Program-made: the position numbers and the translations under genes
In this document: piece after piece, positions 1-64,000 of the stretch
Layout of the letters: each line of letters starts with the position of its first letter
Position numbering within the stretch: position 1 is the first letter of the stretch
Notes under the pieces: model-generated
The model's input: only the letters and a program-made list of their open reading frames with translations
Database searches by the model: none
Told to the model about the DNA's origin: nothing
Assembly (NCBI RefSeq): GCF_007995085.1
Contig: NZ_VOQS01000005.1
Location: forward strand, 1,860,001-1,924,000
Reading direction: 5' to 3'
Length of the DNA stretch: 64,000 nucleotides
From: Paraburkholderia azotifigens
GTDB lineage: Bacteria > Pseudomonadota > Gammaproteobacteria > Burkholderiales > Burkholderiaceae

Positions 1-3000
1 GCATACGAAGCCATCAGCCGCAGCGACGCTGCATGCTCGGACGAATCGAGGACGAAGAATTCCGCTTGCTGTACGCCGACGACAGGCGCGAGTTCCGACA
101 GAATCAGGTGACCGACGGCGACGAGGTTCTTCTGGCCTTGCAGCATCCGGCTGAACTTCGCGAGGTTGGTCTTGAGCCAGTCCTGCTCGGTATTGACCTG
201 GGTCGTGTCCCGCAGGTTGCGGATCATCTCGTTGATCGTATCTTTCAGCGCCGCGACTTCGCCGAGCGCTTCCACGGTAATCGAGCGCGTGAGGTCGCCT
301 TGCGTGACGGCCGTGGCCACTTCCGCGATTGCCCGCACCTGGGTCGTCAGGTTGGCTGCGAGCTGGTTGACGTTCTCCGTCAGGCCTTTCCATGTCCCGG
401 ACGCACCAGGCACTTTGGCCTGCCCGCCCAGCTTGCCTTCGACTCCGACCTCGCGCGCAACGGTCGTCACCTGATCCGCGAAGGTCGCGAGCGTTTCGGT
501 CATGCTGTTGATCGTGTCCGCAAGCGCCGCGATCTCGCCCTTTGCCTCGAGCGTCAGCTTGCGTGCGAGGTCGCCGTCCGCAACCGCCGTCACCACCTTC
601 GCAATGCCTCGCACCTGGCTGGTCAGATTGCCCGCCATGAAATTGACGTTGTCGGTGAGATCCTTCCACGTCCCGGCCACGCCTTGCACGTAGGCCTGAC
701 CGCCCAGCTTCCCTTCCGTGCCGACCTCGCGCGCCACACGCGTCACTTCGGAGGCGAACGAGCGCAACTGATCCACCATCGTGTTGATGGTGTTCTTCAG
801 TTCGAGGATTTCACCCTTCACGTCGACGGTGATCTTTTTCGACAGGTCGCCTGCCGCCACGGCCTTCGTCACGTCGGCGATATTGCGCACCTGGCTCGTG
901 AGATTGCCTGCCATGAAGTTGACGTTGTCGGTCAGATCCTTCCATGTGCCCGCCACGCCCTGCACATCCGCCTGGCCGCCAAGCCTGCCTTCCGTGCCGA
1001 CCTCGCGGGCCACACGCGTCACTTCGGATGCGAAGGAACTAAGCTGGTCCACCATCGTATTGATGGTGTTCTTCAATTCGAGGATTTCGCCCTTCACATC
1101 GACGGTGATCTTTTTCGACAGGTCGCCTGCCGCCACGGCCTTCGTCACGTCGGCGATATTGCGCACCTGGCTCGTGAGATTGCCCGCCATGAAGTTGACG
1201 TTGTCGGTCAGATCCTTCCACGTGCCCGCCACGCCCTGCACATCCGCCTGGCCGCCGAGCTTGCCTTCCGTGCCCACTTCGCGCGCCACACGCGTCACCT
1301 CTGAAGCAAACGAGCGCAACTGATCCACCATCGTATTGATGGTGTTCTTCAGTTCGAGAATTTCGCCCTTCACATCGACGGTGATCTTTTTCGACAGGTC
1401 GCCTGCCGCCACGGCTTTTGTCACTTCGGCGATATTGCGTACCTGACTCGTCAGGTTGCCCGCCATCGAATTGACCGAGTCGGTCAGGTCCTTCCACGTG
1501 CCCGCCACGCCCTGCACATCGGCCTGTCCGCCGAGCTTGCCTTCCGTGCCCACCTCGCGTGCCACGCGCGTGACTTCGGACGCGAACGAACCGAGTTGAT
1601 CGACCATCGTGTTGATCGTGTTCTTCAGTTCGAGAATCTCGCCCTTCACATCGACGGTGATCTTCCTGGACAGATCGCCCGCCGCCACGGCCGTCGTCAC
1701 GTCGGCGATATTGCGCACCTGCGCAGTCAGGTTGCCCGCCATCGAATTGACCGAGTCGGTCAGATCCTTCCAGGTGCCTGCCACGCCTTGCACATCCGCC
1801 TGGCCGCCAAGCTTGCCTTCCGTGCCCACCTCGCGCGCTACACGCGTCACCTCCGAAGCGAACGAGCGCAACTGGTCCACCATCGTGTTGATGGTGTTCT
1901 TGAGTTCGAGGATTTCGCCCTTCACATCGACGGTAATCTTCTTCGACAGGTCGCCTGCGGCCACGGCTGTCGTCACGTCGGCGATATTGCGCACCTGGGC
2001 AGTCAGGTTGCTGCCCATCGAGTTGACGGAGTCGGTCAGATCTTTCCAGGTGCCCGCCACGCCCTGCACATCCGCCTGGCCACCGAGCTTGCCTTCCGTA
2101 CCGACCTCGCGGGCTACACGCGTGACTTCGGAAGCGAACGAGCGCAACTGATCCACCATCGTGTTGATCGTGTTCTTCAGTTCGAGGATTTCGCCCTTCA
2201 CATCGACGGTGATCTTCTTCGACAGATCGCCTGCCGCCACGGCCTTCGTCACTTCCGCGATGTTGCGCACCTGGCTCGTCAGATTGCCCGCCATGAAGTT
2301 GACGTTGTCGGTCAGATCCTTCCACGTGCCCGCCACACCCTCGACCTCAGCCTGCCCGCCGAGCTTGCCTTCCGTGCCCACTTCGCGCGCCACACGCGTC
2401 ACCTCTGAAGCAAACGAGCGCAACTGATCCACCATCGTATTGATGGTGTTTTTCAGTTCGAGGATTTCGCCCTTCACGTCGACGGTGATCTTTTTCGACA
2501 GGTCGCCCGCCGCGACGGCTTTCGTCACTTCGGCGATGTTGCGCACCTGACTCGTCAGGTTGCCCGCCATCGAATTGACCGAGTCGGTCAGATCCTTCCA
2601 CGTGCCCGCCACGCCCTGCACATCCGCCTGGCCGCCGAGCTTGCCTTCCGTGCCCACTTCGCGCGCTACACGCGTCACTTCGACTGCGAACGTGCCGAGC
2701 TGCTCGACCATCGTGTTGATGGTTTTGGCCGTACGAAGAAACTCGCCCTGCAATGGACGTCCATCTGCCTCGAGCGCCATGCTCTTCGAAAGATCGCCCT
2801 GCGCCACTGCGCCGATCACGCGTGCCACCTCGCTTGTCGGATGGACGAGATCTGCGATCAACGAGTTCACGGAGTCGATCGCGTCGCCCCAGAATCCGCG
2901 CGCATACGGAAGTGCGGCGCGCTCGTTCAGCCTCCCCTCCTTGCCGACGACTTTGCTCAGCCGGCCGAGTTCTTCCGAAATGCGCACGTTTTGTTCGACG

Positions 3001-3446
3001 ACGTCGTTGAACACGTGCGCGACCTTGCCATGCACGCCTGTCCACTCAGCAGGCAATGAAGCGGCTTCGCCTTTTTGCAGGGAGGTCAGCGCGGCGAGCA
3101 CGGTCTTCGTGCAGTCATGGGCCGTATTGACGCTATCGAACAGCAGATTGACGTGCGACGCGCTGTCGAGCCAGATACCCGTAAGCGTCTCGCTGTCGAT
3201 CGCGACGTCATGGTTGCGCATGCCGTGACCGGACAACTGTCTCGACATCTTGCCGAGATCCTGCCCGATACGTCTCGTTTGAGAGGCCAGCATATTGAAT
3301 TCGGTTGCGACATTCGCGGCATCACCCGTCCAGTTTTCAGGCAGACGAAATGACGTGTCGCCGCGTCGCAACGCACTCAGTGCCGCAGCGATAAGCGCCA
3401 ATTGGCCATCGGATTGAAGCGGTGACTCGACTTCGAACGTTTCCAT
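1..3446 (-). CDS. HAMP-array hybrid sensor histidine kinase (C-terminus off window)
   Basis: This is a cytoplasmic signalling protein; about 1148 codons are visible and the frame is still open at the left edge. The ATG at 3446 begins [11 protein letters not shown] see no membrane segment near the N-terminus. Residues 1-240 hold degenerate HAMP-like units. From about residue 240 to 1080 follow about ten HAMP units of 92 residues, each with the theme GKLGGQA...[11 protein letters not shown]...[15 protein letters not shown]...NTINTMV. After the last unit comes [16 protein letters not shown] and the start of a GAF domain ([20 protein letters not shown]). In the known family this order continues into HisKA, HATPase_c and receiver domains, which I infer lie outside the window. 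The ligand is unknown. Soluble HAMP arrays are thought to relay conformational signals in osmotic or stress phosphorelays. There is a long, open intergenic region upstream, and the next gene on this strand ends about 445 bp away. Confidence 0.9.
200..2740 (-). repeat. Tandem 276-bp HAMP-coding repeat array
   Basis: The anchor around ATCGTGTTGAT (the NTINTMV codons on the minus strand) recurs at about 226, 502, 778, 1054, 1330, 1606, 1882, 2158, 2434 and 2710. The period is an exact 276 bp, or 92 codons. Units between about 1040 and 2440 are nearly identical in DNA sequence, including at synonymous positions. Units at both ends have diverged. That pattern fits recent unit duplication or gene conversion in the middle of the array. 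Confidence 0.92.
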
Positions 3447-3891
3447 GCGTTCCTCACGTGTCACGAACAAGCGTCGCGTTATGGTTCGGGTTCTTTCGCG
3501 AATTTCATGGGGCGTGCCTGCGCGCCGTAGCGGGTACGGTTTCGGCCTGTTTGCCGCAGCGTCTTTGACTGTGCCGTTGAATAATACAAGGAGAAATAGG
3601 TGGATTTACCACACTGCGCGCAGTGCGCCGCAAACAACCGGTTTTGTCGACAAATCTGACTGTGGTGTCAGGTAATTTATGCCGGGAAAGCGAGCGATGA
3701 TGTATTTCTTTCTTTAAACCGCCAACAAATAGATCACCAGAGTTCATGCCGTTCGGGATTGATCGCACCAGGGGCAAGCGTTATTAGCCCTGGCGCGCAA
3801 CGCCTCACTTCCCCGGAGATCCCGTCTTCCCTGCGTTGTTTCATGCTTTTCCATCAGGAATGCATATCGATGGAGCGGCGTACCGAGAGAA
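3447..3891. promoter_or_regulatory. 445-bp intergenic region with two perfect palindromes
   Basis: No convincing gene lies here. It should hold the promoter of the leftward HAMP kinase. Two perfect palindromes sit close together: CACTGCGCGCAGTG at 3612-3625 and TTTGTCGACAAA at 3643-3654, about 170-210 bp upstream of the kinase start. They could be operator sites or part of a decayed structure. Nothing in the window names a regulator for them. Confidence 0.35.
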
Positions 3892-6555
3892 TCACTCCGC
3901 GAACTGTTGCCGCAGATAGGCAGCCGTGCGGCTGCCTGTCTCGCGGGCAACTTCGGACGGCGCGCCGCTCGCCACGATCGTCCCGCCGGCGTCGCCGGCT
4001 CCCGGTCCAACGTCGATTACCCAGTCGCTTTGCGCGGCCACCCGCATGTCATGTTCGACCACCACGACCGTATTGCCTGCGTCGACGAGTCCTTGCAGTT
4101 GCACCATTAGCCGGTCGACATCGGCGGGATGGAGCCCCGTTGTCGGTTCGTCGAGGATGTATAGCGTGTTGCCGTGCTGCGCACGCTGCAATTCAGTGGC
4201 GAGCTTGATACGCTGCGCTTCGCCGCCCGACAGTTCCGTTGCCGGTTGACCCAGGCGCAGATAGCCAAGCCCGATGTCGCGCAGTGCTTTCAGCGAACGC
4301 ATCACGCCTGCCTCTTCGGCGAAGAAACTGCACGCGGCGTCGACGGTCAGGCCGAGCACTTCGGCAATGTTCTTGTCCCGCCAGGTGATCTCCAGCGTCG
4401 AGGTGTTGTAACGCGTGCCGTGGCACGTGGTACAGGGCGCATACACGCTCGGCAGGAAAAGCAGTTCGACGCTGACGAATCCTTCGCCTTCGCATGTCGG
4501 GCAACGTCCCTGCGCGACGTTGAACGAGAAGCGCCCCGCACCATAGCGACGCCTGCGGGCTGCGGGTGTATCCGCAAACAGCTTGCGGACGTGATCGAAC
4601 AGGCCCGTGTAGGTGGCAAGATTCGAACGCGGCGTGCGTCCGATCGGTTTCTGATCGACGCGCACGAGCCGCCGGACCGCCTCCATCCCGTCGGCGATAT
4701 GGCCGCTCGCAGGCGCCGTCGCCGTTGCGAGCAGCGGATCCTGTTCGTCTTCGTCCTGGCTTTCGATGATCCTGCCCAACCGGCCCGCAACCAGTTCCGG
4801 CAGCGCCTGACTCACGAGGCTCGACTTGCCCGAACCCGAAACGCCCGTGACCGTCGTCAGGCAGCCCAGCGGAAATGCAACGCTCAGCCCATGCAGATTG
4901 TTGCGGCTGATATTCGCGAGCCGCAGCCAGCCTGCCGCGTCGCGGGGCGTGTGATCCGCATGCGCGGGCGGTGCGAACAGATGACGGCGCGTCTGCGATG
5001 CTTCGACGGCAGCAAGGCCTTCAGGCGGACCGCTATAGACCACATGACCGCCCGCCTCGCCGGCCGCCGGACCCACGTCGACCAGCCAGTCGGCGCGACG
5101 CATCATCTGCAGATCGTGTTCGACGACGAACAGCGAATTGCCCGCTGCTTTCAGTGTCTGCAATGCGCTGTACAGCGCCTCGCCATCGGCGGGATGCAGA
5201 CCGGCCGATGGCTCGTCGAGTACATAGACGACGCCGAAGAGTTGCGACGACAATTGCGTGGCCAGTCGCAAACGCTGCAATTCACCGGACGACAGCGTCG
5301 GCGTGCTGCGATCGAGCGCGAGATAGCCCAGACCCAGGTCGATCAGCGTCGTCAGGCGCTCCAGCAGCTCGTCTGCGATGCGCTGCGCGGCGAGGCGCTT
5401 TTCTTCCGACTGGTTCGGCGTGCGCCTCACGTCCGGCGAAGCTTTGTGCATCGAGCCGCCCGCAGCGACGCGCTTGTCGACGGCATCGCGCATTGCGCTC
5501 TTGCTGAGCACGCTGGCTTTGCCCAACGCTGTCGCCTCCGCCCATTCGCCGCGTGCAACCGGTTCGAGAATCGATGCGAGTTCGGAAAGCGGCAACTGCG
5601 AAAACTCGCCGATGTCGAGACCCGCGAATTTCACCGACAACGCTTCTTTCTTGAGCCGCTTGCCGTCGCAAGCCGCGCACGCGCTGCCGACCATGTATTG
5701 CGACACGCGCTTTTTCATCAACGCGCTTTGGGTGTTGGCGAAGGTATGCAATACGTAGCGGCGCGCGCCCGTAAATGTGCCCTGATAGCTGGGTTCGTCT
5801 TTGCGCCTGAGTGCGGCGCGCGTCTCTTTGGGCGTGAGGCCCGCGTAGACAGGCACAGTGGGCTGCTCGTCGGTGAAGAGAATCCAGTCGCGATCTTTCT
5901 TCGGCAGATCGCGCCACGGCGTGTCGACGTCATACCCGAGCGTCACCAGGATGTCGCGCAGATTCTGTCCGTGCCACGCCGGCGGCCACGCGGCAATGGC
6001 GCGTTCGCGGATGGTCAGTGTGTCGTCGGGCACCATCGACTGTTCGGTGACCTCGTACACGCGTCCCAAACCATGACAGACGGGACAGGCGCCCTGCACC
6101 GTATTCGGCGAGAAGTCCTCGGCGAACAGCATCGGCTGCTTCGGCGGATAAGTGCCCGTGCGCGAATACAGCATCCGCACGAGGCTCGACAGCGTCGTGA
6201 CGCTGCCCACCGAGGAGCGCGCGCTCGGCGCGCCACGCTGCTGTTGCAGGGCAACTGCGGGCGGCAGACCGTCGATCGCATCGACTTCGGGCACGCCGAC
6301 CTGCTCGATCAGGCGTCTCGCATACGGCGCCACCGATTCGAAGTATCTGCGCTGCGCCTCCGCGTACAGCGTGCCGAATGCGAGCGACGATTTGCCCGAG
6401 CCCGACACGCCCGTGAAGACGACGAGTGCATCGCGGGGAATCTGAACATCGACGTTCTTCAGATTGTGCTCACGGGCGCCGCGCACGCGTACGAAACCCG
6501 TGGCGGCGTCGGAGGAAGCGGTAGTCGAACCTGATTTGCTGCGGCGGACGTCCAT
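3892..6555 (-). CDS. Class II UvrA-like ABC ATPase (UvrA2)
   Basis: This is an 887-residue soluble twin-ATPase of the UvrA family. Walker A boxes GVSGSGKSSL occur near residue 50 and again near 600. The signature motifs are LSSGELQRLRLATQL and LSGGEAQRIKLATEL. Zinc-module cysteines appear as CPVC/CAAC and as CPTC...CTTC. Right after the first Walker region the sequence passes from YSRTGTYPP to CPVCHGLG with no room for the UvrB-binding domain of housekeeping UvrA. This marks it as class II (UvrA2). Members of that class are linked to DNA-damage or DNA-intercalating drug tolerance rather than core excision repair; a role here is inferred. The frame extends upstream to 6627, but the ATG at 6555 (MDVRRSKS) starts closer to family length. 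Confidence 0.88.
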   Translation of the reverse strand: MDVRRSKSGSTTASSDAATGFVRVRGAREHNLKNVDVQIPRDALVVFTGVSGSGKSSLAFGTLYAEAQRRYFESVAPYARRLIEQVGVPEVDAIDGLPPAVALQQQRGAPSARSSVGSVTTLSSLVRMLYSRTGTYPPKQPMLFAEDFSPNTVQGACPVCHGLGRVYEVTEQSMVPDDTLTIRERAIAAWPPAWHGQNLRDILVTLGYDVDTPWRDLPKKDRDWILFTDEQPTVPVYAGLTPKETRAALRRKDEPSYQGTFTGARRYVLHTFANTQSALMKKRVSQYMVGSACAACDGKRLKKEALSVKFAGLDIGEFSQLPLSELASILEPVARGEWAEATALGKASVLSKSAMRDAVDKRVAAGGSMHKASPDVRRTPNQSEEKRLAAQRIADELLERLTTLIDLGLGYLALDRSTPTLSSGELQRLRLATQLSSQLFGVVYVLDEPSAGLHPADGEALYSALQTLKAAGNSLFVVEHDLQMMRRADWLVDVGPAAGEAGGHVVYSGPPEGLAAVEASQTRRHLFAPPAHADHTPRDAAGWLRLANISRNNLHGLSVAFPLGCLTTVTGVSGSGKSSLVSQALPELVAGRLGRIIESQDEDEQDPLLATATAPASGHIADGMEAVRRLVRVDQKPIGRTPRSNLATYTGLFDHVRKLFADTPAARRRRYGAGRFSFNVAQGRCPTCEGEGFVSVELLFLPSVYAPCTTCHGTRYNTSTLEITWRDKNIAEVLGLTVDAACSFFAEEAGVMRSLKALRDIGLGYLRLGQPATELSGGEAQRIKLATELQRAQHGNTLYILDEPTTGLHPADVDRLMVQLQGLVDAGNTVVVVEHDMRVAAQSDWVIDVGPGAGDAGGTIVASGAPSEVARETGSRTAAYLRQQFAE

Positions 6556-6705
6556 GTCGATTGCTAGCAGATGAGTGCGGATGACGGGCAACGGCGTGGC
6601 ACATGCGTGGAACATGGGTTGGCACACGCGCGCGTTTGAGCACAGGCGAATGCATTATCGCAAAGTCGTGCTGCCCGCTACGCGCGCGCATGCCGGGCAC
6701 AACAC

Positions 6706-8540
6706 TCATGCGTGCATGCTCCCCGAGCGGTGCTCGCGGCGCAGCAGAACATCGCGATAAATGCCGGGCCGTTCGGCCAGCACCTCTGGCGCGCCATCGT
6801 CGACGAGCCTGCCGTGCTGAATGACGACGATCCGGTCGAAGTTCTGCAACGTCGACAGACGGTGCGCGATCGCCACCACCGTGCGCCCCTTCATCAAGCG
6901 GTCGAGTGCATCCTGGATCTTCGCCTCCGATTCCGTGTCGAGCGCGGATGTCGCCTCGTCGAGCAGAAGGATCGGTGCATCCTTCAAGAAGGCTCGCGCG
7001 ATGGCGATGCGCTGCCTCTGCCCCCCGACAGCCGCGCGCCCCGCTCGCCGACGACGGTCTGCAGGCCATCAGGCAGCGAGCGGATCAGACCGGCGCAATT
7101 GGCGTGCTCGCAGGCCTTTAGCACGTCGGCTTCCGTCGCGTCTGGCCGGCCATAGCGCAGGTTATCGAGCAGCGATCGATTGAACAGCGAAATGTCTTGC
7201 GGCACGACAGCCACGGCGTCGTGCAGACTGCCCAGACTGACGTCGCACAGGCGCTGCCCCGAGATGCACACGGCGCCCGCACCGGTGGGTGGATCGAAGG
7301 CCCGTTGCAACAACGCGAGTACTGTGCTTTTGCCCGCCCCCGAAGGTCCGACCAGCCCCACGCGTTGTCCGGCGTCGATGTGAAGGCTGAAGTGATCCAG
7401 CACGCGCCGCCGCCCCGCATACGAGAACGTCACATTCTCGAAGTCGATGTTGGCGTCGCGAATCTGCAAGGGCGGCACGTCGATCGACTCTTCCATCTCG
7501 CGCGGCACGAGAAGCGCCTGCGCCGCATCCGCAAGCCGTGCGACATGCTGCACCATGTCCACGAGCGCAACCGCGAGGTCGCGCGTGCCGTGCAGAATCG
7601 CGAAGCCCAGCGAGCCGACCAGCACCACGTCGCCCGTCGTCGCGCGCTCCTGCGTCCATAGCCAGAGCACCCAGCTCAGCAGACCGCACGACAACGACGC
7701 TGTCGCGACAGCATGCAGCAGGCGGAGTTTTTCGAGGTGCCGCAAGCTCGCCTGGCGCGACGCCATTTCCTGTTCGAGAATGCCGCCGAACCGCAAACAC
7801 TCGCGTGCCGTCGCGACAAAGGCGCGCACGGTCGGCATGTTGCCGATCACATCCACCAGTTCGCCGTCGACGGACGCTGCCCGCGAAGCGAAGGCCAGAT
7901 GCCTCGCCCCGCCCCGTTTCGCGAGCAGGAACAGGCACACCGTCATGAGCACCGCAATGCCGACGAGCGCAAGCGCCATCCACACGCTGACCCATCCGAT
8001 GAGCACGACCGATCCGATGACGGAGAGAAGCGGCGGCAGCGCATTCCAGGCCGACAGGTTCTCGATGGTGAAAACGGCATTGGCGGTCGCCGAAATGCGG
8101 CTCGCGAGCGTGCCGGGCTGCACGTTCGAAAAATACCCCGGCGAGTGGCCCGTCAGATAGCCGAACAGTTCGCGGCGCACGTCGCCCGTGACGGCCACGA
8201 AAGTCCGCACGCTCGTCCAGCCGGCGAGGCGCCAGAACAGATTGTCGGCGAACAGCAGACCCACGACGACAAGAAACGCATTGACGACGTGTGCCGGATG
8301 TTCGCGGCCGCCAGGCAGCGCGTCGATCAGATTGCGGATGGCAAATTGCGACCCGAGCGTGCAGCCGACGGCGGCGACAATGCCCAGCGCCACGAGCGCA
8401 TGCTCGACGGGATGCTGGCCGATATAGCGAAACAGCAGACGCACGGGCTTGCTCGCGTAACCAGCAAGCGCTTTCGCGCGCCGGCCGCGCGTCCGTATCG
8501 GGCGTGCGGCGCGCGGCGTCCGTGGAAATGGCGTGACCAT
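6706..8540 (-). pseudogene. Frameshifted ABC exporter (TMD-NBD half-transporter)
   Basis: The ATG at 8540 (MVTPFPRT), with GGAG upstream, opens a fused membrane/ATPase exporter of the MsbA-like class. It has several hydrophobic segments, then Walker A GPSGAGKSTVL and Q-loop VPQDISLFNRS. In the signature motif the frame breaks: LSGG is followed by [11 protein letters not shown] and a stop near 6984. The missing part is read in the next frame as [20 protein letters not shown], an H-loop [10 protein letters not shown], and the end at 6706. The break lies in a run of six C at 7021-7026; seven would restore [14 protein letters not shown]. As written, the protein would lack Walker B and the H-loop and be dead. 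A real mutation, phase variation or a sequencing error are all possible. Confidence 0.85.
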
Positions 8541-8844
8541 ATTGAACCGCTCCGAGCCCGATCGAAAGAAAGCGCCCGCCGCGCAGACGTCAGGCGACGA
8601 CGCGTCGATGCGCGGCCAAAGCCGCGCATACCGTGTTCCCGCTCGCGCGATGGCGGCCGCGTTCTGCAATTGCTTATTTAATGGCTTAATCCAGGCGAGA
8701 GAACATCGGCAATTGACATTCGCTGCGCGCAAGATTTTCCGTAATTAGGGCATTGAGCGGCATCTATTTCATATACTGCCCGTATCAGCAGTCCATGTTG
8801 GCAGCTAGCGCAACGTCTCGTTGTCTACCTTGAGCGGAGGCCAT
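8541..8844. promoter_or_regulatory. Divergent intergenic region, 304 bp
   Basis: This lies between the leftward ABC exporter and the rightward VIT-like gene. I see no gene. TTGACA occurs at about 8713 and a good -10-like TATACT at about 8771, but they are not correctly spaced with each other. A promoter for the rightward gene near 8771 is the most likely content, at low confidence. Confidence 0.3.
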
Positions 8845-9525
8845 ATGAGCACGATCACGCCAGCCGGACGCGCGGACTCCGAACAGCGCAAACCCGTTCT
8901 CAATACCGTCGACCGAGTCTGCGAAATTTGCTTTGGCCTGTTCATGGCCCTGACATTCGTCGGCGCCGTCAAGGCAGTCACCGCGGGTGAAGACGAAGGG
9001 TACAAGATGTTCTTCGCCGCACTCGGATGCAATCTCGCATGGGGCCTTGCCGATGCCGTCATGTATCTCGTACGCACGCTTGCGGATCGAGGTCAGCGGC
9101 TGAAACTCGCACTGACCGTGCAACGGGAACAGGACCACGCCATAGCCGTGCGCACGTTGCGCGACGCGTTGCCAGCGACGATGGAACCGCTCGTCGACGA
9201 CGCCGACCTGGAGAGAATCCGCGCACGCCTCGCGACCGCGTCGACGCTGCCGCCGCGAGCGAATTTCGTGAGTAGTGACTTCGTCGGCGCGCTGGGCATC
9301 TTCCTGCTTGTTGTCCTCGGAACATTTCCAGTCGCACTGCCGTTTCTTGTCATCAAGGATCTGACAGCGGCACTCGTCGCGTCCCGGGTCCTGACGCTCG
9401 CGATGCTTTTCATCGCGGGCTTCGCGCTCGGACGCTACACCGGCGCGGGAGCCATGAAAGCCGGCATCGCGATGATCACGCTCGGCATTCTGCTGACAAT
9501 CGCAATCATCAAGCTGGGCGGCTGA
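8845..9525 (+). CDS. VIT1/CCC1-like integral membrane protein
   Basis: This protein has 226 residues. The ATG at 8845 has a good ribosome site (GGAGG) a few bases upstream; the alternative TTG at 8821 does not. There are two hydrophobic segments in the first third (FGLFMALTFVGAV; FFAALGCNLAWGLADAVMYLV). A charged stretch follows at residues 90-150, then three more segments from about residue 152 on. The C-terminal half (SSDFVGALGIFLLVVLGTFP, then RVLTLAMLFIAGFALGRYTG) has the pattern of the last helices of VIT/CCC1 iron and manganese transporters. Metal transport is inferred from that similarity only; the N-terminal metal-binding helices are not obvious. It stands alone. Confidence 0.65.
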   Translation: MSTITPAGRADSEQRKPVLNTVDRVCEICFGLFMALTFVGAVKAVTAGEDEGYKMFFAALGCNLAWGLADAVMYLVRTLADRGQRLKLALTVQREQDHAIAVRTLRDALPATMEPLVDDADLERIRARLATASTLPPRANFVSSDFVGALGIFLLVVLGTFPVALPFLVIKDLTAALVASRVLTLAMLFIAGFALGRYTGAGAMKAGIAMITLGILLTIAIIKLGG

Positions 9526-9938
9526 TTCGTCCCTGCACGGGTCCTTCCCGGCGTAGCCGGCCAGCGTTCAATATCCGGCGGCGAGACATGGCCGCCCCGG
9601 CGTCCCGTGGCATCCGTCATTGGCGAGCTGCCGGATTCTTTCTTCGACTCATTCCAGCGCGAACGCCCTGCGCAGTCTTCCCCGTTCATTCGATCACAGA
9701 ACACCTCCGCGATCAGTGGAGATGATAAGTACAAAGCGTTCTCCGACGCGTTCTGCCCGTCATTCTCATTCTCGATTGCTCACGTATGGAAGCCTTCACT
9801 GCGGCATGTCGGTTGCTGTGCAACGCATGCACCGCCGCAGAAGAGATCTCGCGATCCTGACTTGCTGCGAGTATCTGAACGCCGGTGCATGTTCGAAAGC
9901 AGAAGATGGGTAGGTTGGGAAATCAAGGGAGGAAAACC
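9526..9938. other. 413-bp gene-free stretch
   Basis: No supported gene, repeat or hairpin with a U-tract was found here. It presumably carries the promoter of the small secreted Ala/Lys-rich protein that follows, whose ribosome site (AAGGGAGG) is at 9926-9933. Confidence 0.4.
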
Positions 9939-10418
9939 ATGAAAAGGATTCTCGTCGCGCTAACATCCGTATTGCTCGTTTCTACAGCGCATCCACAAAC
10001 TGCGACGCACTCGGAAGCGGAAAAAGCACAGTTAAAGGCAAACAGCGAGAAAAGCGAAGCGCAGGCAACCGCCAACAAGAAGAAGGCGGAAGCCCAGAGC
10101 GATGCCGACAAGGCTCAGGCGTCGGCGAATGAAGACAAGGCTTCGGCCCAGGCAGACGCCGACAAGAACGCGGCAAAGATGCAGAAGGCGACGACGCCGA
10201 AAGAGGCGTCCGACGCCCGCGCAGATGCAGCCCGGGCACAAGCCAAGGCCGACAAGAAGAAGCGCGATGCGCAGGCCAAGGCAGACCGCAAGAAACACGA
10301 TGCCGCCAACGACGCCAATGTCGCTCAGGCAAAAGCCAACAAGGAAGCAGTCGAAGCGCAAAACGATGCAAACAAGAAAGCGGCCGATCAAAAGGTCGAC
10401 GCCGCCAAAAAGCAGTAG
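9939..10418 (+). CDS. Secreted Ala/Lys/Asp-rich coiled-coil protein
   Basis: This protein has 159 residues. A strong GGGAGG site precedes the ATG at 9939. Residues 1-20 (MKRILVALTSVLLVSTAHPQ) form a Sec signal peptide. The rest is a low-complexity, probably all-helical stretch built from short units such as AQSDADKAQASANEDKA and AKADKKKRDAQAKAD, nearly without aromatic residues and very rich in A, K, D and Q. It contains no Cys. I do not recognise a family. Similar extracytoplasmic Ala/Lys helices occur in envelope spacers and desiccation or stress proteins. The spacing of charges suggests a long single helix or coiled coil in the periplasm. It is monocistronic and faces a convergent stress-type gene. 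Confidence 0.75.
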   Translation: MKRILVALTSVLLVSTAHPQTATHSEAEKAQLKANSEKSEAQATANKKKAEAQSDADKAQASANEDKASAQADADKNAAKMQKATTPKEASDARADAARAQAKADKKKRDAQAKADRKKHDAANDANVAQAKANKEAVEAQNDANKKAADQKVDAAKKQ

Positions 10419-10448
10419 ATCTGAATCGCGCAGATTGTCCGCGCGAAG

Positions 10449-10469
10449 GGGGCGAGCCATGCTCGCCCC
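10449..10469. terminator. Perfect 9-bp hairpin in convergent gap
   Basis: GGGGCGAGC and GCTCGCCCC are separated by CAT. It lies about 30 bp after the stop of the Ala/Lys-rich gene and has no U-tract. It could stop transcription from either side or be an RNA structural element. Confidence 0.45.
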
Positions 10470-10483
10470 GGTCTGTCGGAACC

Positions 10484-10544
10484 TGAGGGCCGGGACACAT
10501 CGTAACAAGCATCGTAACAAGCGCTGTGTCCCGCTGTGCCCTCA
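10484..10544. repeat. Long imperfect hairpin enclosing a 12-bp direct repeat
   Basis: The arms TGAGGGC-CGGGACACA (10484-10499) and TGTGTCCCG-(CTGT)-GCCCTCA (10525-10544) pair over 16 bp with one 4-nt bulge. The loop holds two copies of ATCGTAACAAGC (10499-10510 and 10511-10522). It sits between convergent genes. Confidence 0.55.
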
Positions 10545-10588
10545 CCTCTCGCGTCAATGATCCGTCAAGACGACATGCCCGTCACCTC

Positions 10589-11656
10589 TCAGAGACTCGT
10601 GACGCGTTCCCACCCATGCCGTACCGCGATTTTGAATCGTTCCCACCCGCTTTCGGGATAACGCGATTCCCAGTTCTCGCGGGCATTCGGCTCGACGCGC
10701 TGCCAGTCCTGCCCTCGATATCGCTCGTCCTGTCCGAGTGCGGCGCCATGCGTATAAGCGCGCCGATATTCGTCGTATGAAGCCCCCGAACTCGCGTAAT
10801 GAGCGTCATAGTCCCTGCGATAATCATCCTCGGGATCATCGTCAAGCGGAGTGCCCATGACGGGATCACCCACGAGGCCGGTCGCCGACGTCGGCTGCGC
10901 TTTTGCGGCGCTCATACCGTCGTCGGGACGGAGCACTGCGCGCGACCTGACATCACCGTCCACATCCGCCGATGTCCGCGCGAGCCCGTAGTCGGGTACA
11001 TCCCGCGCGTATTGCTTCTGCTCCATGGCCGCGTGTGAACCGTCCCGGTCCGCACGTGTGGTCACCTGCTGCATCCCGCTCACCATACTGGGCTCGGACG
11101 TATTCCGCCTTTCGAGGCGCGTGACGTCCGCAGCATCGCCCGCCGTTTCTGACGGCGGCACATGTGCGGGCGTTACATGTGAGGGCGCTACATGTGCGGG
11201 CGCCAAGTCGCCATAAATGGCCGGCTCCGGTGTGCTCGCCGTCGAAGACGCCGCGCCCTGTCCGTTTCGCCAGGCATTGGCGCGCTCGCCGATGTCGGCC
11301 GCGCCCGCACGGCGCATCACATCACACACCAGATCGGCCTGCATCCCGGTCGCGTCAACGCTGACCAGCGTTCCGCCTCGCCGGATGAATTCCCTGTAGT
11401 CCTCCGCTTCGGGCGGATACTCGCCCGGCCTGAAAAGCCGCGCGAACAATAGCTCGAGCTGGTCGAGGACCGCCCTGTGATGGCGCGCATCGCTACCATC
11501 GGGCCCATATACACGCGGCCCTTTTTCCACGGGAGTGCTCGCCGACATCGAGTACATGGCCATATCGGGCCGCGCAACACCCGCTTCGCCTAGCGCTCGC
11601 TGCGCCGAACACGCATCGGCGTAACTGTCGTACACGCCCAGCACGGTCTGTCTCAT
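10589..11656 (-). CDS. Stress-type protein with YflT-like N-terminus
   Basis: This protein has 355 residues; GGAGA precedes the ATG at 11656. Residues 1-95 (TVLGVYDSYADACSAQRALG ... GGTLVSVDATGMQADLVCDV) resemble the general-stress 17M/YflT-type fold: a beta-alpha-beta unit whose residues 1-25 look like a ferredoxin-like strand-helix. The middle (about 130-260) is disordered and rich in P, H, T and D, including three repeats of the type A/S-HV-x-P. The C-terminus (about 265-355) is rich in Tyr, Asp and Arg and ends WERFKIAVRHGWERVTSL. I do not recognise a defined function. Proteins of this layout are common in Burkholderia near stress genes. There is no operon partner; the 5' flank is about 146 bp from the oxygenase gene. 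Confidence 0.7.
   Translation of the reverse strand: MRQTVLGVYDSYADACSAQRALGEAGVARPDMAMYSMSASTPVEKGPRVYGPDGSDARHHRAVLDQLELLFARLFRPGEYPPEAEDYREFIRRGGTLVSVDATGMQADLVCDVMRRAGAADIGERANAWRNGQGAASSTASTPEPAIYGDLAPAHVAPSHVTPAHVPPSETAGDAADVTRLERRNTSEPSMVSGMQQVTTRADRDGSHAAMEQKQYARDVPDYGLARTSADVDGDVRSRAVLRPDDGMSAAKAQPTSATGLVGDPVMGTPLDDDPEDDYRRDYDAHYASSGASYDEYRRAYTHGAALGQDERYRGQDWQRVEPNARENWESRYPESGWERFKIAVRHGWERVTSL
11160..11204 (-). repeat. Three tandem 15-bp units inside the stress-type gene
   Basis: ACATGTGCGGGCGTT, ACATGTGAGGGCGCT and ACATGTGCGGGCGCC follow one another directly. They encode the repeated five-residue units around HVAP, HVTP and HVPP in the disordered linker. The unit length keeps the frame if copies are gained or lost. 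Confidence 0.8.
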
Positions 11657-11802
11657 GATCGTCTCCTGTCAATCGCAGTGCGGAATGCCCATCACCGTAC
11701 GGACGATATGCGCAACGAGTGTGCCCACTCGGCAAACCGGTGGAGAACGCTTCTGCAAGGGGGAGACGCAAGGGCAGCGACTTTATTTTTTAAACGACAC
11801 GC

Positions 11803-12639
11803 TCAAAAGAACAGCAACGACCGCAATTCGATGCTGCGCCGCGCGCGAGCATCGGGCGGCGACGACGGATCGTCGAATGCCGTGTGCGCCGTCAGACGTG
11901 CAATATCGTCTCCCGCCGAATCGTAGATCTTCAGCAGCAATACTTCTTCCGGCGTCATCAGCGGAAAGTAGTACCAGCGGTGCCGTGGATTGAACACGAA
12001 CGCGTAAGTCTCGCCGACCTTGTCGGGATAGATCAGATCCGACGGCACCAGATCGTTGAGCGCGATACTGCGCGAGTCGCACATCGCGAGCGGAGAAGAT
12101 TCGACTGTCCAGCCGATCGGCCGCCACAGGTTGACGATCGCCACCCTGCCCTTGAGCCATGCTTGCGCTTCGTGCGGCGGCAGATGATCTCGCACACGGC
12201 GCGGGCCGGACACGAACGTCTGGTCGTTGTGAATGAACTTGACGGGTTCGCGCACGCCCCGAGCACGCGACGGCGCTTCGCCATCGCGTAACGTGTGGTC
12301 GAAAATGACGACGCGCTTCGCGCCTGTCCAGCGCTTGAGCAGCGCCTCCGATTCGCGATAGTAGATGTGCTCGATGGCCGCACGATCCGAGAAGTCCGTG
12401 AGCGCGCTCGGATGATGGTGCAATTCGAACCCGTTGCGATCCAGCGACAACCCGCCGGGCGGCGGCGCGACGCGCGCATTGGCGACGGGCACGCGATGCG
12501 TCCGATAAACGCCGCTGCGCAACGGCACGCCTCGCGGCGGATCGCAGGCGTAGGTCGCGGGCTTTTCGCCATTCGCGACGAGATAATTCAGTTCGGCTTC
12601 GACGACAGCCGGCTGCTCGATGATGAGAACATCGCTCAT
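11803..12639 (-). CDS. CmcJ/NvfI/AsaB-family oxygenase-like protein
   Basis: This protein has 278 residues from the ATG at 12639 (MSDVLIIEQPAVVEAEL). It shows the family pattern known from CmcJ, AsaB, GA4 desaturase and NvfI: an N-terminal YLVAN..KP..Y segment, then KFIHNDQT (H-x-D), then VNLWRPIGWTVESSPLAMCD, then NPRHRWYYFPLMTPEEVLLLK. Known members are non-heme iron/2-oxoglutarate enzymes using an H-x-D...H triad, and HND plus the His of NPRHRWYYF fit that. Family reactions are hydroxylation, desaturation or isomerisation of small molecules; the substrate here is unknown. A 72-aa gene ends 38 bp upstream, so the two probably form one transcript. The frame runs up to 12681, but the internal ATG gives the normal N-terminus. 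Confidence 0.8.
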   Translation of the reverse strand: MSDVLIIEQPAVVEAELNYLVANGEKPATYACDPPRGVPLRSGVYRTHRVPVANARVAPPPGGLSLDRNGFELHHHPSALTDFSDRAAIEHIYYRESEALLKRWTGAKRVVIFDHTLRDGEAPSRARGVREPVKFIHNDQTFVSGPRRVRDHLPPHEAQAWLKGRVAIVNLWRPIGWTVESSPLAMCDSRSIALNDLVPSDLIYPDKVGETYAFVFNPRHRWYYFPLMTPEEVLLLKIYDSAGDDIARLTAHTAFDDPSSPPDARARRSIELRSLLFF

Positions 12640-12677
12640 TGCCAGTGCTCCATGTGTGCTGCGAAACAGGCTGTAGA

Positions 12678-12896
12678 TCACTCCGGCGCGACTTCGCCGA
12701 TCACATGAAACATCTCGAGCGTATAGCCCATGTTGAAGTACCCGGCGCGGGCGTAGACGGCGATTCGTTCGAGCCGTTCGGCGTCGTCGCGCGCGTGCTC
12801 ATCCTTCGCGGGCGACGTCGCAGGTTTCCGGCTGGCATGCAGGCTTTGCCGGAGCGTATCGAACGGCCTTAACAACGATGCGAGGCTCATCGACAT
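12678..12896 (-). CDS. Small protein (72 aa), partner of the oxygenase
   Basis: An AGGAGG box lies 8 nt before the ATG at 12896, among the best ribosome sites in the window, so this short ORF is very likely translated. The product begins MSMSLASLLRPFDTLRQSL. It has a charged middle (KDEHARDDAERLERIAVYAR) and ends in a hydrophobic stretch NMGYTLEMFHVIGEVAPE. It has no signal peptide and no Cys. I do not recognise a family. Its position directly before the oxygenase suggests a co-transcribed accessory or regulatory subunit, which is inference only. Confidence 0.65.
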   Translation of the reverse strand: MSMSLASLLRPFDTLRQSLHASRKPATSPAKDEHARDDAERLERIAVYARAGYFNMGYTLEMFHVIGEVAPE

Positions 12897-13191
12897 GATG
12901 TGCCCTCCTGCTGATGGCGGTATGCATCGAATCTAGTCAGCGGCGCGCTTATCCGCAAACAAGCATTTCTGCAATGCTTTGCAACGCGCGCCACATGCGC
13001 CCGGCGTGCGGTTGCCGACAAACGGTCACGGCGAGCAGCGCACACGCGAAGTCGCAATGCATTAGCCGATGCAGGTGCGTTGTAAATCAGTTTTCAGGCA
13101 AATAACAAAGTAGAAATCGTTGCTTCGTTTTCACTGCTTGCACTCATAGCATCGGGTTCCTTTTCCATTCGTTCTACAAAAAGGGAGTCCG

Positions 13192-14382
13192 ATGAAACAC
13201 GTTGTTCTTGCCGGCGCGGCCGGTCTGGCCGCCATGACGCCGGCACTCGCAAGCGCACAGAGCGCGGTCACGCTCTATGGCCTCGTCGATGCGGGCATCA
13301 CCTATACCAACAATCAGAAGGGCGCGAGCAACGTCCAGCAGACAAGCGGCAAGCTGAGCGGCAGCCGCTGGGGGCTGCGCGGTGTCGAAGATCTCGGCGA
13401 CGGACTGAATGCACTCTTCACGCTCGAAAGCGGCTTTCGACCCAACGACGGCACATCCGCGCAAGGCGGCCGCCTGTTCGGCCGGCAGGCGTTCGTCGGC
13501 GTGCAGAAGAAAGGCATCGGCACGCTCACGCTCGGCCGGCAATATGAGCCCGTGACCGATCTCGTCTCGCAGTATGCGGGCCCCGGGTTCTGGTCACCCT
13601 CGACCCATATCGGCGACAACGACAATCTGAACCAGACGTTCCGCGTGAACAACGCCGTCAAGTTTCGCAGCGACTCGATTGCAGGACTGACCGTCGACGG
13701 TCTCTATGCGTTCAGCAATCAGGCCAACAGCGGTAATGGCGCGGGCTTCAGCAACAATCGCGCGTGGGGCGTGGCCGCGAACTACGTGAACGGACCGTTC
13801 TCGATCGGCGGCGGTTACAACGTGTTGAATCATCCAAATGCGGCGTCAAACACGAGCGGCGCGATCGGCGGTACGTCGACGACATCCGGCGACGACTATA
13901 GCGGCGCGTTCTTCTATGGATTGAATGGCGGCGTCGTGCGGCAGCAGATTGCCGCCGCGGGCACGAACTACGCGATCGGCGCGGCGACGCTCGGCTTCGC
14001 ATGGAGCCACACGCAACTCGACTATAGCGACGGCTCGTCGCGCAAGTTCAACAACTACGATCTGAACGCACGCTATCTGTTCACGCCCGCTGTCACGCTG
14101 ATCGGCGTCTACACCTACACCGATGGACGCGCAACGAATCTGCCCGGCACGAACGGCGCGAATCTGAAGCCGCGCTGGCATCAGTTCACGCTGGGCGTCG
14201 ACTATGCATTGTCCAAGCGCACCGATGTGTATCTGTCGGCGGCTTATCAGCTTGCGGCGGGCGACGCTTCGACACGCGTCGGCAGCGGTTATCAGAAGAT
14301 CGCAGCAATCGCCGACGCAGGCACGGCATCATCGACCAACCGGCAAGTGGCCGTTTTCTCGGGCCTGCGCGTGAAGTTCTGA
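13192..14382 (+). CDS. Gram-negative trimeric porin (OmpC-like)
   Basis: This protein has 396 residues. It has a Sec signal (MKHVVLAGAAGLAAMTPALA, cleaved before QSAVTLYG) and the family opening SAVTLYGLVDAGITYTNN. Typical Burkholderia porin blocks follow: SRWGLRGVEDLGDGLNALF, GRLFGRQAFVGVQ and GTLTLGRQYEPV. It ends in the outer-membrane insertion signal ...FSGLRVKF with a terminal Phe. A 16-strand beta-barrel for passive uptake of small anionic solutes is expected. AAAAAGGGAG-like sequence precedes the ATG. It is the first of two porins flanking the lactonase remnant, and so may belong to the tricarboxylate-uptake region to its right; it also works as a general porin. Confidence 0.92.
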   Translation: MKHVVLAGAAGLAAMTPALASAQSAVTLYGLVDAGITYTNNQKGASNVQQTSGKLSGSRWGLRGVEDLGDGLNALFTLESGFRPNDGTSAQGGRLFGRQAFVGVQKKGIGTLTLGRQYEPVTDLVSQYAGPGFWSPSTHIGDNDNLNQTFRVNNAVKFRSDSIAGLTVDGLYAFSNQANSGNGAGFSNNRAWGVAANYVNGPFSIGGGYNVLNHPNAASNTSGAIGGTSTTSGDDYSGAFFYGLNGGVVRQQIAAAGTNYAIGAATLGFAWSHTQLDYSDGSSRKFNNYDLNARYLFTPAVTLIGVYTYTDGRATNLPGTNGANLKPRWHQFTLGVDYALSKRTDVYLSAAYQLAAGDASTRVGSGYQKIAAIADAGTASSTNRQVAVFSGLRVKF

Positions 14383-14404
14383 CGCAGCCCGACGATGGCG
14401 ATCG

Positions 14405-14878
14405 TCATTGCACGAAGTCGATGGCAACGGGAGTCGGCATGTTGGCCGACTCGCCCGTATCCGACAGCCTGCCGGATGCGGGGTCGATGGCGAACACATT
14501 CACTTTGCCGCTGTGCTGGTTGGCAACCAGCATCCACTTTCCCGAAGGATGAATCGCAAAACCCCACGGCTTTTCACCGCCCGACGACGTGCGCTGAATC
14601 AGCGAAAGCATGCCCGACTCGCCGTTCACCCGATAAACCACCAGTTCATTCTCCGCGCTGTTCTCGACATAAACGAAACGTCCGTCGCGGCTCACGGCAA
14701 TTTCCGCTCCGCTTTTCACGCCCGTGAATGCATTGCTGGTGACGGGCAATGTTTGCACGAGGCTCAGACGTCCCTGTGCTTGATCCCAGCGCAACACCAT
14801 CAGCTCCGCCGACAACTCCGTAAGGAGATAAACGAACTGGCCGCTCGCCCCGAACGCGAAGGCGCGAGGGGAACGATA
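14405..14878 (-). pseudogene. 5'-truncated beta-propeller lactonase remnant
   Basis: Only the last ~155 codons of a lactonase of the 6-phosphogluconolactonase-like (PF10282) type remain. The reading starts abruptly around PRAFAFGASGQFVYLLTEL, which matches the family block GPRHxAFHPxGxxAYVxNEL. It continues through blades with SRDGRFVYVENSAENELVVY and HPSGKWMLVANQHSGKVNVF to the stop at 14405. No start codon with a ribosome site is near the break. A full-length paralogue lies at 17736-18980 on the same strand, with a porin and an MFS gene between, so this is probably the leftover of a duplicated or older module. Confidence 0.75.
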
Positions 14879-14948
14879 GGCGAGGAAGGCGCGCGCGTCC
14901 CTGGATAAAAGTGATGTTTAGTGGGACTTTTGTGAGGTGATACGAAAC

Positions 14949-14976
14949 GCATGAAGCAGATCGACCTGCTTCATGC
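14949..14976 (-). terminator. Terminator-like hairpin after the second porin
   Basis: This is a perfect 11-bp inverted repeat, GCATGAAGCAG / CTGCTTCATGC, with loop ATCGAC. It lies 37 bp beyond the stop of the leftward porin. On the minus strand it is followed by GTTTCGT, so the U-tract is weak. Confidence 0.6.
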
Positions 14977-15012
14977 GTGGCGCCCATTGCGCGAAATGGA
15001 CGCTGCCCGATG

Positions 15013-16239
15013 TCAGAACTTGTGACGGATGCCGACGCGCAGCGATACCTGCTTGTCGTTCGTCGACGGTGTCAGGCCGGTGATTTGCGCCACCGCGCTT
15101 TGTCCGAGCGAGTCGGTTCCGCTCGTCTTTTCATAGACCGCGATGGTGTAGACGTCGGTACGCTTCGACAGGAAATAATCGACGCCTGCACTAAAGAGGT
15201 TGTAGTTCGCGCCGCCCTTGCCCCCAGCGCCGCCGTTGCGCGTGTAATCGTACGCAACGCCTGCGAGCAGCGCGGGCGTGAACTGATACTTCGCGTTGAT
15301 TTCCGCGTTGTTGAAAGCCGCCGTGCCTCGGTAGCGCAGCGGGTTCGGCCCCGAGGACGAACCCATATCCTCGAAGCGCGTATTCGAGTAGGCCAGATTC
15401 ACGTTGAGCGAACCAAGCGTCACGCCTGCTCCAACGCCCGCGATTTCAAGCCGGTTCGCCGATGCATATCCGGCGAACACCGGATTGCTTTCGGGACTTG
15501 TCGCGCTGCCGAAGCTGCCGAGGTTGTTCGTCGTCGCCGGGCCCGCATTAGGATTCGCGCCAAAGAACGATGTGTTCGGATTGCGGATGTTCAGGTAGCC
15601 CGCGCCGATCGAAAACGGGCCGTTTGCGTAGGCGGCGCCGGCGCCCCAGATCCAGTTGCTCGAGAACGATCCTGGTGTGCCGCCGAGATTCATCATCGCC
15701 TCGACCGTCAGGCCGCGGTAATTCGCGCTGCGGAACTTGATCGAGTTGTTGATGCGGCGCGAGTTCAGCGCGTTGTCGAGGTCGCCCGGATGCGAACTCA
15801 TGTAGCCGCCCCACTGCGGCGCGGCAAGAAACGGGCCGTACAGATCGACGACCGGATCGTACTGGCGGCCCAACGTCACGGTTCCAATGGGATTGCTGAG
15901 GCCGACATAGGCTTGCCGACCGAACAGCGCGCCGCCCTGGTTCATCACCCCGTTGTTGCTATAAAAGCCGCTTTCCAGCACGAAGATCGCCTTGAGACCG
16001 CCGCCCAGATCTTCGCTGCCGCGCAGGCCCCAGCGGCTCCCCTGCAAGCCCGCTGAGCCGCCTTCGATCATCGCAATCTGATGTCCGCCCGTGAGCCCCG
16101 TTGCAGTCTTTGCCGTCTGGACGTTGTTCGTGTAGTTCACGCCGCTGTCGATGATGCCGTATAGCGTGACATTGCTTTGCGCATACGCGGATACGATCGT
16201 TACGCTTAGTATGACTAATGGTATTGCCGACTTCTTCAT
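15013..16239 (-). CDS. Gram-negative porin of the lactonase/MFS locus
   Basis: This protein has 408 residues. The signal peptide is MKKSAIPLVILSVTIVSAYA, then QSNVTLYGIIDSGVNYTNN. Family blocks are SRWGLRGSEDLGGGLKAIF, GALFGRQAYVGLS and GTVTLGRQYDPVVDL, and it ends SLRVGIRHKF with the terminal Phe. It lies downstream of the MFS carrier and the Tat-exported lactonase on the same strand (gaps of 106 and 55 bp), which suggests a leftward unit lactonase-MFS-porin that handles uptake of one compound. A hairpin terminator follows it. Confidence 0.92.
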   Translation of the reverse strand: MKKSAIPLVILSVTIVSAYAQSNVTLYGIIDSGVNYTNNVQTAKTATGLTGGHQIAMIEGGSAGLQGSRWGLRGSEDLGGGLKAIFVLESGFYSNNGVMNQGGALFGRQAYVGLSNPIGTVTLGRQYDPVVDLYGPFLAAPQWGGYMSSHPGDLDNALNSRRINNSIKFRSANYRGLTVEAMMNLGGTPGSFSSNWIWGAGAAYANGPFSIGAGYLNIRNPNTSFFGANPNAGPATTNNLGSFGSATSPESNPVFAGYASANRLEIAGVGAGVTLGSLNVNLAYSNTRFEDMGSSSGPNPLRYRGTAAFNNAEINAKYQFTPALLAGVAYDYTRNGGAGGKGGANYNLFSAGVDYFLSKRTDVYTIAVYEKTSGTDSLGQSAVAQITGLTPSTNDKQVSLRVGIRHKF

Positions 16240-16345
16240 CGTAAAGATCTCCTCAAGAAAGTAGATGTTCTTTTGCGCCTGTGTTTGTGGCAGTGTTTAA
16301 CGCGCGTCCGGCAAGTCGCCAGACGTCTTCATGCGCGGCCAGGTT

Positions 16346-17680
16346 TTAGTGGCTTTGATTGGCGGCGGCGGCGTGTGCGTCGGCTGCACGCTGTTCGTTG
16401 ATGCGGATAAAGTACGTCATCAGGAACGACGCGACCAGCAATGCGGCGAGAAACAGCAGACCGGGCGTCGCGCTTTGCCCCGTTCCCTTGATATAGCCAA
16501 TCGCGAATGGTCCGACAAAGCCGCCCAGATTGCCGACGGAATTGATGACGGCAATCGACACAGCCGCCGTCGAGCGTGTAAGAAAGAGCGTCGGCAACGC
16601 CCAGAACGGCGACTTGAACGCGTACAGGCCAGCGAGACTCAGGCTGATCATCGTGATCGACACATACGGGTTGGTCGCGAGTCCCGCGCCGAGCAATGCG
16701 AGCGCTGCAACTGCGAGCGGAATCGCCGAATGCAAACGCCGCTCGCTGTGACGATCCGAACTGCGCGACCACGCCACCATCACGATCGTCGCGAACACAT
16801 ACGGAATCATCGCGATGAGACCGACCTGCGTGTGGCTCAGCGTCTTCGAAAAGCCCTTGATGATCTGCGGCATCCAGTAGCCGACGCCAAGACTGCCGCA
16901 CTGATACACGAAGTAGATGAACGACAGGTACAGCACTTTCGGATTCGCCATCACCTTGAACGCACCCAGATGTTTGGCATTCGGGTGGGCCTTCCGGTCG
17001 TTGGCCAGCTCGTTCAGCAGCCACTCGCGCTCTTCGGGCTTGAGCCACTTCGCATCGGCGGGCTTGTCGGTCAGATAGACGAAGCACAGAATGCCGCCGA
17101 TCAGCGCCGGCGCACCTTCCAGCACCAGCATCCAGCGCCAGCCGCTCCAGTCGAGCCAGTGGACGCTGTCCATGATCCACGTGCTCAACGGCGCGCCGAT
17201 GATGTACGACACGGGAATCGCCGCAGTGAAAAGCGCGACCGTCGTCGCGAGTTCCTTCGCGCGAAACCAGTAAGTCAGATAGACGATGATGCCCGGAAAG
17301 AAGCCCGCTTCCGCGACGCCCAGCAGAAAGCGCAGCACGTACAGTTGCGTCGCGTTCTGCGCGAACGCCGAGATGACGGAGACGATGCCCCACGTCACGA
17401 GAATGCGCGCAATCCACACACGCGCGCCGTACTTGTTGAGCATCACGTTGCTGGGCACTTCAAACAGGAAATACCCAATGAAGAAGATGCCCGACGCGAA
17501 ACCGAACGCTTCGCTGCTCAGCGCGAGATCGCGGTTCATCTGCAATGCGGCATAGCCGATGTTCGCGCGATCCAGATACGAAATGATGTAGAGAATGAAA
17601 ACGAATGGAATGATCCGCCAGGCGATCTTGCGGACGAGCGCGCGCTCGTCGATGGCCTGCGTGGCTGGCTTGGCTTGCAT
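16346..17680 (-). CDS. MFS transporter, anion:cation symporter (ACS) family
   Basis: This protein has 444 residues with 12 predicted membrane segments. The first block (KIAWRIIPFVFILYIISYLD, then RANIGYAALQMNRDL) and the motif GVAEAGFFPGIIVYLTYWF are hallmarks of the ACS family, which carries tartrate, phthalate, hydroxyphenylacetate and hexuronate-type organic anions. PEEREWL in the central loop is also typical. The ATG at 17680 is preceded by GGAGA; the frame extends four codons further to a GTG. It lies 55 bp downstream of the lactonase gene and is probably co-transcribed. It is thus a candidate inner-membrane carrier for the acid released by the lactonase, which is inference. Confidence 0.9.
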   Translation of the reverse strand: MQAKPATQAIDERALVRKIAWRIIPFVFILYIISYLDRANIGYAALQMNRDLALSSEAFGFASGIFFIGYFLFEVPSNVMLNKYGARVWIARILVTWGIVSVISAFAQNATQLYVLRFLLGVAEAGFFPGIIVYLTYWFRAKELATTVALFTAAIPVSYIIGAPLSTWIMDSVHWLDWSGWRWMLVLEGAPALIGGILCFVYLTDKPADAKWLKPEEREWLLNELANDRKAHPNAKHLGAFKVMANPKVLYLSFIYFVYQCGSLGVGYWMPQIIKGFSKTLSHTQVGLIAMIPYVFATIVMVAWSRSSDRHSERRLHSAIPLAVAALALLGAGLATNPYVSITMISLSLAGLYAFKSPFWALPTLFLTRSTAAVSIAVINSVGNLGGFVGPFAIGYIKGTGQSATPGLLFLAALLVASFLMTYFIRINEQRAADAHAAAANQSH

Positions 17681-17735
17681 GTGTGTCTCCACTGGCGGGT
17701 GCGCCCGCCAGGTTCCTTGAAATCCGTATTGCGGG

Positions 17736-18980
17736 TTACGCGTGATGTTGCGAGAACATCATGCAGACAGGGCTGCCCGACTGGGTGGAAAAGCCCGTCG
17801 GTTTGAGTTGTCCTGTCGTCGGGTTCACGGAGAATGCGACGATCGTGTCGCTGTCTTCGTTGAGCGCGTACATGAAGCGCCCGTCGGGCGTCGCCGTCAT
17901 GAAGCGCGGCGTGCGGCCCAGCGTCGGCTCGGCGTCGACGAAAGCGAGGTGGCCCGTCGCCTGGTCGATGCGAAACACCGCGATGCTGTCGAAACCGCGA
18001 TTCGATGCGTAGACGAAGCGCCCCGTGCGGTCCACTTCGATCTCCGATGCGCGGCTATTGCCCGTGAACGTATCGGGCAACGACGACACTATCTGCACGG
18101 GCGTCAACTCGCCGTTGCTCGCCGTATAGCGATACGTCGTCACGGTCGAGTCGAGTTCGTTGACGACATACGCATGCGTGCCCTTCGGATGAAACGCGAC
18201 GTGACGCGGCCCCGATGTCTCGCGCGATACGACGAACGCGGGCGCAGCGGGCGTCAGTTGCCCGTCCTTGAAACGGAAGGTGAAAACGCGGTCGAGTCCC
18301 TTGTCCGGCACGATGACGAATTCGCCCGTCGGGTCGAACGGATTGAAGTGCGGCTTGGCCTGCTTCTGTTCGACGCGATGCGGGCCGACCGGACCTTCGA
18401 GGCGCACCAGCTGCGTCAGCTCCTGAAGCGAGCCGTCTTCGGCGATGGGCAGCACAGCAAGGCTCGCGCCGATGTGGTTCGACACGACGACATGGCGGCC
18501 CGTCGGATCGATCGCGAGGTGCACGGGATTCTTGCCCTGCGTGCTTTGCCGATTCAGGAACGTGAGCTTGCCGGTTGCCTTGTCGACCTTGAAGGCGCTG
18601 ATGTCGCTGACGTCGCCATGCACGGTATAGAGATGCTCGCCGTTGCTGCTCAACGCGAGGAATGACGGATTGACGAGGTCTTTCACGAGTTGCACGAGTT
18701 CGAGCGCGCCCGTTTCCGTGTCGACCTGATAGACGCTGATGCCCTCGCCGTGGGCGTTCCGTTCGCGGGTGGTCCGCGATCCGACATAAGCAAACATGAG
18801 GTTCTTTCCTTTGAGATCTGTCTGGCGCAACGGCTGTTCCTCCGCGAAAACCGACCGTGCGGCGGGCCCGATGGCAGCCAGCACGCCGAGCGCCGCGGCG
18901 CCCTGAACGATGCGCCGCCGGGCTCCGTCGAGGGCCGCTTCGGCCGGCGAAACCCGCCTGTCATGGCCGGTTTTCTTCAC
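17736..18980 (-). CDS. Tat-exported beta-propeller lactonase (PF10282 type)
   Basis: This is a seven-bladed propeller of the 6-phosphogluconolactonase-like / carboxymuconate-cyclase family. Repeating blade cores include NLMFAYVGSRT, NPSFLALSSNGEHLYTV, NPVHLAIDPTGRHVVVSNH, NPFDPTGEFVIVPDKGLDRV, GPRHVAFHPKGTHAYVVNEL and TPRFMTATPDGRFMYALNE. The N-terminus carries GARRRIVQGAAALGVLAAIG...VFAEE, a twin-arginine export signal, so the enzyme likely acts in the periplasm. I chose the GTG at 18980 because CGGAG lies just upstream; an ATG at 18995 and a GTG at 19016 are in frame. Family members hydrolyse sugar-acid or carboxymuconate lactones; here a lactone of a tricarboxylic acid is plausible from the neighbouring aconitases. 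It is divergent to the AcnA-type gene with 76 bp between the starts. Confidence 0.82.
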   Translation of the reverse strand: MKKTGHDRRVSPAEAALDGARRRIVQGAAALGVLAAIGPAARSVFAEEQPLRQTDLKGKNLMFAYVGSRTTRERNAHGEGISVYQVDTETGALELVQLVKDLVNPSFLALSSNGEHLYTVHGDVSDISAFKVDKATGKLTFLNRQSTQGKNPVHLAIDPTGRHVVVSNHIGASLAVLPIAEDGSLQELTQLVRLEGPVGPHRVEQKQAKPHFNPFDPTGEFVIVPDKGLDRVFTFRFKDGQLTPAAPAFVVSRETSGPRHVAFHPKGTHAYVVNELDSTVTTYRYTASNGELTPVQIVSSLPDTFTGNSRASEIEVDRTGRFVYASNRGFDSIAVFRIDQATGHLAFVDAEPTLGRTPRFMTATPDGRFMYALNEDSDTIVAFSVNPTTGQLKPTGFSTQSGSPVCMMFSQHHA

Positions 18981-19009
18981 GTGATGTCTCCGCATTGTTG
19001 TATCTGGGG

Positions 19010-19047
19010 TTTGCACTAGATTGCATTTTTACCTGGTAAAGTGCAAA
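19010..19047. promoter_or_regulatory. Candidate operator between lactonase and aconitase genes
   Basis: In the short divergent gap there is a perfect 13-bp palindrome TTTACCTGGTAAA (19028-19040). It is nested near an inverted pair TTTGCAC (19010-19016) / GTGCAAA (19041-19047). Such a site between two divergent genes could let one regulator control both arms. The GntR-type gene two positions downstream is the natural candidate; this is inferred. Confidence 0.55.
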
Positions 19048-19056
19048 AATACAGTC

Positions 19057-21681
19057 ATGGAAAACACTTACTCCCCCACTGAAGCCCGCTTGAGCGTCGA
19101 CGGCATGTCGTATCGCTTCGTCGATCTGCCCGGGTTGTTCGGCGACAGGCTGCGTGCATTGCCCGTCGTGATGCGGCTGCTGCTCGAAAACGTCGTCCGC
19201 AACATGGAAGGCGAAGAGCGGCGGCAAGCCGTCGAAGCCACCCTCGCGTGGACGGCACGCGCGACCAGCGAAGCCGAGATCGCGTTCCAGCCCAACCGCG
19301 TGCTGATGCACGACACGACGAGCACGCCCGCACTGGTCGACATTGCGGGGATGCGCGACGCGCTCGCGGAAGCTGGCGCGGACCCGGCGTCGCTCAATCC
19401 TGTGCTGCCCGTCGATTCATCCGTCGATCATTCGCTGGCCGTCGAGTCCTTCGCGCAGAAGGACGCGGCGCCTGAGAATCTCGCGCTCGAATTGCGCCGC
19501 AACGCGGAGCGCTACCGTTTCCTGCGCTGGGCGTCGAAGGCGCTGAAGGGCGTGCGCATTCATCCGCCGGGCACCGGGATCATGCATACGATCAACCTGG
19601 AGCAACTGGCGACCGTCGTCACGACAGTCGAGCGCGACGGCGAGCAATGGGCCGTGCCCGATACGCTGATCGGCACCGACAGCCACACGCCGATGATCAA
19701 CGGCATCGGCGTGCTGGGCTGGGGCGTGGGCGGACTCGAAGCGCAGACGGTGATGTTCGGCATGCCCGTGATGCAGCGCATTCCCGATGTGATCGGCGTG
19801 CGGCTGACGGGCGCGATGCGGCCGGGCGTGCTCGCCACCGATCTCGCGCTGAAGGTGACACAGCGGCTGCGCGCCATCGGCGTGTCGGGCGAGTTCGTCG
19901 AGTACTTCGGTCCCGGTGTCGCGACGCTGAGCGCTGGCGACCGCGCCGTCGTCGCGAACATGGCGCCGGAATACGGCGCATCGACGGGCTTTTTCCCCGT
20001 CGATCAGCACACGCTCGACTATCTGCGCGCGACGTTCCGTTCCGAGGCGTCCATCAGGCTCGTCGAAGCGTTCACGCGGCACGCGGGCCTCTGGTTCGAT
20101 CCGCAAGCCGAGCCGCGCTTCACGCGCACGATCGAGATCGATCTCGGCAGCGTCGGCATGCATATCGCCGGGCCGCGCCGTCCGCAGGATCTGCTCGATT
20201 ACTCGCAAACGGCGGCGACGCTCGCCAGGCTTGCCTTCGAGCCTGTGCAACGTCATCCGACGATGCCGAAGCATCCCGTCGCGATTGCCGCGATCACGAG
20301 TTGCACGAATACATCCGATCCCGCGTTGCTGATGGCCGCTGGTCTGCTTGCCCGTAAAGCACGCGCGTTGGGCCTGAAGGTGCCGTCGTGGGTCAAGACG
20401 TCGCTTGGACCTGGCTCGCCCGCCGCCGCCGCGTATCTCGAACGCGCGAAGCTGATTGATGACTTGTCGGCTGTCGGCTTCGATATCGTCGGCTACGGCT
20501 GCACGACCTGCATCGGCAACTCGGGACCGTTGACGTCGCCGATCCGCGAAGCGCTCGCGCAGAAAAGCATCTATCCCGTCGCGATGCTGTCGGGCAACCG
20601 CAATTTCCCCGGCCGCATTCATCCCGATCTCGATCTCGGCTTCATCATGTCGCCGCCGCTCGTCATTGCCTTCGCGCTTGCGGGCGACGCCGAACGCGAC
20701 CTGAGCGTCGAGCCGATCCAGCAGACAGCTGATGGCAAGCCCGTCTATCTGCGCGATCTCTGGCCGACGCGCGAAGAAGTCTCCGACGTCGTCAAAGCAG
20801 CCGCCGATCCGCGCGACTATCCGCGCGCCTTCGCGCTCGCGAGCCGCAATCCGGCGTGGCACGACCTCGATGCGCCCGACAGCGCGCGCTTCCCGTGGAA
20901 TCCGGCATCGACGGCGTTGCGCCGCCCGCCGTTCGCGTCGGCGACACAGGGCAGCCAGCTCGGCCGCTACAGCGCGTATCCGTTGCTCGTGCTCGGCGAC
21001 GACGTGACCACCGATCACATCTCGCCCGCCAGCGCGATTCCGAAGAACAGCTACGTCGCCGATTTCCTCGTGGCGCGCGGCGACGATCGCGACGACCTCA
21101 ACGTGTTCGCCTCGCGGCGCGGCAACTGGGAAGTGATGGTGCGCGCCGCCTTCTACAACCGGACGCTCGTCAACCGGCTGCGCCCCGGCACGCCCGTCGC
21201 GCACACGCTGCACGTGCCGAGCGGCGACGTGCTGCCGATCTTCGAAGCCGCGCAGCGCTATCAGCAGAACGGCGACGCGGTCGTGCTTGTCGCGGGCGAG
21301 CGCTACGGCACGGGTTCGTCGCGCGACTGGGCAGCCAAGGGTCAACGGCTGCTCGGCATTCGCGCGGTGCTGGCCGTCAGTTTCGAGCGCATCCATCGGT
21401 CGAATCTGATCGGCATGGGCATACTGCCGCTGCGCCTGGCTCCGGGCGTCCATCCCGACACACTCGATCTCCAGCCGGGTGATAAGCTCGAAGTCGACGC
21501 TGCGGGTGATACGCTGTCGCCTCGTTGCAGGGTGCCCGTGCGCGTGGTTCGCGCGAACGGCAGCGTGCAGCCCATCGAGGCGACGGCGGCCGTCGAAACG
21601 CAACTCGAATGCACGCTGCTGCGTTCGGGCGGCGTGATCCCGCTGATATTGCAGAAAAGTTTGCTGACGCAGGAGGCTTGA
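19057..21681 (+). CDS. Aconitase A-type hydratase
   Basis: This protein has 874 residues from the ATG at 19057 (MENTYSPTEARLSVDG). It has the full AcnA/IRP-type order: catalytic domains 1-3, linker and C-terminal swivel. [4Fe-4S] ligands are visible as Cys416 (ITSCTNTSDP) and Cys482/Cys485 (GYGCTTCIGNSGPL). Substrate motifs are GTDSHTPMINGIGVLGWGVGG, LGDDVTTDHISPA, GERYGTGSSRDWAAKG and the Arg in SFERIHRSNLIGMGILP. It should interconvert citrate-like hydroxy-tricarboxylates via cis-aconitate. It heads a rightward run with a GntR regulator, a binding protein and a LysR regulator rather than TCA genes, and a second, unlike aconitase-family enzyme is nearby. That suggests a dedicated catabolic role such as use of an unusual tricarboxylate. 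Confidence 0.88.
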   Translation: MENTYSPTEARLSVDGMSYRFVDLPGLFGDRLRALPVVMRLLLENVVRNMEGEERRQAVEATLAWTARATSEAEIAFQPNRVLMHDTTSTPALVDIAGMRDALAEAGADPASLNPVLPVDSSVDHSLAVESFAQKDAAPENLALELRRNAERYRFLRWASKALKGVRIHPPGTGIMHTINLEQLATVVTTVERDGEQWAVPDTLIGTDSHTPMINGIGVLGWGVGGLEAQTVMFGMPVMQRIPDVIGVRLTGAMRPGVLATDLALKVTQRLRAIGVSGEFVEYFGPGVATLSAGDRAVVANMAPEYGASTGFFPVDQHTLDYLRATFRSEASIRLVEAFTRHAGLWFDPQAEPRFTRTIEIDLGSVGMHIAGPRRPQDLLDYSQTAATLARLAFEPVQRHPTMPKHPVAIAAITSCTNTSDPALLMAAGLLARKARALGLKVPSWVKTSLGPGSPAAAAYLERAKLIDDLSAVGFDIVGYGCTTCIGNSGPLTSPIREALAQKSIYPVAMLSGNRNFPGRIHPDLDLGFIMSPPLVIAFALAGDAERDLSVEPIQQTADGKPVYLRDLWPTREEVSDVVKAAADPRDYPRAFALASRNPAWHDLDAPDSARFPWNPASTALRRPPFASATQGSQLGRYSAYPLLVLGDDVTTDHISPASAIPKNSYVADFLVARGDDRDDLNVFASRRGNWEVMVRAAFYNRTLVNRLRPGTPVAHTLHVPSGDVLPIFEAAQRYQQNGDAVVLVAGERYGTGSSRDWAAKGQRLLGIRAVLAVSFERIHRSNLIGMGILPLRLAPGVHPDTLDLQPGDKLEVDAAGDTLSPRCRVPVRVVRANGSVQPIEATAAVETQLECTLLRSGGVIPLILQKSLLTQEA

Positions 21682-21735
21682 GACCGGCCGCCGCTGCGTT
21701 CAAGCGATAAGCCGAAGGCAGAAGGCACGACTCAC

Positions 21736-22629
21736 ATGATCGACAGATCCATTGCGACCCAGATTGTTGAACTGATCAAGACGGAAGGACTCGACGCCGG
21801 CGCGCATCTGCCCGCACAGATGCTCGCCGACCGTCTGCGCGTGTCGCGCTCGCCCGTCAACGAGGCGCTGGCCTTGCTCCATGAGAAAGGCATCCTGACG
21901 CGCGAGAAGAATCGCGGGTTCTTCGTCGCCAAGCCTGTCGTCGAGCCGCTTGCGGACGTCGTGGATGAATTGGGCCTCGCGGAAACGGATATCGTGACGA
22001 GCGTGTATTTCCAGATCGCGGACGACCGTCTGAAAGGCCAGTTACCCGATGAGTTCTCGGAACAGCTGATCCGGACGCGTTATGGCTTGACGAACGCGCA
22101 GTTGACGGCCGTGATGGGACGCATCGCGCAGGAAGGCTGGGCCGAGCGCAAGCCGGGCTACGGCTGGCAGTTCTCGCCGATGCTGACCACACCCGACAGT
22201 CTGCTGAAGTCGTACCGGCTGCGTCTTGCGCTCGAACCTGCGGCGCTGCTGGAGCCGGGATACCGGCTCGAACGCAAGGTGCTGGAGCGCTGCCGCGATG
22301 TCGAGAAACATCTGCTGGCAGGCGGCATCGAAACGGATACAGCCGACCAGTTGCACGATCGCGGCGTGCGGTTTCACGAGTCGCTGGTCGAGGCATCGGG
22401 CAACAGCTTTTTTATCGACACGATCAAACGGGTCAACCGCGTGCGCCGTCTGCTGTCGTATCGTTCGATGCAGCATCGCGAACGCTACGTCGAACACGCG
22501 AAGCAGCATTTGCATCTGCTGGAACTGCTCGAACACGAGCGTAATGAAGAAGCGTCGGAAGCGATGCGCGAACATCTGCTGCATACGCTCGACGCACTCT
22601 CGCGCATCAGCGAGATCCTGGAACCCTGA
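21736..22629 (+). CDS. GntR-family regulator with two winged-helix units
   Basis: This protein has 297 residues. Residues 1-65 (MIDRSIATQIVELIKTEGLD ... LADRLRVSRSPVNEALALLH) form a GntR winged helix. Residues about 84-155 (YFQIADDRLKGQLPDEFSEQ...LIRTRYGLTNAQLTAVMGR) look like a second winged-helix unit. The remainder is all-helical with YRLRLALEPAALLEPGYRLE and FHESLVEASGNSFFIDTIKR, the FCD ligand-binding pattern of the FadR subfamily. FCD domains bind organic acids, often citrate-like, through a metal. It lies 54 bp after the aconitase and may control that operon and the divergent lactonase from the palindrome at 19028-19040 (inferred). Confidence 0.85.
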   Translation: MIDRSIATQIVELIKTEGLDAGAHLPAQMLADRLRVSRSPVNEALALLHEKGILTREKNRGFFVAKPVVEPLADVVDELGLAETDIVTSVYFQIADDRLKGQLPDEFSEQLIRTRYGLTNAQLTAVMGRIAQEGWAERKPGYGWQFSPMLTTPDSLLKSYRLRLALEPAALLEPGYRLERKVLERCRDVEKHLLAGGIETDTADQLHDRGVRFHESLVEASGNSFFIDTIKRVNRVRRLLSYRSMQHRERYVEHAKQHLHLLELLEHERNEEASEAMREHLLHTLDALSRISEILEP

Positions 22630-22667
22630 GACCGCGACCTCACAGCGCGGCCGCAACGAGAGCCTCC

Positions 22668-23402
22668 ATGACCATCGATCCATCCGTTGTCACTGCGTTC
22701 ACACCGACGGGCAAATTGCGCGCGTCGATCAATCTCGGCAATCCGATTCTCGCTAACAAACACCCCGAGACGGGCGAGCCGTTCGGTGTATCGGTCGATC
22801 TCGCGCGTGCGTTCGCCGCGAAGCTCGGTGTCGAACTGGAACTGGTCGTGTTCGACGCGGCGGGCAAGTCGGTGCAGGCTGTCAGTGAGGAGCGCGCAGA
22901 CTTCGGCTTCTTCGCCGTCGATCCGCTGCGGGGCGAGACGATCGCATTCACGGCGCCGTATGTGTTGATCGAAGGCTTCTATCTCGTTCGCGACGACTCG
23001 CCCGTGCGGACCAATGCGGATGTCGATCAGCCGCATAATCGCGTCGCCGTCGGCAAAGGCAGCGCGTACGACCTGTTTCTGACGCGCGAACTGAAAGCTG
23101 CGCAGATCGTGCGTGCGCCGACTTCGCCTGCCGTCGTGGAGACCTTCGTCGAGCAGAAGCTCGAAGTCGCGGCGGGCGTGAAGCAGCAGCTCGAAGCCGA
23201 TGCCGCCAGGACCACGGGGCTTCGGCTGCTCGACGAACGGTTCATGGTCATCCAGCAGGCGATGGGCACGCCGAAGAGCCGTGGCCCGGCGGCTGCGGCC
23301 GCACTCCACGCGTTTGTCGAAGAGATGAAGGCGTCAGGCTTCGTTGCCGACGCGCTGGCGCGTCATGGGATCGCGGGAGCGTCGGTGGCGCCGAAGGCTT
23401 AG
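22668..23402 (+). CDS. Solute-binding-like protein without signal peptide
   Basis: This protein has 244 residues. It has the fold pattern of family 3 extracellular solute-binding proteins: GKLRASINLGNPIL, GEPFGVSVDLARAFAAKLGV, ERADFGFFAVDPLRGETIAF, TAPYVLIEGFYLV and VAVGKGSAYDLFLTRELKAA. It starts straight into the first domain (MTIDPSVVTAFTPTGKLRAS) with no hydrophobic leader and no lipobox. No ABC permease or ATPase is adjacent. It sits between a GntR and a LysR gene. It may act in the cytoplasm as a ligand sensor or be moonlighting as an enzyme of the cyclohexadienyl-dehydratase-like type; neither is shown. Confidence 0.75.
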   Translation: MTIDPSVVTAFTPTGKLRASINLGNPILANKHPETGEPFGVSVDLARAFAAKLGVELELVVFDAAGKSVQAVSEERADFGFFAVDPLRGETIAFTAPYVLIEGFYLVRDDSPVRTNADVDQPHNRVAVGKGSAYDLFLTRELKAAQIVRAPTSPAVVETFVEQKLEVAAGVKQQLEADAARTTGLRLLDERFMVIQQAMGTPKSRGPAAAAALHAFVEEMKASGFVADALARHGIAGASVAPKA

Positions 23403-23454
23403 CGCTGTATCACCGCTACACGACCCGTTACGGCAACCCGTTCTCTCCCGCAGC

Positions 23455-24348
23455 ATGCGCATCGATCCGTACAGTCTGGAGCTGTTCATTTCCGTCGTGC
23501 AGGAAGGCTCCATCGCGCGGGCGGCGAGCCGCAATCACATCGCGCCATCCGCATTGAGCCGGCGCCTCGCCGACCTCGAAGCGGCCATGGGACTTCCGTT
23601 GCTGATCCGCTCGCCATCCGGCGTCGAGTTGACGGAAGCAGGCCGTCACGCGTTCGCGCGCGCGGTTTCCGTTCATGACCAGTTGCAGTCGCTGGCGCGC
23701 GAGGTTCAGTCGCTCAGCGGCCAGGTCGCGGGCGTCGTGCGTCTGTATGCGAACGCGTCGGCGATCGTCGGTTTCCTGCCCGAGCGCCTGAAGGCTTTCC
23801 AGGCTCGTTATCCGCTCGTGCAGATTGCGTTGACAGAACAGATCAGCGACGAGGTGATCCGCGCCTGCGTGGACGATCGCGCGGACGTGGGCATCTCCGC
23901 GAGCAGCGAGATACCGGGCGGCCTGGACTCATGGCACTTTGCCGACGATCCGCTGATGGTCGTCGTGCCGCCCGGCCACGAACTCGCCGCACTTGAAGCG
24001 CCGTCGTTCAACGACGTCATCCGCTTCCCGCTCGTCGCACTGCAGGCGGGCGGATCGCTCGATCAGATCCTGAAGGAACGCGCCGACGCCGCCCGCACGC
24101 CGCTCGATCTGTCCGTGACGGTCAACAGTTTCGATGCGCAATGCCGGATGGTCGAAGCAGGCCTTGGCATCGGCATCGTGCCCACCAGCGCGGCGTCCGC
24201 GTTCGCGGGATCGCATGGTTTCGTGCGCCGGCCGCTCGACGAGCCATGGGCGCGCGCCCGCGTCCTGCGGGTTCACGCGCTCCGCAAATCGTCGCGTCTG
24301 AAGGCCGTGCAGGCGCTGATCGAATCGCTTGCCATGCACGAGGGTTAA
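23455..24348 (+). CDS. LysR-family transcriptional regulator
   Basis: This protein has 297 residues from the ATG at 23455 (MRIDPYSLELFISVVQEGSI). The N-terminal winged helix includes ARAASRNHIAPSALSRRLADLEAAMG. The effector domain starts at about residue 90 (GVVRLYANASAIVGFLPERL) and contains VAGLGIGIVP-like text (VEAGLGIGIVPTSAA). It lies 52 bp after the leaderless binding protein and 94 bp before the fused aconitase-like gene, in the same direction. It probably regulates one of these genes in response to the substrate or an intermediate of the pathway. Confidence 0.9.
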   Translation: MRIDPYSLELFISVVQEGSIARAASRNHIAPSALSRRLADLEAAMGLPLLIRSPSGVELTEAGRHAFARAVSVHDQLQSLAREVQSLSGQVAGVVRLYANASAIVGFLPERLKAFQARYPLVQIALTEQISDEVIRACVDDRADVGISASSEIPGGLDSWHFADDPLMVVVPPGHELAALEAPSFNDVIRFPLVALQAGGSLDQILKERADAARTPLDLSVTVNSFDAQCRMVEAGLGIGIVPTSAASAFAGSHGFVRRPLDEPWARARVLRVHALRKSSRLKAVQALIESLAMHEG

Positions 24349-24442
24349 CGAGGACATCGCGATTTGCGATGCCCCCTTTGCCAATCGAGCACTTCGTTGC
24401 CGCCGCCGTCGCCGTCTAGATTTCCGTTGAAGGAGAAATCAG

Positions 24443-26401
24443 ATGGCGACACTGGAATTGACGGGCCGGATCCTGTTTCTTTGCGACGATCCCGAACAGG
24501 TTGAACGCCAGCTCGGCGGCGTCGATCTGACGGAGGCAACGGCGGGCACGCTGCGCGACGACGTCTCGACGGACGAGATCACGCCGATGAGCGTGCTCAC
24601 TCGCTTCGACGAGCGGCTCGGGCGCTTTCCGTATCTCGGCTTTCGCACGCGCGGCCGCAATCCCATCGCCCCCGACGCGATCCGCGCGGGCGGCTTCTGC
24701 GTGACGGTGGCGGGCAACCGTTATGGCAAGGGTTCGTCGCGCGAACACAGCCCGCTTGCGGAATATCACGCGGGCATCCGGCTCGTGATCGCGAAGAGCT
24801 TCGAGCGGATCTACCGGCAGAATGCCGATAATCTGGGTCTCTTCACGTCGACGGACTTCGGGTTGATCGAACGCATCCGGCGCGGCGAGCCGATCGATAT
24901 CGACGAACTCGTTGCGTCGCGCGACAGTCTCTCCGCTTCGATCCTGCGCAGCGGCGGTCTGCTGCGCTATGGCGCGCGGCACATGCGAAAAATCGAAACG
25001 GCAAAAAGCCCCGCCGATCACGCGCCGCGCACGCTTGCGCAAAAAATTCTGGAACGTCACGCGCTGCGCACGGAAGGCACGGGCGCATCGCTCGCACCAG
25101 GCGCCGGCGTTTTCGTGCGCGCCGACTGGCGCTTCATCCACGAGTACTACACGGGCATGGCGACGCACATGCTGCACGCGACGTTCGGCAAGCCGCTGTC
25201 GCTGCATCAGCCCGACAGTATTCTCGCTTTCGAAGACCATCTGTCGTATTCGCACAAGAGCGAACTGCACATCCGGAACGGCTTGCTGCCCGACGTGCGC
25301 GAATTGTCGGCGGCACACCGGCAGTTCGCGCAAGACTATGCATTGACGAACCACGGCTATCTGTCCGAAACGGGCAGCGGCAACGACGAAGGCTCGGAAG
25401 GCATCTCGCACGCGATGATGGCGGAGCGCTACGCGTTGCCGGGCCAGTTGATCGTCGGCACGGATTCGCACACGCCGCATAGCGGCGCGCTCGGATGCGT
25501 GGCGTTCGGCGTCGGCACCACGGACATGGCGAACGCGTTCGTCACGGGCGCAGTGCGGATGACCGTGCCGCAATCACTGCGCGTCGATTTCAACGGATCG
25601 ATTCCACCCGGCGTGACGGCAAAGGATCTCGTCCTGCATCTGCTCGCCGAGCCCGCGATTCGTGCCGGCGCGGGCGTGGGCAAGGTGTTCGAGTTCGCGG
25701 GCTCAGCCATGCCGCTACTGACGACTGACGAGCGCACGACCCTCACGAACATGACGGCGGAACTCGGCGGCTTCACGGGCATCGTCGCGCCCGATGCGCA
25801 GACCGTGCGCTTCCTCAAGGAACGCCGCGGCATCGACTTCGTCATCGAACCGTGGATGCGCAGCGACGCGGGCGCGACCTATGCCGACGTGATCGAGATC
25901 GACTGCACGCGCATCACGCCGATGCTCGCCGCGCCCGGCGATCCCGGCAACGGCGTCGCGCTGCGCGATCTGGCGGAGCGTCCGCACGTCGATATCGCGT
26001 ATGGCGGCTCGTGCACGGCGGGCAAGCGCGAAGACTTCGACCACTATCACGAAGTGCTGGCCTGGGCGGCAGCGCGCGGCATGCGTGTGCCTGCGGATGT
26101 GAAGCTGTATCTGCAGTTCGGCACGTCCGACGTCAGGGACTACTGCGCGGAGCGCGGCTACCTCGATGCATTCGAGCGGGTCGGCGCGATCCTGCTGCAA
26201 CCGTCGTGCGGCGCATGCGCGAACTGCGGACCGGGTTCGTCGACGGATGCGGGCGACGTGACGATCAGCGCAATCAACCGCAATTTCCCGGGCCGCTCGG
26301 GTCCAGGCCAGGTGTGGCTTGCGAGCCCGCCGACCGTCGCGGCGAGCGCGCTCGCTGGCCATATTGCTTCGTTCGCTGAATTGCAGGCGCAGTACGCGTG
26401 A
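24443..26401 (+). CDS. Domain-swapped aconitase/isopropylmalate dehydratase fusion
   Basis: This protein has 652 residues; AAGGAG precedes the ATG at 24443. The small swivel (LeuD-like) domain is at the N-terminus: DDVSTDEITPMSVL and GNRYGKGSSREHSPLAEYHA, residues about 1-175. The large catalytic (LeuC-like) domain follows from about 195: GTDSHTPHSGALGCVAFGVG. Cluster ligands are Cys524 (GGSCTAGKRED) plus Cys589, Cys592 and Cys595 in PSCGACANCGPG. This order is the reverse of AcnA and resembles AcnB, but without its HEAT-like domain. The active-site motifs are intact, so it should be a hydro-lyase on a malate- or citrate-like acid. Its pairing with an AcnA-type enzyme and lactonase suggests a second dehydration/hydration step on a modified tricarboxylate. 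The substrate is unknown. Confidence 0.85.
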   Translation: MATLELTGRILFLCDDPEQVERQLGGVDLTEATAGTLRDDVSTDEITPMSVLTRFDERLGRFPYLGFRTRGRNPIAPDAIRAGGFCVTVAGNRYGKGSSREHSPLAEYHAGIRLVIAKSFERIYRQNADNLGLFTSTDFGLIERIRRGEPIDIDELVASRDSLSASILRSGGLLRYGARHMRKIETAKSPADHAPRTLAQKILERHALRTEGTGASLAPGAGVFVRADWRFIHEYYTGMATHMLHATFGKPLSLHQPDSILAFEDHLSYSHKSELHIRNGLLPDVRELSAAHRQFAQDYALTNHGYLSETGSGNDEGSEGISHAMMAERYALPGQLIVGTDSHTPHSGALGCVAFGVGTTDMANAFVTGAVRMTVPQSLRVDFNGSIPPGVTAKDLVLHLLAEPAIRAGAGVGKVFEFAGSAMPLLTTDERTTLTNMTAELGGFTGIVAPDAQTVRFLKERRGIDFVIEPWMRSDAGATYADVIEIDCTRITPMLAAPGDPGNGVALRDLAERPHVDIAYGGSCTAGKREDFDHYHEVLAWAAARGMRVPADVKLYLQFGTSDVRDYCAERGYLDAFERVGAILLQPSCGACANCGPGSSTDAGDVTISAINRNFPGRSGPGQVWLASPPTVAASALAGHIASFAELQAQYA

Positions 26402-26481
26402 AGCACCGGTTGACTGAATCCCCTGGACCGGCCGCTTCGTGAAGTTGTTGAACATCCAAAACTACGAGACTGGAGACACAC

Positions 26482-27924
26482 ATGACCACCCTGGAGGGCG
26501 CCTCTGATCTACGCGCCGCCGATCATCCCGCGCGCGCCGACACATCCCAGGCGGCCGGAACGGGCGAGATTTCCGCGCGACTCGACCGGCTTCCCGCGAC
26601 CCGCGCAGTCTGGAAGCTGATTCTGCTGCTGAGCCTCGGATTCTTCTTCGAACTCTACGATCTGCTCTACACCGGCTACGTCGCGCCAGGCCTCGTCAAG
26701 AGCGGCATTCTCACGCCGACCACCACGGGCCTGTTCGGCACGTCGGGCGTCGCGAGCTTCATTGCCGCGCTCTTCTGCGGGCTGTTCATCGGCACTGTCG
26801 CGTGCGGATTTCTCGCCGACCGTTTCGGCCGCCGCGCGATCTTCACGTGGTCGCTGCTCTGGTACGTCGCGGCCAACACGGTGATGGCGTTCCAGGACAC
26901 CGCGAGCGGTCTGAACCTGTGGCGCTTCATCTCGGGAATGGGCATCGGCGTCGAGCTGATCACGATCGGCACATATATGTCCGAACTCGCACCGAAGCAT
27001 CTGCGCGGCAGGGCCTTTGCGATCTGCCAGACGATCGGCTTTTCGGCCGTGCCTGTCGTCGCGTTTCTTTCTTATCTGCTGGTGCCCGCCGCGCCGTTCG
27101 GCGTGGACGGCTGGCGCTGGGTCGTGCTGCTCGGCGGCATCAGCGCGCTCTTCGTCTGGTACTTCCGGCGCAATCTGCCCGAAAGCCCGCGCTGGCTCGC
27201 GAGCAAAGGACGCATCCGCGAAGCGAATGAAGTGCTCGCGCGTCTCGAAGCGCAGGTCGAGCGGCAATACGGGCAGCCGCTGCCCGAACCGGGCACGCCC
27301 GATCCCGCTCCGCGCAAGGCCGGTTTCGCGGATATGTGGAAGCCGCCGTATCGCAAGCGCACGCTGATGCTGATCGCCTTTCACATTTTCCAGACGATCG
27401 GCTTCTACGGCTTCGCGAACTGGGTGCCGACCTTGCTGGTCAAGCAAGGCATCACGGTGACGTCGAGCCTGCTGTACACGACGGTCATCGGTCTCGCTGC
27501 GCCGCTCGGGCCGTTGCTCGGCTACTGGATCGCCGACCGCTTCGAGCGCAAGCATGTGATCGTCTGCATGGCGGCGCTCAATATCGTCAGCGGCCTGCTG
27601 TTCAGCCAGGCGGCATCGGCCGTCGCGATCGTGATGCTGGGCGTGCTGCTGACGCTGGCGGGCAATATCATCTCGTTCACCTATCACGCGTATCAGCAGG
27701 AGCTGTATCCGACGGCGATACGCGCACGCGCAGTGGGCTTCGTCTATTCGTGGAGCCGGTTGTCGGCGGTGTTCAGCTCGTTCGTGATCGCGTTCACGCT
27801 GAAGGAATTCGGCGTCACGGGCGTGTTCGTTTTCATTGCAGGAGCGATGGCGCTCGTCATTGTCGCGATCGGGCTGATGGGGCCGCGCACGCTCGGCAAG
27901 TCGCTCGAAAGCATTTCGCACTAA
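26482..27924 (+). CDS. MFS transporter, sugar-porter/aromatic-acid type
   Basis: This protein has 480 residues, with a soluble ~45-residue N-terminal arm and then 12 membrane segments. The loop 2-3 motif is GFLADRFGRRAI, the central loop has PESPRWLASKGRIREANEVL, and the second half carries GYWIADRFERKHV. These place it in the sugar porter/AAHS-like part of the MFS, whose members carry sugars, aromatic acids, niacin or shikimate by proton symport. The gap of 80 bp from the fused aconitase gene and the GGAGA ribosome site make co-expression likely. It is the second carrier of the region, the other being of ACS type; different substrates or a lactone/acid pair could explain two. Confidence 0.9.
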   Translation: MTTLEGASDLRAADHPARADTSQAAGTGEISARLDRLPATRAVWKLILLLSLGFFFELYDLLYTGYVAPGLVKSGILTPTTTGLFGTSGVASFIAALFCGLFIGTVACGFLADRFGRRAIFTWSLLWYVAANTVMAFQDTASGLNLWRFISGMGIGVELITIGTYMSELAPKHLRGRAFAICQTIGFSAVPVVAFLSYLLVPAAPFGVDGWRWVVLLGGISALFVWYFRRNLPESPRWLASKGRIREANEVLARLEAQVERQYGQPLPEPGTPDPAPRKAGFADMWKPPYRKRTLMLIAFHIFQTIGFYGFANWVPTLLVKQGITVTSSLLYTTVIGLAAPLGPLLGYWIADRFERKHVIVCMAALNIVSGLLFSQAASAVAIVMLGVLLTLAGNIISFTYHAYQQELYPTAIRARAVGFVYSWSRLSAVFSSFVIAFTLKEFGVTGVFVFIAGAMALVIVAIGLMGPRTLGKSLESISH

Positions 27925-27940
27925 GGGGTTCGATGTGGGC

Positions 27941-27964
27941 CAGCGGCCGTTCGACCGGCCGCTG
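27941..27964. terminator. GC-rich hairpin between convergent genes
   Basis: CAGCGGCC / GGCCGCTG are separated by 8 nt between the stop of the MFS gene and the stop of the leftward LysR gene. There is no U-tract. It may slow polymerase from both sides. Confidence 0.45.
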
Positions 27965-27967
27965 CCT

Positions 27968-28873
27968 TCAGGTGCCGCATGCGTGGATCAGAAACTGCTG
28001 TAACGCCGTCGCCGGGCCGCTGAGCTGCGCGCCTTTCTGCCAGATCATGCCCGCATCCATCTGCGGCACGGCGTCGAGAACGGGCCGCGCTTCGATACGA
28101 TTGCCTTCGAGCGACCACGGACGAAACACCATATCCGACAGCACGGTCACACCGAAGCCGTGCGCCACGAGCCCGCGGAGCGCTTCCATCGAACTGGTGC
28201 GAAACGCGATATTCGGCACCAGCCCCTTCTTTTTCCAGTAACGCAGCGTCGACTGTTCGCCTTCGTCCACGGTGATCAGGATGTACGGATGCGCCGCGAT
28301 GTCCTTGAGCGACGGCGCGTCGACTTGCGCCAGAGGATGCGTCGGCGCGACCCACAATTGGCGCCGCGAACGGATCAGCACCTGGCTGCTGAACCGGCTC
28401 AACTTCTCGATGTTCGACAGCAGCACCACGCCGATATCAACGTCGCCATCGAGCACGGCGCGCTCGATATCCACGCGCTCCATGTCGCGCAGATCGAACT
28501 CGATGAACGGATACGTCGCGCGAAAACGCGCCAGCAGTTCGGGCAGGAAGTAACCCAGCACCGTGTACGACGCGGCGATGCGCACAGTGCCGCGCATGTC
28601 GTGCGAGCGGAACGGCGGCTTGTGGACGGCGTCGCGCGCGGCGTCCAGCACGCGCCGCGCGTGGTTGTAGAAGTCCTGGCCGTCGGGCGTCAGCGTCACG
28701 CCCTGCGGCAGCCGCTCGAAGAGCCGTGTGCCGAGCCCGTTCTCCAGCGCGAGCACGGCATTGGTGATCGCCGATTGAGACACGTGTTCGTTCGCGGCCG
28801 CCATCGAAAACTGGCCCGTTTGCGCCGCCGCCGCGAAGTAGCGCAACTGCCGGAGTGTGAGATCGAACGCCAT
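27968..28873 (-). CDS. LysR-family regulator, divergent to ferredoxin oxidoreductase
   Basis: This protein has 301 residues. Helix-turn-helix is FDLTLRQLRYFAAAAQTGQF SMAAANEHVSQSAITNAVLA within residues 3-45. The effector domain contains VRIAASYTVLGYFLPELLAR and the acceptance segment GLVAHGFGVTVLSDM. It is transcribed away from the fused indolepyruvate oxidoreductase with a 101-bp shared gap, the usual arrangement of a LysR protein with its target. It converges with the MFS gene of the tricarboxylate region, so control of that gene is less likely. Confidence 0.9.
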   Translation of the reverse strand: MAFDLTLRQLRYFAAAAQTGQFSMAAANEHVSQSAITNAVLALENGLGTRLFERLPQGVTLTPDGQDFYNHARRVLDAARDAVHKPPFRSHDMRGTVRIAASYTVLGYFLPELLARFRATYPFIEFDLRDMERVDIERAVLDGDVDIGVVLLSNIEKLSRFSSQVLIRSRRQLWVAPTHPLAQVDAPSLKDIAAHPYILITVDEGEQSTLRYWKKKGLVPNIAFRTSSMEALRGLVAHGFGVTVLSDMVFRPWSLEGNRIEARPVLDAVPQMDAGMIWQKGAQLSGPATALQQFLIHACGT

Positions 28874-28892
28874 CTGATTTTCGAATACCAGA

Positions 28893-28922
28893 ATTGTCTA
28901 TTTGTGATTTTACGATAGCAAT
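28893..28922. promoter_or_regulatory. Candidate LysR binding site
   Basis: In the divergent gap CTAT (28898-28901) and ATAG (28915-28918) flank 13 nt, inside near-symmetric arms ATTGTCTA and TAGCAAT. This dyad fits the size of a LysR recognition site. A -10-like TATACT follows at about 28933. Confidence 0.45.
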
Positions 28923-28974
28923 TCGGCTTTCTATACTCGGCGAAAAATCACGATTCCCCGGAGACAGCCCTGCC

Positions 28975-31900
28975 ATGAATGCGCCCGATCGAGCCGCGAC
29001 GTCTGAACAATCCGAACTATCCGAGCTATCCAGCGTCACGCTGGAAGACAAATACACGCTGGAAAAAGGCCGCGTGTACATCAGCGGCACGCAGGCGCTG
29101 GTGCGTCTGCCGATGCTGCAAAAGGCGCGCGATCTCAAAGCGGGTTTGAACACGGCGGGCTTCATCTCCGGCTATCGCGGATCGCCGCTCGGCGCGCTCG
29201 ATCAGTCGCTGTGGAAAGCGAAAAAGCATCTGCAGGCCAACGACATCGTCTTCCAGCCGGGTGTCAACGAAGACCTTGCCGCGACGGCCGTCTGGGGCAC
29301 GCAGCAGATCAACCTGTGGCCGGGCGCGACGCGCGACGGCGTGTTCGGCATGTGGTACGGCAAAGGCCCGGGCGTCGACCGGACGGGTGACGTCTTCAAG
29401 CATGCGAATTCCGCGGGCAGCGACGCGCGCGGCGGCGTACTCGTGCTGGCGGGCGACGACCACGCGGCGAAGTCGTCTTCCGTCGCGCATCAGTCGGAGC
29501 ATGCGTTCATCGCGGCGGGCATTCCCGTGCTGTATCCCGCGAACGTGCAGGAGTATCTGGACTACGGCCTGCACGGCTGGGCGATGAGCCGCTACTCGGG
29601 CCTGTGGGTCGCGATGAAGTGCGTGACGGACGTGATCGAATCGACGGCTTCGATCGATCTCGATCCGGAGCGCGTGGAGATCGTCACGCCGACCGGTTAC
29701 GCGATGCCCCAAGGCGGCCTGAACATCCGCTGGCCCGATGCGCCGCTCGCGCAAGAGGCGCGGCTGCTCGACGAGAAGTGGTACGCGGCGCTCGCCTATA
29801 TCCGCGCGAACAAGCTGAACCGCGTCGTGATCGATTCCGACAAGCCGCGCTTTGGCATCATCACGGCGGGCAAGGCGTATCTCGACGTGCGTCAGGCACT
29901 GAGCGATCTCGGTCTCGACGACGATACCTGCGCGAAGATCGGTTTGCGCGTGCTTAAAGTGGGCTGCGTGTGGCCTCTCGATGCGCAGGACGCGCGCGCG
30001 TTCGCGACGGGTCTGGAAGAGATTCTCGTCGTCGAAGAAAAGCGCCAGATTCTCGAATACGCGCTCAAGGAAGAGCTATATAACTGGCGCGAGGACGTGC
30101 GCCCGAAGATCTACGGCAAGTTCGACGAACGCGACAATGAAGGCGGCGAATGGTCGGTGCCGCGCGGCGACTGGCTGTTGCCTGCGCATTACGAACTGTC
30201 GCCCGCGCTGATCGCGAAGGCGATTGCGCGCCGCCTCGCTCGCGCGGATCTGCCGGAAGACGTGCGCGCACGCATGCTCGCGCGTGTCGCGATCATCGAA
30301 GCAAAAGAGCGCGAGGCCGCGAAGCCGCGCGTCGCCGTCGAGCGCAAGCCGTGGTTCTGCTCGGGCTGTCCGCACAACACGTCGACGAATGTGCCGGAAG
30401 GCTCGCGTGCGCTCGCGGGCATCGGCTGCCATTACATGTCGATGTGGATGGACCGGAAGACGGAGACGTTCAGTCAGATGGGCGGCGAAGGCGTCGCGTG
30501 GATCGGCCAGATGCATTTCTCCGGCGACAAACACGTGTTCGTGAATCTCGGCGACGGCACTTATTTCCACTCGGGTCTGCTCGCGATTCGCGCCGCGATC
30601 GCGGCGAACGCGAACATCACGTACAAGGTGCTCTACAACGATGCCGTCGCGATGACGGGCGGCCAGCCCGTCGACGGCGTGCTGACCGTGCCGCAGATCG
30701 CGCATCAGGTGCACGCCGAAGGCGCGAAGCGAATCGTCATCGTCACCGACGAACCGGAGAAGTATCACTCGGGCATCGCGCTGCCTGCAGGCGTCGACGT
30801 GCATCATCGCGATCAGCTGGACACCGTTCAGCGCGCGCTGCGCGACGTGTCGGGCACGACGGTGCTGATCTACGATCAGACCTGCGCAACGGAGAAGCGC
30901 CGCCGCCGCAAGCGCGGCACGTATCCCGATCCCGCGCGCCGCGCGTTCATCAACGACGCCGTGTGCGAAGGCTGCGGCGATTGCTCGGTGCAATCGAACT
31001 GCCTGTCCGTCGAGCCGCTCGATACGCCGCTCGGCACGAAGCGCAAGATCAATCAGTCGTCGTGCAACAAGGACTTTTCGTGCGTGAAGGGCTTCTGCCC
31101 GAGCTTCGTCACGGCGGAAGGCGCGCAGCTTCGCAAACCTCGGGCAGCGGGCGGCGACAAGAGCACTGGCAAGATCGACTTCGACGCGCTCCCGGCGCCG
31201 TCGCTGCCGGCGCTCGCGCGGCCGTACGGCATTCTCGTGACGGGTGTCGGCGGCACGGGCGTCGTGACGATCGGCGGGCTGATCGGCATGGCCGCGCATA
31301 TCGAACGCAAGGGCGTCACCGTGCTCGACATGGCGGGCCTCGCGCAAAAAGGCGGCGCCGTGCTGAGCCATGTGCAGCTCGCATCCGCGCCCGACGCGCT
31401 GCACGCGACGCGCATCGCCACGGGCGAGGCGCGGCTCGTGATCGGCTGCGACGCGATCGTGTCGGCTTCCAACGATGTGCTGTCGCGCACGCAGCACGGC
31501 GTGACGGTTGCTGCCATCAACAGCGGCGCGACGCCGACGGCCGAGTTCGTCAAGAACCCGAAGTGGACGTTCCCGGGCACGCAGACGGAAGCGGAACTGC
31601 GCGACAGCATCGGCGAAGGATGTGCGTTCATCGATGCCAACGCGCTCGCGCTGACGCTGCTCGGCGACACGATTTATAGCAACCCGCTGCTGCTCGGCTA
31701 TACGTGGCAGAAGGGCTGGCTGCCGCTGCAACTGTCGAGTCTGCTGCGCGCGATCGAACTCAATGGCGTCGCCGTCGAGAAGAATCAACAGGCGTTCAAC
31801 TGGGGCCGCTATATCGCGCAACATGGCGACGCCGCCGTTCGCGCGCTCGTCAAACCGGCTGCCGCGCCGCAAGCAGTTGTCATGCAGATGCCCGAATCGC

Positions 31901-32565
31901 TCGACAAGCTGATCGCCTCGCGCGAGGCGTTGTTGAGGGCTTACCAGAATGATGCGTATGCGCGGCGGTATCGGCTGGTGGTCGACGGCATTCGCGCGAA
32001 GGAAGTGGAAATCGCCGGGCATTCGAAGCTGCCGCTGACGCGCGCCGTCGCGACGAATCTGGCGAAGCTCATGACCTACAAGGATGAATACGAGGTCGCG
32101 CGCCTTTACGCCGATCCTGCTTATCTGGAGAAATTGCGCCAGCAGTTCGAGGGCGAGCCAGGACGCGACTACAAGCTCAGCTTTTATCTCGCTCCGCCGC
32201 TGCTCGCGAAGCGCGACGAACGCGGACATCTGCAGAAGAAGCGCTTTGGTCCATGGATCCTGCCCGCGTTCCGTGTTCTCGCGCGTATGAAGGGACTGCG
32301 CGGCACGGCGCTCGACGTGTTCGGCAAAACGGCCGAGCGGCGCTCGGAGCGGCAGCTGATCGCCGACTATGTCGCACTCGTCGACGAGTTCCGCGCGACA
32401 CTCACTTTCGAACGCCTGCCCGTGGCGCTGCAACTGGCCAGCCTGCCCGACGATATCCGCGGCTTCGGTCATGTGAAGGAGCGCAATCTCGAGGCAGCGG
32501 CGAAGAAGCGGCAGCGATTGCTCGACGACTACAGGACGCCCGAGCGTTTGACAGCGAGCGCGTGA
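28975..32565 (+). CDS. Fused indolepyruvate ferredoxin oxidoreductase
   Basis: This protein has 1196 residues from the ATG at 28975 (MNAPDRAATSEQ), with GGAG upstream; the frame extends back to 28894. Domain order is the pyrimidine/TPP half (FISGYRGSPLGALDQ), the motif CSGCPHNTSTNVPEGSRALA, the TPP site LGDGTYFHSGLLAIRA with YNDAVAMTGGQPVDG, cysteine-rich text CEGCGDCSVQSNC and CNKDFSCVKGFCPS for Fe-S clusters, and the gamma domain GILVTGVGGTGVVTIGGLIG near residue 755. It should oxidatively decarboxylate aryl- or branched 2-oxoacids to acyl-CoA with ferredoxin, as in aromatic amino-acid breakdown. Fused alpha/gamma forms of this length are normal in proteobacteria. A LysR gene is divergent and a rho-independent terminator follows. 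Confidence 0.93.
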   Translation: MNAPDRAATSEQSELSELSSVTLEDKYTLEKGRVYISGTQALVRLPMLQKARDLKAGLNTAGFISGYRGSPLGALDQSLWKAKKHLQANDIVFQPGVNEDLAATAVWGTQQINLWPGATRDGVFGMWYGKGPGVDRTGDVFKHANSAGSDARGGVLVLAGDDHAAKSSSVAHQSEHAFIAAGIPVLYPANVQEYLDYGLHGWAMSRYSGLWVAMKCVTDVIESTASIDLDPERVEIVTPTGYAMPQGGLNIRWPDAPLAQEARLLDEKWYAALAYIRANKLNRVVIDSDKPRFGIITAGKAYLDVRQALSDLGLDDDTCAKIGLRVLKVGCVWPLDAQDARAFATGLEEILVVEEKRQILEYALKEELYNWREDVRPKIYGKFDERDNEGGEWSVPRGDWLLPAHYELSPALIAKAIARRLARADLPEDVRARMLARVAIIEAKEREAAKPRVAVERKPWFCSGCPHNTSTNVPEGSRALAGIGCHYMSMWMDRKTETFSQMGGEGVAWIGQMHFSGDKHVFVNLGDGTYFHSGLLAIRAAIAANANITYKVLYNDAVAMTGGQPVDGVLTVPQIAHQVHAEGAKRIVIVTDEPEKYHSGIALPAGVDVHHRDQLDTVQRALRDVSGTTVLIYDQTCATEKRRRRKRGTYPDPARRAFINDAVCEGCGDCSVQSNCLSVEPLDTPLGTKRKINQSSCNKDFSCVKGFCPSFVTAEGAQLRKPRAAGGDKSTGKIDFDALPAPSLPALARPYGILVTGVGGTGVVTIGGLIGMAAHIERKGVTVLDMAGLAQKGGAVLSHVQLASAPDALHATRIATGEARLVIGCDAIVSASNDVLSRTQHGVTVAAINSGATPTAEFVKNPKWTFPGTQTEAELRDSIGEGCAFIDANALALTLLGDTIYSNPLLLGYTWQKGWLPLQLSSLLRAIELNGVAVEKNQQAFNWGRYIAQHGDAAVRALVKPAAAPQAVVMQMPESLDKLIASREALLRAYQNDAYARRYRLVVDGIRAKEVEIAGHSKLPLTRAVATNLAKLMTYKDEYEVARLYADPAYLEKLRQQFEGEPGRDYKLSFYLAPPLLAKRDERGHLQKKRFGPWILPAFRVLARMKGLRGTALDVFGKTAERRSERQLIADYVALVDEFRATLTFERLPVALQLASLPDDIRGFGHVKERNLEAAAKKRQRLLDDYRTPERLTASA

Positions 32566-32599
32566 GATGGGTTGAATGACTTCCGGCTGCTGAAGTCGA

Positions 32600-32637
32600 A
32601 CGGGAGTGGATTGCTCGAGGGCAGCCGCTCCCGTTTT
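32600..32637 (+). terminator. Rho-independent terminator
   Basis: ACGGGAGTGG (32600-32609) pairs with CCGCTCCCGT (32625-32634), followed by TTT. It ends the ferredoxin oxidoreductase transcript. Confidence 0.8.
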
Positions 32638-32667
32638 CGCGCTTATAGACGCTTCGCGAGGTGCAGC

Positions 32668-32865
32668 ATGGTTACGTTCTTCTTCCGCCGCACATTCGCG
32701 CGATTGGGCCTGATCGGCTTGACCGGCCTGATCGGCCTGATCGGCTTGCTCGCGTGCATGATCGTCGGCTGCTCGGCATCAGCGCCGCCGCAAACGGCAA
32801 GTCGCGCAGAGACGCCTTCGTGCAGCGCGCCAGGTCACTTCTGCGAGACGTTCTTCGGCCCGTGA
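32668..32865 (+). CDS. Small putative lipoprotein
   Basis: This predicted protein has 65 residues from the ATG at 32668 (MVTFFFRRTFARLG), with GAGGTG upstream. Arg residues are followed by a hydrophobic stretch GLIGLTGLIGLIGLLACMIV and then GCSAS, which fits a lipobox (I-V-G-C). The mature part is short and has two further Cys (PSCSAPGHFCETFFGP). The hydrophobic segment is encoded by several 9-bp repeats of CTGATCGGC type. I do not recognise a family. It starts 30 bp after the previous terminator, so it would need its own promoter. It could also be a chance frame. Confidence 0.45.
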   Translation: MVTFFFRRTFARLGLIGLTGLIGLIGLLACMIVGCSASAPPQTASRAETPSCSAPGHFCETFFGP

Positions 32866-32895
32866 GCCAGGGTGTTTCGCAAATACCGCGGGGAC

Positions 32896-32958
32896 AAAAA
32901 GAAAAGCCCACCAGGCTGGTGGGCTGAATCCATATCAGGAGGAGACATGGAGGAGACA
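32896..32958 (-). ncRNA. Candidate anti-Shine-Dalgarno small RNA
   Basis: Read leftward, a near-consensus sigma-70 promoter (32965-32992) is followed after about 7 nt by roughly 63 nt. This stretch has two C/U-rich motifs, TGTCTCCTCC and TGTCTCCTCC-like ATGTCTCCTCC, and then a perfect hairpin and T-tract. CTCCTCC is complementary to GGAGGAG-type ribosome binding sites. A short RNA with unpaired CUCC motifs ahead of a terminator matches the design of known trans-acting sRNAs that block translation starts, including carbon-utilisation sRNAs in Burkholderia. No ORF explains the region. Exact ends are estimates from the promoter and terminator. Confidence 0.72.
32905..32925 (-). terminator. Strong rho-independent terminator of the small RNA
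   Basis: AGCCCACCAG and CTGGTGGGCT form a perfect inverted repeat with a single central base. On the minus strand it is followed by TTTTCTTTTTG. It is the clearest terminator in the window and has no supported protein gene just upstream on that strand. Confidence 0.88.
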
Positions 32959-32964
32959 GTCCTA

Positions 32965-32992
32965 AGTATAAACCCGTATCTCAATAATGCAA
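32965..32992 (-). promoter_or_regulatory. Sigma-70 promoter of the small RNA
   Basis: On the minus strand TTGCAT (32992-32987), a 16-nt spacer and TATACT (32970-32965) give a near-consensus promoter. The start is expected near 32958. Confidence 0.72.
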
Positions 32993-33289
32993 GCGCGATG
33001 TGTCGCAACAGCGACATCCGCTGTGTCACGTCCGTTCGCCTGCGCTGCCGTGCCGCTGACGATGGGTCTCGCCGGTTGCGTGGTTGATCGCGTCCTTCAT
33101 CGCGGGCTTGCATCGCATGTCGGCGCAAGGCCGCGACGAACGGAAACACGACGAAGCTGGCCATCAGCTTCGTGATGACGATGGAAAGCGTCGTGGCAGG
33201 ATGTCCGGCCGCAACGCCGGGACCGGCGGCCGCGATGACGGCGACGGGTGCCGCGCATCGGCTGAAGCGCGGCCACAACGGCGCGGCGC

Positions 33290-33602
33290 GCCCCCGCTGA
33301 TCCGCCGATCCATACGGCAAGCCCTGCTCGGGCAGATACACGCTGCGCGCGGGCATCATCGCCCCGTCGACCCACGTCTCGACGCCCGTGAGCCACACGC
33401 CCGCCCCGATTGCACGATCCACGATGCCGAGGTCGTCGAAGATCTCCAGTGTGCGGGGCGTGATGCCGCGCGCCTCGCAGAAGAAGCCGCGCGCCGGCAT
33501 CCCGTCGATCACGCATACGCCGATGCCATCGCGCTGCAATCCGGTTCCGGGCAGCAGCCCCACCGGACGGGCGCCGACCACGAGCACATCCACGCCTTCC
33601 AT
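33290..33602 (-). pseudogene. Remnant of a FAD-dependent aromatic monooxygenase
   Basis: An ATG at 33602, with GAGGAG upstream, opens EGVDVLVVGARPVGLLPGTG. This is a corrupted form of the FAD-binding motif VDVLVVGAGPVGLxxA of phenol or polyketide hydroxylases. Family text follows: CEARGITPRTLEIFDDLGIV, GVWLTGVETWV and YLPEQGLPYG. After about 105 codons similarity stops; the frame continues into unrelated sequence (ITKLMASFVVFPFVAALRR) and shadows of the small RNA before ending at 32835. A normal enzyme has 500-600 residues, so this is a truncated, decaying gene. It marks the gap between the oxidoreductase and katG as a degraded zone. Confidence 0.7.
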
Positions 33603-36199
<2,597 letters not shown>

Positions 36200-36513
36200 A
36201 GCAGGCGCGCGGCAGCGTGAGGGTTGCGTTGCCGCGCTATTGGTTCAATCGCTCAATGTCGCTCAATACGCGCGGGGAATGACAGGCCCCGCATCGATTA
36301 CGTCATGTTGTGACATTTACCGGGACATTGCTCGCATCGCGATGCGGATAAGCCATTCAAGCCGTCGCCGAAACCGCTCGCCCGAAACCGTGCGGTGTCG
36401 CAGGGAATCGACGCTCAGCAAGACGAGACCGTCCGGCACGTCCCGCACAGCCGTCGAACCCAGCCATCGCGGCCCTATGCCTTGGAGCGGCCCGGCGGCG
36501 GATGTGACGATCG
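36200..36513. other. Gene-free stretch between katG and a small convergent gene
   Basis: Right after katG a hairpin GCGCGGCA / TGCCGCGC (about 36208-36238) could act as a weak terminator. The rest shows no supported gene; ORFs here lack ribosome sites. Confidence 0.4.
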
Positions 36514-36729
36514 TCAGACGCAATGCTCGTCGATCCACTCCTTGGCCCATTCCGTCGCGAAGGTGATCGCTTCTTTGCCATCGACGAAGTTACCGGGTAC
36601 CTGAAACTCGTACGTCTCTGCGGAAATATCTTCGGCGCCCGGCCGATAGATGCGCACATTCGCGACCACGTTACCGTCCGCGACGCCAGCCGTTACGCCG
36701 AGGGTGCAAGACGAATAGGTTATCTCCAT
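36514..36729 (-). CDS. Small soluble protein of unknown function (71 aa)
   Basis: The ATG at 36729 is preceded by GGGGAG. The product (MEITYSSCTLGVTAGVADGN ... EYQVPG-like YEFQVPGNFVDGKEAITFA, ending EWAKEWIDEHCV) reads as a compact beta-sheet plus C-terminal helix with two Cys. There is no signal or membrane segment. Small proteins of this layout are frequent in Burkholderia but I cannot name a function. It is transcribed alone, divergent to phoU. Confidence 0.65.
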   Translation of the reverse strand: MEITYSSCTLGVTAGVADGNVVANVRIYRPGAEDISAETYEFQVPGNFVDGKEAITFATEWAKEWIDEHCV

Positions 36730-37065
36730 GCTGCTGCTCCCCTGGTTCGCCAGTGATGTTCTCATGCGGGTGCATTGAACCTCTGTGCGAGGCTCCAGCA
36801 ATCGACATGCCCCGCATGATGGCACCGCATCCACAAGCGACGCGTAACAGACATCCCGCCGTAGCGGCAGGAAAGATCGGACCAGAAGAGTGGTCATCAG
36901 GCAACGCGTCCGCGCAAAACCGCCGCATCGCTTGCACATGCATTTTTGCGCCGCTACCATAAAACCATATATACGGTTTTCGATTTCGCGGATGCGCGCG
37001 GAACAGGCCGGTCAGAGACTAAACCGCATCACATCGCTCAAGCTGCGCGGCAAAGGGGGCGCATC
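36730..37065. promoter_or_regulatory. Divergent region upstream of phoU with an AT-rich dyad
   Basis: This 336-bp gap holds AAAACC-ATATATAC-GGTTTT at 36961-36980, an inverted repeat matching at 18 of 20 positions and lying 86 bp before the phoU start. The AT core is striking in this GC-rich DNA and could be a -10 region overlapped by an operator. No PHO-box repeat was recognised. Confidence 0.45.
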
Positions 37066-37773
37066 ATGTCCGACAAGCATCTCTCAAGTCAATTCGACGC
37101 CGCGCTCAACACGCTGTCCACCCATCTGCTGGCAATGGGCGGCATGGTCGAAAGACAGACCACTCGCTGTCTGACGCTGATCGACGACTACGATCCCGCA
37201 CTCGTGCAGGAAATCCGCGACAGCGAGCGCGAGCTCAACGCGCTCGAAATAGAAATCGACGAAGAGATACATCGCGTCATTGCGCGCCGGCAGCCCGCTG
37301 CACGCGACCTGCGTCTGCTGATGGCCATGTCGAAGTGCGTGACCAATCTCGAACGGATGGGCGACGAAGCACGCAAGATCTCCAAGCGCATGCGGCGCAT
37401 TGACGAGAACGGCGGAATCTCGAGTATTCCGCTGACCGAGTTGCGCAGTTCGGGGGAAATGGCGGCGTCCATCCTGCATCGTGTGCTCGACGCGTTCGCG
37501 CGCATGGATGCCGTCGCCGCTGCGCAGATCGTGCGCGACGACCAGGCCATCGACGACGCCTTCCGCGCGTTCGTTCGCAGACTCGTGACGCAGATGAGCG
37601 AGCGGCCCCAAACCGTTTCCGTCGCGCTCGAGTATCTGTTCATTGCCAAAGCGCTCGAACGAATCGGCGATCATGCGAAAAATATCGCCGAATTCGTCGT
37701 GTTCGTCGTCAAAGGCCGCGATGTACGGCACATTCCACTGGGCGAACTCGAGCGCGAAGCGCTGACCACCTGA
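37066..37773 (+). CDS. phoU: Phosphate signalling regulator PhoU
   Basis: This protein has 235 residues from the ATG at 37066, with AAAGGGGG upstream. It has two PhoU three-helix repeats: MVERQTTRCLTLIDDYDPAL...IDEEIHRVIARRQPAARDLR at residues about 25-90, then EYLFIAKALERIGDHAKNIA near the end. The metal-binding E/DxxxD patterns are NLERMGDEARKI and ALERIGDHAKNI. PhoU damps PhoR/PhoB signalling and Pst phosphate uptake. Here it is separated from any pst or phoBR gene, so this is probably an extra or relocated copy. A stand-alone response regulator follows 195 bp downstream. Confidence 0.93.
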   Translation: MSDKHLSSQFDAALNTLSTHLLAMGGMVERQTTRCLTLIDDYDPALVQEIRDSERELNALEIEIDEEIHRVIARRQPAARDLRLLMAMSKCVTNLERMGDEARKISKRMRRIDENGGISSIPLTELRSSGEMAASILHRVLDAFARMDAVAAAQIVRDDQAIDDAFRAFVRRLVTQMSERPQTVSVALEYLFIAKALERIGDHAKNIAEFVVFVVKGRDVRHIPLGELEREALTT

Positions 37774-37968
37774 AAGACGCGCCCGAGCATTTCCCGTACC
37801 GCGTGGTTATCGCGCGGACACGCGGCATCTTTTGCCTGTAAAGCGTACAAATTGCCGCTAGCCGCTACAGGGCTCGCACGGCGGCAGTGGCTTCAACAGG
37901 GGCTAGAGCGACTCAAGGCCGGGAATACGCGATGCAAGTAGCCATTCATCGAATACAGGAACAGTTCG

Positions 37969-38550
37969 ATGAGCCGCGTATTACTGGTCGACGACGATGC
38001 AAACGTGCGCGATGCGCTCAGCGCCGTGCTCGACGGCGCGGGGCACGACGTTATCACGGCGCGTGACGGCGCCGAAGCGGTGCAGCTCATGCCCGTCGCT
38101 CATCCGCAGGTCATCGTGTCCGACGTGATGATGCCCACGATGGACGGCCCCGATATGGTGCGTACGATCCGATCGATGCCCGCATTCCAGCGCGTGCCCG
38201 TCATCCTCATGTCCGCGCTGGTGACGACGCCATCTGTCCCCGTCGCCGCGATGCTTCGAAAGCCGTTCCCGCCCGGGAAACTGCTGGAATTGCTCGACCG
38301 CTTCGACGACACGCGGAAACAGGTGCCGCACGGCGAAAACGAAAGCGCGCGTTCTGCCGGTTCGTGTCGCGCTCATATACGCAGAGGCATCGAACTGGCC
38401 GATGCCCAGGAAAAGCGCGTGTACAGACTTCAGCGCCTCGGCTTCGATACGCGCCTCGCAGAGGACTTGCATAACTCCTTGAAGGGCAGTGTCGCCGCAC
38501 TCGTCCAGTTCAGGCGAACCTGCGAGTGCGGCGGGCCGATACGCTGGTAG
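37969..38550 (+). CDS. Stand-alone response regulator receiver protein
   Basis: This protein has 193 residues. The receiver domain has the acidic pocket Asp8-Asp9, phosphoacceptor Asp52 (IVSDVMMPTMDG), Ser82 (ILMSAL) and Lys98 (LRKPFPPGKLLELLDRF). Behind it is a ~70-residue tail with a helix (RRGIELADAQEKRVYRLQRL) and no DNA-binding or enzyme domain. Such proteins pass phosphate within multistep relays or bind a partner. No sensor kinase is next to it; the giant HAMP kinase at the left edge is the only one in the window, which does not prove pairing. Confidence 0.85.
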   Translation: MSRVLLVDDDANVRDALSAVLDGAGHDVITARDGAEAVQLMPVAHPQVIVSDVMMPTMDGPDMVRTIRSMPAFQRVPVILMSALVTTPSVPVAAMLRKPFPPGKLLELLDRFDDTRKQVPHGENESARSAGSCRAHIRRGIELADAQEKRVYRLQRLGFDTRLAEDLHNSLKGSVAALVQFRRTCECGGPIRW

Positions 38551-38766
38551 CCGACGGTGCCGGGCATGCTTCCGCGAACAGCGAATCGCCACTCCCGGCG
38601 TCCTCGTCATTCATTCGTGCGTCGATCCATCCACGATAGCGAACGTGCCGCACGCGGGTCTCGCAGGAAAGCACCGTGACGCATATGAATAGCTCGAATG
38701 CTTTCTTGTCCTGACGTATTGCGTCGACAAGAATGAGCGCTCAACCACGTCACCCAGCTCATTCCC

Positions 38767-39576
38767 ATGTCGAAAGCACCCAGCCTGCAACTCGATTCCG
38801 CCACGCTCGCCGACGAATACGATCGCCTCGGCATTCGCCAGTTCAATCACGGTCTGCAACTGCTCGACGCGCTCGGCCTGCAAGAAGGCGAACGCGTGCT
38901 CGATATCGGCTGCGGGACGGGCCGCTTGACGGAATCCGCCGCGCAGCGCGTCGGCGCGCAAGGCGAAGTGCTTGGCATCGATCCGTTGCCGTTACGCGTC
39001 GAACGCGCGCTGCAACGCGCGCAAGAGCGCTTCGCGGCGCGTGTCGGCCGGGCAGAAGCACTCGCGGATATCGGCGGTTCGCACTACGACGTCGTGTACC
39101 TGAACAGCGTGATCCACTGGATACCCGACCAGCCCAAAGCCTTGCGCGAAGCATGGCGCGTGCTCAAACCGGGCGGCCGTCTCGGCTTCACGACGATGCC
39201 CGCCGACGCGCCACACGATCTGCATGGCGTGCTGCACAAGCTGATCGCCGCCGACCCGCAATCGCGACGCGCGGAAATCGGCGCACCGAACAAGCTCACG
39301 CGCGAGAGCGCGGCAAGTTTGCTGTCGTCGTTGGGCTTCGAGGTGACGCTCAACGAAATCCGCGAGTTCGACGATGCCTTCGATAACGTCGACGACGTGC
39401 TGACGTTCAGCCGCGCGAGTTCGTTCGGCAATTTCCTGTCGTCACTGGCCGAGCCGCAAATCACGCAATTACGCGAGCGCCTCGCCGCTGCGCTCGAAGC
39501 GCATCGCGGTCCGCGTGGTCTGCATCTCGCGCGCCGCATGATCTTCGTGACCGCACGCAAGCCGCTTGCGCACTGA
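38767..39576 (+). CDS. Class I SAM-dependent methyltransferase
   Basis: This protein has 269 residues. Motif I is VLDIGCGTGRLTE at about residues 44-56, an acidic residue ends the second strand (VLGIDPLPLRVE), and motif post-I/IV is YDVVYLNSVIHWIPDQPKAL followed by VLKPGGRLGFTTM. This is the type 11/UbiE-like fold for small-molecule or quinone methylation. It lies 74 bp before an SsuA-like binding protein and reads the same way, so it could be the first gene of the organosulfur operon; a methyl transfer to a sulfur compound would fit but is not shown. Confidence 0.85.
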   Translation: MSKAPSLQLDSATLADEYDRLGIRQFNHGLQLLDALGLQEGERVLDIGCGTGRLTESAAQRVGAQGEVLGIDPLPLRVERALQRAQERFAARVGRAEALADIGGSHYDVVYLNSVIHWIPDQPKALREAWRVLKPGGRLGFTTMPADAPHDLHGVLHKLIAADPQSRRAEIGAPNKLTRESAASLLSSLGFEVTLNEIREFDDAFDNVDDVLTFSRASSFGNFLSSLAEPQITQLRERLAAALEAHRGPRGLHLARRMIFVTARKPLAH

Positions 39577-39650
39577 GATCGCACTGAGATTCCGCGCGGC
39601 GCTTCCGCTCTCGCCTTCCACCACTTCTGACCTCACTCCGCACCCGATCA

Positions 39651-40733
39651 ATGAACAACCGAATCCGACGAACCTTCACGCTCGTGAAGTCCGTTCTGCT
39701 TGCGACCGCGCTCGCTTTTACCGTGCCGCAAGCGCATGCCGACAAACCCGCCGTGATCCGCATCGGCGTCGCCCAACAAGGCGCCGGCGATCCGCCTACG
39801 TTCGGCGGTTCGCCCGCTGCGACCGTGCAGCAGTTGCAGCTGGTCGAAAAGGAATTCGCCGCCGACGGCATCAAGGTCGAATGGCTCTTCTTCAAGGGCG
39901 CGGGCCCCGCCGTCAACGAAGCGATCGCCGACAAATCACTCGACTTCGCGTTTCAGGGCGATTTGCCTTCCGTGCTCGGCCGCGCCAACGGGCTCAAGAC
40001 GCGCATCCTGCTCGAATCGGGCGTGCGCGTCGGCGTGAAAATCGCCGTGCCGCCGGACTCGCCCGTGCAGTCGGTGAAAGATCTCAAGGGCAAGCGCGTG
40101 TCGATCTTTCGCGGCACCAATCTGCAACTCGTCGCGGACAACGTGCTCGCCGCCAATCAACTCGACGAACGCGACCTGCGCGTGATCAATCTCGACTCGG
40201 CGAGTTCGCTGGCCGCGTTGTCGTCGAAGGGCATCGATGCGTCCGTCAACGACTATCACCTCTACAAGCTGCGCGATCAGGGTCTCGCGAAGATCATCTA
40301 CGAATCGCAGACGGACGGGCCGCAATTCACGCGCCAGTCGCATCTGCTCGTGCTCGACGACTTCGACCGCGCGCATCCCGACATCGTGCAGCGCGTGGTG
40401 AATGTGTTCGTCAAAGGCGCGCAGTGGTCGTCCGACGAAGCGAATCGCGACGCGCTCTTCAAGCTGTGGGCCAAGAGCGGCGTGACCTATGCGTCGTGGC
40501 AGGCCGAGTTCGCCAATCAGCCGTTGAAGTCGCGTAACTCGCCGCTCGTCGATCCGTTCATCGTCGCGCGCTATAAGGCCGTGGCGAACGACGCGCTCAA
40601 GCTCAAGCTGATTCGCCAGCCCGTCGAGGTGGACGGCTGGTTCGAGACACGCTATCTCGACAATGCGCTGCGCGCGCAGACGCTCGAACACTACTGGACG
40701 CGTTACGACGCGCAAGGCAAACCACTCAGCTGA
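39651..40733 (+). CDS. ABC substrate-binding protein, SsuA-like
   Basis: This protein has 360 residues. The signal peptide is about residues 12-31 (VKSVLLATALAFTVPQAHA), cleaved before DKPAVIRIG. The family pattern of aliphatic sulfonate, nitrate and taurine binding proteins is visible: IRIGVAQQGAGDPPTFGG, VEWLFFKGAGPAVNEAIADK, LDFAFQGDLPSVLGRANGLK and DLKGKRVSIFRGTNLQLVAD. It should capture a sulfonate-type or other small organic anion in the periplasm. The permease start is 12 bp downstream, so the transporter genes are one operon. Confidence 0.88.
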   Translation: MNNRIRRTFTLVKSVLLATALAFTVPQAHADKPAVIRIGVAQQGAGDPPTFGGSPAATVQQLQLVEKEFAADGIKVEWLFFKGAGPAVNEAIADKSLDFAFQGDLPSVLGRANGLKTRILLESGVRVGVKIAVPPDSPVQSVKDLKGKRVSIFRGTNLQLVADNVLAANQLDERDLRVINLDSASSLAALSSKGIDASVNDYHLYKLRDQGLAKIIYESQTDGPQFTRQSHLLVLDDFDRAHPDIVQRVVNVFVKGAQWSSDEANRDALFKLWAKSGVTYASWQAEFANQPLKSRNSPLVDPFIVARYKAVANDALKLKLIRQPVEVDGWFETRYLDNALRAQTLEHYWTRYDAQGKPLS

Positions 40734-40744
40734 CGGAGTCCGCC

Positions 40745-41602
40745 ATGAGCAAGGCGATAGACCAGTGGCAGCCGCTTTCGAAGCGCGCCACGCGGAACAC
40801 CGCAAGCGAAGTATCGGAGCACACGCAACGGCGCGCGCGGGCCGTCGCGTGGCATCTCGCGCCCTGGCTGCTGCCCGCCGCGCTGTTCACGCTGTGGAGC
40901 ATCGGCTGCGCGCGCGGCTGGATCGCGCCGCAGATTCTTCCGCCGCCGCAGCAGGTGTTCGACACGCTGCGCGATCTCGCGGCGAGCGGCGACCTCGCGC
41001 ATCACACGCTGGTCAGCCTGCAACGGGTGCTCGTCGGCTTCGGTGTCGGCACGCTCGCCGGGCTGCTGATCGGCGCGGCACTGGGCCTGTCGCGCACCGT
41101 AGAAGCCTACGTGCTGCCCGCGTTCAATGCGCTCGTGCAGATTCCCGTGCTGGGCTGGCTGTCGTTTCTGCTGCTGCTCGTCGGTGTCGGCGAGCCGCTC
41201 AAGTACATTCTGATCGCACATGCCGCGCTCGTGCCCGTCACGTTGAGCACGATGCAAGGCGTGCGCAACACGCCAGCGCCGCTCGATGAAGCCGCGCGCG
41301 TGTTCGGCTACAGCCGCTGGCAGCGCGTCGCGCATGTCGTGTTCCCGGCCGCCGTGCCGACGCTCGCCACGGGCGTGCGGCTCGCGTTCACGAAGGCGTG
41401 GCTGGCGCTCGTCGTGGTCGAGCTGGTCGCCTCGTCGGAGGGGCTGGGTTATCTGATCGTCTACGGACGCCAGCTCTTTCAACTCGATCTGGTGATGGCG
41501 TCCGTCGTGATCGTCGGCGCCATCGGCTTTGCGATCAACCGTCTGCTCGACGCGCTCGAAGCGCGGCTGCGGCGCGGTCAACCGTCCGCGTTCCGCGAGT
41601 AA
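40745..41602 (+). CDS. ABC transporter permease, SsuC-like (first)
   Basis: This protein has 285 residues with six hydrophobic segments. The N-terminal soluble arm is about 30 residues. The EAA loop reads EAARVFGYSRWQRVAHVVFP, matching the DEAARVxGxxxWQxxxxVxLP pattern of sulfonate/taurine/nitrate permeases. It also carries PPPQQVFDTLRDLAASGDLA and the loop LLIGAALGLSRTVEAYVLPA. It is one half of what is probably a heterodimeric channel with the next gene. Confidence 0.88.
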   Translation: MSKAIDQWQPLSKRATRNTASEVSEHTQRRARAVAWHLAPWLLPAALFTLWSIGCARGWIAPQILPPPQQVFDTLRDLAASGDLAHHTLVSLQRVLVGFGVGTLAGLLIGAALGLSRTVEAYVLPAFNALVQIPVLGWLSFLLLLVGVGEPLKYILIAHAALVPVTLSTMQGVRNTPAPLDEAARVFGYSRWQRVAHVVFPAAVPTLATGVRLAFTKAWLALVVVELVASSEGLGYLIVYGRQLFQLDLVMASVVIVGAIGFAINRLLDALEARLRRGQPSAFRE

Positions 41603-41625
41603 CTTTTCCGATCGGGGAGCACGTC

Positions 41626-42525
41626 ATGTCTTTCACGCGTTCGTTGTCGCCGTCACGCCTCTTCGCGCCGCGCAAAGCGAGCAGGCCGCCGCCATGCAGT
41701 TGCGACGCTTCGGTCTCGCCACCACGCACGTCCGCATTCAAACGACGCCTGGCTTCATTCAACTGGCGCGGCCTCGTGTTGCCACTCGCCGCGTTTGTGT
41801 CGTGGTGGATCGTGTCGGCATTGCATGTCATCAAGAGCGGCTTGCTCGTCAGCCCCGTCGATGTCGCGCATACCGCGTGGCAGCAGATTCAAAGCGGCGC
41901 GCTGTTGCGCGCGCTGTCCGCGTCGCTGGCGCGCGAAGCCAGCGGGTTCGTGATCGGCACAGCGAGCGGCCTGCTGCTCGGCGCCGCGCTTGGCTTCTCG
42001 CGCATCGCCACGCGCCTGATCGGTCCGACCTTCGACACGTTCAAGCAGATCTCGCTGTTCGCGTGGATACCGCTGATCTCCGTCTGGTTCGGCCTCGGCG
42101 ATATGGCGAAGGTCGTGTTCCTGTCGCTCGCCGCGCTGCTGCCCGTCGCGGCGCATACGTGCGACGGCATTCATGCCGTTCCGCCGCGCTATGTCGAAGT
42201 GGCGCGCGCGTTCCGCTATTCACGCTTGCAGATGGCGCGCTTCGTGATCCTCCCCGCCGCGCTGCCTTCGATTTTCACGGGCATCTATCTCGCGTTGATC
42301 TACTCGTGGCTCGCGACGCTCGGCGCCGAATATCTGCTGGTCGCGGGCAGCGGGATCGGCAACACGCTGATCGACGGCAGCGAGCAGTTCAGGATGGATC
42401 TCGTGCTGTTCGGGATCATCGTCGTGGGCCTGACGGGCTGGGCGCTCAATGCGCTCGCACGCGGCATCGAGCGACGCGTGTTCGCGCGGCATACCCGTTC
42501 ATCGGGCGAACGCGCCGCTGCATGA
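41626..42525 (+). CDS. ABC transporter permease, SsuC-like (second)
   Basis: This protein has 299 residues from the ATG at 41626, with GGGGAG upstream; the N-terminus (MSFTRSLSPSRLFAPRKASR) is a long basic soluble arm of about 45 residues. Membrane segments follow, and the EAA loop reads EVARAFRYSRLQMARFVILP. It is a clearly different protein from the first permease. Most Ssu systems use a single permease as a homodimer; two suggest a heterodimer or two alternative channels. Its stop overlaps an ATG at 42522 that could start the ATPase. Confidence 0.88.
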   Translation: MSFTRSLSPSRLFAPRKASRPPPCSCDASVSPPRTSAFKRRLASFNWRGLVLPLAAFVSWWIVSALHVIKSGLLVSPVDVAHTAWQQIQSGALLRALSASLAREASGFVIGTASGLLLGAALGFSRIATRLIGPTFDTFKQISLFAWIPLISVWFGLGDMAKVVFLSLAALLPVAAHTCDGIHAVPPRYVEVARAFRYSRLQMARFVILPAALPSIFTGIYLALIYSWLATLGAEYLLVAGSGIGNTLIDGSEQFRMDLVLFGIIVVGLTGWALNALARGIERRVFARHTRSSGERAAA

Positions 42526-42551
42526 CACCCACAACATCACAGGTAACGCAC

Positions 42552-43409
42552 ATGACGACCACAGTTTTCGAAGGCATCCGCATACGCGGCGTCAGCAAAC
42601 GCTACGCGCAACAGGGCGAAGCAGACGGCGCGCTGCTCGTGCTCGACGATATTTCACTCGATATCGCACAAGGCGAATTCATCAGCGTGGTCGGCGCGAG
42701 CGGCTGCGGCAAGTCGACGCTGCTGCGGCTGATCGCGGGACTCGACAGCGACTATCGCGGCGAAATCAGCGTCGACGGCGATCGCGTACGCGACACGTCG
42801 CTCGAACGCGGCATCGTGTTTCAGGATCACCGGCTGTTTCCGTGGCTGACCGCGTCGCAGAACGTTCTGGCCGCGTTGCGTAATGCGCCGCTTTCGCAGC
42901 AGCAGAAACGCGAGGCCGTCGCCGAGCATGTCGCGCTCGTCGGGCTCGAAGGTTTCGAGCATGCGTATCCGCATCAGTTGTCGGGCGGGATGGCGCAGCG
43001 CGTCGCGATCGCCCGTGGGCTCGTCAACCGGCCACGGGTGCTGTTGCTCGACGAACCGTTTGGCGCACTCGATGCGCTCACACGCGCCCGTCTGCAGAAC
43101 GAGCTGCAACGCATCTGGCAGCACGAGCGGATCACGATGATTCTCGTCACGCACGACGTCGACGAAGCGATCTACCTCGGCGACCGCGTCGTGACAATGG
43201 CGCCGCGTCCAGGCCGTGTGAAGCGTATCGCACAAGTCGACCTGCCGCGTCCGCGCGAGCGAAGCGACGCGCGTTTCGTCCAATTACGCAACGCGATACT
43301 CGCCGACTTCAGCGAACAGCCTGCATCCGATGCCGATGAAACGCCGGGAGACGGTCATCGCGTGGCCGTGCATGAACCGCGCATCGGCGAATGGCGCCTT
43401 GCGTGGTGA
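42552..43409 (+). CDS. ABC transporter ATP-binding protein, SsuB-like
   Basis: This protein has 285 residues from the ATG at 42552; an in-frame ATG at 42522 overlaps the permease stop and could couple translation. Walker A is GASGCGKSTLLRLIAG, Q-loop VFQDHRLFPWLTASQN, signature LSGGMAQRVAIARGL, Walker B VLLLDEPFGALDALT and H-loop LVTHDVDEAIYLGDRV. The C-terminus has a ~45-residue tail rich in Asp and Glu (ASDADETPGDGHR). It energises the two permeases for sulfonate-like uptake. Confidence 0.9.
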   Translation: MTTTVFEGIRIRGVSKRYAQQGEADGALLVLDDISLDIAQGEFISVVGASGCGKSTLLRLIAGLDSDYRGEISVDGDRVRDTSLERGIVFQDHRLFPWLTASQNVLAALRNAPLSQQQKREAVAEHVALVGLEGFEHAYPHQLSGGMAQRVAIARGLVNRPRVLLLDEPFGALDALTRARLQNELQRIWQHERITMILVTHDVDEAIYLGDRVVTMAPRPGRVKRIAQVDLPRPRERSDARFVQLRNAILADFSEQPASDADETPGDGHRVAVHEPRIGEWRLAW

Positions 43410-43457
43410 AGCCCGAATGAAGCCCGATTTCTTACGACATCGATCAAGGAAACGATA

Positions 43458-44825
43458 GTGAGCGAAGCACGACCACACCAACGACAGATCAGCCTCGGTG
43501 CGTTCCTGATGGAAACGGGACACCACATCGCCGCCTGGCGTCATCCCGACACGCACGCGGCAGGCGGCCTCGATTTCGCGCACTACGCGGAACTCGCGCA
43601 GATCGCGGAGCGCGCGAAGTTCGACGCGATCTTTTTCGCCGATAGCGTCAGCGTGCGCGACACGAACCTGCCTTCGCTGTCGCGCACGGCGCGCGCCGAT
43701 CACTTCGAGCCGCTCACGCTATTGTGCGCGCTCTCCGTCGTCACACAGCACATCGGCCTCGTTGCCACCGTATCCACGACGTTCAACGAGCCTTACAACG
43801 TCGCGCGCAAGTTCGCGTCGCTCGATCATCTGAGCGGCGGCCGCTCGGGCTGGAACCTCGTCACGTCGAGCACGGAAACGGAAGCGCACAACTTCGGCTT
43901 CGACCAGCATCCCGACCACGCGCTGCGCTACGAGCGCGCGAAAGAGTTTCATGACGTGGTGACGGGCTTGTGGGACAGCTGGGACGACGACGCCTTCGTC
44001 CGCGACAAGGCGAGCGGCGTCTACTTCGACGCAAGCAAGCTGCATGTGCTCGAACATCGCGGCAGGCACTTCAAGGTGCGCGGGCCGTTGAACGTCGCGC
44101 GTTCGCCGCAGGGACGGCCCGTCGTGATTCAGGCGGGTGCGTCCGATGCGGGCAAGGAACTCGCCGCGCAAACGGCGGAGGTGATCTTCGTCGCGCATCA
44201 GACGCTGGATGAAGCAAAGGCCTTCTATCGCGACGTGAAAGGACGGCTCGCACGCTATCGCCGCCGCCCCGAGCATCTGAAGATCATGCCCGGCATCTTT
44301 CCCGTGATCGGCAAGACGCAGCAGGAAGCGCGCGACAAGTTCGACGAATTGCAGAACCTGATTCATCCGACTGTCGGCCTGGCGCTGCTGTCGAACATGT
44401 CGGGCGGCATCGATCTGTCGAAGTATCCCGTCGACGGCCCTGTGCCCGAACTGCCCGAAACCAATGGCGGCAAGAGCCGGCAGCGGCTTCTGCTCGATCT
44501 CGCACGGCGCGACAATCTGACGATACGCCAGCTGTATCTGCGCATTGCGGGCGCGCGCGGACACCAGCAGGTGATCGGCACGCCGCAGAGCATCGCGGAT
44601 CAGCTGCAGCAGTGGTTCGAGGAAGAAGGCGCCGATGGCTTCAACATCATGTCGCCGTGGCTGCCTGGCGGACTGAGCGAATTCGCCGAACTCGTCGTGC
44701 CGGAGTTGCAGCGCCGCGGCCTGTTCCGCACTGAATATTCGGGCAAGACGCTGCGCGATCATCTGGGGTTGCCGCGACCCGTCAATCAGTTTTGGGCGCA
44801 ACAGCAAGTCGCGCAGACGGCCTGA
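43458..44825 (+). CDS. FMN-dependent monooxygenase, NtaA/SnaA/DszA family
   Basis: This protein has 455 residues from a GTG at 43458 with AAGGA ten bases upstream. It is a luciferase-like flavin monooxygenase fold. Family blocks include GAFLMETGHHIAAWRHPDT, DAIFFADS, FEPLTLLCALSVVTQHIGLV, STTFNEPYNVARKFASLDHL SGGRSGWNLVTSS and RSPQGRPVVIQAGASDAGKE. Relatives use FMNH2 from a separate reductase to oxidise nitrilotriacetate, dibenzothiophene sulfone or other N/S compounds. No reductase is encoded nearby. In this operon it likely cleaves the C-S bond of the imported compound, releasing sulfite. A strong terminator follows. Confidence 0.9.
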   Translation: MSEARPHQRQISLGAFLMETGHHIAAWRHPDTHAAGGLDFAHYAELAQIAERAKFDAIFFADSVSVRDTNLPSLSRTARADHFEPLTLLCALSVVTQHIGLVATVSTTFNEPYNVARKFASLDHLSGGRSGWNLVTSSTETEAHNFGFDQHPDHALRYERAKEFHDVVTGLWDSWDDDAFVRDKASGVYFDASKLHVLEHRGRHFKVRGPLNVARSPQGRPVVIQAGASDAGKELAAQTAEVIFVAHQTLDEAKAFYRDVKGRLARYRRRPEHLKIMPGIFPVIGKTQQEARDKFDELQNLIHPTVGLALLSNMSGGIDLSKYPVDGPVPELPETNGGKSRQRLLLDLARRDNLTIRQLYLRIAGARGHQQVIGTPQSIADQLQQWFEEEGADGFNIMSPWLPGGLSEFAELVVPELQRRGLFRTEYSGKTLRDHLGLPRPVNQFWAQQQVAQTA

Positions 44826-44846
44826 TTCGACTTGTCCAGTTGCGAC

Positions 44847-44873
44847 GAAGGGCGACCTCTGTCGCCCTTCTTT
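44847..44873 (+). terminator. Rho-independent terminator of the organosulfur operon
   Basis: GAAGGGCGAC / GTCGCCCTTC are separated by CTCT and followed by TTT. It lies 22 bp after the monooxygenase stop. The reverse strand lacks a U-tract, so it acts mainly rightward. Confidence 0.88.
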
Positions 44874-44892
44874 GCGATGAAAGCAAGCGCTT

Positions 44893-45495
44893 CTAAAGCC
44901 GTCCCGGACGCGGATCGGAAACGAACCCGTCGCGATTCGGCATGCGGACGGCTGCCAGCGAGTGCGCATCGAGACGCGCATCGTCGGGCACGATGCCGTT
45001 CTGATTCAGGATCCACGCGCTGACGGCATACACCTCGTCGGCACTGAGCGATTGCGGCGCGTTGTACGGCATCGCGCGGCGGATATAGTCGAAGAGTGTC
45101 GTTGCATACGGCCAGTAGCTGCCCACCGTGCGCTTCGGACTCGCGCTCGCGAGCGTGCCGCGTCCGCCTGCCAGCTGATCGCCGATCTGCCCTTCCCCTT
45201 TCGCGCCATGACACGCCGCGCATTTGGCGGCGAAGACCCTGCCGCCCATCGCGACATCGCCGCTGCCTGCGGGCAGCCCGCGGCCATCGGGCGCAACGTC
45301 GATATTCCATGCGGCGAGGTCGGTTTCGCTGACGGGTGTGCCGATCGCATCGGCGGACTTGCGCAGCGATTCATCGAGTGCCCGTGGCTTCGACGCCGTC
45401 AACGAGGCCGAGCAGGCTGCAAGCAATGCCGCCGACAGCAACGCGCACACGGCGCGTCGGATCGGCCGCGATGCACGGAAAACGGGCTTATGCAT
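44893..45495 (-). CDS. Cytochrome c subunit of sulfite dehydrogenase
   Basis: This protein has 200 residues. The N-terminus is basic then hydrophobic and ends in the lipobox LLAAC (Cys28), so it is probably a periplasm-facing lipoprotein. One heme site is visible, Cys92-x-x-Cys95-His96 (KCAACHGAKGEGQIG), with axial Met142 in RRAMPYNAPQSLSADEVYAV. This pattern matches the monoheme c-type partners of SoxC/SorA. It should take electrons from sulfite oxidation to the respiratory chain. Its start overlaps the stop of the molybdenum subunit by 8 bp, so translation is coupled. Confidence 0.88.
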   Translation of the reverse strand: MHKPVFRASRPIRRAVCALLSAALLAACSASLTASKPRALDESLRKSADAIGTPVSETDLAAWNIDVAPDGRGLPAGSGDVAMGGRVFAAKCAACHGAKGEGQIGDQLAGGRGTLASASPKRTVGSYWPYATTLFDYIRRAMPYNAPQSLSADEVYAVSAWILNQNGIVPDDARLDAHSLAAVRMPNRDGFVSDPRPGRL

Positions 45496-46765
45496 TTTTC
45501 ACGCTTCCATCGGCGCCGACGCGCCATTGGTGAATGCCGTTGTAGTGGTAGTTCGAGTTGAGGCCGCGCGCCTGCACGAGAGCCTCGCGCGTCGGCTGCA
45601 CGTAGCCGGTCGAATCCGTCGCGCGCGACAAAATCACAGTCGGCTCGCCGTTCCAGACCCAACCCGATTGAAAGCGCGTCAACGCGCGATCGCGCGGTAG
45701 TTCGTCGAGCGTCGCGTCCTGCCACGTCTTGCCGCCATCCGTCGACACTTCGACCCGGCGGATCGCGCCGCGCCCCGACCAGGCGAGACCGACGACGGGA
45801 TAGAACCCATGCACCGTCAGCCGATGCCCCGCCGAAGGCCGCGTGATCACCGACTTCGCATCCATCTCGAACACGAACTGGCGCGCGCGGCCGTCAGGCA
45901 ACAGTCCCGTGTATTTCGAGGTTTCCTCGCGCGTCTCCAGCGGCGCGTCGACGAGCTTCAAACGGCGCAGCCACTTCACGTTCGTATTGCCTTCGAAGCC
46001 GGGCACGATCAAGCGCAACGGATAACCGTTTTCCGGCCGCAAGCGCTCGCCATTCTGCGCGTAGACGACGAGCGCGCGGTCGAGAATGCGGTCGAGCGGC
46101 AAACTGCGCGTCATCGCCGACGCATCGGCGCCTTCGGCAAGCAGCCATGTCGGCGCGCGCCCATCCGTCGATCCCGCGAGTCCGCCCGTCGCTTCGAGCA
46201 AGGTCGAAAGACGTACGCCCGTCCATTCGCAACACGACAGCAGTCCGTGCGTGATCTGCACGGGCAGACCGCTCGGCCCTTTCCACTCGCTCGCGGTGTT
46301 GCCCGAGCATTCGAGAAAGTGAATGCGCGACTCGGACGGCAAACGCAGCAGATCGTCCATTGTGAACAGCTTCGGTTCGCGCACGCCTCCATGCACGGCG
46401 AGCCGGTGCTGATCGGGATCGATGTCGGGCACGCCCGCATGATGGCGCTCGTAGACGAGCCCGTTCGGCGTGATCGTGCCGTGCAGGTCCGCCAGCGGCG
46501 TGAGCGACGAAGCTGCGCCCGGCATCGGCCACGCGCGCGCCGCCCGCCTGACGACGTTTGCCTCGCGCGCTGAAGGCTGTCCGTAGGGATGATCGAGAAT
46601 CGGCGCACCGGGCGTCTGCGTCCACGGATCGACGCCCAGCGGGCGCAACAGCGTTGCTGCCTTCACGTTCGGCGCGACGAGCGCGGAGAGCGCCAGCCCG
46701 CCGAGCATTCTGCGGCGCGGCGAAGCAGGAGCAGTCTTTGAATCAGGAATCGGCGGATTGGACAT
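45488..46765 (-). CDS. Molybdenum sulfite dehydrogenase catalytic subunit (SorA/SoxC type)
   Basis: This protein has 425 residues from the ATG at 46765. The N-terminal twin-arginine signal is SPRRRMLGGLALSALVAPNV, so it is folded with cofactor and then exported. The Mo-coordinating Cys153 lies in IHFLECSGNTASEW, and the cofactor-domain blocks GYPLRLIVPGFEGNTNVKWL and the dimerisation-domain block VHGFYPVVGLAWSGRGAIRR are present. It oxidises sulfite to sulfate in the periplasm. No other sox genes are present, so this is a stand-alone sulfite dehydrogenase and not full thiosulfate oxidation. It converges with the sulfonate operon and would detoxify the sulfite made there. Confidence 0.9.
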   Translation of the reverse strand: MSNPPIPDSKTAPASPRRRMLGGLALSALVAPNVKAATLLRPLGVDPWTQTPGAPILDHPYGQPSAREANVVRRAARAWPMPGAASSLTPLADLHGTITPNGLVYERHHAGVPDIDPDQHRLAVHGGVREPKLFTMDDLLRLPSESRIHFLECSGNTASEWKGPSGLPVQITHGLLSCCEWTGVRLSTLLEATGGLAGSTDGRAPTWLLAEGADASAMTRSLPLDRILDRALVVYAQNGERLRPENGYPLRLIVPGFEGNTNVKWLRRLKLVDAPLETREETSKYTGLLPDGRARQFVFEMDAKSVITRPSAGHRLTVHGFYPVVGLAWSGRGAIRRVEVSTDGGKTWQDATLDELPRDRALTRFQSGWVWNGEPTVILSRATDSTGYVQPTREALVQARGLNSNYHYNGIHQWRVGADGSVKNA

Positions 46766-47503
46766 GAGAGAACCGGTTGATTCGCGCGCGAGCGCCGGAC
46801 GTATCGCGATGCCGCCCGCCATCGAGCAGCCGCGTCGCGAGAAACTGCAGTGCGGAGCACAGCAGCAGATAAACCAGACCGATGAACAGGAATATCTGCA
46901 CGGGATACACCATCAGCCGGTTGTTGACCTGGTTGGCGAGAAACGTGAACTCGGGCACGCCGACGTATCGCTTGATCAGCGACACCCACTGGTTCACGAA
47001 CGACGGCGTCATGATCCGCACGGCCTGCGGCAGCAGCACGTAGCGCAGCGCCTGCCAGCGGGTCAGCCCGAGCGAAGCGGCCGCCTGTCCTTGCCCCGCG
47101 CCGACGGCAGCGATGCCCGCCTGCACCGAATGCGACAGATACGCGCCGCCGATCAGCGCCAGTGCGCAGACGACAGTCGCGAGTCCCGGCACGTCGATAT
47201 GCAGCAGCATCGGCATCAGGAAGAACGTCCTGGCCAGCGACGAACTCGAACGGCGGCCATGCGACCGTAAACGCGCCGGGCGACAGCGCATGCGGCGTGT
47301 TGAGCCATTCCATCCAGCTTTGCGGAAGCAGCGTCGCTACACCGAAGTACCAGAACAGAAGTTGCACGAGCAGCGGCGAATTGCGGAACGCCAGCACGTA
47401 GAGCGATGCAGCGCGAGACACCGCGCCGCCGCGTGGATTGCGCGCCAGCGCGAGCAAAAAGCCCAGCAGCGTCGCCGTGACCGCCAGCAAAGCGGATTTT
47501 CAT
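46743..47503 (-). pseudogene. Broken polar amino-acid ABC permease
   Basis: Pieces of a His/Glu/Gln-type permease appear in two frames. The upstream piece reads LLAVTATLLGFLLALARNPR and SLYVLAFRNSPLLVQLLFWY, then AWPPFEFVAG near 47240. The rest is in another frame: TFFLMPMLLHIDVPGL, GGAYLSHSVQAGIAAVGAG, QGQAAASLGLTRWQALRYVL and FIGLVYLLLCSALQF, ending at 46743. One base is off at about 47235-47250. A second shift sits at the very start: ATGAAAATCCGC needs one A fewer to open MKSALLAVTA. The usual first ~20 residues are also missing. No binding protein or ATPase accompanies it. It overlaps the start of the sulfite dehydrogenase gene by 23 bp. Confidence 0.78.
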
Positions 47504-47632
47504 GCTCTGGACCTTCTGATGGTTATGCGTGTAGCGAGTTGCCGCGACTTTAGCAACGCGCTTGCGCGCGACGAACCAATAATTCGTCACGAGCAAAGCG
47601 GTACACGTCATATGCGCCGTCTGTGCAGCGCT

Positions 47633-49126
47633 TTACTTCCCGGAAGATTCCGCCGTCGTTACCTTGCCGTCCCAGCCGCCGCCCAGCGCTTTCACCAGCA
47701 TGACGGCGTTTTGCACAGCCGTGCTGCTGTAATCGAGCGCGATCTTGCGGTCCTGCACCTGGGTCAGTTGCGTATCTAGCATGTCGATGCGGCTCGATGT
47801 GCCCGCCGCGAAATTGCGCTGCTGGCTCGCGGTGAGTTCGCCGCTGCGTTGCGCCACATCGTTCGACGCCGCCGCCTGGCGCGACGTAATCTGCACCGCG
47901 CTCAAATAGTCTTCGACGTCCTGAAACGCGCCCAGCACCGTTTGGCGGTACGCGGCCACTTCCTGATCGTAGTTGGCCTCCGCGGCGCGCACGGAGGCGC
48001 TCGTCGCGCCCGCGTCGAACACGGTCTGCGCGACGTCGAGTCCGAGCGACCAGAAGCGCGTCGGCAGCGACACGAGATGCGCGAGCGACGTGCCGCTCCA
48101 GCCGCCCTCGGCCGAAAGCGTGATGGTCGGGAAATAGCCAGCCTTGGCGACGCCGATCTTCGCGTTGTACTGCGCGACCGTGCGCTCGGCCTGCACGACG
48201 TCGGGGCGCCGTTGCAGCAGGGTGGACGGCAACGCCGCGGGCAGTGCCGGCAGGTCAAAGCGATAGTCGGCCTGAACGGGCAGCGAAAACGCAGCGGGCG
48301 CTTCGCCGACCAGCACGGCGAGCGCATGCTCGTATTGGCGCCGCGTGAGTTGCGCGGTCGCAATGCTTTCGTCGATGGTTTGCAGCGTGTTGTGTGCGGT
48401 GCGCACATCGTCATACGACGACACGCCCTGCTTGTACTTCGCTTCCGTCAGCGCGAGCAGTTCCGCGTCGATGCGGCGCTCTTCCGCGAGCAGCGCGAGA
48501 TCGGCGTCGGCGGCCCGCACGGTGAAGTAATCGACGGCAAGCGTGGCAATCACGCTCAGGCGTTCGCCCGCCAGCTGCGCGTCGGAGGCCTGCGCGCCCG
48601 CTTCGCTCGCTTCGACGGAGCGCCGCACGCTGCCCCACAGGTCGGGCTCCCAGCTCGCTTCGAGTTGCGCCGACACGCTCTTCGACGCATAGCTGCTCAC
48701 GCTGCCGCTCGACGACACCTGCGTCGTGCTGCCGCTGCCCGAGCGCGTGCCCGAACCGGCAAACGACACCGTCGGAAACAGGCTCGCGCGCGCCGACGCA
48801 ACCTGCGCGCGCGCCGCGCGATACGCGGCTTCGTATTGCGCGAGCGTCTGGTTCGCTTTCAGCGCGCGGTCGCACAGTGCGTTCAGCGTGTCGTCGCCGA
48901 ACATTGTCCACCAGCGGCTGTCGAGCGATGCAGCAGGATCGGGTTGCGCCTGTTGCCACAAGCCGCTCGCGTCGGGACTGTTCATTTCCTTGAACGTTGC
49001 GGGCACGGCGACGTCGGGGCGCTTGTAGTCAGGGCCGACCGCGCAGCCCGCGCACAGCGCTGCAATCGCCGCAGCCACGATCGTTCGATGCAGACGCCGC
49101 ATCGTGCGCGCTGGTGTGTCCATCAT
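47633..49126 (-). CDS. RND outer-membrane channel lipoprotein (NodT/OprM family), MdtABC-linked
   Basis: This protein has 497 residues. The lipoprotein signal ends LCAGCAVGPDYKRP, the family start. Two OEP repeats follow with LKANQTLAQYEAAYRAARAQ, LEASWEPDLWGSVRRSVEAS and LPALPAALPSTLLQRRPDVV QAE. It forms the trimeric exit duct of the pump encoded just upstream. Its start codon overlaps the stop of the mdtC-like gene (49123-49126), so the operon order is adaptor, RND, RND, channel, as in MuxABC-OpmB. Confidence 0.92.
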   Translation of the reverse strand: MMDTPARTMRRLHRTIVAAAIAALCAGCAVGPDYKRPDVAVPATFKEMNSPDASGLWQQAQPDPAASLDSRWWTMFGDDTLNALCDRALKANQTLAQYEAAYRAARAQVASARASLFPTVSFAGSGTRSGSGSTTQVSSSGSVSSYASKSVSAQLEASWEPDLWGSVRRSVEASEAGAQASDAQLAGERLSVIATLAVDYFTVRAADADLALLAEERRIDAELLALTEAKYKQGVSSYDDVRTAHNTLQTIDESIATAQLTRRQYEHALAVLVGEAPAAFSLPVQADYRFDLPALPAALPSTLLQRRPDVVQAERTVAQYNAKIGVAKAGYFPTITLSAEGGWSGTSLAHLVSLPTRFWSLGLDVAQTVFDAGATSASVRAAEANYDQEVAAYRQTVLGAFQDVEDYLSAVQITSRQAAASNDVAQRSGELTASQQRNFAAGTSSRIDMLDTQLTQVQDRKIALDYSSTAVQNAVMLVKALGGGWDGKVTTAESSGK

Positions 49127-52100
49127 GTCGAGGTTCCGTTACGTGAGGCGCGCCGCAGTTTGAATGTGAAGCGGTCGAGCCAGAGATAGATCACGGGTGT
49201 CGTGAAGAGCGTCAGCGCCTGGCTGACCATCAATCCGCCGAGAATCGAGACGCCGAGCGGATGCCGGAACTCATGCCCGTAACCCGAGCTGACGCTCAGC
49301 GGCACCGCGCCGAGCAGGGCGGCGAGCGTCGTCATCATGATCGGCCGGAAACGCGTGAGACACGCCTGATAGATCGATTCCTCCGCGCTCGCCGCGTGTT
49401 CGCGTTCGTAGGTGACGGCGAAATCGACCATCATGATCGCGTTCTTCTTCACGATGCCGATCAGCAGCACGATGCCGATCAACGCGATGATCGACAGCTC
49501 GTAGCCGCAGACATACAGCGCGATCAGCGCGCCGAGACCGGCTGAAGGCAACGTCGAGAGGATCGTCAGCGGATGCACGAGGTTCTCGTACAGAATGCCG
49601 AGCGCGATATAGACGGCCACCAGCGCGCCGATGATGAGCAACAGTTCGCTGCCGCCCGATTGCTGCATCTGCGCGCCTTGTCCTGCGAACGAAGGCAACA
49701 CCGTATTCGGCAGATTCAGTGAAGCAACAGCGGCTTTGATCGCCGCGTTCGCGTCGCTCATCGACACGCCTTCGCGCAGGTTGTACGACAGCGTCACAGC
49801 GGGAAACTGGTTGTCGTGCGCGATCGTGACGGGCGCATGCGACAGCGTGCGCGTAGCGAGTGCGGAAAGCGGGACAAGCGTGGTGCTCGGCGTGCTCGCA
49901 GTGCTCGTCACAGTGCTTGTGCTCGTGCTCGTACTGCTCGAAGACGACGCACTGCTGCCGGAACTGCCTGCATTCGTTGCAGGCACGTACAGCGTGTCCA
50001 GCGTCTTCGGATCCTGCCAGTATTGCGGCGCGACTTCCATCACCACGTGATACTGATTCGCCTGTCCGTAGATCGTCGCGATCTGCCGCTGGCTGAACGC
50101 GTCGTTCAAGGTATCGTCGATCGATTCGAACGGCACGCCCATGCGCGCCGCCGCATCGCGATTCACCTGCAGCATCATCGACAGACTCGCGCTTTGCACG
50201 TCGGCATTCACGTCGCGCAGTTGCGGCAACGCGCGCAGCTTCGCTTCGATACGCGGCAGCCATGCGTCCAGTTCGCTCTGATTTTCCGCCGTCACGGTGT
50301 ACTGGAACTGCGCCGCGCTCTGCCGTGCTCCGAACATCAGATCCTGCGCGGATTGCAGCAACAGGCGCACGCCGGGCAGATCGGCGGTGCGACGGCTCAA
50401 GTCCGCGATCACCTGATCGGCGCTCTGCGTGCGCCCGGACAACGGTTTGAGCGTGACGAACATCATGCTGTTGCTGACGGCATTGCGTCCGCCGACATAG
50501 CCCGACACCGATTGCACGTTCGGGTTTTGCAGCATGCGTCGATTGATCTCGTCGAACTTCTGCTTCATCGCCTGAAACGAAATGCTCTGCGACGCCTGGA
50601 TCATGCCCATCAGCCGGCCCGTATCCTCGATCGGAAAGAAGCCCTTCGGCATCACGGCGACCATGCCGACGTTCGCAAACAGCAGCAGCACGGTGACGGC
50701 GAGCATCGTCTTCGGATGGCGCAGCGCCCAGCGCAGGCTCTTGCCATACGCGCGTTCGACGCGCTGCCCGAATGCCGCCTCGCCATGCTTCGACGGCGCA
50801 TGACGCAGCAACAAACGGCCGAGCGTGGGCGCGAGCGTCAAAGAGATCACCATCGAAATCATGATCGCGATCGCGAGCGACACGGAGAATTCGCGGAACA
50901 GCCTTCCGACGATGCCGCTCATCATGATCAGCGGCAGAAATACGACAACGAGCGACACGCTGATCGTCAGCACCGTAAAGCCGACTTCGCGCGTGCCGTC
51001 GAGCGCGGCAGCAAGCGGCGTCTTGCCCTGATCCAGATGCCGCATGATGTTTTCGACGACGACGATCGCATCGTCGACCACGAAGCCCGTTGAAATCGTC
51101 AACGCCATCAGCGACAGGTTGTTCAGGCTGTAGCCGAGGAAGTACATCGCCGTGAACGTGCCCGCCAGCGCGAGCGGCACGGTGATCGCGGGAATCAGCG
51201 TGCTGCGCCAGTCGCGAAAGAATGCATACGATACGGCCGTCACCAGCAGCACCGCCGCGAGCAGCGAGATTTCCACGTCGAGCACCGAAGAGCGAATGGT
51301 CTGCGTGCCGTCTAGCACGACGCCGAGCTTCACCGTCGAAGGCAGGCTCGCCGAGAGTTGCGGCAACGCGGCGCGGATCGCATCGACGGTCTTGATGACG
51401 TTCGCGTTCGGCTGCTTCGACACGATCAGCAGCACGGCAGGCTTGCCGTTCGCGAGGCCGTAGTTGCGCAGATCCTCCGTCGACTTCACCACTTGCGCCA
51501 CATCGGACACATGCACCACCGTGCCGTCATGCGTGCGGATCACGAGCGGCTTGTAGTCGTCGGGGTTCGGCAACTGATCGTTCGCCGCGACCACGTAGTG
51601 CTCGCCGTTCACGCTGACGGCGCCCTTAGGCAGATCGACGCTCGCATTCGCCAGCGCCGTGCGCACGGTATCGAGCGCGATGCCGTAGTGGCTCAGCTGA
51701 TCGGGATTCAGTTCGACGCGCACGGCCGGCAGCGCGCCGCCGCCGACCGTTACATCGCCGACTCCCGGCACTTGCAGCAGCTTCTGTTGCAGCACCGACG
51801 ACGCATAGTCGTACATCTGCCCGACGCCGACGGTATCCGACGTAAGACCTACGATCATCACGGGCGCCGCAGCGGGATTCATCTTGCGATAGGTCGGCGT
51901 TTGCGTGAGCGTGGTCGGCAGATTGCTGCGCGCCGCGTTGATCGCGGCCTGCACGTCGCGCGCGGCGCCGTCGATATCGCGATTCAGATCGAACTGCAAC
52001 ACGATCTGCGACGAGCCCGACGAGCTTTGCGACGTCATCTGCGACAGACCCGCAATCGAGCCGAACGCGCGTTCGAGCGGCGCCGTCACGGTCTTCGCCA

Positions 52101-52275
52101 CCGTGTCGGGGTTCGCGCCCGACAGCGTCGCGCTGACCATCACGACGGGAAAATCCACCGACGGCAGCGCGGCGACAGGCAGCAGCCGGAATGCGACGAT
52201 GCCGAACAGCGCGAGGCCGATCGCGAGCAGCATCGTGCCGATCGGGCGGCGGATGAACGGAGCGGACAGGTTCAT
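49123..52275 (-). CDS. mdtC: RND multidrug efflux subunit, MdtC/MuxC type
   Basis: This protein has 1050 residues with 12 membrane segments. It begins MNLSAPFIRRPIGTMLLAIG, and TM4 carries the proton-relay Asp pair in [20 protein letters not shown]. It is one half of a heterotrimeric RND pump of the MdtBC/MuxBC type, whose known substrates include bile salts, novobiocin and aminocoumarins. Near residue 780 the second periplasmic loop holds a Ser/Thr-rich insert (GSSGSSASSSSSTSTSTSTV and further Thr/Ser) before LVPLSALATRTL. The mdtB-like gene ends 9 bp upstream. Confidence 0.92.
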   Translation of the reverse strand: MNLSAPFIRRPIGTMLLAIGLALFGIVAFRLLPVAALPSVDFPVVMVSATLSGANPDTVAKTVTAPLERAFGSIAGLSQMTSQSSSGSSQIVLQFDLNRDIDGAARDVQAAINAARSNLPTTLTQTPTYRKMNPAAAPVMIVGLTSDTVGVGQMYDYASSVLQQKLLQVPGVGDVTVGGGALPAVRVELNPDQLSHYGIALDTVRTALANASVDLPKGAVSVNGEHYVVAANDQLPNPDDYKPLVIRTHDGTVVHVSDVAQVVKSTEDLRNYGLANGKPAVLLIVSKQPNANVIKTVDAIRAALPQLSASLPSTVKLGVVLDGTQTIRSSVLDVEISLLAAVLLVTAVSYAFFRDWRSTLIPAITVPLALAGTFTAMYFLGYSLNNLSLMALTISTGFVVDDAIVVVENIMRHLDQGKTPLAAALDGTREVGFTVLTISVSLVVVFLPLIMMSGIVGRLFREFSVSLAIAIMISMVISLTLAPTLGRLLLRHAPSKHGEAAFGQRVERAYGKSLRWALRHPKTMLAVTVLLLFANVGMVAVMPKGFFPIEDTGRLMGMIQASQSISFQAMKQKFDEINRRMLQNPNVQSVSGYVGGRNAVSNSMMFVTLKPLSGRTQSADQVIADLSRRTADLPGVRLLLQSAQDLMFGARQSAAQFQYTVTAENQSELDAWLPRIEAKLRALPQLRDVNADVQSASLSMMLQVNRDAAARMGVPFESIDDTLNDAFSQRQIATIYGQANQYHVVMEVAPQYWQDPKTLDTLYVPATNAGSSGSSASSSSSTSTSTSTVTSTASTPSTTLVPLSALATRTLSHAPVTIAHDNQFPAVTLSYNLREGVSMSDANAAIKAAVASLNLPNTVLPSFAGQGAQMQQSGGSELLLIIGALVAVYIALGILYENLVHPLTILSTLPSAGLGALIALYVCGYELSIIALIGIVLLIGIVKKNAIMMVDFAVTYEREHAASAEESIYQACLTRFRPIMMTTLAALLGAVPLSVSSGYGHEFRHPLGVSILGGLMVSQALTLFTTPVIYLWLDRFTFKLRRASRNGTST
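49871..49970 (-). repeat. Low-complexity Ser/Thr-coding insert in mdtC
   Basis: Repeated AGC/ACG/TCG-type codons encode about 30 Ser and Thr residues near residue 780 of the RND protein. A similar tract lies at the matching place of the partner RND gene. Confidence 0.75.
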
Positions 52276-52284
52276 CGTGCGTCC

Positions 52285-55200
52285 TTAGCTCGCGTTTGCA
52301 TCGTCGGACGGTGCGATCGCGGCGCGCGGCGCGAAGCGATGCAGCGCGAGGAAGATCACGGGCGTCGAGAACAGCGTGAGCAACTGGCTCACCACCAGCC
52401 CGCCGACGATCGCGATGCCAAGCGGCTGCCGCAATTCGTGGCCCATGCCCGTGCCGAGCGCGAGCGGCAATGCGCCGAACAGCGATGCACAGGTCGTCAT
52501 CAGAATCGGGCGGAAGCGCAGTTCGCACGCGCGGCGCATCGCGTCGCGCGCGGCGAGACCGAGCGTGCGCTCCTGTTCGAGCGCGAAGTCGACCATCATG
52601 ATCGCGTTCTTCATCACGATGCCGACCAGCAGCACGATACCGATCAAGCCGATGATGTCGAGTTCGCCGCCGCACAGCAGCAACGCTGCGAGCGCGCCGC
52701 AAGCTGCGGATGGCAGTGTCGAGAGAATGGTCAGAGGATGCACGAGGCTCTCGTACAGCATGCCGAGCAGGATGTACACGGCCACCAGCGCGCCGGCCAG
52801 CAGCAACGCTTCGTTGCCGAGCGACGCGCTGTAAAGCTGCGCCGCGCCTTCGAGATTCATCTGCACGCTCGCGGGGGCGTTCAACTTTGCTTCGATGGCT
52901 TCGATGCGGTCGATGGCCGTGCCGAGCGTCACGCCTTGCGCGAGATTGAACGACACGTCGGCGTACGGAAACTGCGCCTGGCGCTGGATCGTCAAAGGCC
53001 CGGAGCCGACCGATGCGCTCGCGATACTCGACAGCGGCGCAAGCGTAGACGACGTCGTCGTAGTCGAGGCGGAAGACGACGACGAAGAAGACGAACTGCT
53101 CGACGTCCCCACATACATGCCATCGAGCAACGCGAGCGGCGATTCGCCGACCAGCCGCACATCGGCGCCCAACGTCACGTGATACTGATTCACGTGCGTA
53201 TAGATGGTCGAAATCTGCCGGTCGCCAAAAGCGTCGTAAAGCGCGTTGTCGATGTCCTGCGCCGACAGGCCGAGACGCGATGCCGTCGCACGGTCGAAGT
53301 CGAACTTCAGCACGTTGCCTTGCTGCTGCGCCTGGCTTTGCACGTCGGTGAAGAGGGGATCGGCGCGCAACGCAGCAAGCAAACGTTGCGTCCATTCGGC
53401 GAGTTCGGTGCGATCGGTCGCCTGCACACCGACGCGGTAACTGTTCGCGTTGATCTGGTCGTCGAGCGTCAGATCCTGCACGGGATGCAAGTAAAGCTTG
53501 AGGTCCGCGCGCTGCGCCGCATCGCGCGTGAGCCGGTCGATCACCTCGCGGCTCGACGCGGCGCCGCTGTCTTTCAGGCTGATCAACATGCGCCCCTGAT
53601 TGATGGTCGGATTGTTCTGGTCGATACCGACGAACGACGACACGCTCGCCACCGCGCTGTCGCCGGCGACGCGGCCAGCCAGCGTGCGCGTCGACACCGC
53701 CATCCGTTCGAACGACGCACGCGGCGAGCCGAGCGAAATTCCTTCGATCAAGCCAGTGTCCTGCTCGGGAAACAAGCCCTTCGGCAGCAGCACGAACAGC
53801 ACGGCCGTCAGCAGCGTCGCAATTGCCACGAGCGCGAGCACGGTCAACCGATGCGCAAGCGCCCAGTCGAGTGCGCGCAGATAGCCGCGATTCAGCCGCG
53901 CGAGCCAGTCGTTCGCGCTGGCGTCGCTGTCGCTTGCGGCGTGATCGGCGCGCAGCATGCGGGCGGCCATCATCGGCGTGAGCGTCAGCGACACCCACGC
54001 GGAAATCACGATCGCAATCGCCAGCGTCAGCGCGAATTCGCGGAACAGTCTTCCGATCACGTCCGGCATGAAGAACAGCGGAATCAGCACGGCGACGAGC
54101 GCGACCGAAATCGACAGAATCGTGAAGCCGATCTGCCGTGCGCCCTTCAAGGCGGCATCGAGCGGCGTCTCGCCGTTTTCGATGTGACGCATCACGTTTT
54201 CGAGCATCACGATCGCATCGTCGACCACGAAGCCGGTCGCGACCGTCAGCGCCATCAGCGTGAGGTTGTTGACGGAAAAGCCCAACAGGTAGATGCCCGC
54301 GACCGTGCCGACGAGTGCGAACGGCACTGTCACGGCGGGAATCAGCGTGAATTCGAGCCGCCGCAGAAACACGAACACGACCATCACGACGAGCGCAATC
54401 GTCGCGGCCAGCTCCATCTTCACGTCGTGCACCGACGCGCGGATCGTCTGCGTGCGGTCGCTGAGCACGCTGATTTTCACGGTCGCGGGCAGCGACGCGC
54501 GCAGTTGCGGCAACAGCGCTTCGATCCCGTCCACGACCTCGATCACGTTTGCGCCCGGCTGACGCTGCACGTTGATAATGATCGCGGGCGTCGCGCCGCT
54601 CCATGCAGCCTGACGCGGGTTCTCCGCCGTCTCCGAGAGCTTCGCGACATCCGACAGCCGCACGGGCGCGCCGTTGCGATACGAGAGCACGAGGTCCGCG
54701 TAATCGGCGGCGGACGTGAGCTGATCGTTCGCGTCGATCGTGAAGGCCTGCAGCGGCCCATCGATCGTGCCTTTCGCGCTGTTCACGTTGGCGTCGCCGA
54801 CAGCCGTGCGCACGTCTTCGAGCGACAGGCCCATCGCGTTCAACGCACGCGTGTCGGTCTGCACGCGCACGGCGGGCCGCATGCCGCCCGACAGCGTGAC
54901 GAGCCCGACGCCCGACACCTGCGAGAGCTTCTGCGCAATGCGCGTGTCCGTCAGGTCTTCGACACGCGTCAGCGGAAGCGCGTCCGACGTCACGGCGAGC
55001 GTGAGCACGGCCGTATCGGCGGGATTGACCTTGCTGTAGACAGGCGGATACGGGAGATTCGACGGCAGCGTGCTGTTTGCGCTGTTGATCGCGGCCTGCA
55101 CTTCCTGCTCGGCTTCGTCGAGATTCGTCGAAGTCTGAAACTGCAACGTCACGAGCGACACGCCGAGCGAACTCGTCGAGTTCATCCGCTTGAGGCCCGC

Positions 55201-55422
55201 CATCTGCCCGAACTGCTTTTCGAGCGGCGCGGTAACGGACGTGCCGATCACATCGGGCGAAGCGCCTGGATACTGCGTGTAGACCTGGATCGTCGGATAG
55301 TCGATTTCGGGCAGCGCGGACACGGGCATCAGCCGGTACGCAATCAGACCGATCAGCAGCAAGGCGAGCGTCATCAGGCCCGTCGCAACGGGACGGCGGA
55401 TGAACGGGCGGGAAATATCCAT
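52285..55422 (-). CDS. mdtB: RND multidrug efflux subunit, MdtB/MuxB type
   Basis: This protein has 1045 residues. It begins MDISRPFIRRPVATGLMTLA, and the TM4 Asp pair lies in ATGFVVDDAIVMLENVMRHI. The periplasmic and membrane pattern is MdtB-like, and it pairs with the following mdtC-like gene. Around residue 782 there is a run of eleven Ser then ASTTTTSS before TLAPLSSIASASVG, at the same alignment position as the insert in the partner. It is separated by 24 bp from the adaptor gene upstream and 9 bp from mdtC downstream, so the four genes form one transcript. Confidence 0.92.
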   Translation of the reverse strand: MDISRPFIRRPVATGLMTLALLLIGLIAYRLMPVSALPEIDYPTIQVYTQYPGASPDVIGTSVTAPLEKQFGQMAGLKRMNSTSSLGVSLVTLQFQTSTNLDEAEQEVQAAINSANSTLPSNLPYPPVYSKVNPADTAVLTLAVTSDALPLTRVEDLTDTRIAQKLSQVSGVGLVTLSGGMRPAVRVQTDTRALNAMGLSLEDVRTAVGDANVNSAKGTIDGPLQAFTIDANDQLTSAADYADLVLSYRNGAPVRLSDVAKLSETAENPRQAAWSGATPAIIINVQRQPGANVIEVVDGIEALLPQLRASLPATVKISVLSDRTQTIRASVHDVKMELAATIALVVMVVFVFLRRLEFTLIPAVTVPFALVGTVAGIYLLGFSVNNLTLMALTVATGFVVDDAIVMLENVMRHIENGETPLDAALKGARQIGFTILSISVALVAVLIPLFFMPDVIGRLFREFALTLAIAIVISAWVSLTLTPMMAARMLRADHAASDSDASANDWLARLNRGYLRALDWALAHRLTVLALVAIATLLTAVLFVLLPKGLFPEQDTGLIEGISLGSPRASFERMAVSTRTLAGRVAGDSAVASVSSFVGIDQNNPTINQGRMLISLKDSGAASSREVIDRLTRDAAQRADLKLYLHPVQDLTLDDQINANSYRVGVQATDRTELAEWTQRLLAALRADPLFTDVQSQAQQQGNVLKFDFDRATASRLGLSAQDIDNALYDAFGDRQISTIYTHVNQYHVTLGADVRLVGESPLALLDGMYVGTSSSSSSSSSSSASTTTTSSTLAPLSSIASASVGSGPLTIQRQAQFPYADVSFNLAQGVTLGTAIDRIEAIEAKLNAPASVQMNLEGAAQLYSASLGNEALLLAGALVAVYILLGMLYESLVHPLTILSTLPSAACGALAALLLCGGELDIIGLIGIVLLVGIVMKNAIMMVDFALEQERTLGLAARDAMRRACELRFRPILMTTCASLFGALPLALGTGMGHELRQPLGIAIVGGLVVSQLLTLFSTPVIFLALHRFAPRAAIAPSDDANAS
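53038..53110 (-). repeat. Poly-Ser-coding tract in mdtB
   Basis: A tract of repeated TCG/TCC/AGT-type codons (seen on the plus strand as repeated GAC and GAA) encodes about eleven Ser followed by Ala, Ser and Thr. Length change by slippage in steps of 3 bp would be tolerated. Confidence 0.75.
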
Positions 55423-55446
55423 CGGGTTCTATTCGAAATGCGTGCG

Positions 55447-56679
55447 TCAGTTGCGAACGATCTTCACGCCGCTGCCGTCGTCGAGCTTGTCTGCGCCGTC
55501 GAGCACGATCGCATCGCCCGCTTTCAGGTCGCCCTGCTCGATCACGGTGGCGTCGTTGTACGAGACGCCCGCCGTCACGCGGCGCAGCGCGACCTTGCCT
55601 GCGCCTTTGGTGACGTCGGTGTTGGCCAGCGTCAGCACGAAGTCGCCGGAAGCGCCGTGCTGGATCGCCACTGTGGGCACCGTCAACGCGTCATGCAACG
55701 TCCCGACCGTCATCCGCACATTGACGAAGCGGTTCGGAAACAGCCTGCCGTTAGCGTTCGGCGCGCTCGCCTTGAGCTTGACCGTGCCCGTCGTCGTGTC
55801 GGCCTGGTTGTCGATCGCGGCGAGCGTCGCGTGATCGAGCACCGTGCGCTTGTCGCGCGCGAAAATGTCGACGGGCAACGCGCCCTTGTCGCGGAATGCG
55901 TCGACGACATCGCCCATCCTGTCTTCGGGCAACGCATAGACAACCGTGGTCGGCGAGTCGCTGGTGATGGTCGCGATGCCCGTCGTGTCGCTCGTCGTCA
56001 CGTAGTTGCCGGCGTCGGTGGAAAGCAGGCCGATCGCGCCGTCCATCGGCGCGGCGATGTCGCAATAACTCACCTGCACACGCAGATTCGCCACACTGCC
56101 CTGATCCGCCTTCACCGTGCCCTGATACTGGCGCAAGGTCGCGCGCTGCGTATCGAGCGTCTGACGCGAAATCGAACCGCCGTCGATCAGCGTTTCATAG
56201 CGCTTCAGATCGGCTCGCGCGTTCGCGAGCAATGCTTCGTCGTGTTCGAGCGTGCCTTGCGCTTCGAGCAGCTGCGCACGCAGCGCGCGCGAATCGATCC
56301 GCGCGATCGGCTGCCCTGCTTTGACGCGCTGGCCTTCCTTCACGAGCACGGCTTCGAGCGTGCCGCTGACCTGCGTTTTCACGGTGACGGTCGCGCGCGG
56401 CGTCACGGTGCCGAGTGCGTCGAGTTGCAGCGGCACGTCGGCGCGCTTGACCGTGCCGATCGTAACGGGCGTTTCCTGCACAGGAGGATGCGCCGGCTTG
56501 TGGAACGCGGCGAACGCCTGCCACACGAGGACGCCGACAGCGGCAACGCCAGCAACAAGCAGAAGACGACGGGATGGACGATTGAATTTCACGCGATGTT
56601 TTATCGGCGCTCGGGCGCTGAACGGGAAGCGGAAGGAAATAAAAGGACGACGCCGCGAGGGCGTCGCCGGAAACGGCAC
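55447..56679 (-). CDS. mdtA: RND periplasmic adaptor, MdtA/MuxA type
   Basis: This protein has 410 residues as an open frame. An N-terminal basic stretch precedes the membrane anchor LLLVAGVAAVGVLVWQAFAA. Lipoyl-like halves are TPRATVTVKTQVSGTLEAVL and QVSYCDIAAPMDGAIGLLST, with a coiled-coil hairpin between (QLLEAQGTLEHDEALLANAR). The frame starts at a GTG at 56679; later GTG codons near KFNRPSRR would give a more usual length, so the start is uncertain. It links the RND pair to the outer-membrane channel. It is the first gene of the operon; the upstream gap to the next pump is about 100 bp. Confidence 0.88.
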   Translation of the reverse strand: MPFPATPSRRRPFISFRFPFSARAPIKHRVKFNRPSRRLLLVAGVAAVGVLVWQAFAAFHKPAHPPVQETPVTIGTVKRADVPLQLDALGTVTPRATVTVKTQVSGTLEAVLVKEGQRVKAGQPIARIDSRALRAQLLEAQGTLEHDEALLANARADLKRYETLIDGGSISRQTLDTQRATLRQYQGTVKADQGSVANLRVQVSYCDIAAPMDGAIGLLSTDAGNYVTTSDTTGIATITSDSPTTVVYALPEDRMGDVVDAFRDKGALPVDIFARDKRTVLDHATLAAIDNQADTTTGTVKLKASAPNANGRLFPNRFVNVRMTVGTLHDALTVPTVAIQHGASGDFVLTLANTDVTKGAGKVALRRVTAGVSYNDATVIEQGDLKAGDAIVLDGADKLDDGSGVKIVRN

Positions 56680-56780
56680 TGCGCCCGTCGGAGAGATGGG
56701 CGAGTGCCGCGCAGGTGAGGGGAATGTAGCAACGCGAAAGCGCGCCCAGGTTTAGCGCGCTTAGTAGATGTTTCGGCGCG

Positions 56781-58298
56781 TTACGGCTGGGAAGCGACGT
56801 GTGTGCTTTGTTCGGTCTGCTGCGCGTAGGGCGCATCGGCGGCACGCGGGGTATCGCCCGAATGCTCGATCCAGCCGCCGCCCAGGTACTGATACAGATC
56901 GACAAGATTCGTGAGGCGATTCAGCGATGCCGTAATCAGCGACTGTTGCGCGGAATACAGATCGGTCTGCGCCGTCAGCACGTTCAGATAGCTGTCGACG
57001 CCATTGCGATAGCGCAGATCCGACAGGTCATAGCGACGCTGCTGCGACTCGACGTTCTCCTGCAACGCCTTGATCTGCCCGTCATACGTACCGCGCGCGG
57101 CAAGGCCGTCGGCGACTTCGCGGAACGCCGTCTGGATCGCCTTTTCGTACTGCGCGACAGCGACGTTCTTTTCGAGCTTCGCGAGATCGAGATTCGCGCG
57201 ATTCTCGCCGCCCTTGAAGATCGGCACGGAAATGGTCGGCCCGAAACTCCACGCGAGCTGACCCGGCTTGAAGAGCGTGCCGAGGCTCGCGCTCGCGGTA
57301 CCGAAGTCGCCCGTCAGCGAGATGCTCGGGAAGAACGCCGCGCGCGCCGCCCCAATGTTCGCGTTCGCGCCGATCAGCGTTGCTTCCGCTTCCATGATGT
57401 CGGGACGGCGCGTCAGCAGATCGGACGGCAGACCCGCCGGAATATCCGCGAGCAGTTGCTGGCTCGCGAGCGGCAAGCCTTGCGGCAGATCGGCGGGCAA
57501 CGGCGCGCCCACCAGCAGCACGAGCGCGTTCTCGGCCTGCGCGCGCGAGCGCTGCTGGCTTTCGTAGTTCGCCTGCGCCTGCTGCATCGTGCCCGCCGCT
57601 TCGCGCAGATCGAGTTCGGAGCCGGTGCCCGTGTCGTACTGGAGCTTCGTCAGCTCATACGAGCGACGTGCGGTGTCGTAGGTGTTCTTCGTGCTCTGAA
57701 GCATTTCGTCGTAAGCGACGAGCGTCAGGTACTGATCCGCGACCTGCGACACCAGCAGGATTTCTTCGGCCTTGCGTGCCTGCGCCGTCGAGAAATACGT
57801 CTGGAGTGCCTGTTGCGTGAGACTGCGCACCTTGCCGAAGAAGTCGAGTTCCCACGATGCGCTCGCCGCGACCTGATAGTCGCTGCCGACCGTCGCGCGG
57901 CCGGAATACGACAGGTCCTTCGGAGTGCGAGTCCGCGTGCCCGTACCGTCGACGGACAGCGACGGCATCAGGTCGGCGCGCTGGATGCGGTATTGCGCGC
58001 GCGCTTCGTCGACCTTCAACGCCGACACGCGCAGATCGCGGTTGTTCTGCAACGCGAGTTCGATCAGGCGCTGCAGGCGCGGATCGACGAAGAATTCGCG
58101 CCAGCCGATATCGGTAGCGGCCTGATCGCTGGCGGTCCGCGTGGCCGCGCCTTTCGCGGGCTGGTTATCGTAGACGCCGCCCTTCGGATACGTCGCCGCG
58201 ACGGGCGCGGCCGGGCGTTCATAAGTCGGCGCGAGCGTGCATCCGCTCGCGAAAAGCGCGGCGGCGAGCGCCGTCAATATCGTTCTGTTCATTTGCAT
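56781..58298 (-). CDS. RND outer-membrane channel lipoprotein of the AcrAB/BpeAB-type pump
   Basis: This protein has 505 residues. The lipobox is ALFASGCTLAPTYERP. OEP repeat text includes DPRLQRLIELALQNNRDLRV, ASWELDFFGKVRSLTQQALQ and IPAGLPSDLLTRRPDIMEAE. It is the third gene of the pump operon, 4 bp after the RND stop. The equivalent in B. pseudomallei is OprB of BpeAB-OprB. The C-terminal tail is polar and variable. Confidence 0.92.
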   Translation of the reverse strand: MQMNRTILTALAAALFASGCTLAPTYERPAAPVAATYPKGGVYDNQPAKGAATRTASDQAATDIGWREFFVDPRLQRLIELALQNNRDLRVSALKVDEARAQYRIQRADLMPSLSVDGTGTRTRTPKDLSYSGRATVGSDYQVAASASWELDFFGKVRSLTQQALQTYFSTAQARKAEEILLVSQVADQYLTLVAYDEMLQSTKNTYDTARRSYELTKLQYDTGTGSELDLREAAGTMQQAQANYESQQRSRAQAENALVLLVGAPLPADLPQGLPLASQQLLADIPAGLPSDLLTRRPDIMEAEATLIGANANIGAARAAFFPSISLTGDFGTASASLGTLFKPGQLAWSFGPTISVPIFKGGENRANLDLAKLEKNVAVAQYEKAIQTAFREVADGLAARGTYDGQIKALQENVESQQRRYDLSDLRYRNGVDSYLNVLTAQTDLYSAQQSLITASLNRLTNLVDLYQYLGGGWIEHSGDTPRAADAPYAQQTEQSTHVASQP

Positions 58299-58302
58299 AT
58301 CC

Positions 58303-61300
58303 TTACTGAGCCGTTTCCTCTTCGACGTCCGGCTCCGTGCTGCTGGGTGCCGCGTCGTCGCGCGAGAACTTCGAGCGGATCACGACGTAGAACATCGGGA
58401 TCATGAAAACGGCGAGGAACGTGGCCGTCAGCATCCCGCCGATCACACCCGTGCCGATCGCGTGCTGGCTCGACGAACCGGCGCCGTTGCTGATCGCGAG
58501 CGGCAGCACGCCGAGCACAAACGCAAGCGACGTCATCAGGATCGGGCGCAGCCGCAGACGCGCTGCTTCGAGTGCGGCCTGCACAGCCGTCATGCCTTCG
58601 GTGATCTGAAGCTCGCGCGCAAACTCGACGATCAGAATGGCGTTCTTCGCGGACAGGCCCACCGTGGTCAGCAGGCCGACCTGGAAGAACACGTCGTTTT
58701 CGAGCCCGCGCATCGTCACGGCGAGCAACGCGCCGATCACGCCGAGCGGCACAACGAGAATCACCGCAAACGGAATCGACCAGCTTTCATACAGCGCGGC
58801 GAGACACAGGAACACGACGAGAATCGAAATGCCGTACAGAATCGGCGCCTGCGAACCGGACTGGCGCTCCTGGAACGACAGCCCTGTCCATTCGTAGCCG
58901 ATGCCTTGCGGCAGCTTCGCGGCGAGCGCTTCCATGGCACTCATTGCCTGGCCCGTGCTCTTGCCTTGCGCCGCCTGCCCCTGGATTTCGACCGACGAGA
59001 TGCCGTTGTAGCGTTCGAGCTTCGGCGAACCATAGATCCAGTGTCCCGACGCCACCGAGGTCAACGGCATCATCGTTCCCGAACTGCCGCGCACGTACCA
59101 CTTGCTCATGTCCTCGGGGTTCATGCGGAACTGCGAATCGCCTTGCAGATAGACCTTCTTGATCCGGCCATCGGTGTCGAGGAAGTTGTTCACATACGCC
59201 GATGCCCACGCAATCGAGAACGTCTGGTCGATGTCCGACACGGTGACGCCGAGCGCCTGAGCCTTCTCGCGATCGATATCGACCTTGAACTGCGGTGTAT
59301 CCGACAAGCCGTTCGGACGCACGAGCGCGAGCGACGGATCTTTCGCGGCCATGCCGAGCAGCTGGTTGCGCGCCGCCATCAGCGCTTCGTGACCGAGCGC
59401 TGCGTTGTCCGTCAGTTCGAAGTCGAAGCCCGACGCCGTGCCCAGTTCGGGAATGGACGGCGGATTCACGGCGATCACCGTTGCATCCTTGTACGACGCG
59501 TAATGACCGAACACGCGGCCCACCAGCGCCTGCACCTTCTGGTTCGCGTGCTGACGAACCGAGTAATCCTTCATCCGCACGAACGCGATACCCGCGTTCT
59601 GTCCGCGGCCCGCAAAGCTGAAGCCGTTCACGGTGAACACGGATTCGACGATGTCTTTTTCGTCGTTGAGCAGGTAGTCGGTGACGTTCTTCAGCGTGCG
59701 CGCCGTGGTTTCCTGCGTCGAGCCGGGCGGCGTCTGCACCAGCACGAACATCGTGCCCTGATCTTCATCGGGCAGGAACGACTTCGGCAGACGCATGAAT
59801 AGGAAGCCCACGGCGACGATCACGACGAGATACAGCACGAGCCAGCGGCCCGAGCGGCGGATCACATGCTGCACGCCGCTGTGATAGCGGTCGCGGCCGT
59901 TGTCGAACGTACGGTTGAACCAGCCGAAGAAGCCCGTCTTCGCACCGTGATGACCCTTCGGAACCGGCTTGAGGATGGTCGCGCACAGGGCGGGCGTAAG
60001 GACGAGCGCGACCAGCACGGACAACACCATCGCGGCGACGATCGTCAGCGAGAACTGACGATAGATCGCGCCCACCGAACCGCCCGAAAACGCCACGGGC
60101 ACGAACACGGCAGACAGCACCAGCGCCACGCCGACCAATGCGCCCGTGATCTGCCCCATCGCCTTGCGCGTCGCTTCTCTCGGCGACAGCCCTTCCTCGG
60201 ACATGACGCGTTCCACGTTTTCGACCACCACGATCGCATCGTCGACCAATAGACCGATGGCGAGCACCAGACCGAACATCGACAGCGTGTTGATGGAGAA
60301 ACCGGCCGCGCTCATGATCGCGAACGTGCCGAGCAGCACCACGGGGACGGCAATCGTCGGAATCAGCGTGGCGCGCAGGTTCTGCAAAAACAGGTACATC
60401 ACGAGGAACACGAGCACGATGCCTTCGAGCAGCGTCTTCACCACTTCCTCGATCGACATCTTCACGAACGGCGTCGTGTCGTACGGGTACTTGACGACGA
60501 GACCGTGCGGAAAGTTCTTCGACAACTGATCGATCTTCGCGCGCACCAGCTTCGCCGTTTCGAGCGCGTTCGCGCCCGTCGCGAGCTGAATGCCGAAGCC
60601 GGCAGTCGGCTGGCCGTTGTACCTGGTGTCGAAGTTGTAGTTTTCGCCGCCGAGATCGATACGCGCCACGTCCTTCACGCGCACCTGCGAGCCGTCCTGG
60701 TTCACCTTCAGCAGCACGTTGCCGAACTGCTCGGGCGTTTGCAGCAGCGTGGCTTGCGTGATGGTTGCCTGCAACACCTGGCCGGGCACGGCAGGCGTGC
60801 CGCCGAGCGAGCCCGCCGCGACCTGCACGTTCTGGTTCGTCAACGCCGTCTCGACATCGACGGGCGTGAGGCTGTACTGGTTCAGCTTGTTCGCGTCGAG
60901 CCAGACGCGCATCGCGAACTGCGAGCCGAACAGCTGCACGGTGCCGACGCCGTTGACGCGGCTCACGGGATCTTCCACGTGCGAGGCGACGTAGTTCGCG
61001 AGGTCGTAGCGGTCCATGCTGCCGTCCGTCGAGACGAACGCCATCACGAGCAGGAAGCTGCTGCTCGACTTCGTCACCTTCGTGCCCTGCTGCTGCACCG
61101 ATTCGGGCAGCAGCGGCGTCGCGAGCTGCAGCTTGTTCTGCACCTGCACCTGCGCGATGTCCGGGTTCGTGCCCGCCGCGAAGGTCAGCGTGATCGTCGC
61201 GTTGCCGGAGTCGTCGCTCGACGAAGAGATGTAGAGCAGATGATCGAGACCGCTCATCTGCTGTTCGATCACCTGCGTGACGGTGTTTTCAACCGTTGTC

Positions 61301-61461
61301 GCCGATGCGCCCGGATAGGTCGCGCTGATCTGCACGGCAGGCGGCGCGATTGTCGGATACTGCGCGACAGGCAGATTGAAGATCGAGGCGATGCCCGCGA
61401 GCATCAGGATGATTGCGATGACCCACGCAAAGATGGGCCGGTCGATAAAGAACTTTGCCAT
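58303..61461 (-). CDS. RND multidrug transporter, AcrB/MexB/BpeB type (HAE1)
   Basis: This protein has 1052 residues. It begins [20 protein letters not shown], the HAE1 signature. The TM4 proton-relay pair is in [20 protein letters not shown], and the TM10-11 block reads [20 protein letters not shown]. It exports hydrophobic and amphiphilic drugs, dyes, solvents and acyl-homoserine lactones in known relatives. It lies 14 bp after the adaptor gene. Unlike the neighbouring pump it has a single RND protein, so the two tandem systems belong to different families and are not a recent duplication. Confidence 0.93.
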
Positions 61462-61475
61462 TGCGCGCGTCCTCG

Positions 61476-62696
61476 TTACTGCGCGCTATGCGCGTCGGAC
61501 GCGGGCGCTGCTGCGGCTTGCGTAGCCGTCGTGTCGGCGCCCGGCAGCTGTGCCGCCACCGTCTTCACGCTCATGCCCGGACGCACCTTGTCGACGCCTT
61601 GCACGATCACGCGATCGCCCGTTTGCAGGCCGCTTTCGACGACCCAGTTCGCGCCATACGTGCCCGACGTCACCAGTTGCCGCGTGACGACCTTGCCGTC
61701 CGCGCCGACGACCAGCGCCGTCGGATCGCCCTTCTGGTCATGCGTGATGCCCTGTTGCGGCACGACGAACGCCTGTTCGTTGACGCCCTCTTCGATCTTC
61801 GCGCGCACATACATGCCCGGCAGCAACACGCGCTGCGCGTTGTCGAACAGCGCGCGCACGGTGACGGAGCCCGTCGTCTGGTCGACGGTCACGTCGGAGA
61901 ATTCGAGCTTGCCCGTGCCGCCATACGGACGGCCGTCTTCGAGAATCAGGGTGACTTTCGCCGCGTTCGGGCCGCTCGTCTTCAGACGCCCTTCCTGCGC
62001 GTCGCGGCGCAGCTTGAGGCCGACGAGGCTCGATTGCGTGAGGTCGACGTAGACGGGATCGAGTTGCTGCACGGTGGCGAGCAGCGTGGCCGCGCTCGAC
62101 TGCACGTACGCGCCTTCCGTCACCGACGACTTGCCGATGCGCCCCGAAATCGGCGACGTCACATCCGTATAGCCGACATTGATCTGCGCCGTGTCGACGG
62201 CGGCCTTACCAGCGGCGACATCGGCGGCGGCCTGGCCTTCGGAGGCCACGGCGTTGTCGTAGTCCTGCTTGCTGATCGCGTTCGCTGCGACCAGCACCTT
62301 GTAGCGCTCTGCCTCGGCATGCGCGGACACGAGCGTCGCCTGCGCCTTTGCGAGCGTCGCCTTCGCGCTGTTCAACGACGCGATGTACGGCGCGGGATCG
62401 ATCTTGTAGAGCGTCTGGCCCGCCTTGACTTCGCTGCCTTCGGTATAGAGGCGCTTTTGCACGATGCCGTCGGCGCGCGCGCGCACTTCGGCGACGAGAT
62501 GCGCGCTCACGCGGCCCGGCAGTTCGACGGTAACGGGGACGGCAGACGGCTGGACGGTGACGACGCCGACTTCGGGCGTCTGTTGCGGCGGCGCTGCGTG
62601 CTGGTCGCCGCATGCGGCGAGCAGCGGCAGCACGGCGGAGATCGCAGCAGTGGCCGCGAGCATTCGAAAGTTACGGTTCTTTAATAGCGCAGGCAT
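61476..62696 (-). CDS. RND periplasmic adaptor lipoprotein, AcrA/MexA/BpeA type
   Basis: This protein has 406 residues from the ATG at 62696 ([20 protein letters not shown]). The lipobox is [10 protein letters not shown] (Cys about 28). Half-motifs of the lipoyl domain are [20 protein letters not shown] and [20 protein letters not shown]; a coiled-coil hairpin lies between. The beta-barrel part is [20 protein letters not shown]. It couples the RND pump to the outer-membrane channel. A TetR gene diverges from it, as in acrR-acrAB and bpeR-bpeAB. A 16-bp dyad touches the start region. Confidence 0.92.
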
Positions 62697-62698
62697 CG

Positions 62699-62714
62699 TA
62701 CAACCTTGTTTGTA
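62699..62714. promoter_or_regulatory. Candidate TetR operator for the pump operon
   Basis: TACAA-CCTTGT-TTGTA is an inverted repeat directly upstream of the adaptor ATG, in the 197-bp divergent gap with the TetR gene. Its place and spacing resemble AcrR/MexR-class operators (TACA...TGTA). Binding would block the pump transcript. Confidence 0.6.
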
Positions 62715-62893
62715 TTGAACGGGGCCGGCGCGCAACGAGCGTTGATCCAACACGCACCGACACGATAAGTGCGTGAAGATAGGCGTTGTTCGCCTTTCGC
62801 GGGTTACAGCCGCCAGGCTGCCGTAAGACTTGTTAATCCAATGCGCTGCCGCGCCGACTACGATGGCCGCGAGATTCTTGAGAGGCACCCGGC

Positions 62894-63547
62894 ATGGGAC
62901 GAACCAGGCAACAGGCGCTCGACACGCGGGCGAAGATCATCGAAGCCGCCGAGCGCGTGTTCTTCGTGCGCGGCTTTGCGCGCGCGTCGCTGGAAGACAT
63001 TGCGTCGGAGGCGGGCGTCACGCGCGGCGCCGTATACGGGCACTTCAGGAACAAGGAGGCCGTGTTCCAGGCGATCTACGAATGCGCGGACATGCCGCTC
63101 GATCCGTTCGTCGTGCAAGCGTGCGAACAGGACGCCGACCCGTTGCAGCATCTGCATGCACAGTTGCGGCAGCGTCTGCGCGACGCGCTGCATCTGCGCC
63201 GCGCACGGCGTCTGTACAGCATCGCGTTGACGAAATGCGAGGTGACGGCGGAGACGGCGGCGTTTTACGAGCGCGTGTCGATGGCGGCATTGCGCGCAGA
63301 GGCGCAGATCGACGCGGCGTTACGCGCCGCATCCGAACGCGGACAATTGCCGCCCGGCGTCGACACGCGCGCCGCCGCCGGCTTCATTCATGCCGCTTTA
63401 ACGGGGTTTCTGCATAAGCGGCTGTTGATGTCGGCCGAGTCGCGCGGCGATCTGGAGGCAGACCAGACGCTCGCGTCCGCATTGAGATGTGTTGGCGGCG
63501 ATACGGTCGCCCAGGCTGTTTCTGCTCACGGCGCACAGCAGCGCTAG
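62894..63547 (+). CDS. TetR-family repressor of the adjacent RND pump
   Basis: This protein has 217 residues. The N-terminal helix-turn-helix RAKIIEAAERVFFVRGFARA SLEDIASEAGVTRGAVYGHF RNKEAV spans residues about 12-58. The ligand-binding domain has the AcrR/TtgR-like pattern (TRAAAGFIHAALTGFLHKRL). It is divergent to the AcrA/BpeA-type adaptor, so it most probably represses that operon and is relieved by pump substrates. AGGCACCC is the only weak ribosome-site-like text upstream. Confidence 0.92.
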   Translation: MGRTRQQALDTRAKIIEAAERVFFVRGFARASLEDIASEAGVTRGAVYGHFRNKEAVFQAIYECADMPLDPFVVQACEQDADPLQHLHAQLRQRLRDALHLRRARRLYSIALTKCEVTAETAAFYERVSMAALRAEAQIDAALRAASERGQLPPGVDTRAAAGFIHAALTGFLHKRLLMSAESRGDLEADQTLASALRCVGGDTVAQAVSAHGAQQR

Positions 63548-63631
63548 AGGCTGCAAGATCCGCGCGGCCGACGACGTGCGGTCAAACTCTCCTAAGAATC
63601 AGTAAGAATTGAAGAGGCGCAGTGCGCCATT

Positions 63632-63655
63632 AAAACATCTATCTGAATGTTTTTT
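63632..63655 (+). terminator. Rho-independent terminator after the TetR gene
   Basis: AAAACAT (63632-63638) pairs with ATGTTTT (63647-63653), with 8 nt between and further T residues. It is AT-rich, unlike other terminators in the window. Confidence 0.6.
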
Positions 63656-64000
63656 GGTATTTTAGATAACGGAATATTCCGAGTTAATCCGAATACATCC
63701 GACAGGGTAAATACGAATAAAATAAATAATATCCCAAAATAAATACTCGAATAAACTAATTTCACATCTCATCCCGAGGTGTCCAGAAATCAGATAACGA
63801 GGCTCCAAATGAAGAATCGAAAGAAAAACGCTGAATATCTCGGCACGCTGCTTGGCTAAGCCGGCAATCAGGTAGGTGAAGCACGGGTTCTGCTCGTCGA
63901 GGCATGCATCGGCCGGGCAGAATTCTCCTTTGTGCAACCAATCAGATTCGATATGGCAATCGTCACTATAGACCCCTCCCGTATTCGCGCCTTTGGCCCA
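63656..64000. other. AT-rich right-edge region without a supported gene
   Basis: Base composition drops sharply after the TetR terminator: about 63650-63830 is dominated by A and T with runs such as AATAAAATAAATAATA. A leftward frame 63662-63937 (91 codons, C-rich start HKGEFCPADACLDEQNPCF) exists but lacks a ribosome site and matches nothing I know. The GC level rises again near 63840. The region may be the edge of an acquired island or a replication- or nucleoid-associated site. Confidence 0.5.

Follow-up and report, generated by a model that had tools for sequence, protein, structure and literature searches.

A conserved lactonase-aconitase operon pair beside a fused hydro-lyase in Paraburkholderia azotifigens: possible modules for citrate-like acids

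In a 64,000-nucleotide stretch of the Paraburkholderia azotifigens genome (contig NZ_VOQS01000005.1, positions 1,860,001 to 1,924,000; the window), genes for an AcnA-clade aconitase, a PF10282 lactonase and a GntR-FCD regulator adjoin the gene for a fused hydro-lyase of the aconitase superfamily. By gene content and conservation the locus consists of two separable modules lying side by side, here called A and B. Both may be catabolic, module A serving a hydroxy-tricarboxylate of the citrate type, taken up in part in its lactone form, and module B a different hydroxy acid; we give this explanation as a whole about an even chance.

Gene content and separability of the two modules

Every gene named in the first-pass annotation of this DNA (porin, MFS carrier, PF10282 lactonase, AcnA, GntR-FCD regulator, SBP_bac_3 protein, LysR regulator, fusion, second MFS carrier and second LysR regulator) is present at the coordinates it was given. 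The strand layout also holds, with the porin, MFS and lactonase genes on the minus strand divergent to the AcnA, GntR-FCD and SBP genes on the plus strand. The features are as follows.

13192..14382, plus strand: first porin, Porin_4 (PF13609); not a constant member
15013..16239, minus strand: module A, trimeric-porin family protein (PF13609)
16346..17692, minus strand: module A, ACS-type MFS carrier (TIGR00893/HpaX-like, under cut-off)
17736..19016, minus strand: module A, PF10282 beta-propeller lactonase with Tat-like leader (PF10282, 391 bits)
19021..19046, no strand: module A, operator-like palindrome TTGCATTTTTACCTGGTAAAGTGCAA in the divergent promoter
19057..21681, plus strand: module A, AcnA-clade aconitase (TIGR01341, 983 bits, cut-off 945)
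21736..22629, plus strand: module A, GntR-FCD regulator (PF00392, PF07729)
22668..23402, plus strand: module A, leaderless SBP_bac_3 protein (SBP; PF00497)
23455..24348, plus strand: module B, LysR regulator 1 (LysR1; PF00126, PF03466)
24443..26401, plus strand: module B, fused swivel-first aconitase-superfamily hydro-lyase (the fusion; HacB/LeuD-like, then HacA/LeuC-like)
26482..27924, plus strand: module B, second MFS carrier, aromatic acid:H+ symporter-like (TIGR00895, 195.8 bits, under cut-off)
27968..28873, minus strand: module B extension, LysR regulator 2 (LysR2; found in all 12 IOR-holding fusion stretches)
28975..32565, plus strand: module B extension, fused 2-oxoacid (indolepyruvate-type) ferredoxin oxidoreductase (IOR; PF01558, PF02775, PF20169)

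The AcnA gene most likely starts at ATG 19057 rather than at TTG 19021; that TTG sits within the conserved palindrome. For LysR1, whose reading frame opens at TTG 23344, the likely start is ATG 23455. A few other AcnA loci have homologues of the first porin nearby, all of them weak (31-34%), and this porin was not constant in either module across 55 AcnA-clade and 80 fusion stretches. The conserved unit extends beyond 28873, since the LysR2-IOR pair (27968-32565) accompanies the fusion in 12 of the 80 fusion stretches.

The first-pass annotation had placed the fusion and the second MFS carrier in the same system as AcnA and the lactonase; our counts point to a second module instead. First, the fusion was found in none of the 55 other loci of the AcnA clade, which were drawn from 398 family genomes. 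Second, the lactonase-AcnA pair was present in only 2 of the 80 fusion stretches. Third, 7 of 10 other lactonase-holding genomes had no fusion at E 1e-100. Paraburkholderia phymatum STM815 carries module A, and the 24-kb stretch around it contains no module B. The genes of the two modules are thus largely conserved without each other. The idea of a single system of A plus B was weakened; a plasmid collection gave 61 matching records, none covering 80% of the stretch. Full independence of the modules is nevertheless too strong a view and was weakened in turn by two lineages. A distant relative (L056) has both modules adjacent, with the gene order unchanged and identities of 55-75%; no IOR was seen in its 21 kb. 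In the line of P. caribensis the modules were once adjacent, and worn 3' remnants of AcnA and GntR still lie beside module B. The adjacency of A and B is not pure chance.

The fused hydro-lyase of module B

The fusion had been described as domain-swapped, and this was borne out: the swivel domain precedes domains 1-3, as in AcnB minus its HEAT domain. In alignment it carries the cluster cysteines plus the DSH, NRNF.GR and GSSR motifs, with the catalytic residues presumably among them. The best fold match of its core is a homoaconitase large subunit, whereas by sequence its nearest relative among solved large subunits is isopropylmalate/citramalate isomerase. The core fold is thus like that of isopropylmalate isomerase and homoaconitase, but the fusion is one chain rather than two and lies under the family cut-offs: 158.2 bits against 560.25 for LeuC (3-isopropylmalate dehydratase, TIGR00170), 64.7 against 108.95 for LEUD_arch (TIGR02087, swivel part) and 263.8 against 385.7 for the homoaconitate hydratase family (TIGR01343). 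With AcnB it shares the swivel-first order, but it lacks the HEAT domain and scores 86.8 bits against a cut-off of 1287.2 (TIGR00117). A sequence motif separating homoaconitase from isopropylmalate isomerase was sought, and none was found. The structure model of the fusion aligns with AcnB from residue 160 onward.

Among the 80 fusion stretches, LysR1 was matched in 51 (many of these matches being weak) and the second MFS carrier, at any strength, in 21. The IOR was present in 12, in several gene orders and always with LysR2; 68 had no visible IOR, and 19 of the 80 stretches were shorter than 20 kb. The Burkholderia group often carries the IOR beside the fusion. The Pfam scan took in 19 window proteins and found no dehydrogenase for module B among them; the genome encodes five Iso_dh proteins. 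Module B would import an alkylmalate- or homologue-type hydroxy acid, unlike that of module A, which the fused homoaconitase/isopropylmalate-isomerase-like enzyme would isomerise. A LeuB-type enzyme encoded elsewhere may then dehydrogenate the product, and the resulting 2-oxo acid could be passed to the neighbouring ferredoxin oxidoreductase.

It is possible, though we think it unlikely, that module B is instead a C5 unit for citraconate or (R)-citramalate, in which hydration of citraconate by the fusion would be followed by cleavage of the product into acetyl-CoA and pyruvate. Consistent with such a unit are the kinship to isopropylmalate/citramalate isomerase and the genes of other fusion loci, where a CoA-transferase of family III occurs in at least 15 of 80 and an HMGL-like lyase in at least 11 of 80, one representative of each cluster having been named by Pfam. 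TctC also recurs, and the counts for all of these and for RraA are lower bounds from picked genes. However, module B of the window has neither CoA-transferase nor HMGL-like genes, the Burkholderia group often has the IOR instead, and the fusion falls under both the LeuC and the LEUD_arch cut-offs.

The conserved operon of module A and its sister operon

In tblastn searches of the 55 other AcnA-clade stretches, GntR was found in 46, the ACS-type MFS carrier in 27 and the module A porin (15013-16239) in 14, each with an identity of at least 50%. The SBP was present in 45 (in L221 on the far side) and the lactonase in 35, leaving 20 without a visible lactonase. The lactonase, AcnA clade, GntR-FCD regulator, MFS carrier and binding protein therefore form a conserved operon pair, as had been proposed. 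The AcnA of module A forms a clade of its own in a 25-row tree. It passes TIGR01341 (983.2 bits, curated cut-off 945), fails the AcnD model for 2-methylisocitrate dehydratase (TIGR02333; 733.7 bits, cut-off 1419.85) and, aligned with solved aconitases, retains the cluster cysteines and the DSH, NRNF.GR and GSSR motifs, among which we again take the catalytic residues to lie. E. coli AcnA groups with another copy in the genome (C3) in a tree that carries a long-branch warning, and the idea that this C3 copy is AcnD was dropped because of this grouping.

The palindrome at 19021-19046 is kept in the alignment of the lactonase/AcnA intergenic region, and a looser rule, TTGCA-N14..18-TGCAA, is satisfied in 53 of 59 AcnA-clade loci. 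With at most one mismatch allowed, the pattern has a single place in the 9.7-Mb genome, the module A promoter, and so no copy is common to modules A and B.

The lactonase passes PF10282 (391 bits, gathering score 21.7). It had been called Tat-exported, and this holds in part: by a simple motif rule (RR plus a hydrophobic stretch) a Tat-like leader is present in 32 of 39 loci, but five lactonases (L129, L134, L234, L238 and L248) have no visible leader, so that opening of the ring in the periplasm would not be universal. In the P. sabiae record, the lactonase is annotated as starting downstream of the leader. A related lactonase recurs in a sister operon, together with an AcnD-like enzyme, PrpF and GntR, at four loci (L085, L178, L179 and L229). 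The FCD domain and PrpF were named by Pfam/NCBIfam in L085 only, where PrpF scores above its family cut-off. At L229 the sister operon adjoins a module A, and this is the one locus of the 55 with PrpF nearby. The sister-operon enzymes tentatively group with the genome's C5 copy (L004/L216), which itself adjoins a PrpF, in a tree that warns of long branches. Since the same clade of lactonase is paired with an AcnD-like enzyme and PrpF in this second operon type, we reasonably infer that a lactone or acid of the citrate type may be the substrate of module A. The earlier proposal of such a lactone thus survives at that strength, two operon types pairing the lactonase clade with aconitases.

Twelve further stretches with lactonase homologues (L178-L189) included 2 with an aconitase of these clades and 7 with a sister-type GntR, which makes GntR the steadier partner of the lactonase there. 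A tie of the lactonase to aconitase alone was ruled out, since 5 of the 12 (L180-L184) had GntR without aconitase and 5 (L185-L189) had neither. With the L085 lactonase as query, a search of 369 class genomes matched only its own genome.

In the scheme that we favour for module A, the acid or its lactone would enter through the module A porin, the exported lactonase would open the ring in the periplasm, and the ACS-type MFS carrier would bring in the free acid. The AcnA-clade hydro-lyase would then shift the hydroxyl, so that the carbon joins the TCA cycle. The GntR-FCD protein may sense the acid and let go of the palindrome at 19021-19046, which would make module A an inducible unit of uptake and degradation.

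The SBP has no leader by eye in any of 10 aligned sequences, and its nearest folds are cyclohexadienyl dehydratase and amino-acid SBPs, so the fold search gives the general binding-protein fold only. The idea that its presence specifically marks the use of aconitate was weakened by its occurrence in 113 of 200 genomes at E 1e-60, with many of the contexts viewed free of aconitase (these contexts leave out L193-L195 and L197-L199, where no SBP was picked). The idea that PrpF takes the place of the SBP was given up, since in L178 and L179 a leaderless SBP occurs alongside PrpF.

We give little chance to the reading that module A assimilates trans-aconitate, with the SBP-fold protein as aconitate isomerase, an inducible AcnA using its product and the lactonase as an accessory. 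The leaderless SBP is retained in 45 of 55 operons, and SBP-fold enzymes exist, cyclohexadienyl dehydratase being among the nearest folds; the aconitate isomerase of Pseudomonas WU-0701 is reportedly SBP-like. PrpF, the family to which the aconitate isomerases TarA and TbrA belong (PMC11495376), is present in the sister operon. However, the SBP occurs in many contexts that lack this AcnA, its co-occurrence with PrpF in L178 and L179 means that the two are not simple replacements, and the lactonase is left with no clear role.

An ordinary explanation, in which a periplasmic gluconolactonase-like enzyme opens the lactones of sugars and happens to share its promoter with a surplus aconitase, AcnA, also appears quite doubtful. 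In its favour, ACS-type MFS carriers often transport sugar acids, the best solved relatives of the lactonase are annotated as 6-phospho- or gluconolactonases (including PpgL, 6igb), and lactonase homologues occur with GntR and without aconitase in L180-L184. Against it, 35 of the 55 stretches have lactonase and AcnA together, and a second operon type joins the lactonase clade to another aconitase subfamily. In addition, a histidine of three displayed solved relatives is absent from all 11 aligned lactonases, and the 6-phosphogluconolactonase model NF008258 was failed (162.7 bits, cut-off 370). PpgL, named periplasmic, is thus a PF10282-type propeller relative of the module A lactonase, which differs from it in the missing motif histidine and in its pairing with aconitase-family genes.

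Known systems and biological meaning

Literature matches listed for the lactone idea, trans-aconitate, C5 acids and ybhHIJ, mostly open-access and consisting of titles and abstract starts, did not describe this gene set. Like module A, tarRAB of Bacillus velezensis combines an MFS importer, a regulator and an enzyme that channels aconitate to the TCA cycle, and its PrpF-family isomerase is of a kind also found in the sister operon; as described in PMC11495376, however, the tar regulator is LysR-type, whereas module A has GntR-FCD, a lactonase and its own AcnA and lacks PrpF. No tar-type PrpF isomerase was present among the 19 scanned window proteins. The AcnD-PrpF pair of the 2-methylcitrate cycle likewise resembles the sister operon, which has an AcnD-like enzyme and, in L085, PrpF; module A differs in its AcnA, which lies under the AcnD cut-off, in the lack of PrpF and in the added lactonase. 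In E. coli, pgl-ybhD-ybhH-ybhI-ybhJ places similar kinds of gene together: a lactonase, a regulator, a PrpF-family isomerase, a putative tricarboxylate transporter and a putative hydratase. The YbhH structure matches the L085 PrpF, and the parallel is one of gene kinds, the only homologues being YbhH with that PrpF and YbhE with the lactonase. Unlike in module A, Pgl is annotated as 6-phosphogluconolactonase and YbhD is LysR-type. For ybhHIJ, L-malate has been suggested and the function is described as unsettled (PMC9068703).

That the whole locus encodes one homocitrate-lactone pathway, with the lactonase yielding homocitrate, AcnA homoaconitate, the fusion homoisocitrate, a LeuB/Icd-type enzyme 2-oxoadipate and the IOR glutaryl-CoA, is highly improbable: the fusion is missing from the AcnA stretches and from most lactonase genomes and scores under TIGR01343, no homoisocitrate dehydrogenase was present among the scanned window proteins, and L056 shows no IOR, even though the fold match to homoaconitase, the recurrence of the IOR beside the fusion, the past or present joining of A and B in two lineages and the five Iso_dh proteins would all fit. 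Fungal lysine synthesis also uses two aconitase-family enzymes for the conversion of homocitrate to homoisocitrate (PMC3556520), and homocitric acid was obtained in that work in lactone form; that route is biosynthetic, whereas the context here is catabolic and the two aconitase-family genes are mostly apart. If such a pathway were nevertheless real, a division of work between dehydratase and hydratase like that in fungal lysine synthesis would here support growth on an acid derived from plants, fungi or nodules.

With two separable modules as the preferred reading, the lactonase clade is tied to aconitase-family enzymes in two operon types and has a conserved candidate operator, so that the substrate can be sought directly. 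The operons also offer a parallel for E. coli pgl-ybhD-ybhHIJ, where the record still lists both the isomerase and the hydratase as 'putative'. If the substrate is the lactone of homocitrate, hydroxycitrate or isocitrate, module A would reveal how bacteria in soil and nodules make use of acids released by plants and fungi. Together, the two gene sets, which are usually found apart, look suited to the uptake and breakdown of citrate-like plant and fungal acids and their ring forms.

Gene content of the locus

All of the genes named in the first-pass annotation were found in the window, with the families as stated there, on a contig of 2.67 Mb in a genome of 9.7 Mb. Module A consists of a porin, an ACS-type MFS carrier and a lactonase, divergent from AcnA, a GntR-FCD regulator and a binding protein (SBP). 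Module B comprises LysR1, a fusion whose nearest named relatives are from Paraburkholderia, MFS2, LysR2 and a 2-oxoacid:ferredoxin oxidoreductase (IOR).

14868-14935: non-coding element left of module A
17736-19016 (-): PF10282 lactonase
19021-19046: palindrome TTGCATTT-N10-AAGTGCAA, in the divergent promoter of module A
22668-23402 (+): leaderless SBP_bac_3 protein (SBP)
24443-26401 (+): fusion, a swivel-first aconitase-superfamily hydro-lyase
32898-32958 (-): Rfam RF02278 Betaproteobacteria toxic small RNA, within reading frame 32835-33674 (-), which shows no more than a partial FAD-binding match
39651-44825: luciferase-like monooxygenase, preceded by an NMT1-type binding protein and permease; likely a distinct operon for uptake and oxidation
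62398-62570 (-): Rfam RF02836 Bcj14 small RNA of Burkholderia

The start of AcnA appears better placed at ATG 19057, because TTG 19021 falls within the conserved palindrome, and for LysR1 ATG 23455 appears preferable, as the point from which the DNA is conserved in several relatives. Five Iso_dh proteins are encoded in the genome, none within the window, and two stand beside LeuC- and LeuD-like matches; the two LeuC-, LeuD- and Iso_dh-like sets, each side by side, lie at G000:C3:1498291-1501396 and G000:C3:2272972-2276066 of the strain's own genome.

Conservation and putative control of module A

The genes of module A form a genuine unit. Of 200 genomes sampled from the family, 11, including the strain's own, encode the lactonase at no less than 67% identity, and a divergent AcnA of the same clade adjoins it in all 11. 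Among 398 family genomes, the AcnA clade occurs in 53, at 56 places, one of which is the window; each of the other 55 was retrieved and compared with the proteins of the window. GntR was present in 46 of these stretches, the SBP in 45 (on the far side in L221), the lactonase in 35, the ACS-type MFS in 27 and the porin in 14 (GntR, MFS and porin at 50% identity or more), and these counts are lower bounds because nine of the 55 stretches are shorter than 19 kb (contig ends or the piece taken).

Of 59 loci examined, 53 carry the pattern TTGCA-(14 to 18)-TGCAA upstream of AcnA, including some without the lactonase; the six exceptions are L134, L141, L238, L249, L254 and L255. With at most one mismatch, the palindrome pattern occurs at a single place in the strain's own genome, 19021-19046, and no copy was found in module B. 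The GntR-FCD protein would bind this candidate operator.

By a simple rule (RR, then a hydrophobic stretch), 32 of the 39 lactonases of AcnA-clade loci carry a Tat-like leader; among the seven rule-negative proteins, the leader was not seen in five (L129, L134, L234, L238 and L248), and the RR run is still present in two (L133 and L240). In an alignment of 10 SBP orthologues none showed a leader, and longer open frames precede three of them. Four genomes, each about 2 Mb in size (L202-L205), encode homologues of 46-50% identity that appear to have retained a signal peptide, three of them clearly, so that loss of the leader within the Burkholderia line is probable. Members of the SBP family are widespread, with a match at E 1e-60 in 113 of 200 genomes, and an aconitase was not seen in many of the contexts viewed. 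The predicted model of the SBP (pLDDT 86) has an amino-acid binding-protein fold, and the nearest folds include ancestral and natural cyclohexadienyl dehydratases.

Aconitase partners of the lactonase

The lactonase clade has been paired with two kinds of aconitase-family enzyme, as module A and a sister operon each pair one with the lactonase. In this sister operon (L085, L178, L179 and L229), GntR is divergent from an AcnD-like aconitase, a lactonase and PrpF. NMT1-type and leaderless binding proteins are also present in L178 and L179, and an MFS of equally low similarity (24-25%) lies beside the operon in L085, L178 and L179. Pfam named both the FCD domain and PrpF in L085, where PrpF, at 572 bits, exceeded its cut-off of 440.55 and the aconitase, at 1219.9, fell below the AcnD cut-off of 1419.85. 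Module A and the PrpF-bearing sister operon adjoin in one genome, that of L229 (G680:C3:29000-48700). In a 25-row tree, 19 module A-type AcnAs formed one clade (100/100) with a long stem, and the sister-operon aconitases grouped with another AcnA-family copy of the strain's own genome, which has PrpF beside it; this latter grouping is tentative because the tree program warned of long branches.

The pairing with two aconitase kinds is the best evidence that the lactonase substrate is a citrate-type acid. However, only two of 12 further lactonase-homologue stretches (L178-L189) contain an AcnA- or sister-type aconitase. In L180-L184 the lactonase homologue stands with a sister-type GntR (63-82%) and no aconitase, and MFS or TctC genes lie nearby, which makes these loci a third type of operon; L185-L189 (lactonases of 33-36%) have neither this GntR nor an aconitase.

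Relation of the two modules and proposed chemistry

The first-pass annotation joined the lactonase, AcnA, the regulators, the fusion and both MFS carriers in one possible catabolic system for a tricarboxylate or its lactone. The lactonase-AcnA part held (35 of 55 stretches), but the single pathway became doubtful, and the fusion is not kept with this pair across genomes: it was found in none of the 55 AcnA-clade stretches, where two matches of 29-31% are other LeuC-like proteins, and the pair occurs in only two of 80 fusion stretches, L056 (module A) and L085 (sister operon). In the 10 other lactonase genomes of the 200-genome sample, the fusion was absent at E 1e-100 from seven and on another contig in three. 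The modules are mostly apart in relatives. In the stretches read, module A is complete in P. phymatum and runs from porin to GntR in P. sabiae, B being absent from both; P. largidicola (L143) and P. caribensis (L144) combine the SBP with B.

To judge from two loci, the join is nevertheless not an accident of the window strain. L056, a Proteobacteria MAG contig, carries the lactonase, AcnA, GntR, SBP, LysR1 and fusion in the order of the window, at 55-75% identity. In P. caribensis, the SBP, LysR1, fusion, MFS2, LysR2 and IOR are preceded by worn 3' ends of AcnA (window 21406-21697, 79%) and GntR (from 22434), indicating that modules A and B lay side by side in an ancestor of this species. By a rough estimate that ignores relatedness, fewer than 0.1 chance joins are expected for either sample. 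The 64-68-bp element at 14868-14935, with GTCCC...GGGAC arms and a single copy in the strain's own genome, is also found to the left of the SBP in P. largidicola (L143:8884-8951) and P. caribensis (L144:7207-7270), and it may be the remnant boundary of an old recombination or insertion. Between the SBP and LysR1, P. largidicola carries a gene for an alpha/beta hydrolase (L143:9989-10975) that the window lacks. In other genomes (e.g., L044, L058, L061, L070, L071, L081, L083, L106 and L114), genes for a family III CoA-transferase and an HMGL-like lyase neighbour the fusion, pointing to a variant of module B that would work by acyl-CoA cleavage.

The window's gene set was not described among the literature matches listed (titles and abstract starts, mostly without subscription papers). 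The trans-aconitate system has a PrpF-type isomerase and an MFS (PMC11495376), and a Pseudomonas WU-0701 isomerase is mentioned in PMC13188880, PMC8871043 and PMC7470443, the available portions of which do not state its family. The 127-aa 2-hydroxyparaconate lactonase of Pseudomonas (PMC9875883) and the itaconate cluster (PMC12290011) belong to systems different from this locus, and E. coli ybhD, ybhH and ybhI have been studied with the substrate not settled (PMC9068703). Homocitrate isomerisation in fungi is reported to need two aconitase-family enzymes (PMC3556520); a bold homocitrate reading of the joined locus is improbable.

Beside the observed gene content and conservation, we infer a chemistry for each module. 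In module A, the substrate would pass the outer membrane, the exported lactonase would open its ring, the MFS would import the product and AcnA would shift the hydroxyl, with induction via GntR-FCD. In module B, import and isomerisation by the fusion would be followed by delivery of a 2-oxo acid to the oxidoreductase. The locus is a novel variant among tricarboxylate-type catabolic operons, with a testable candidate operator.
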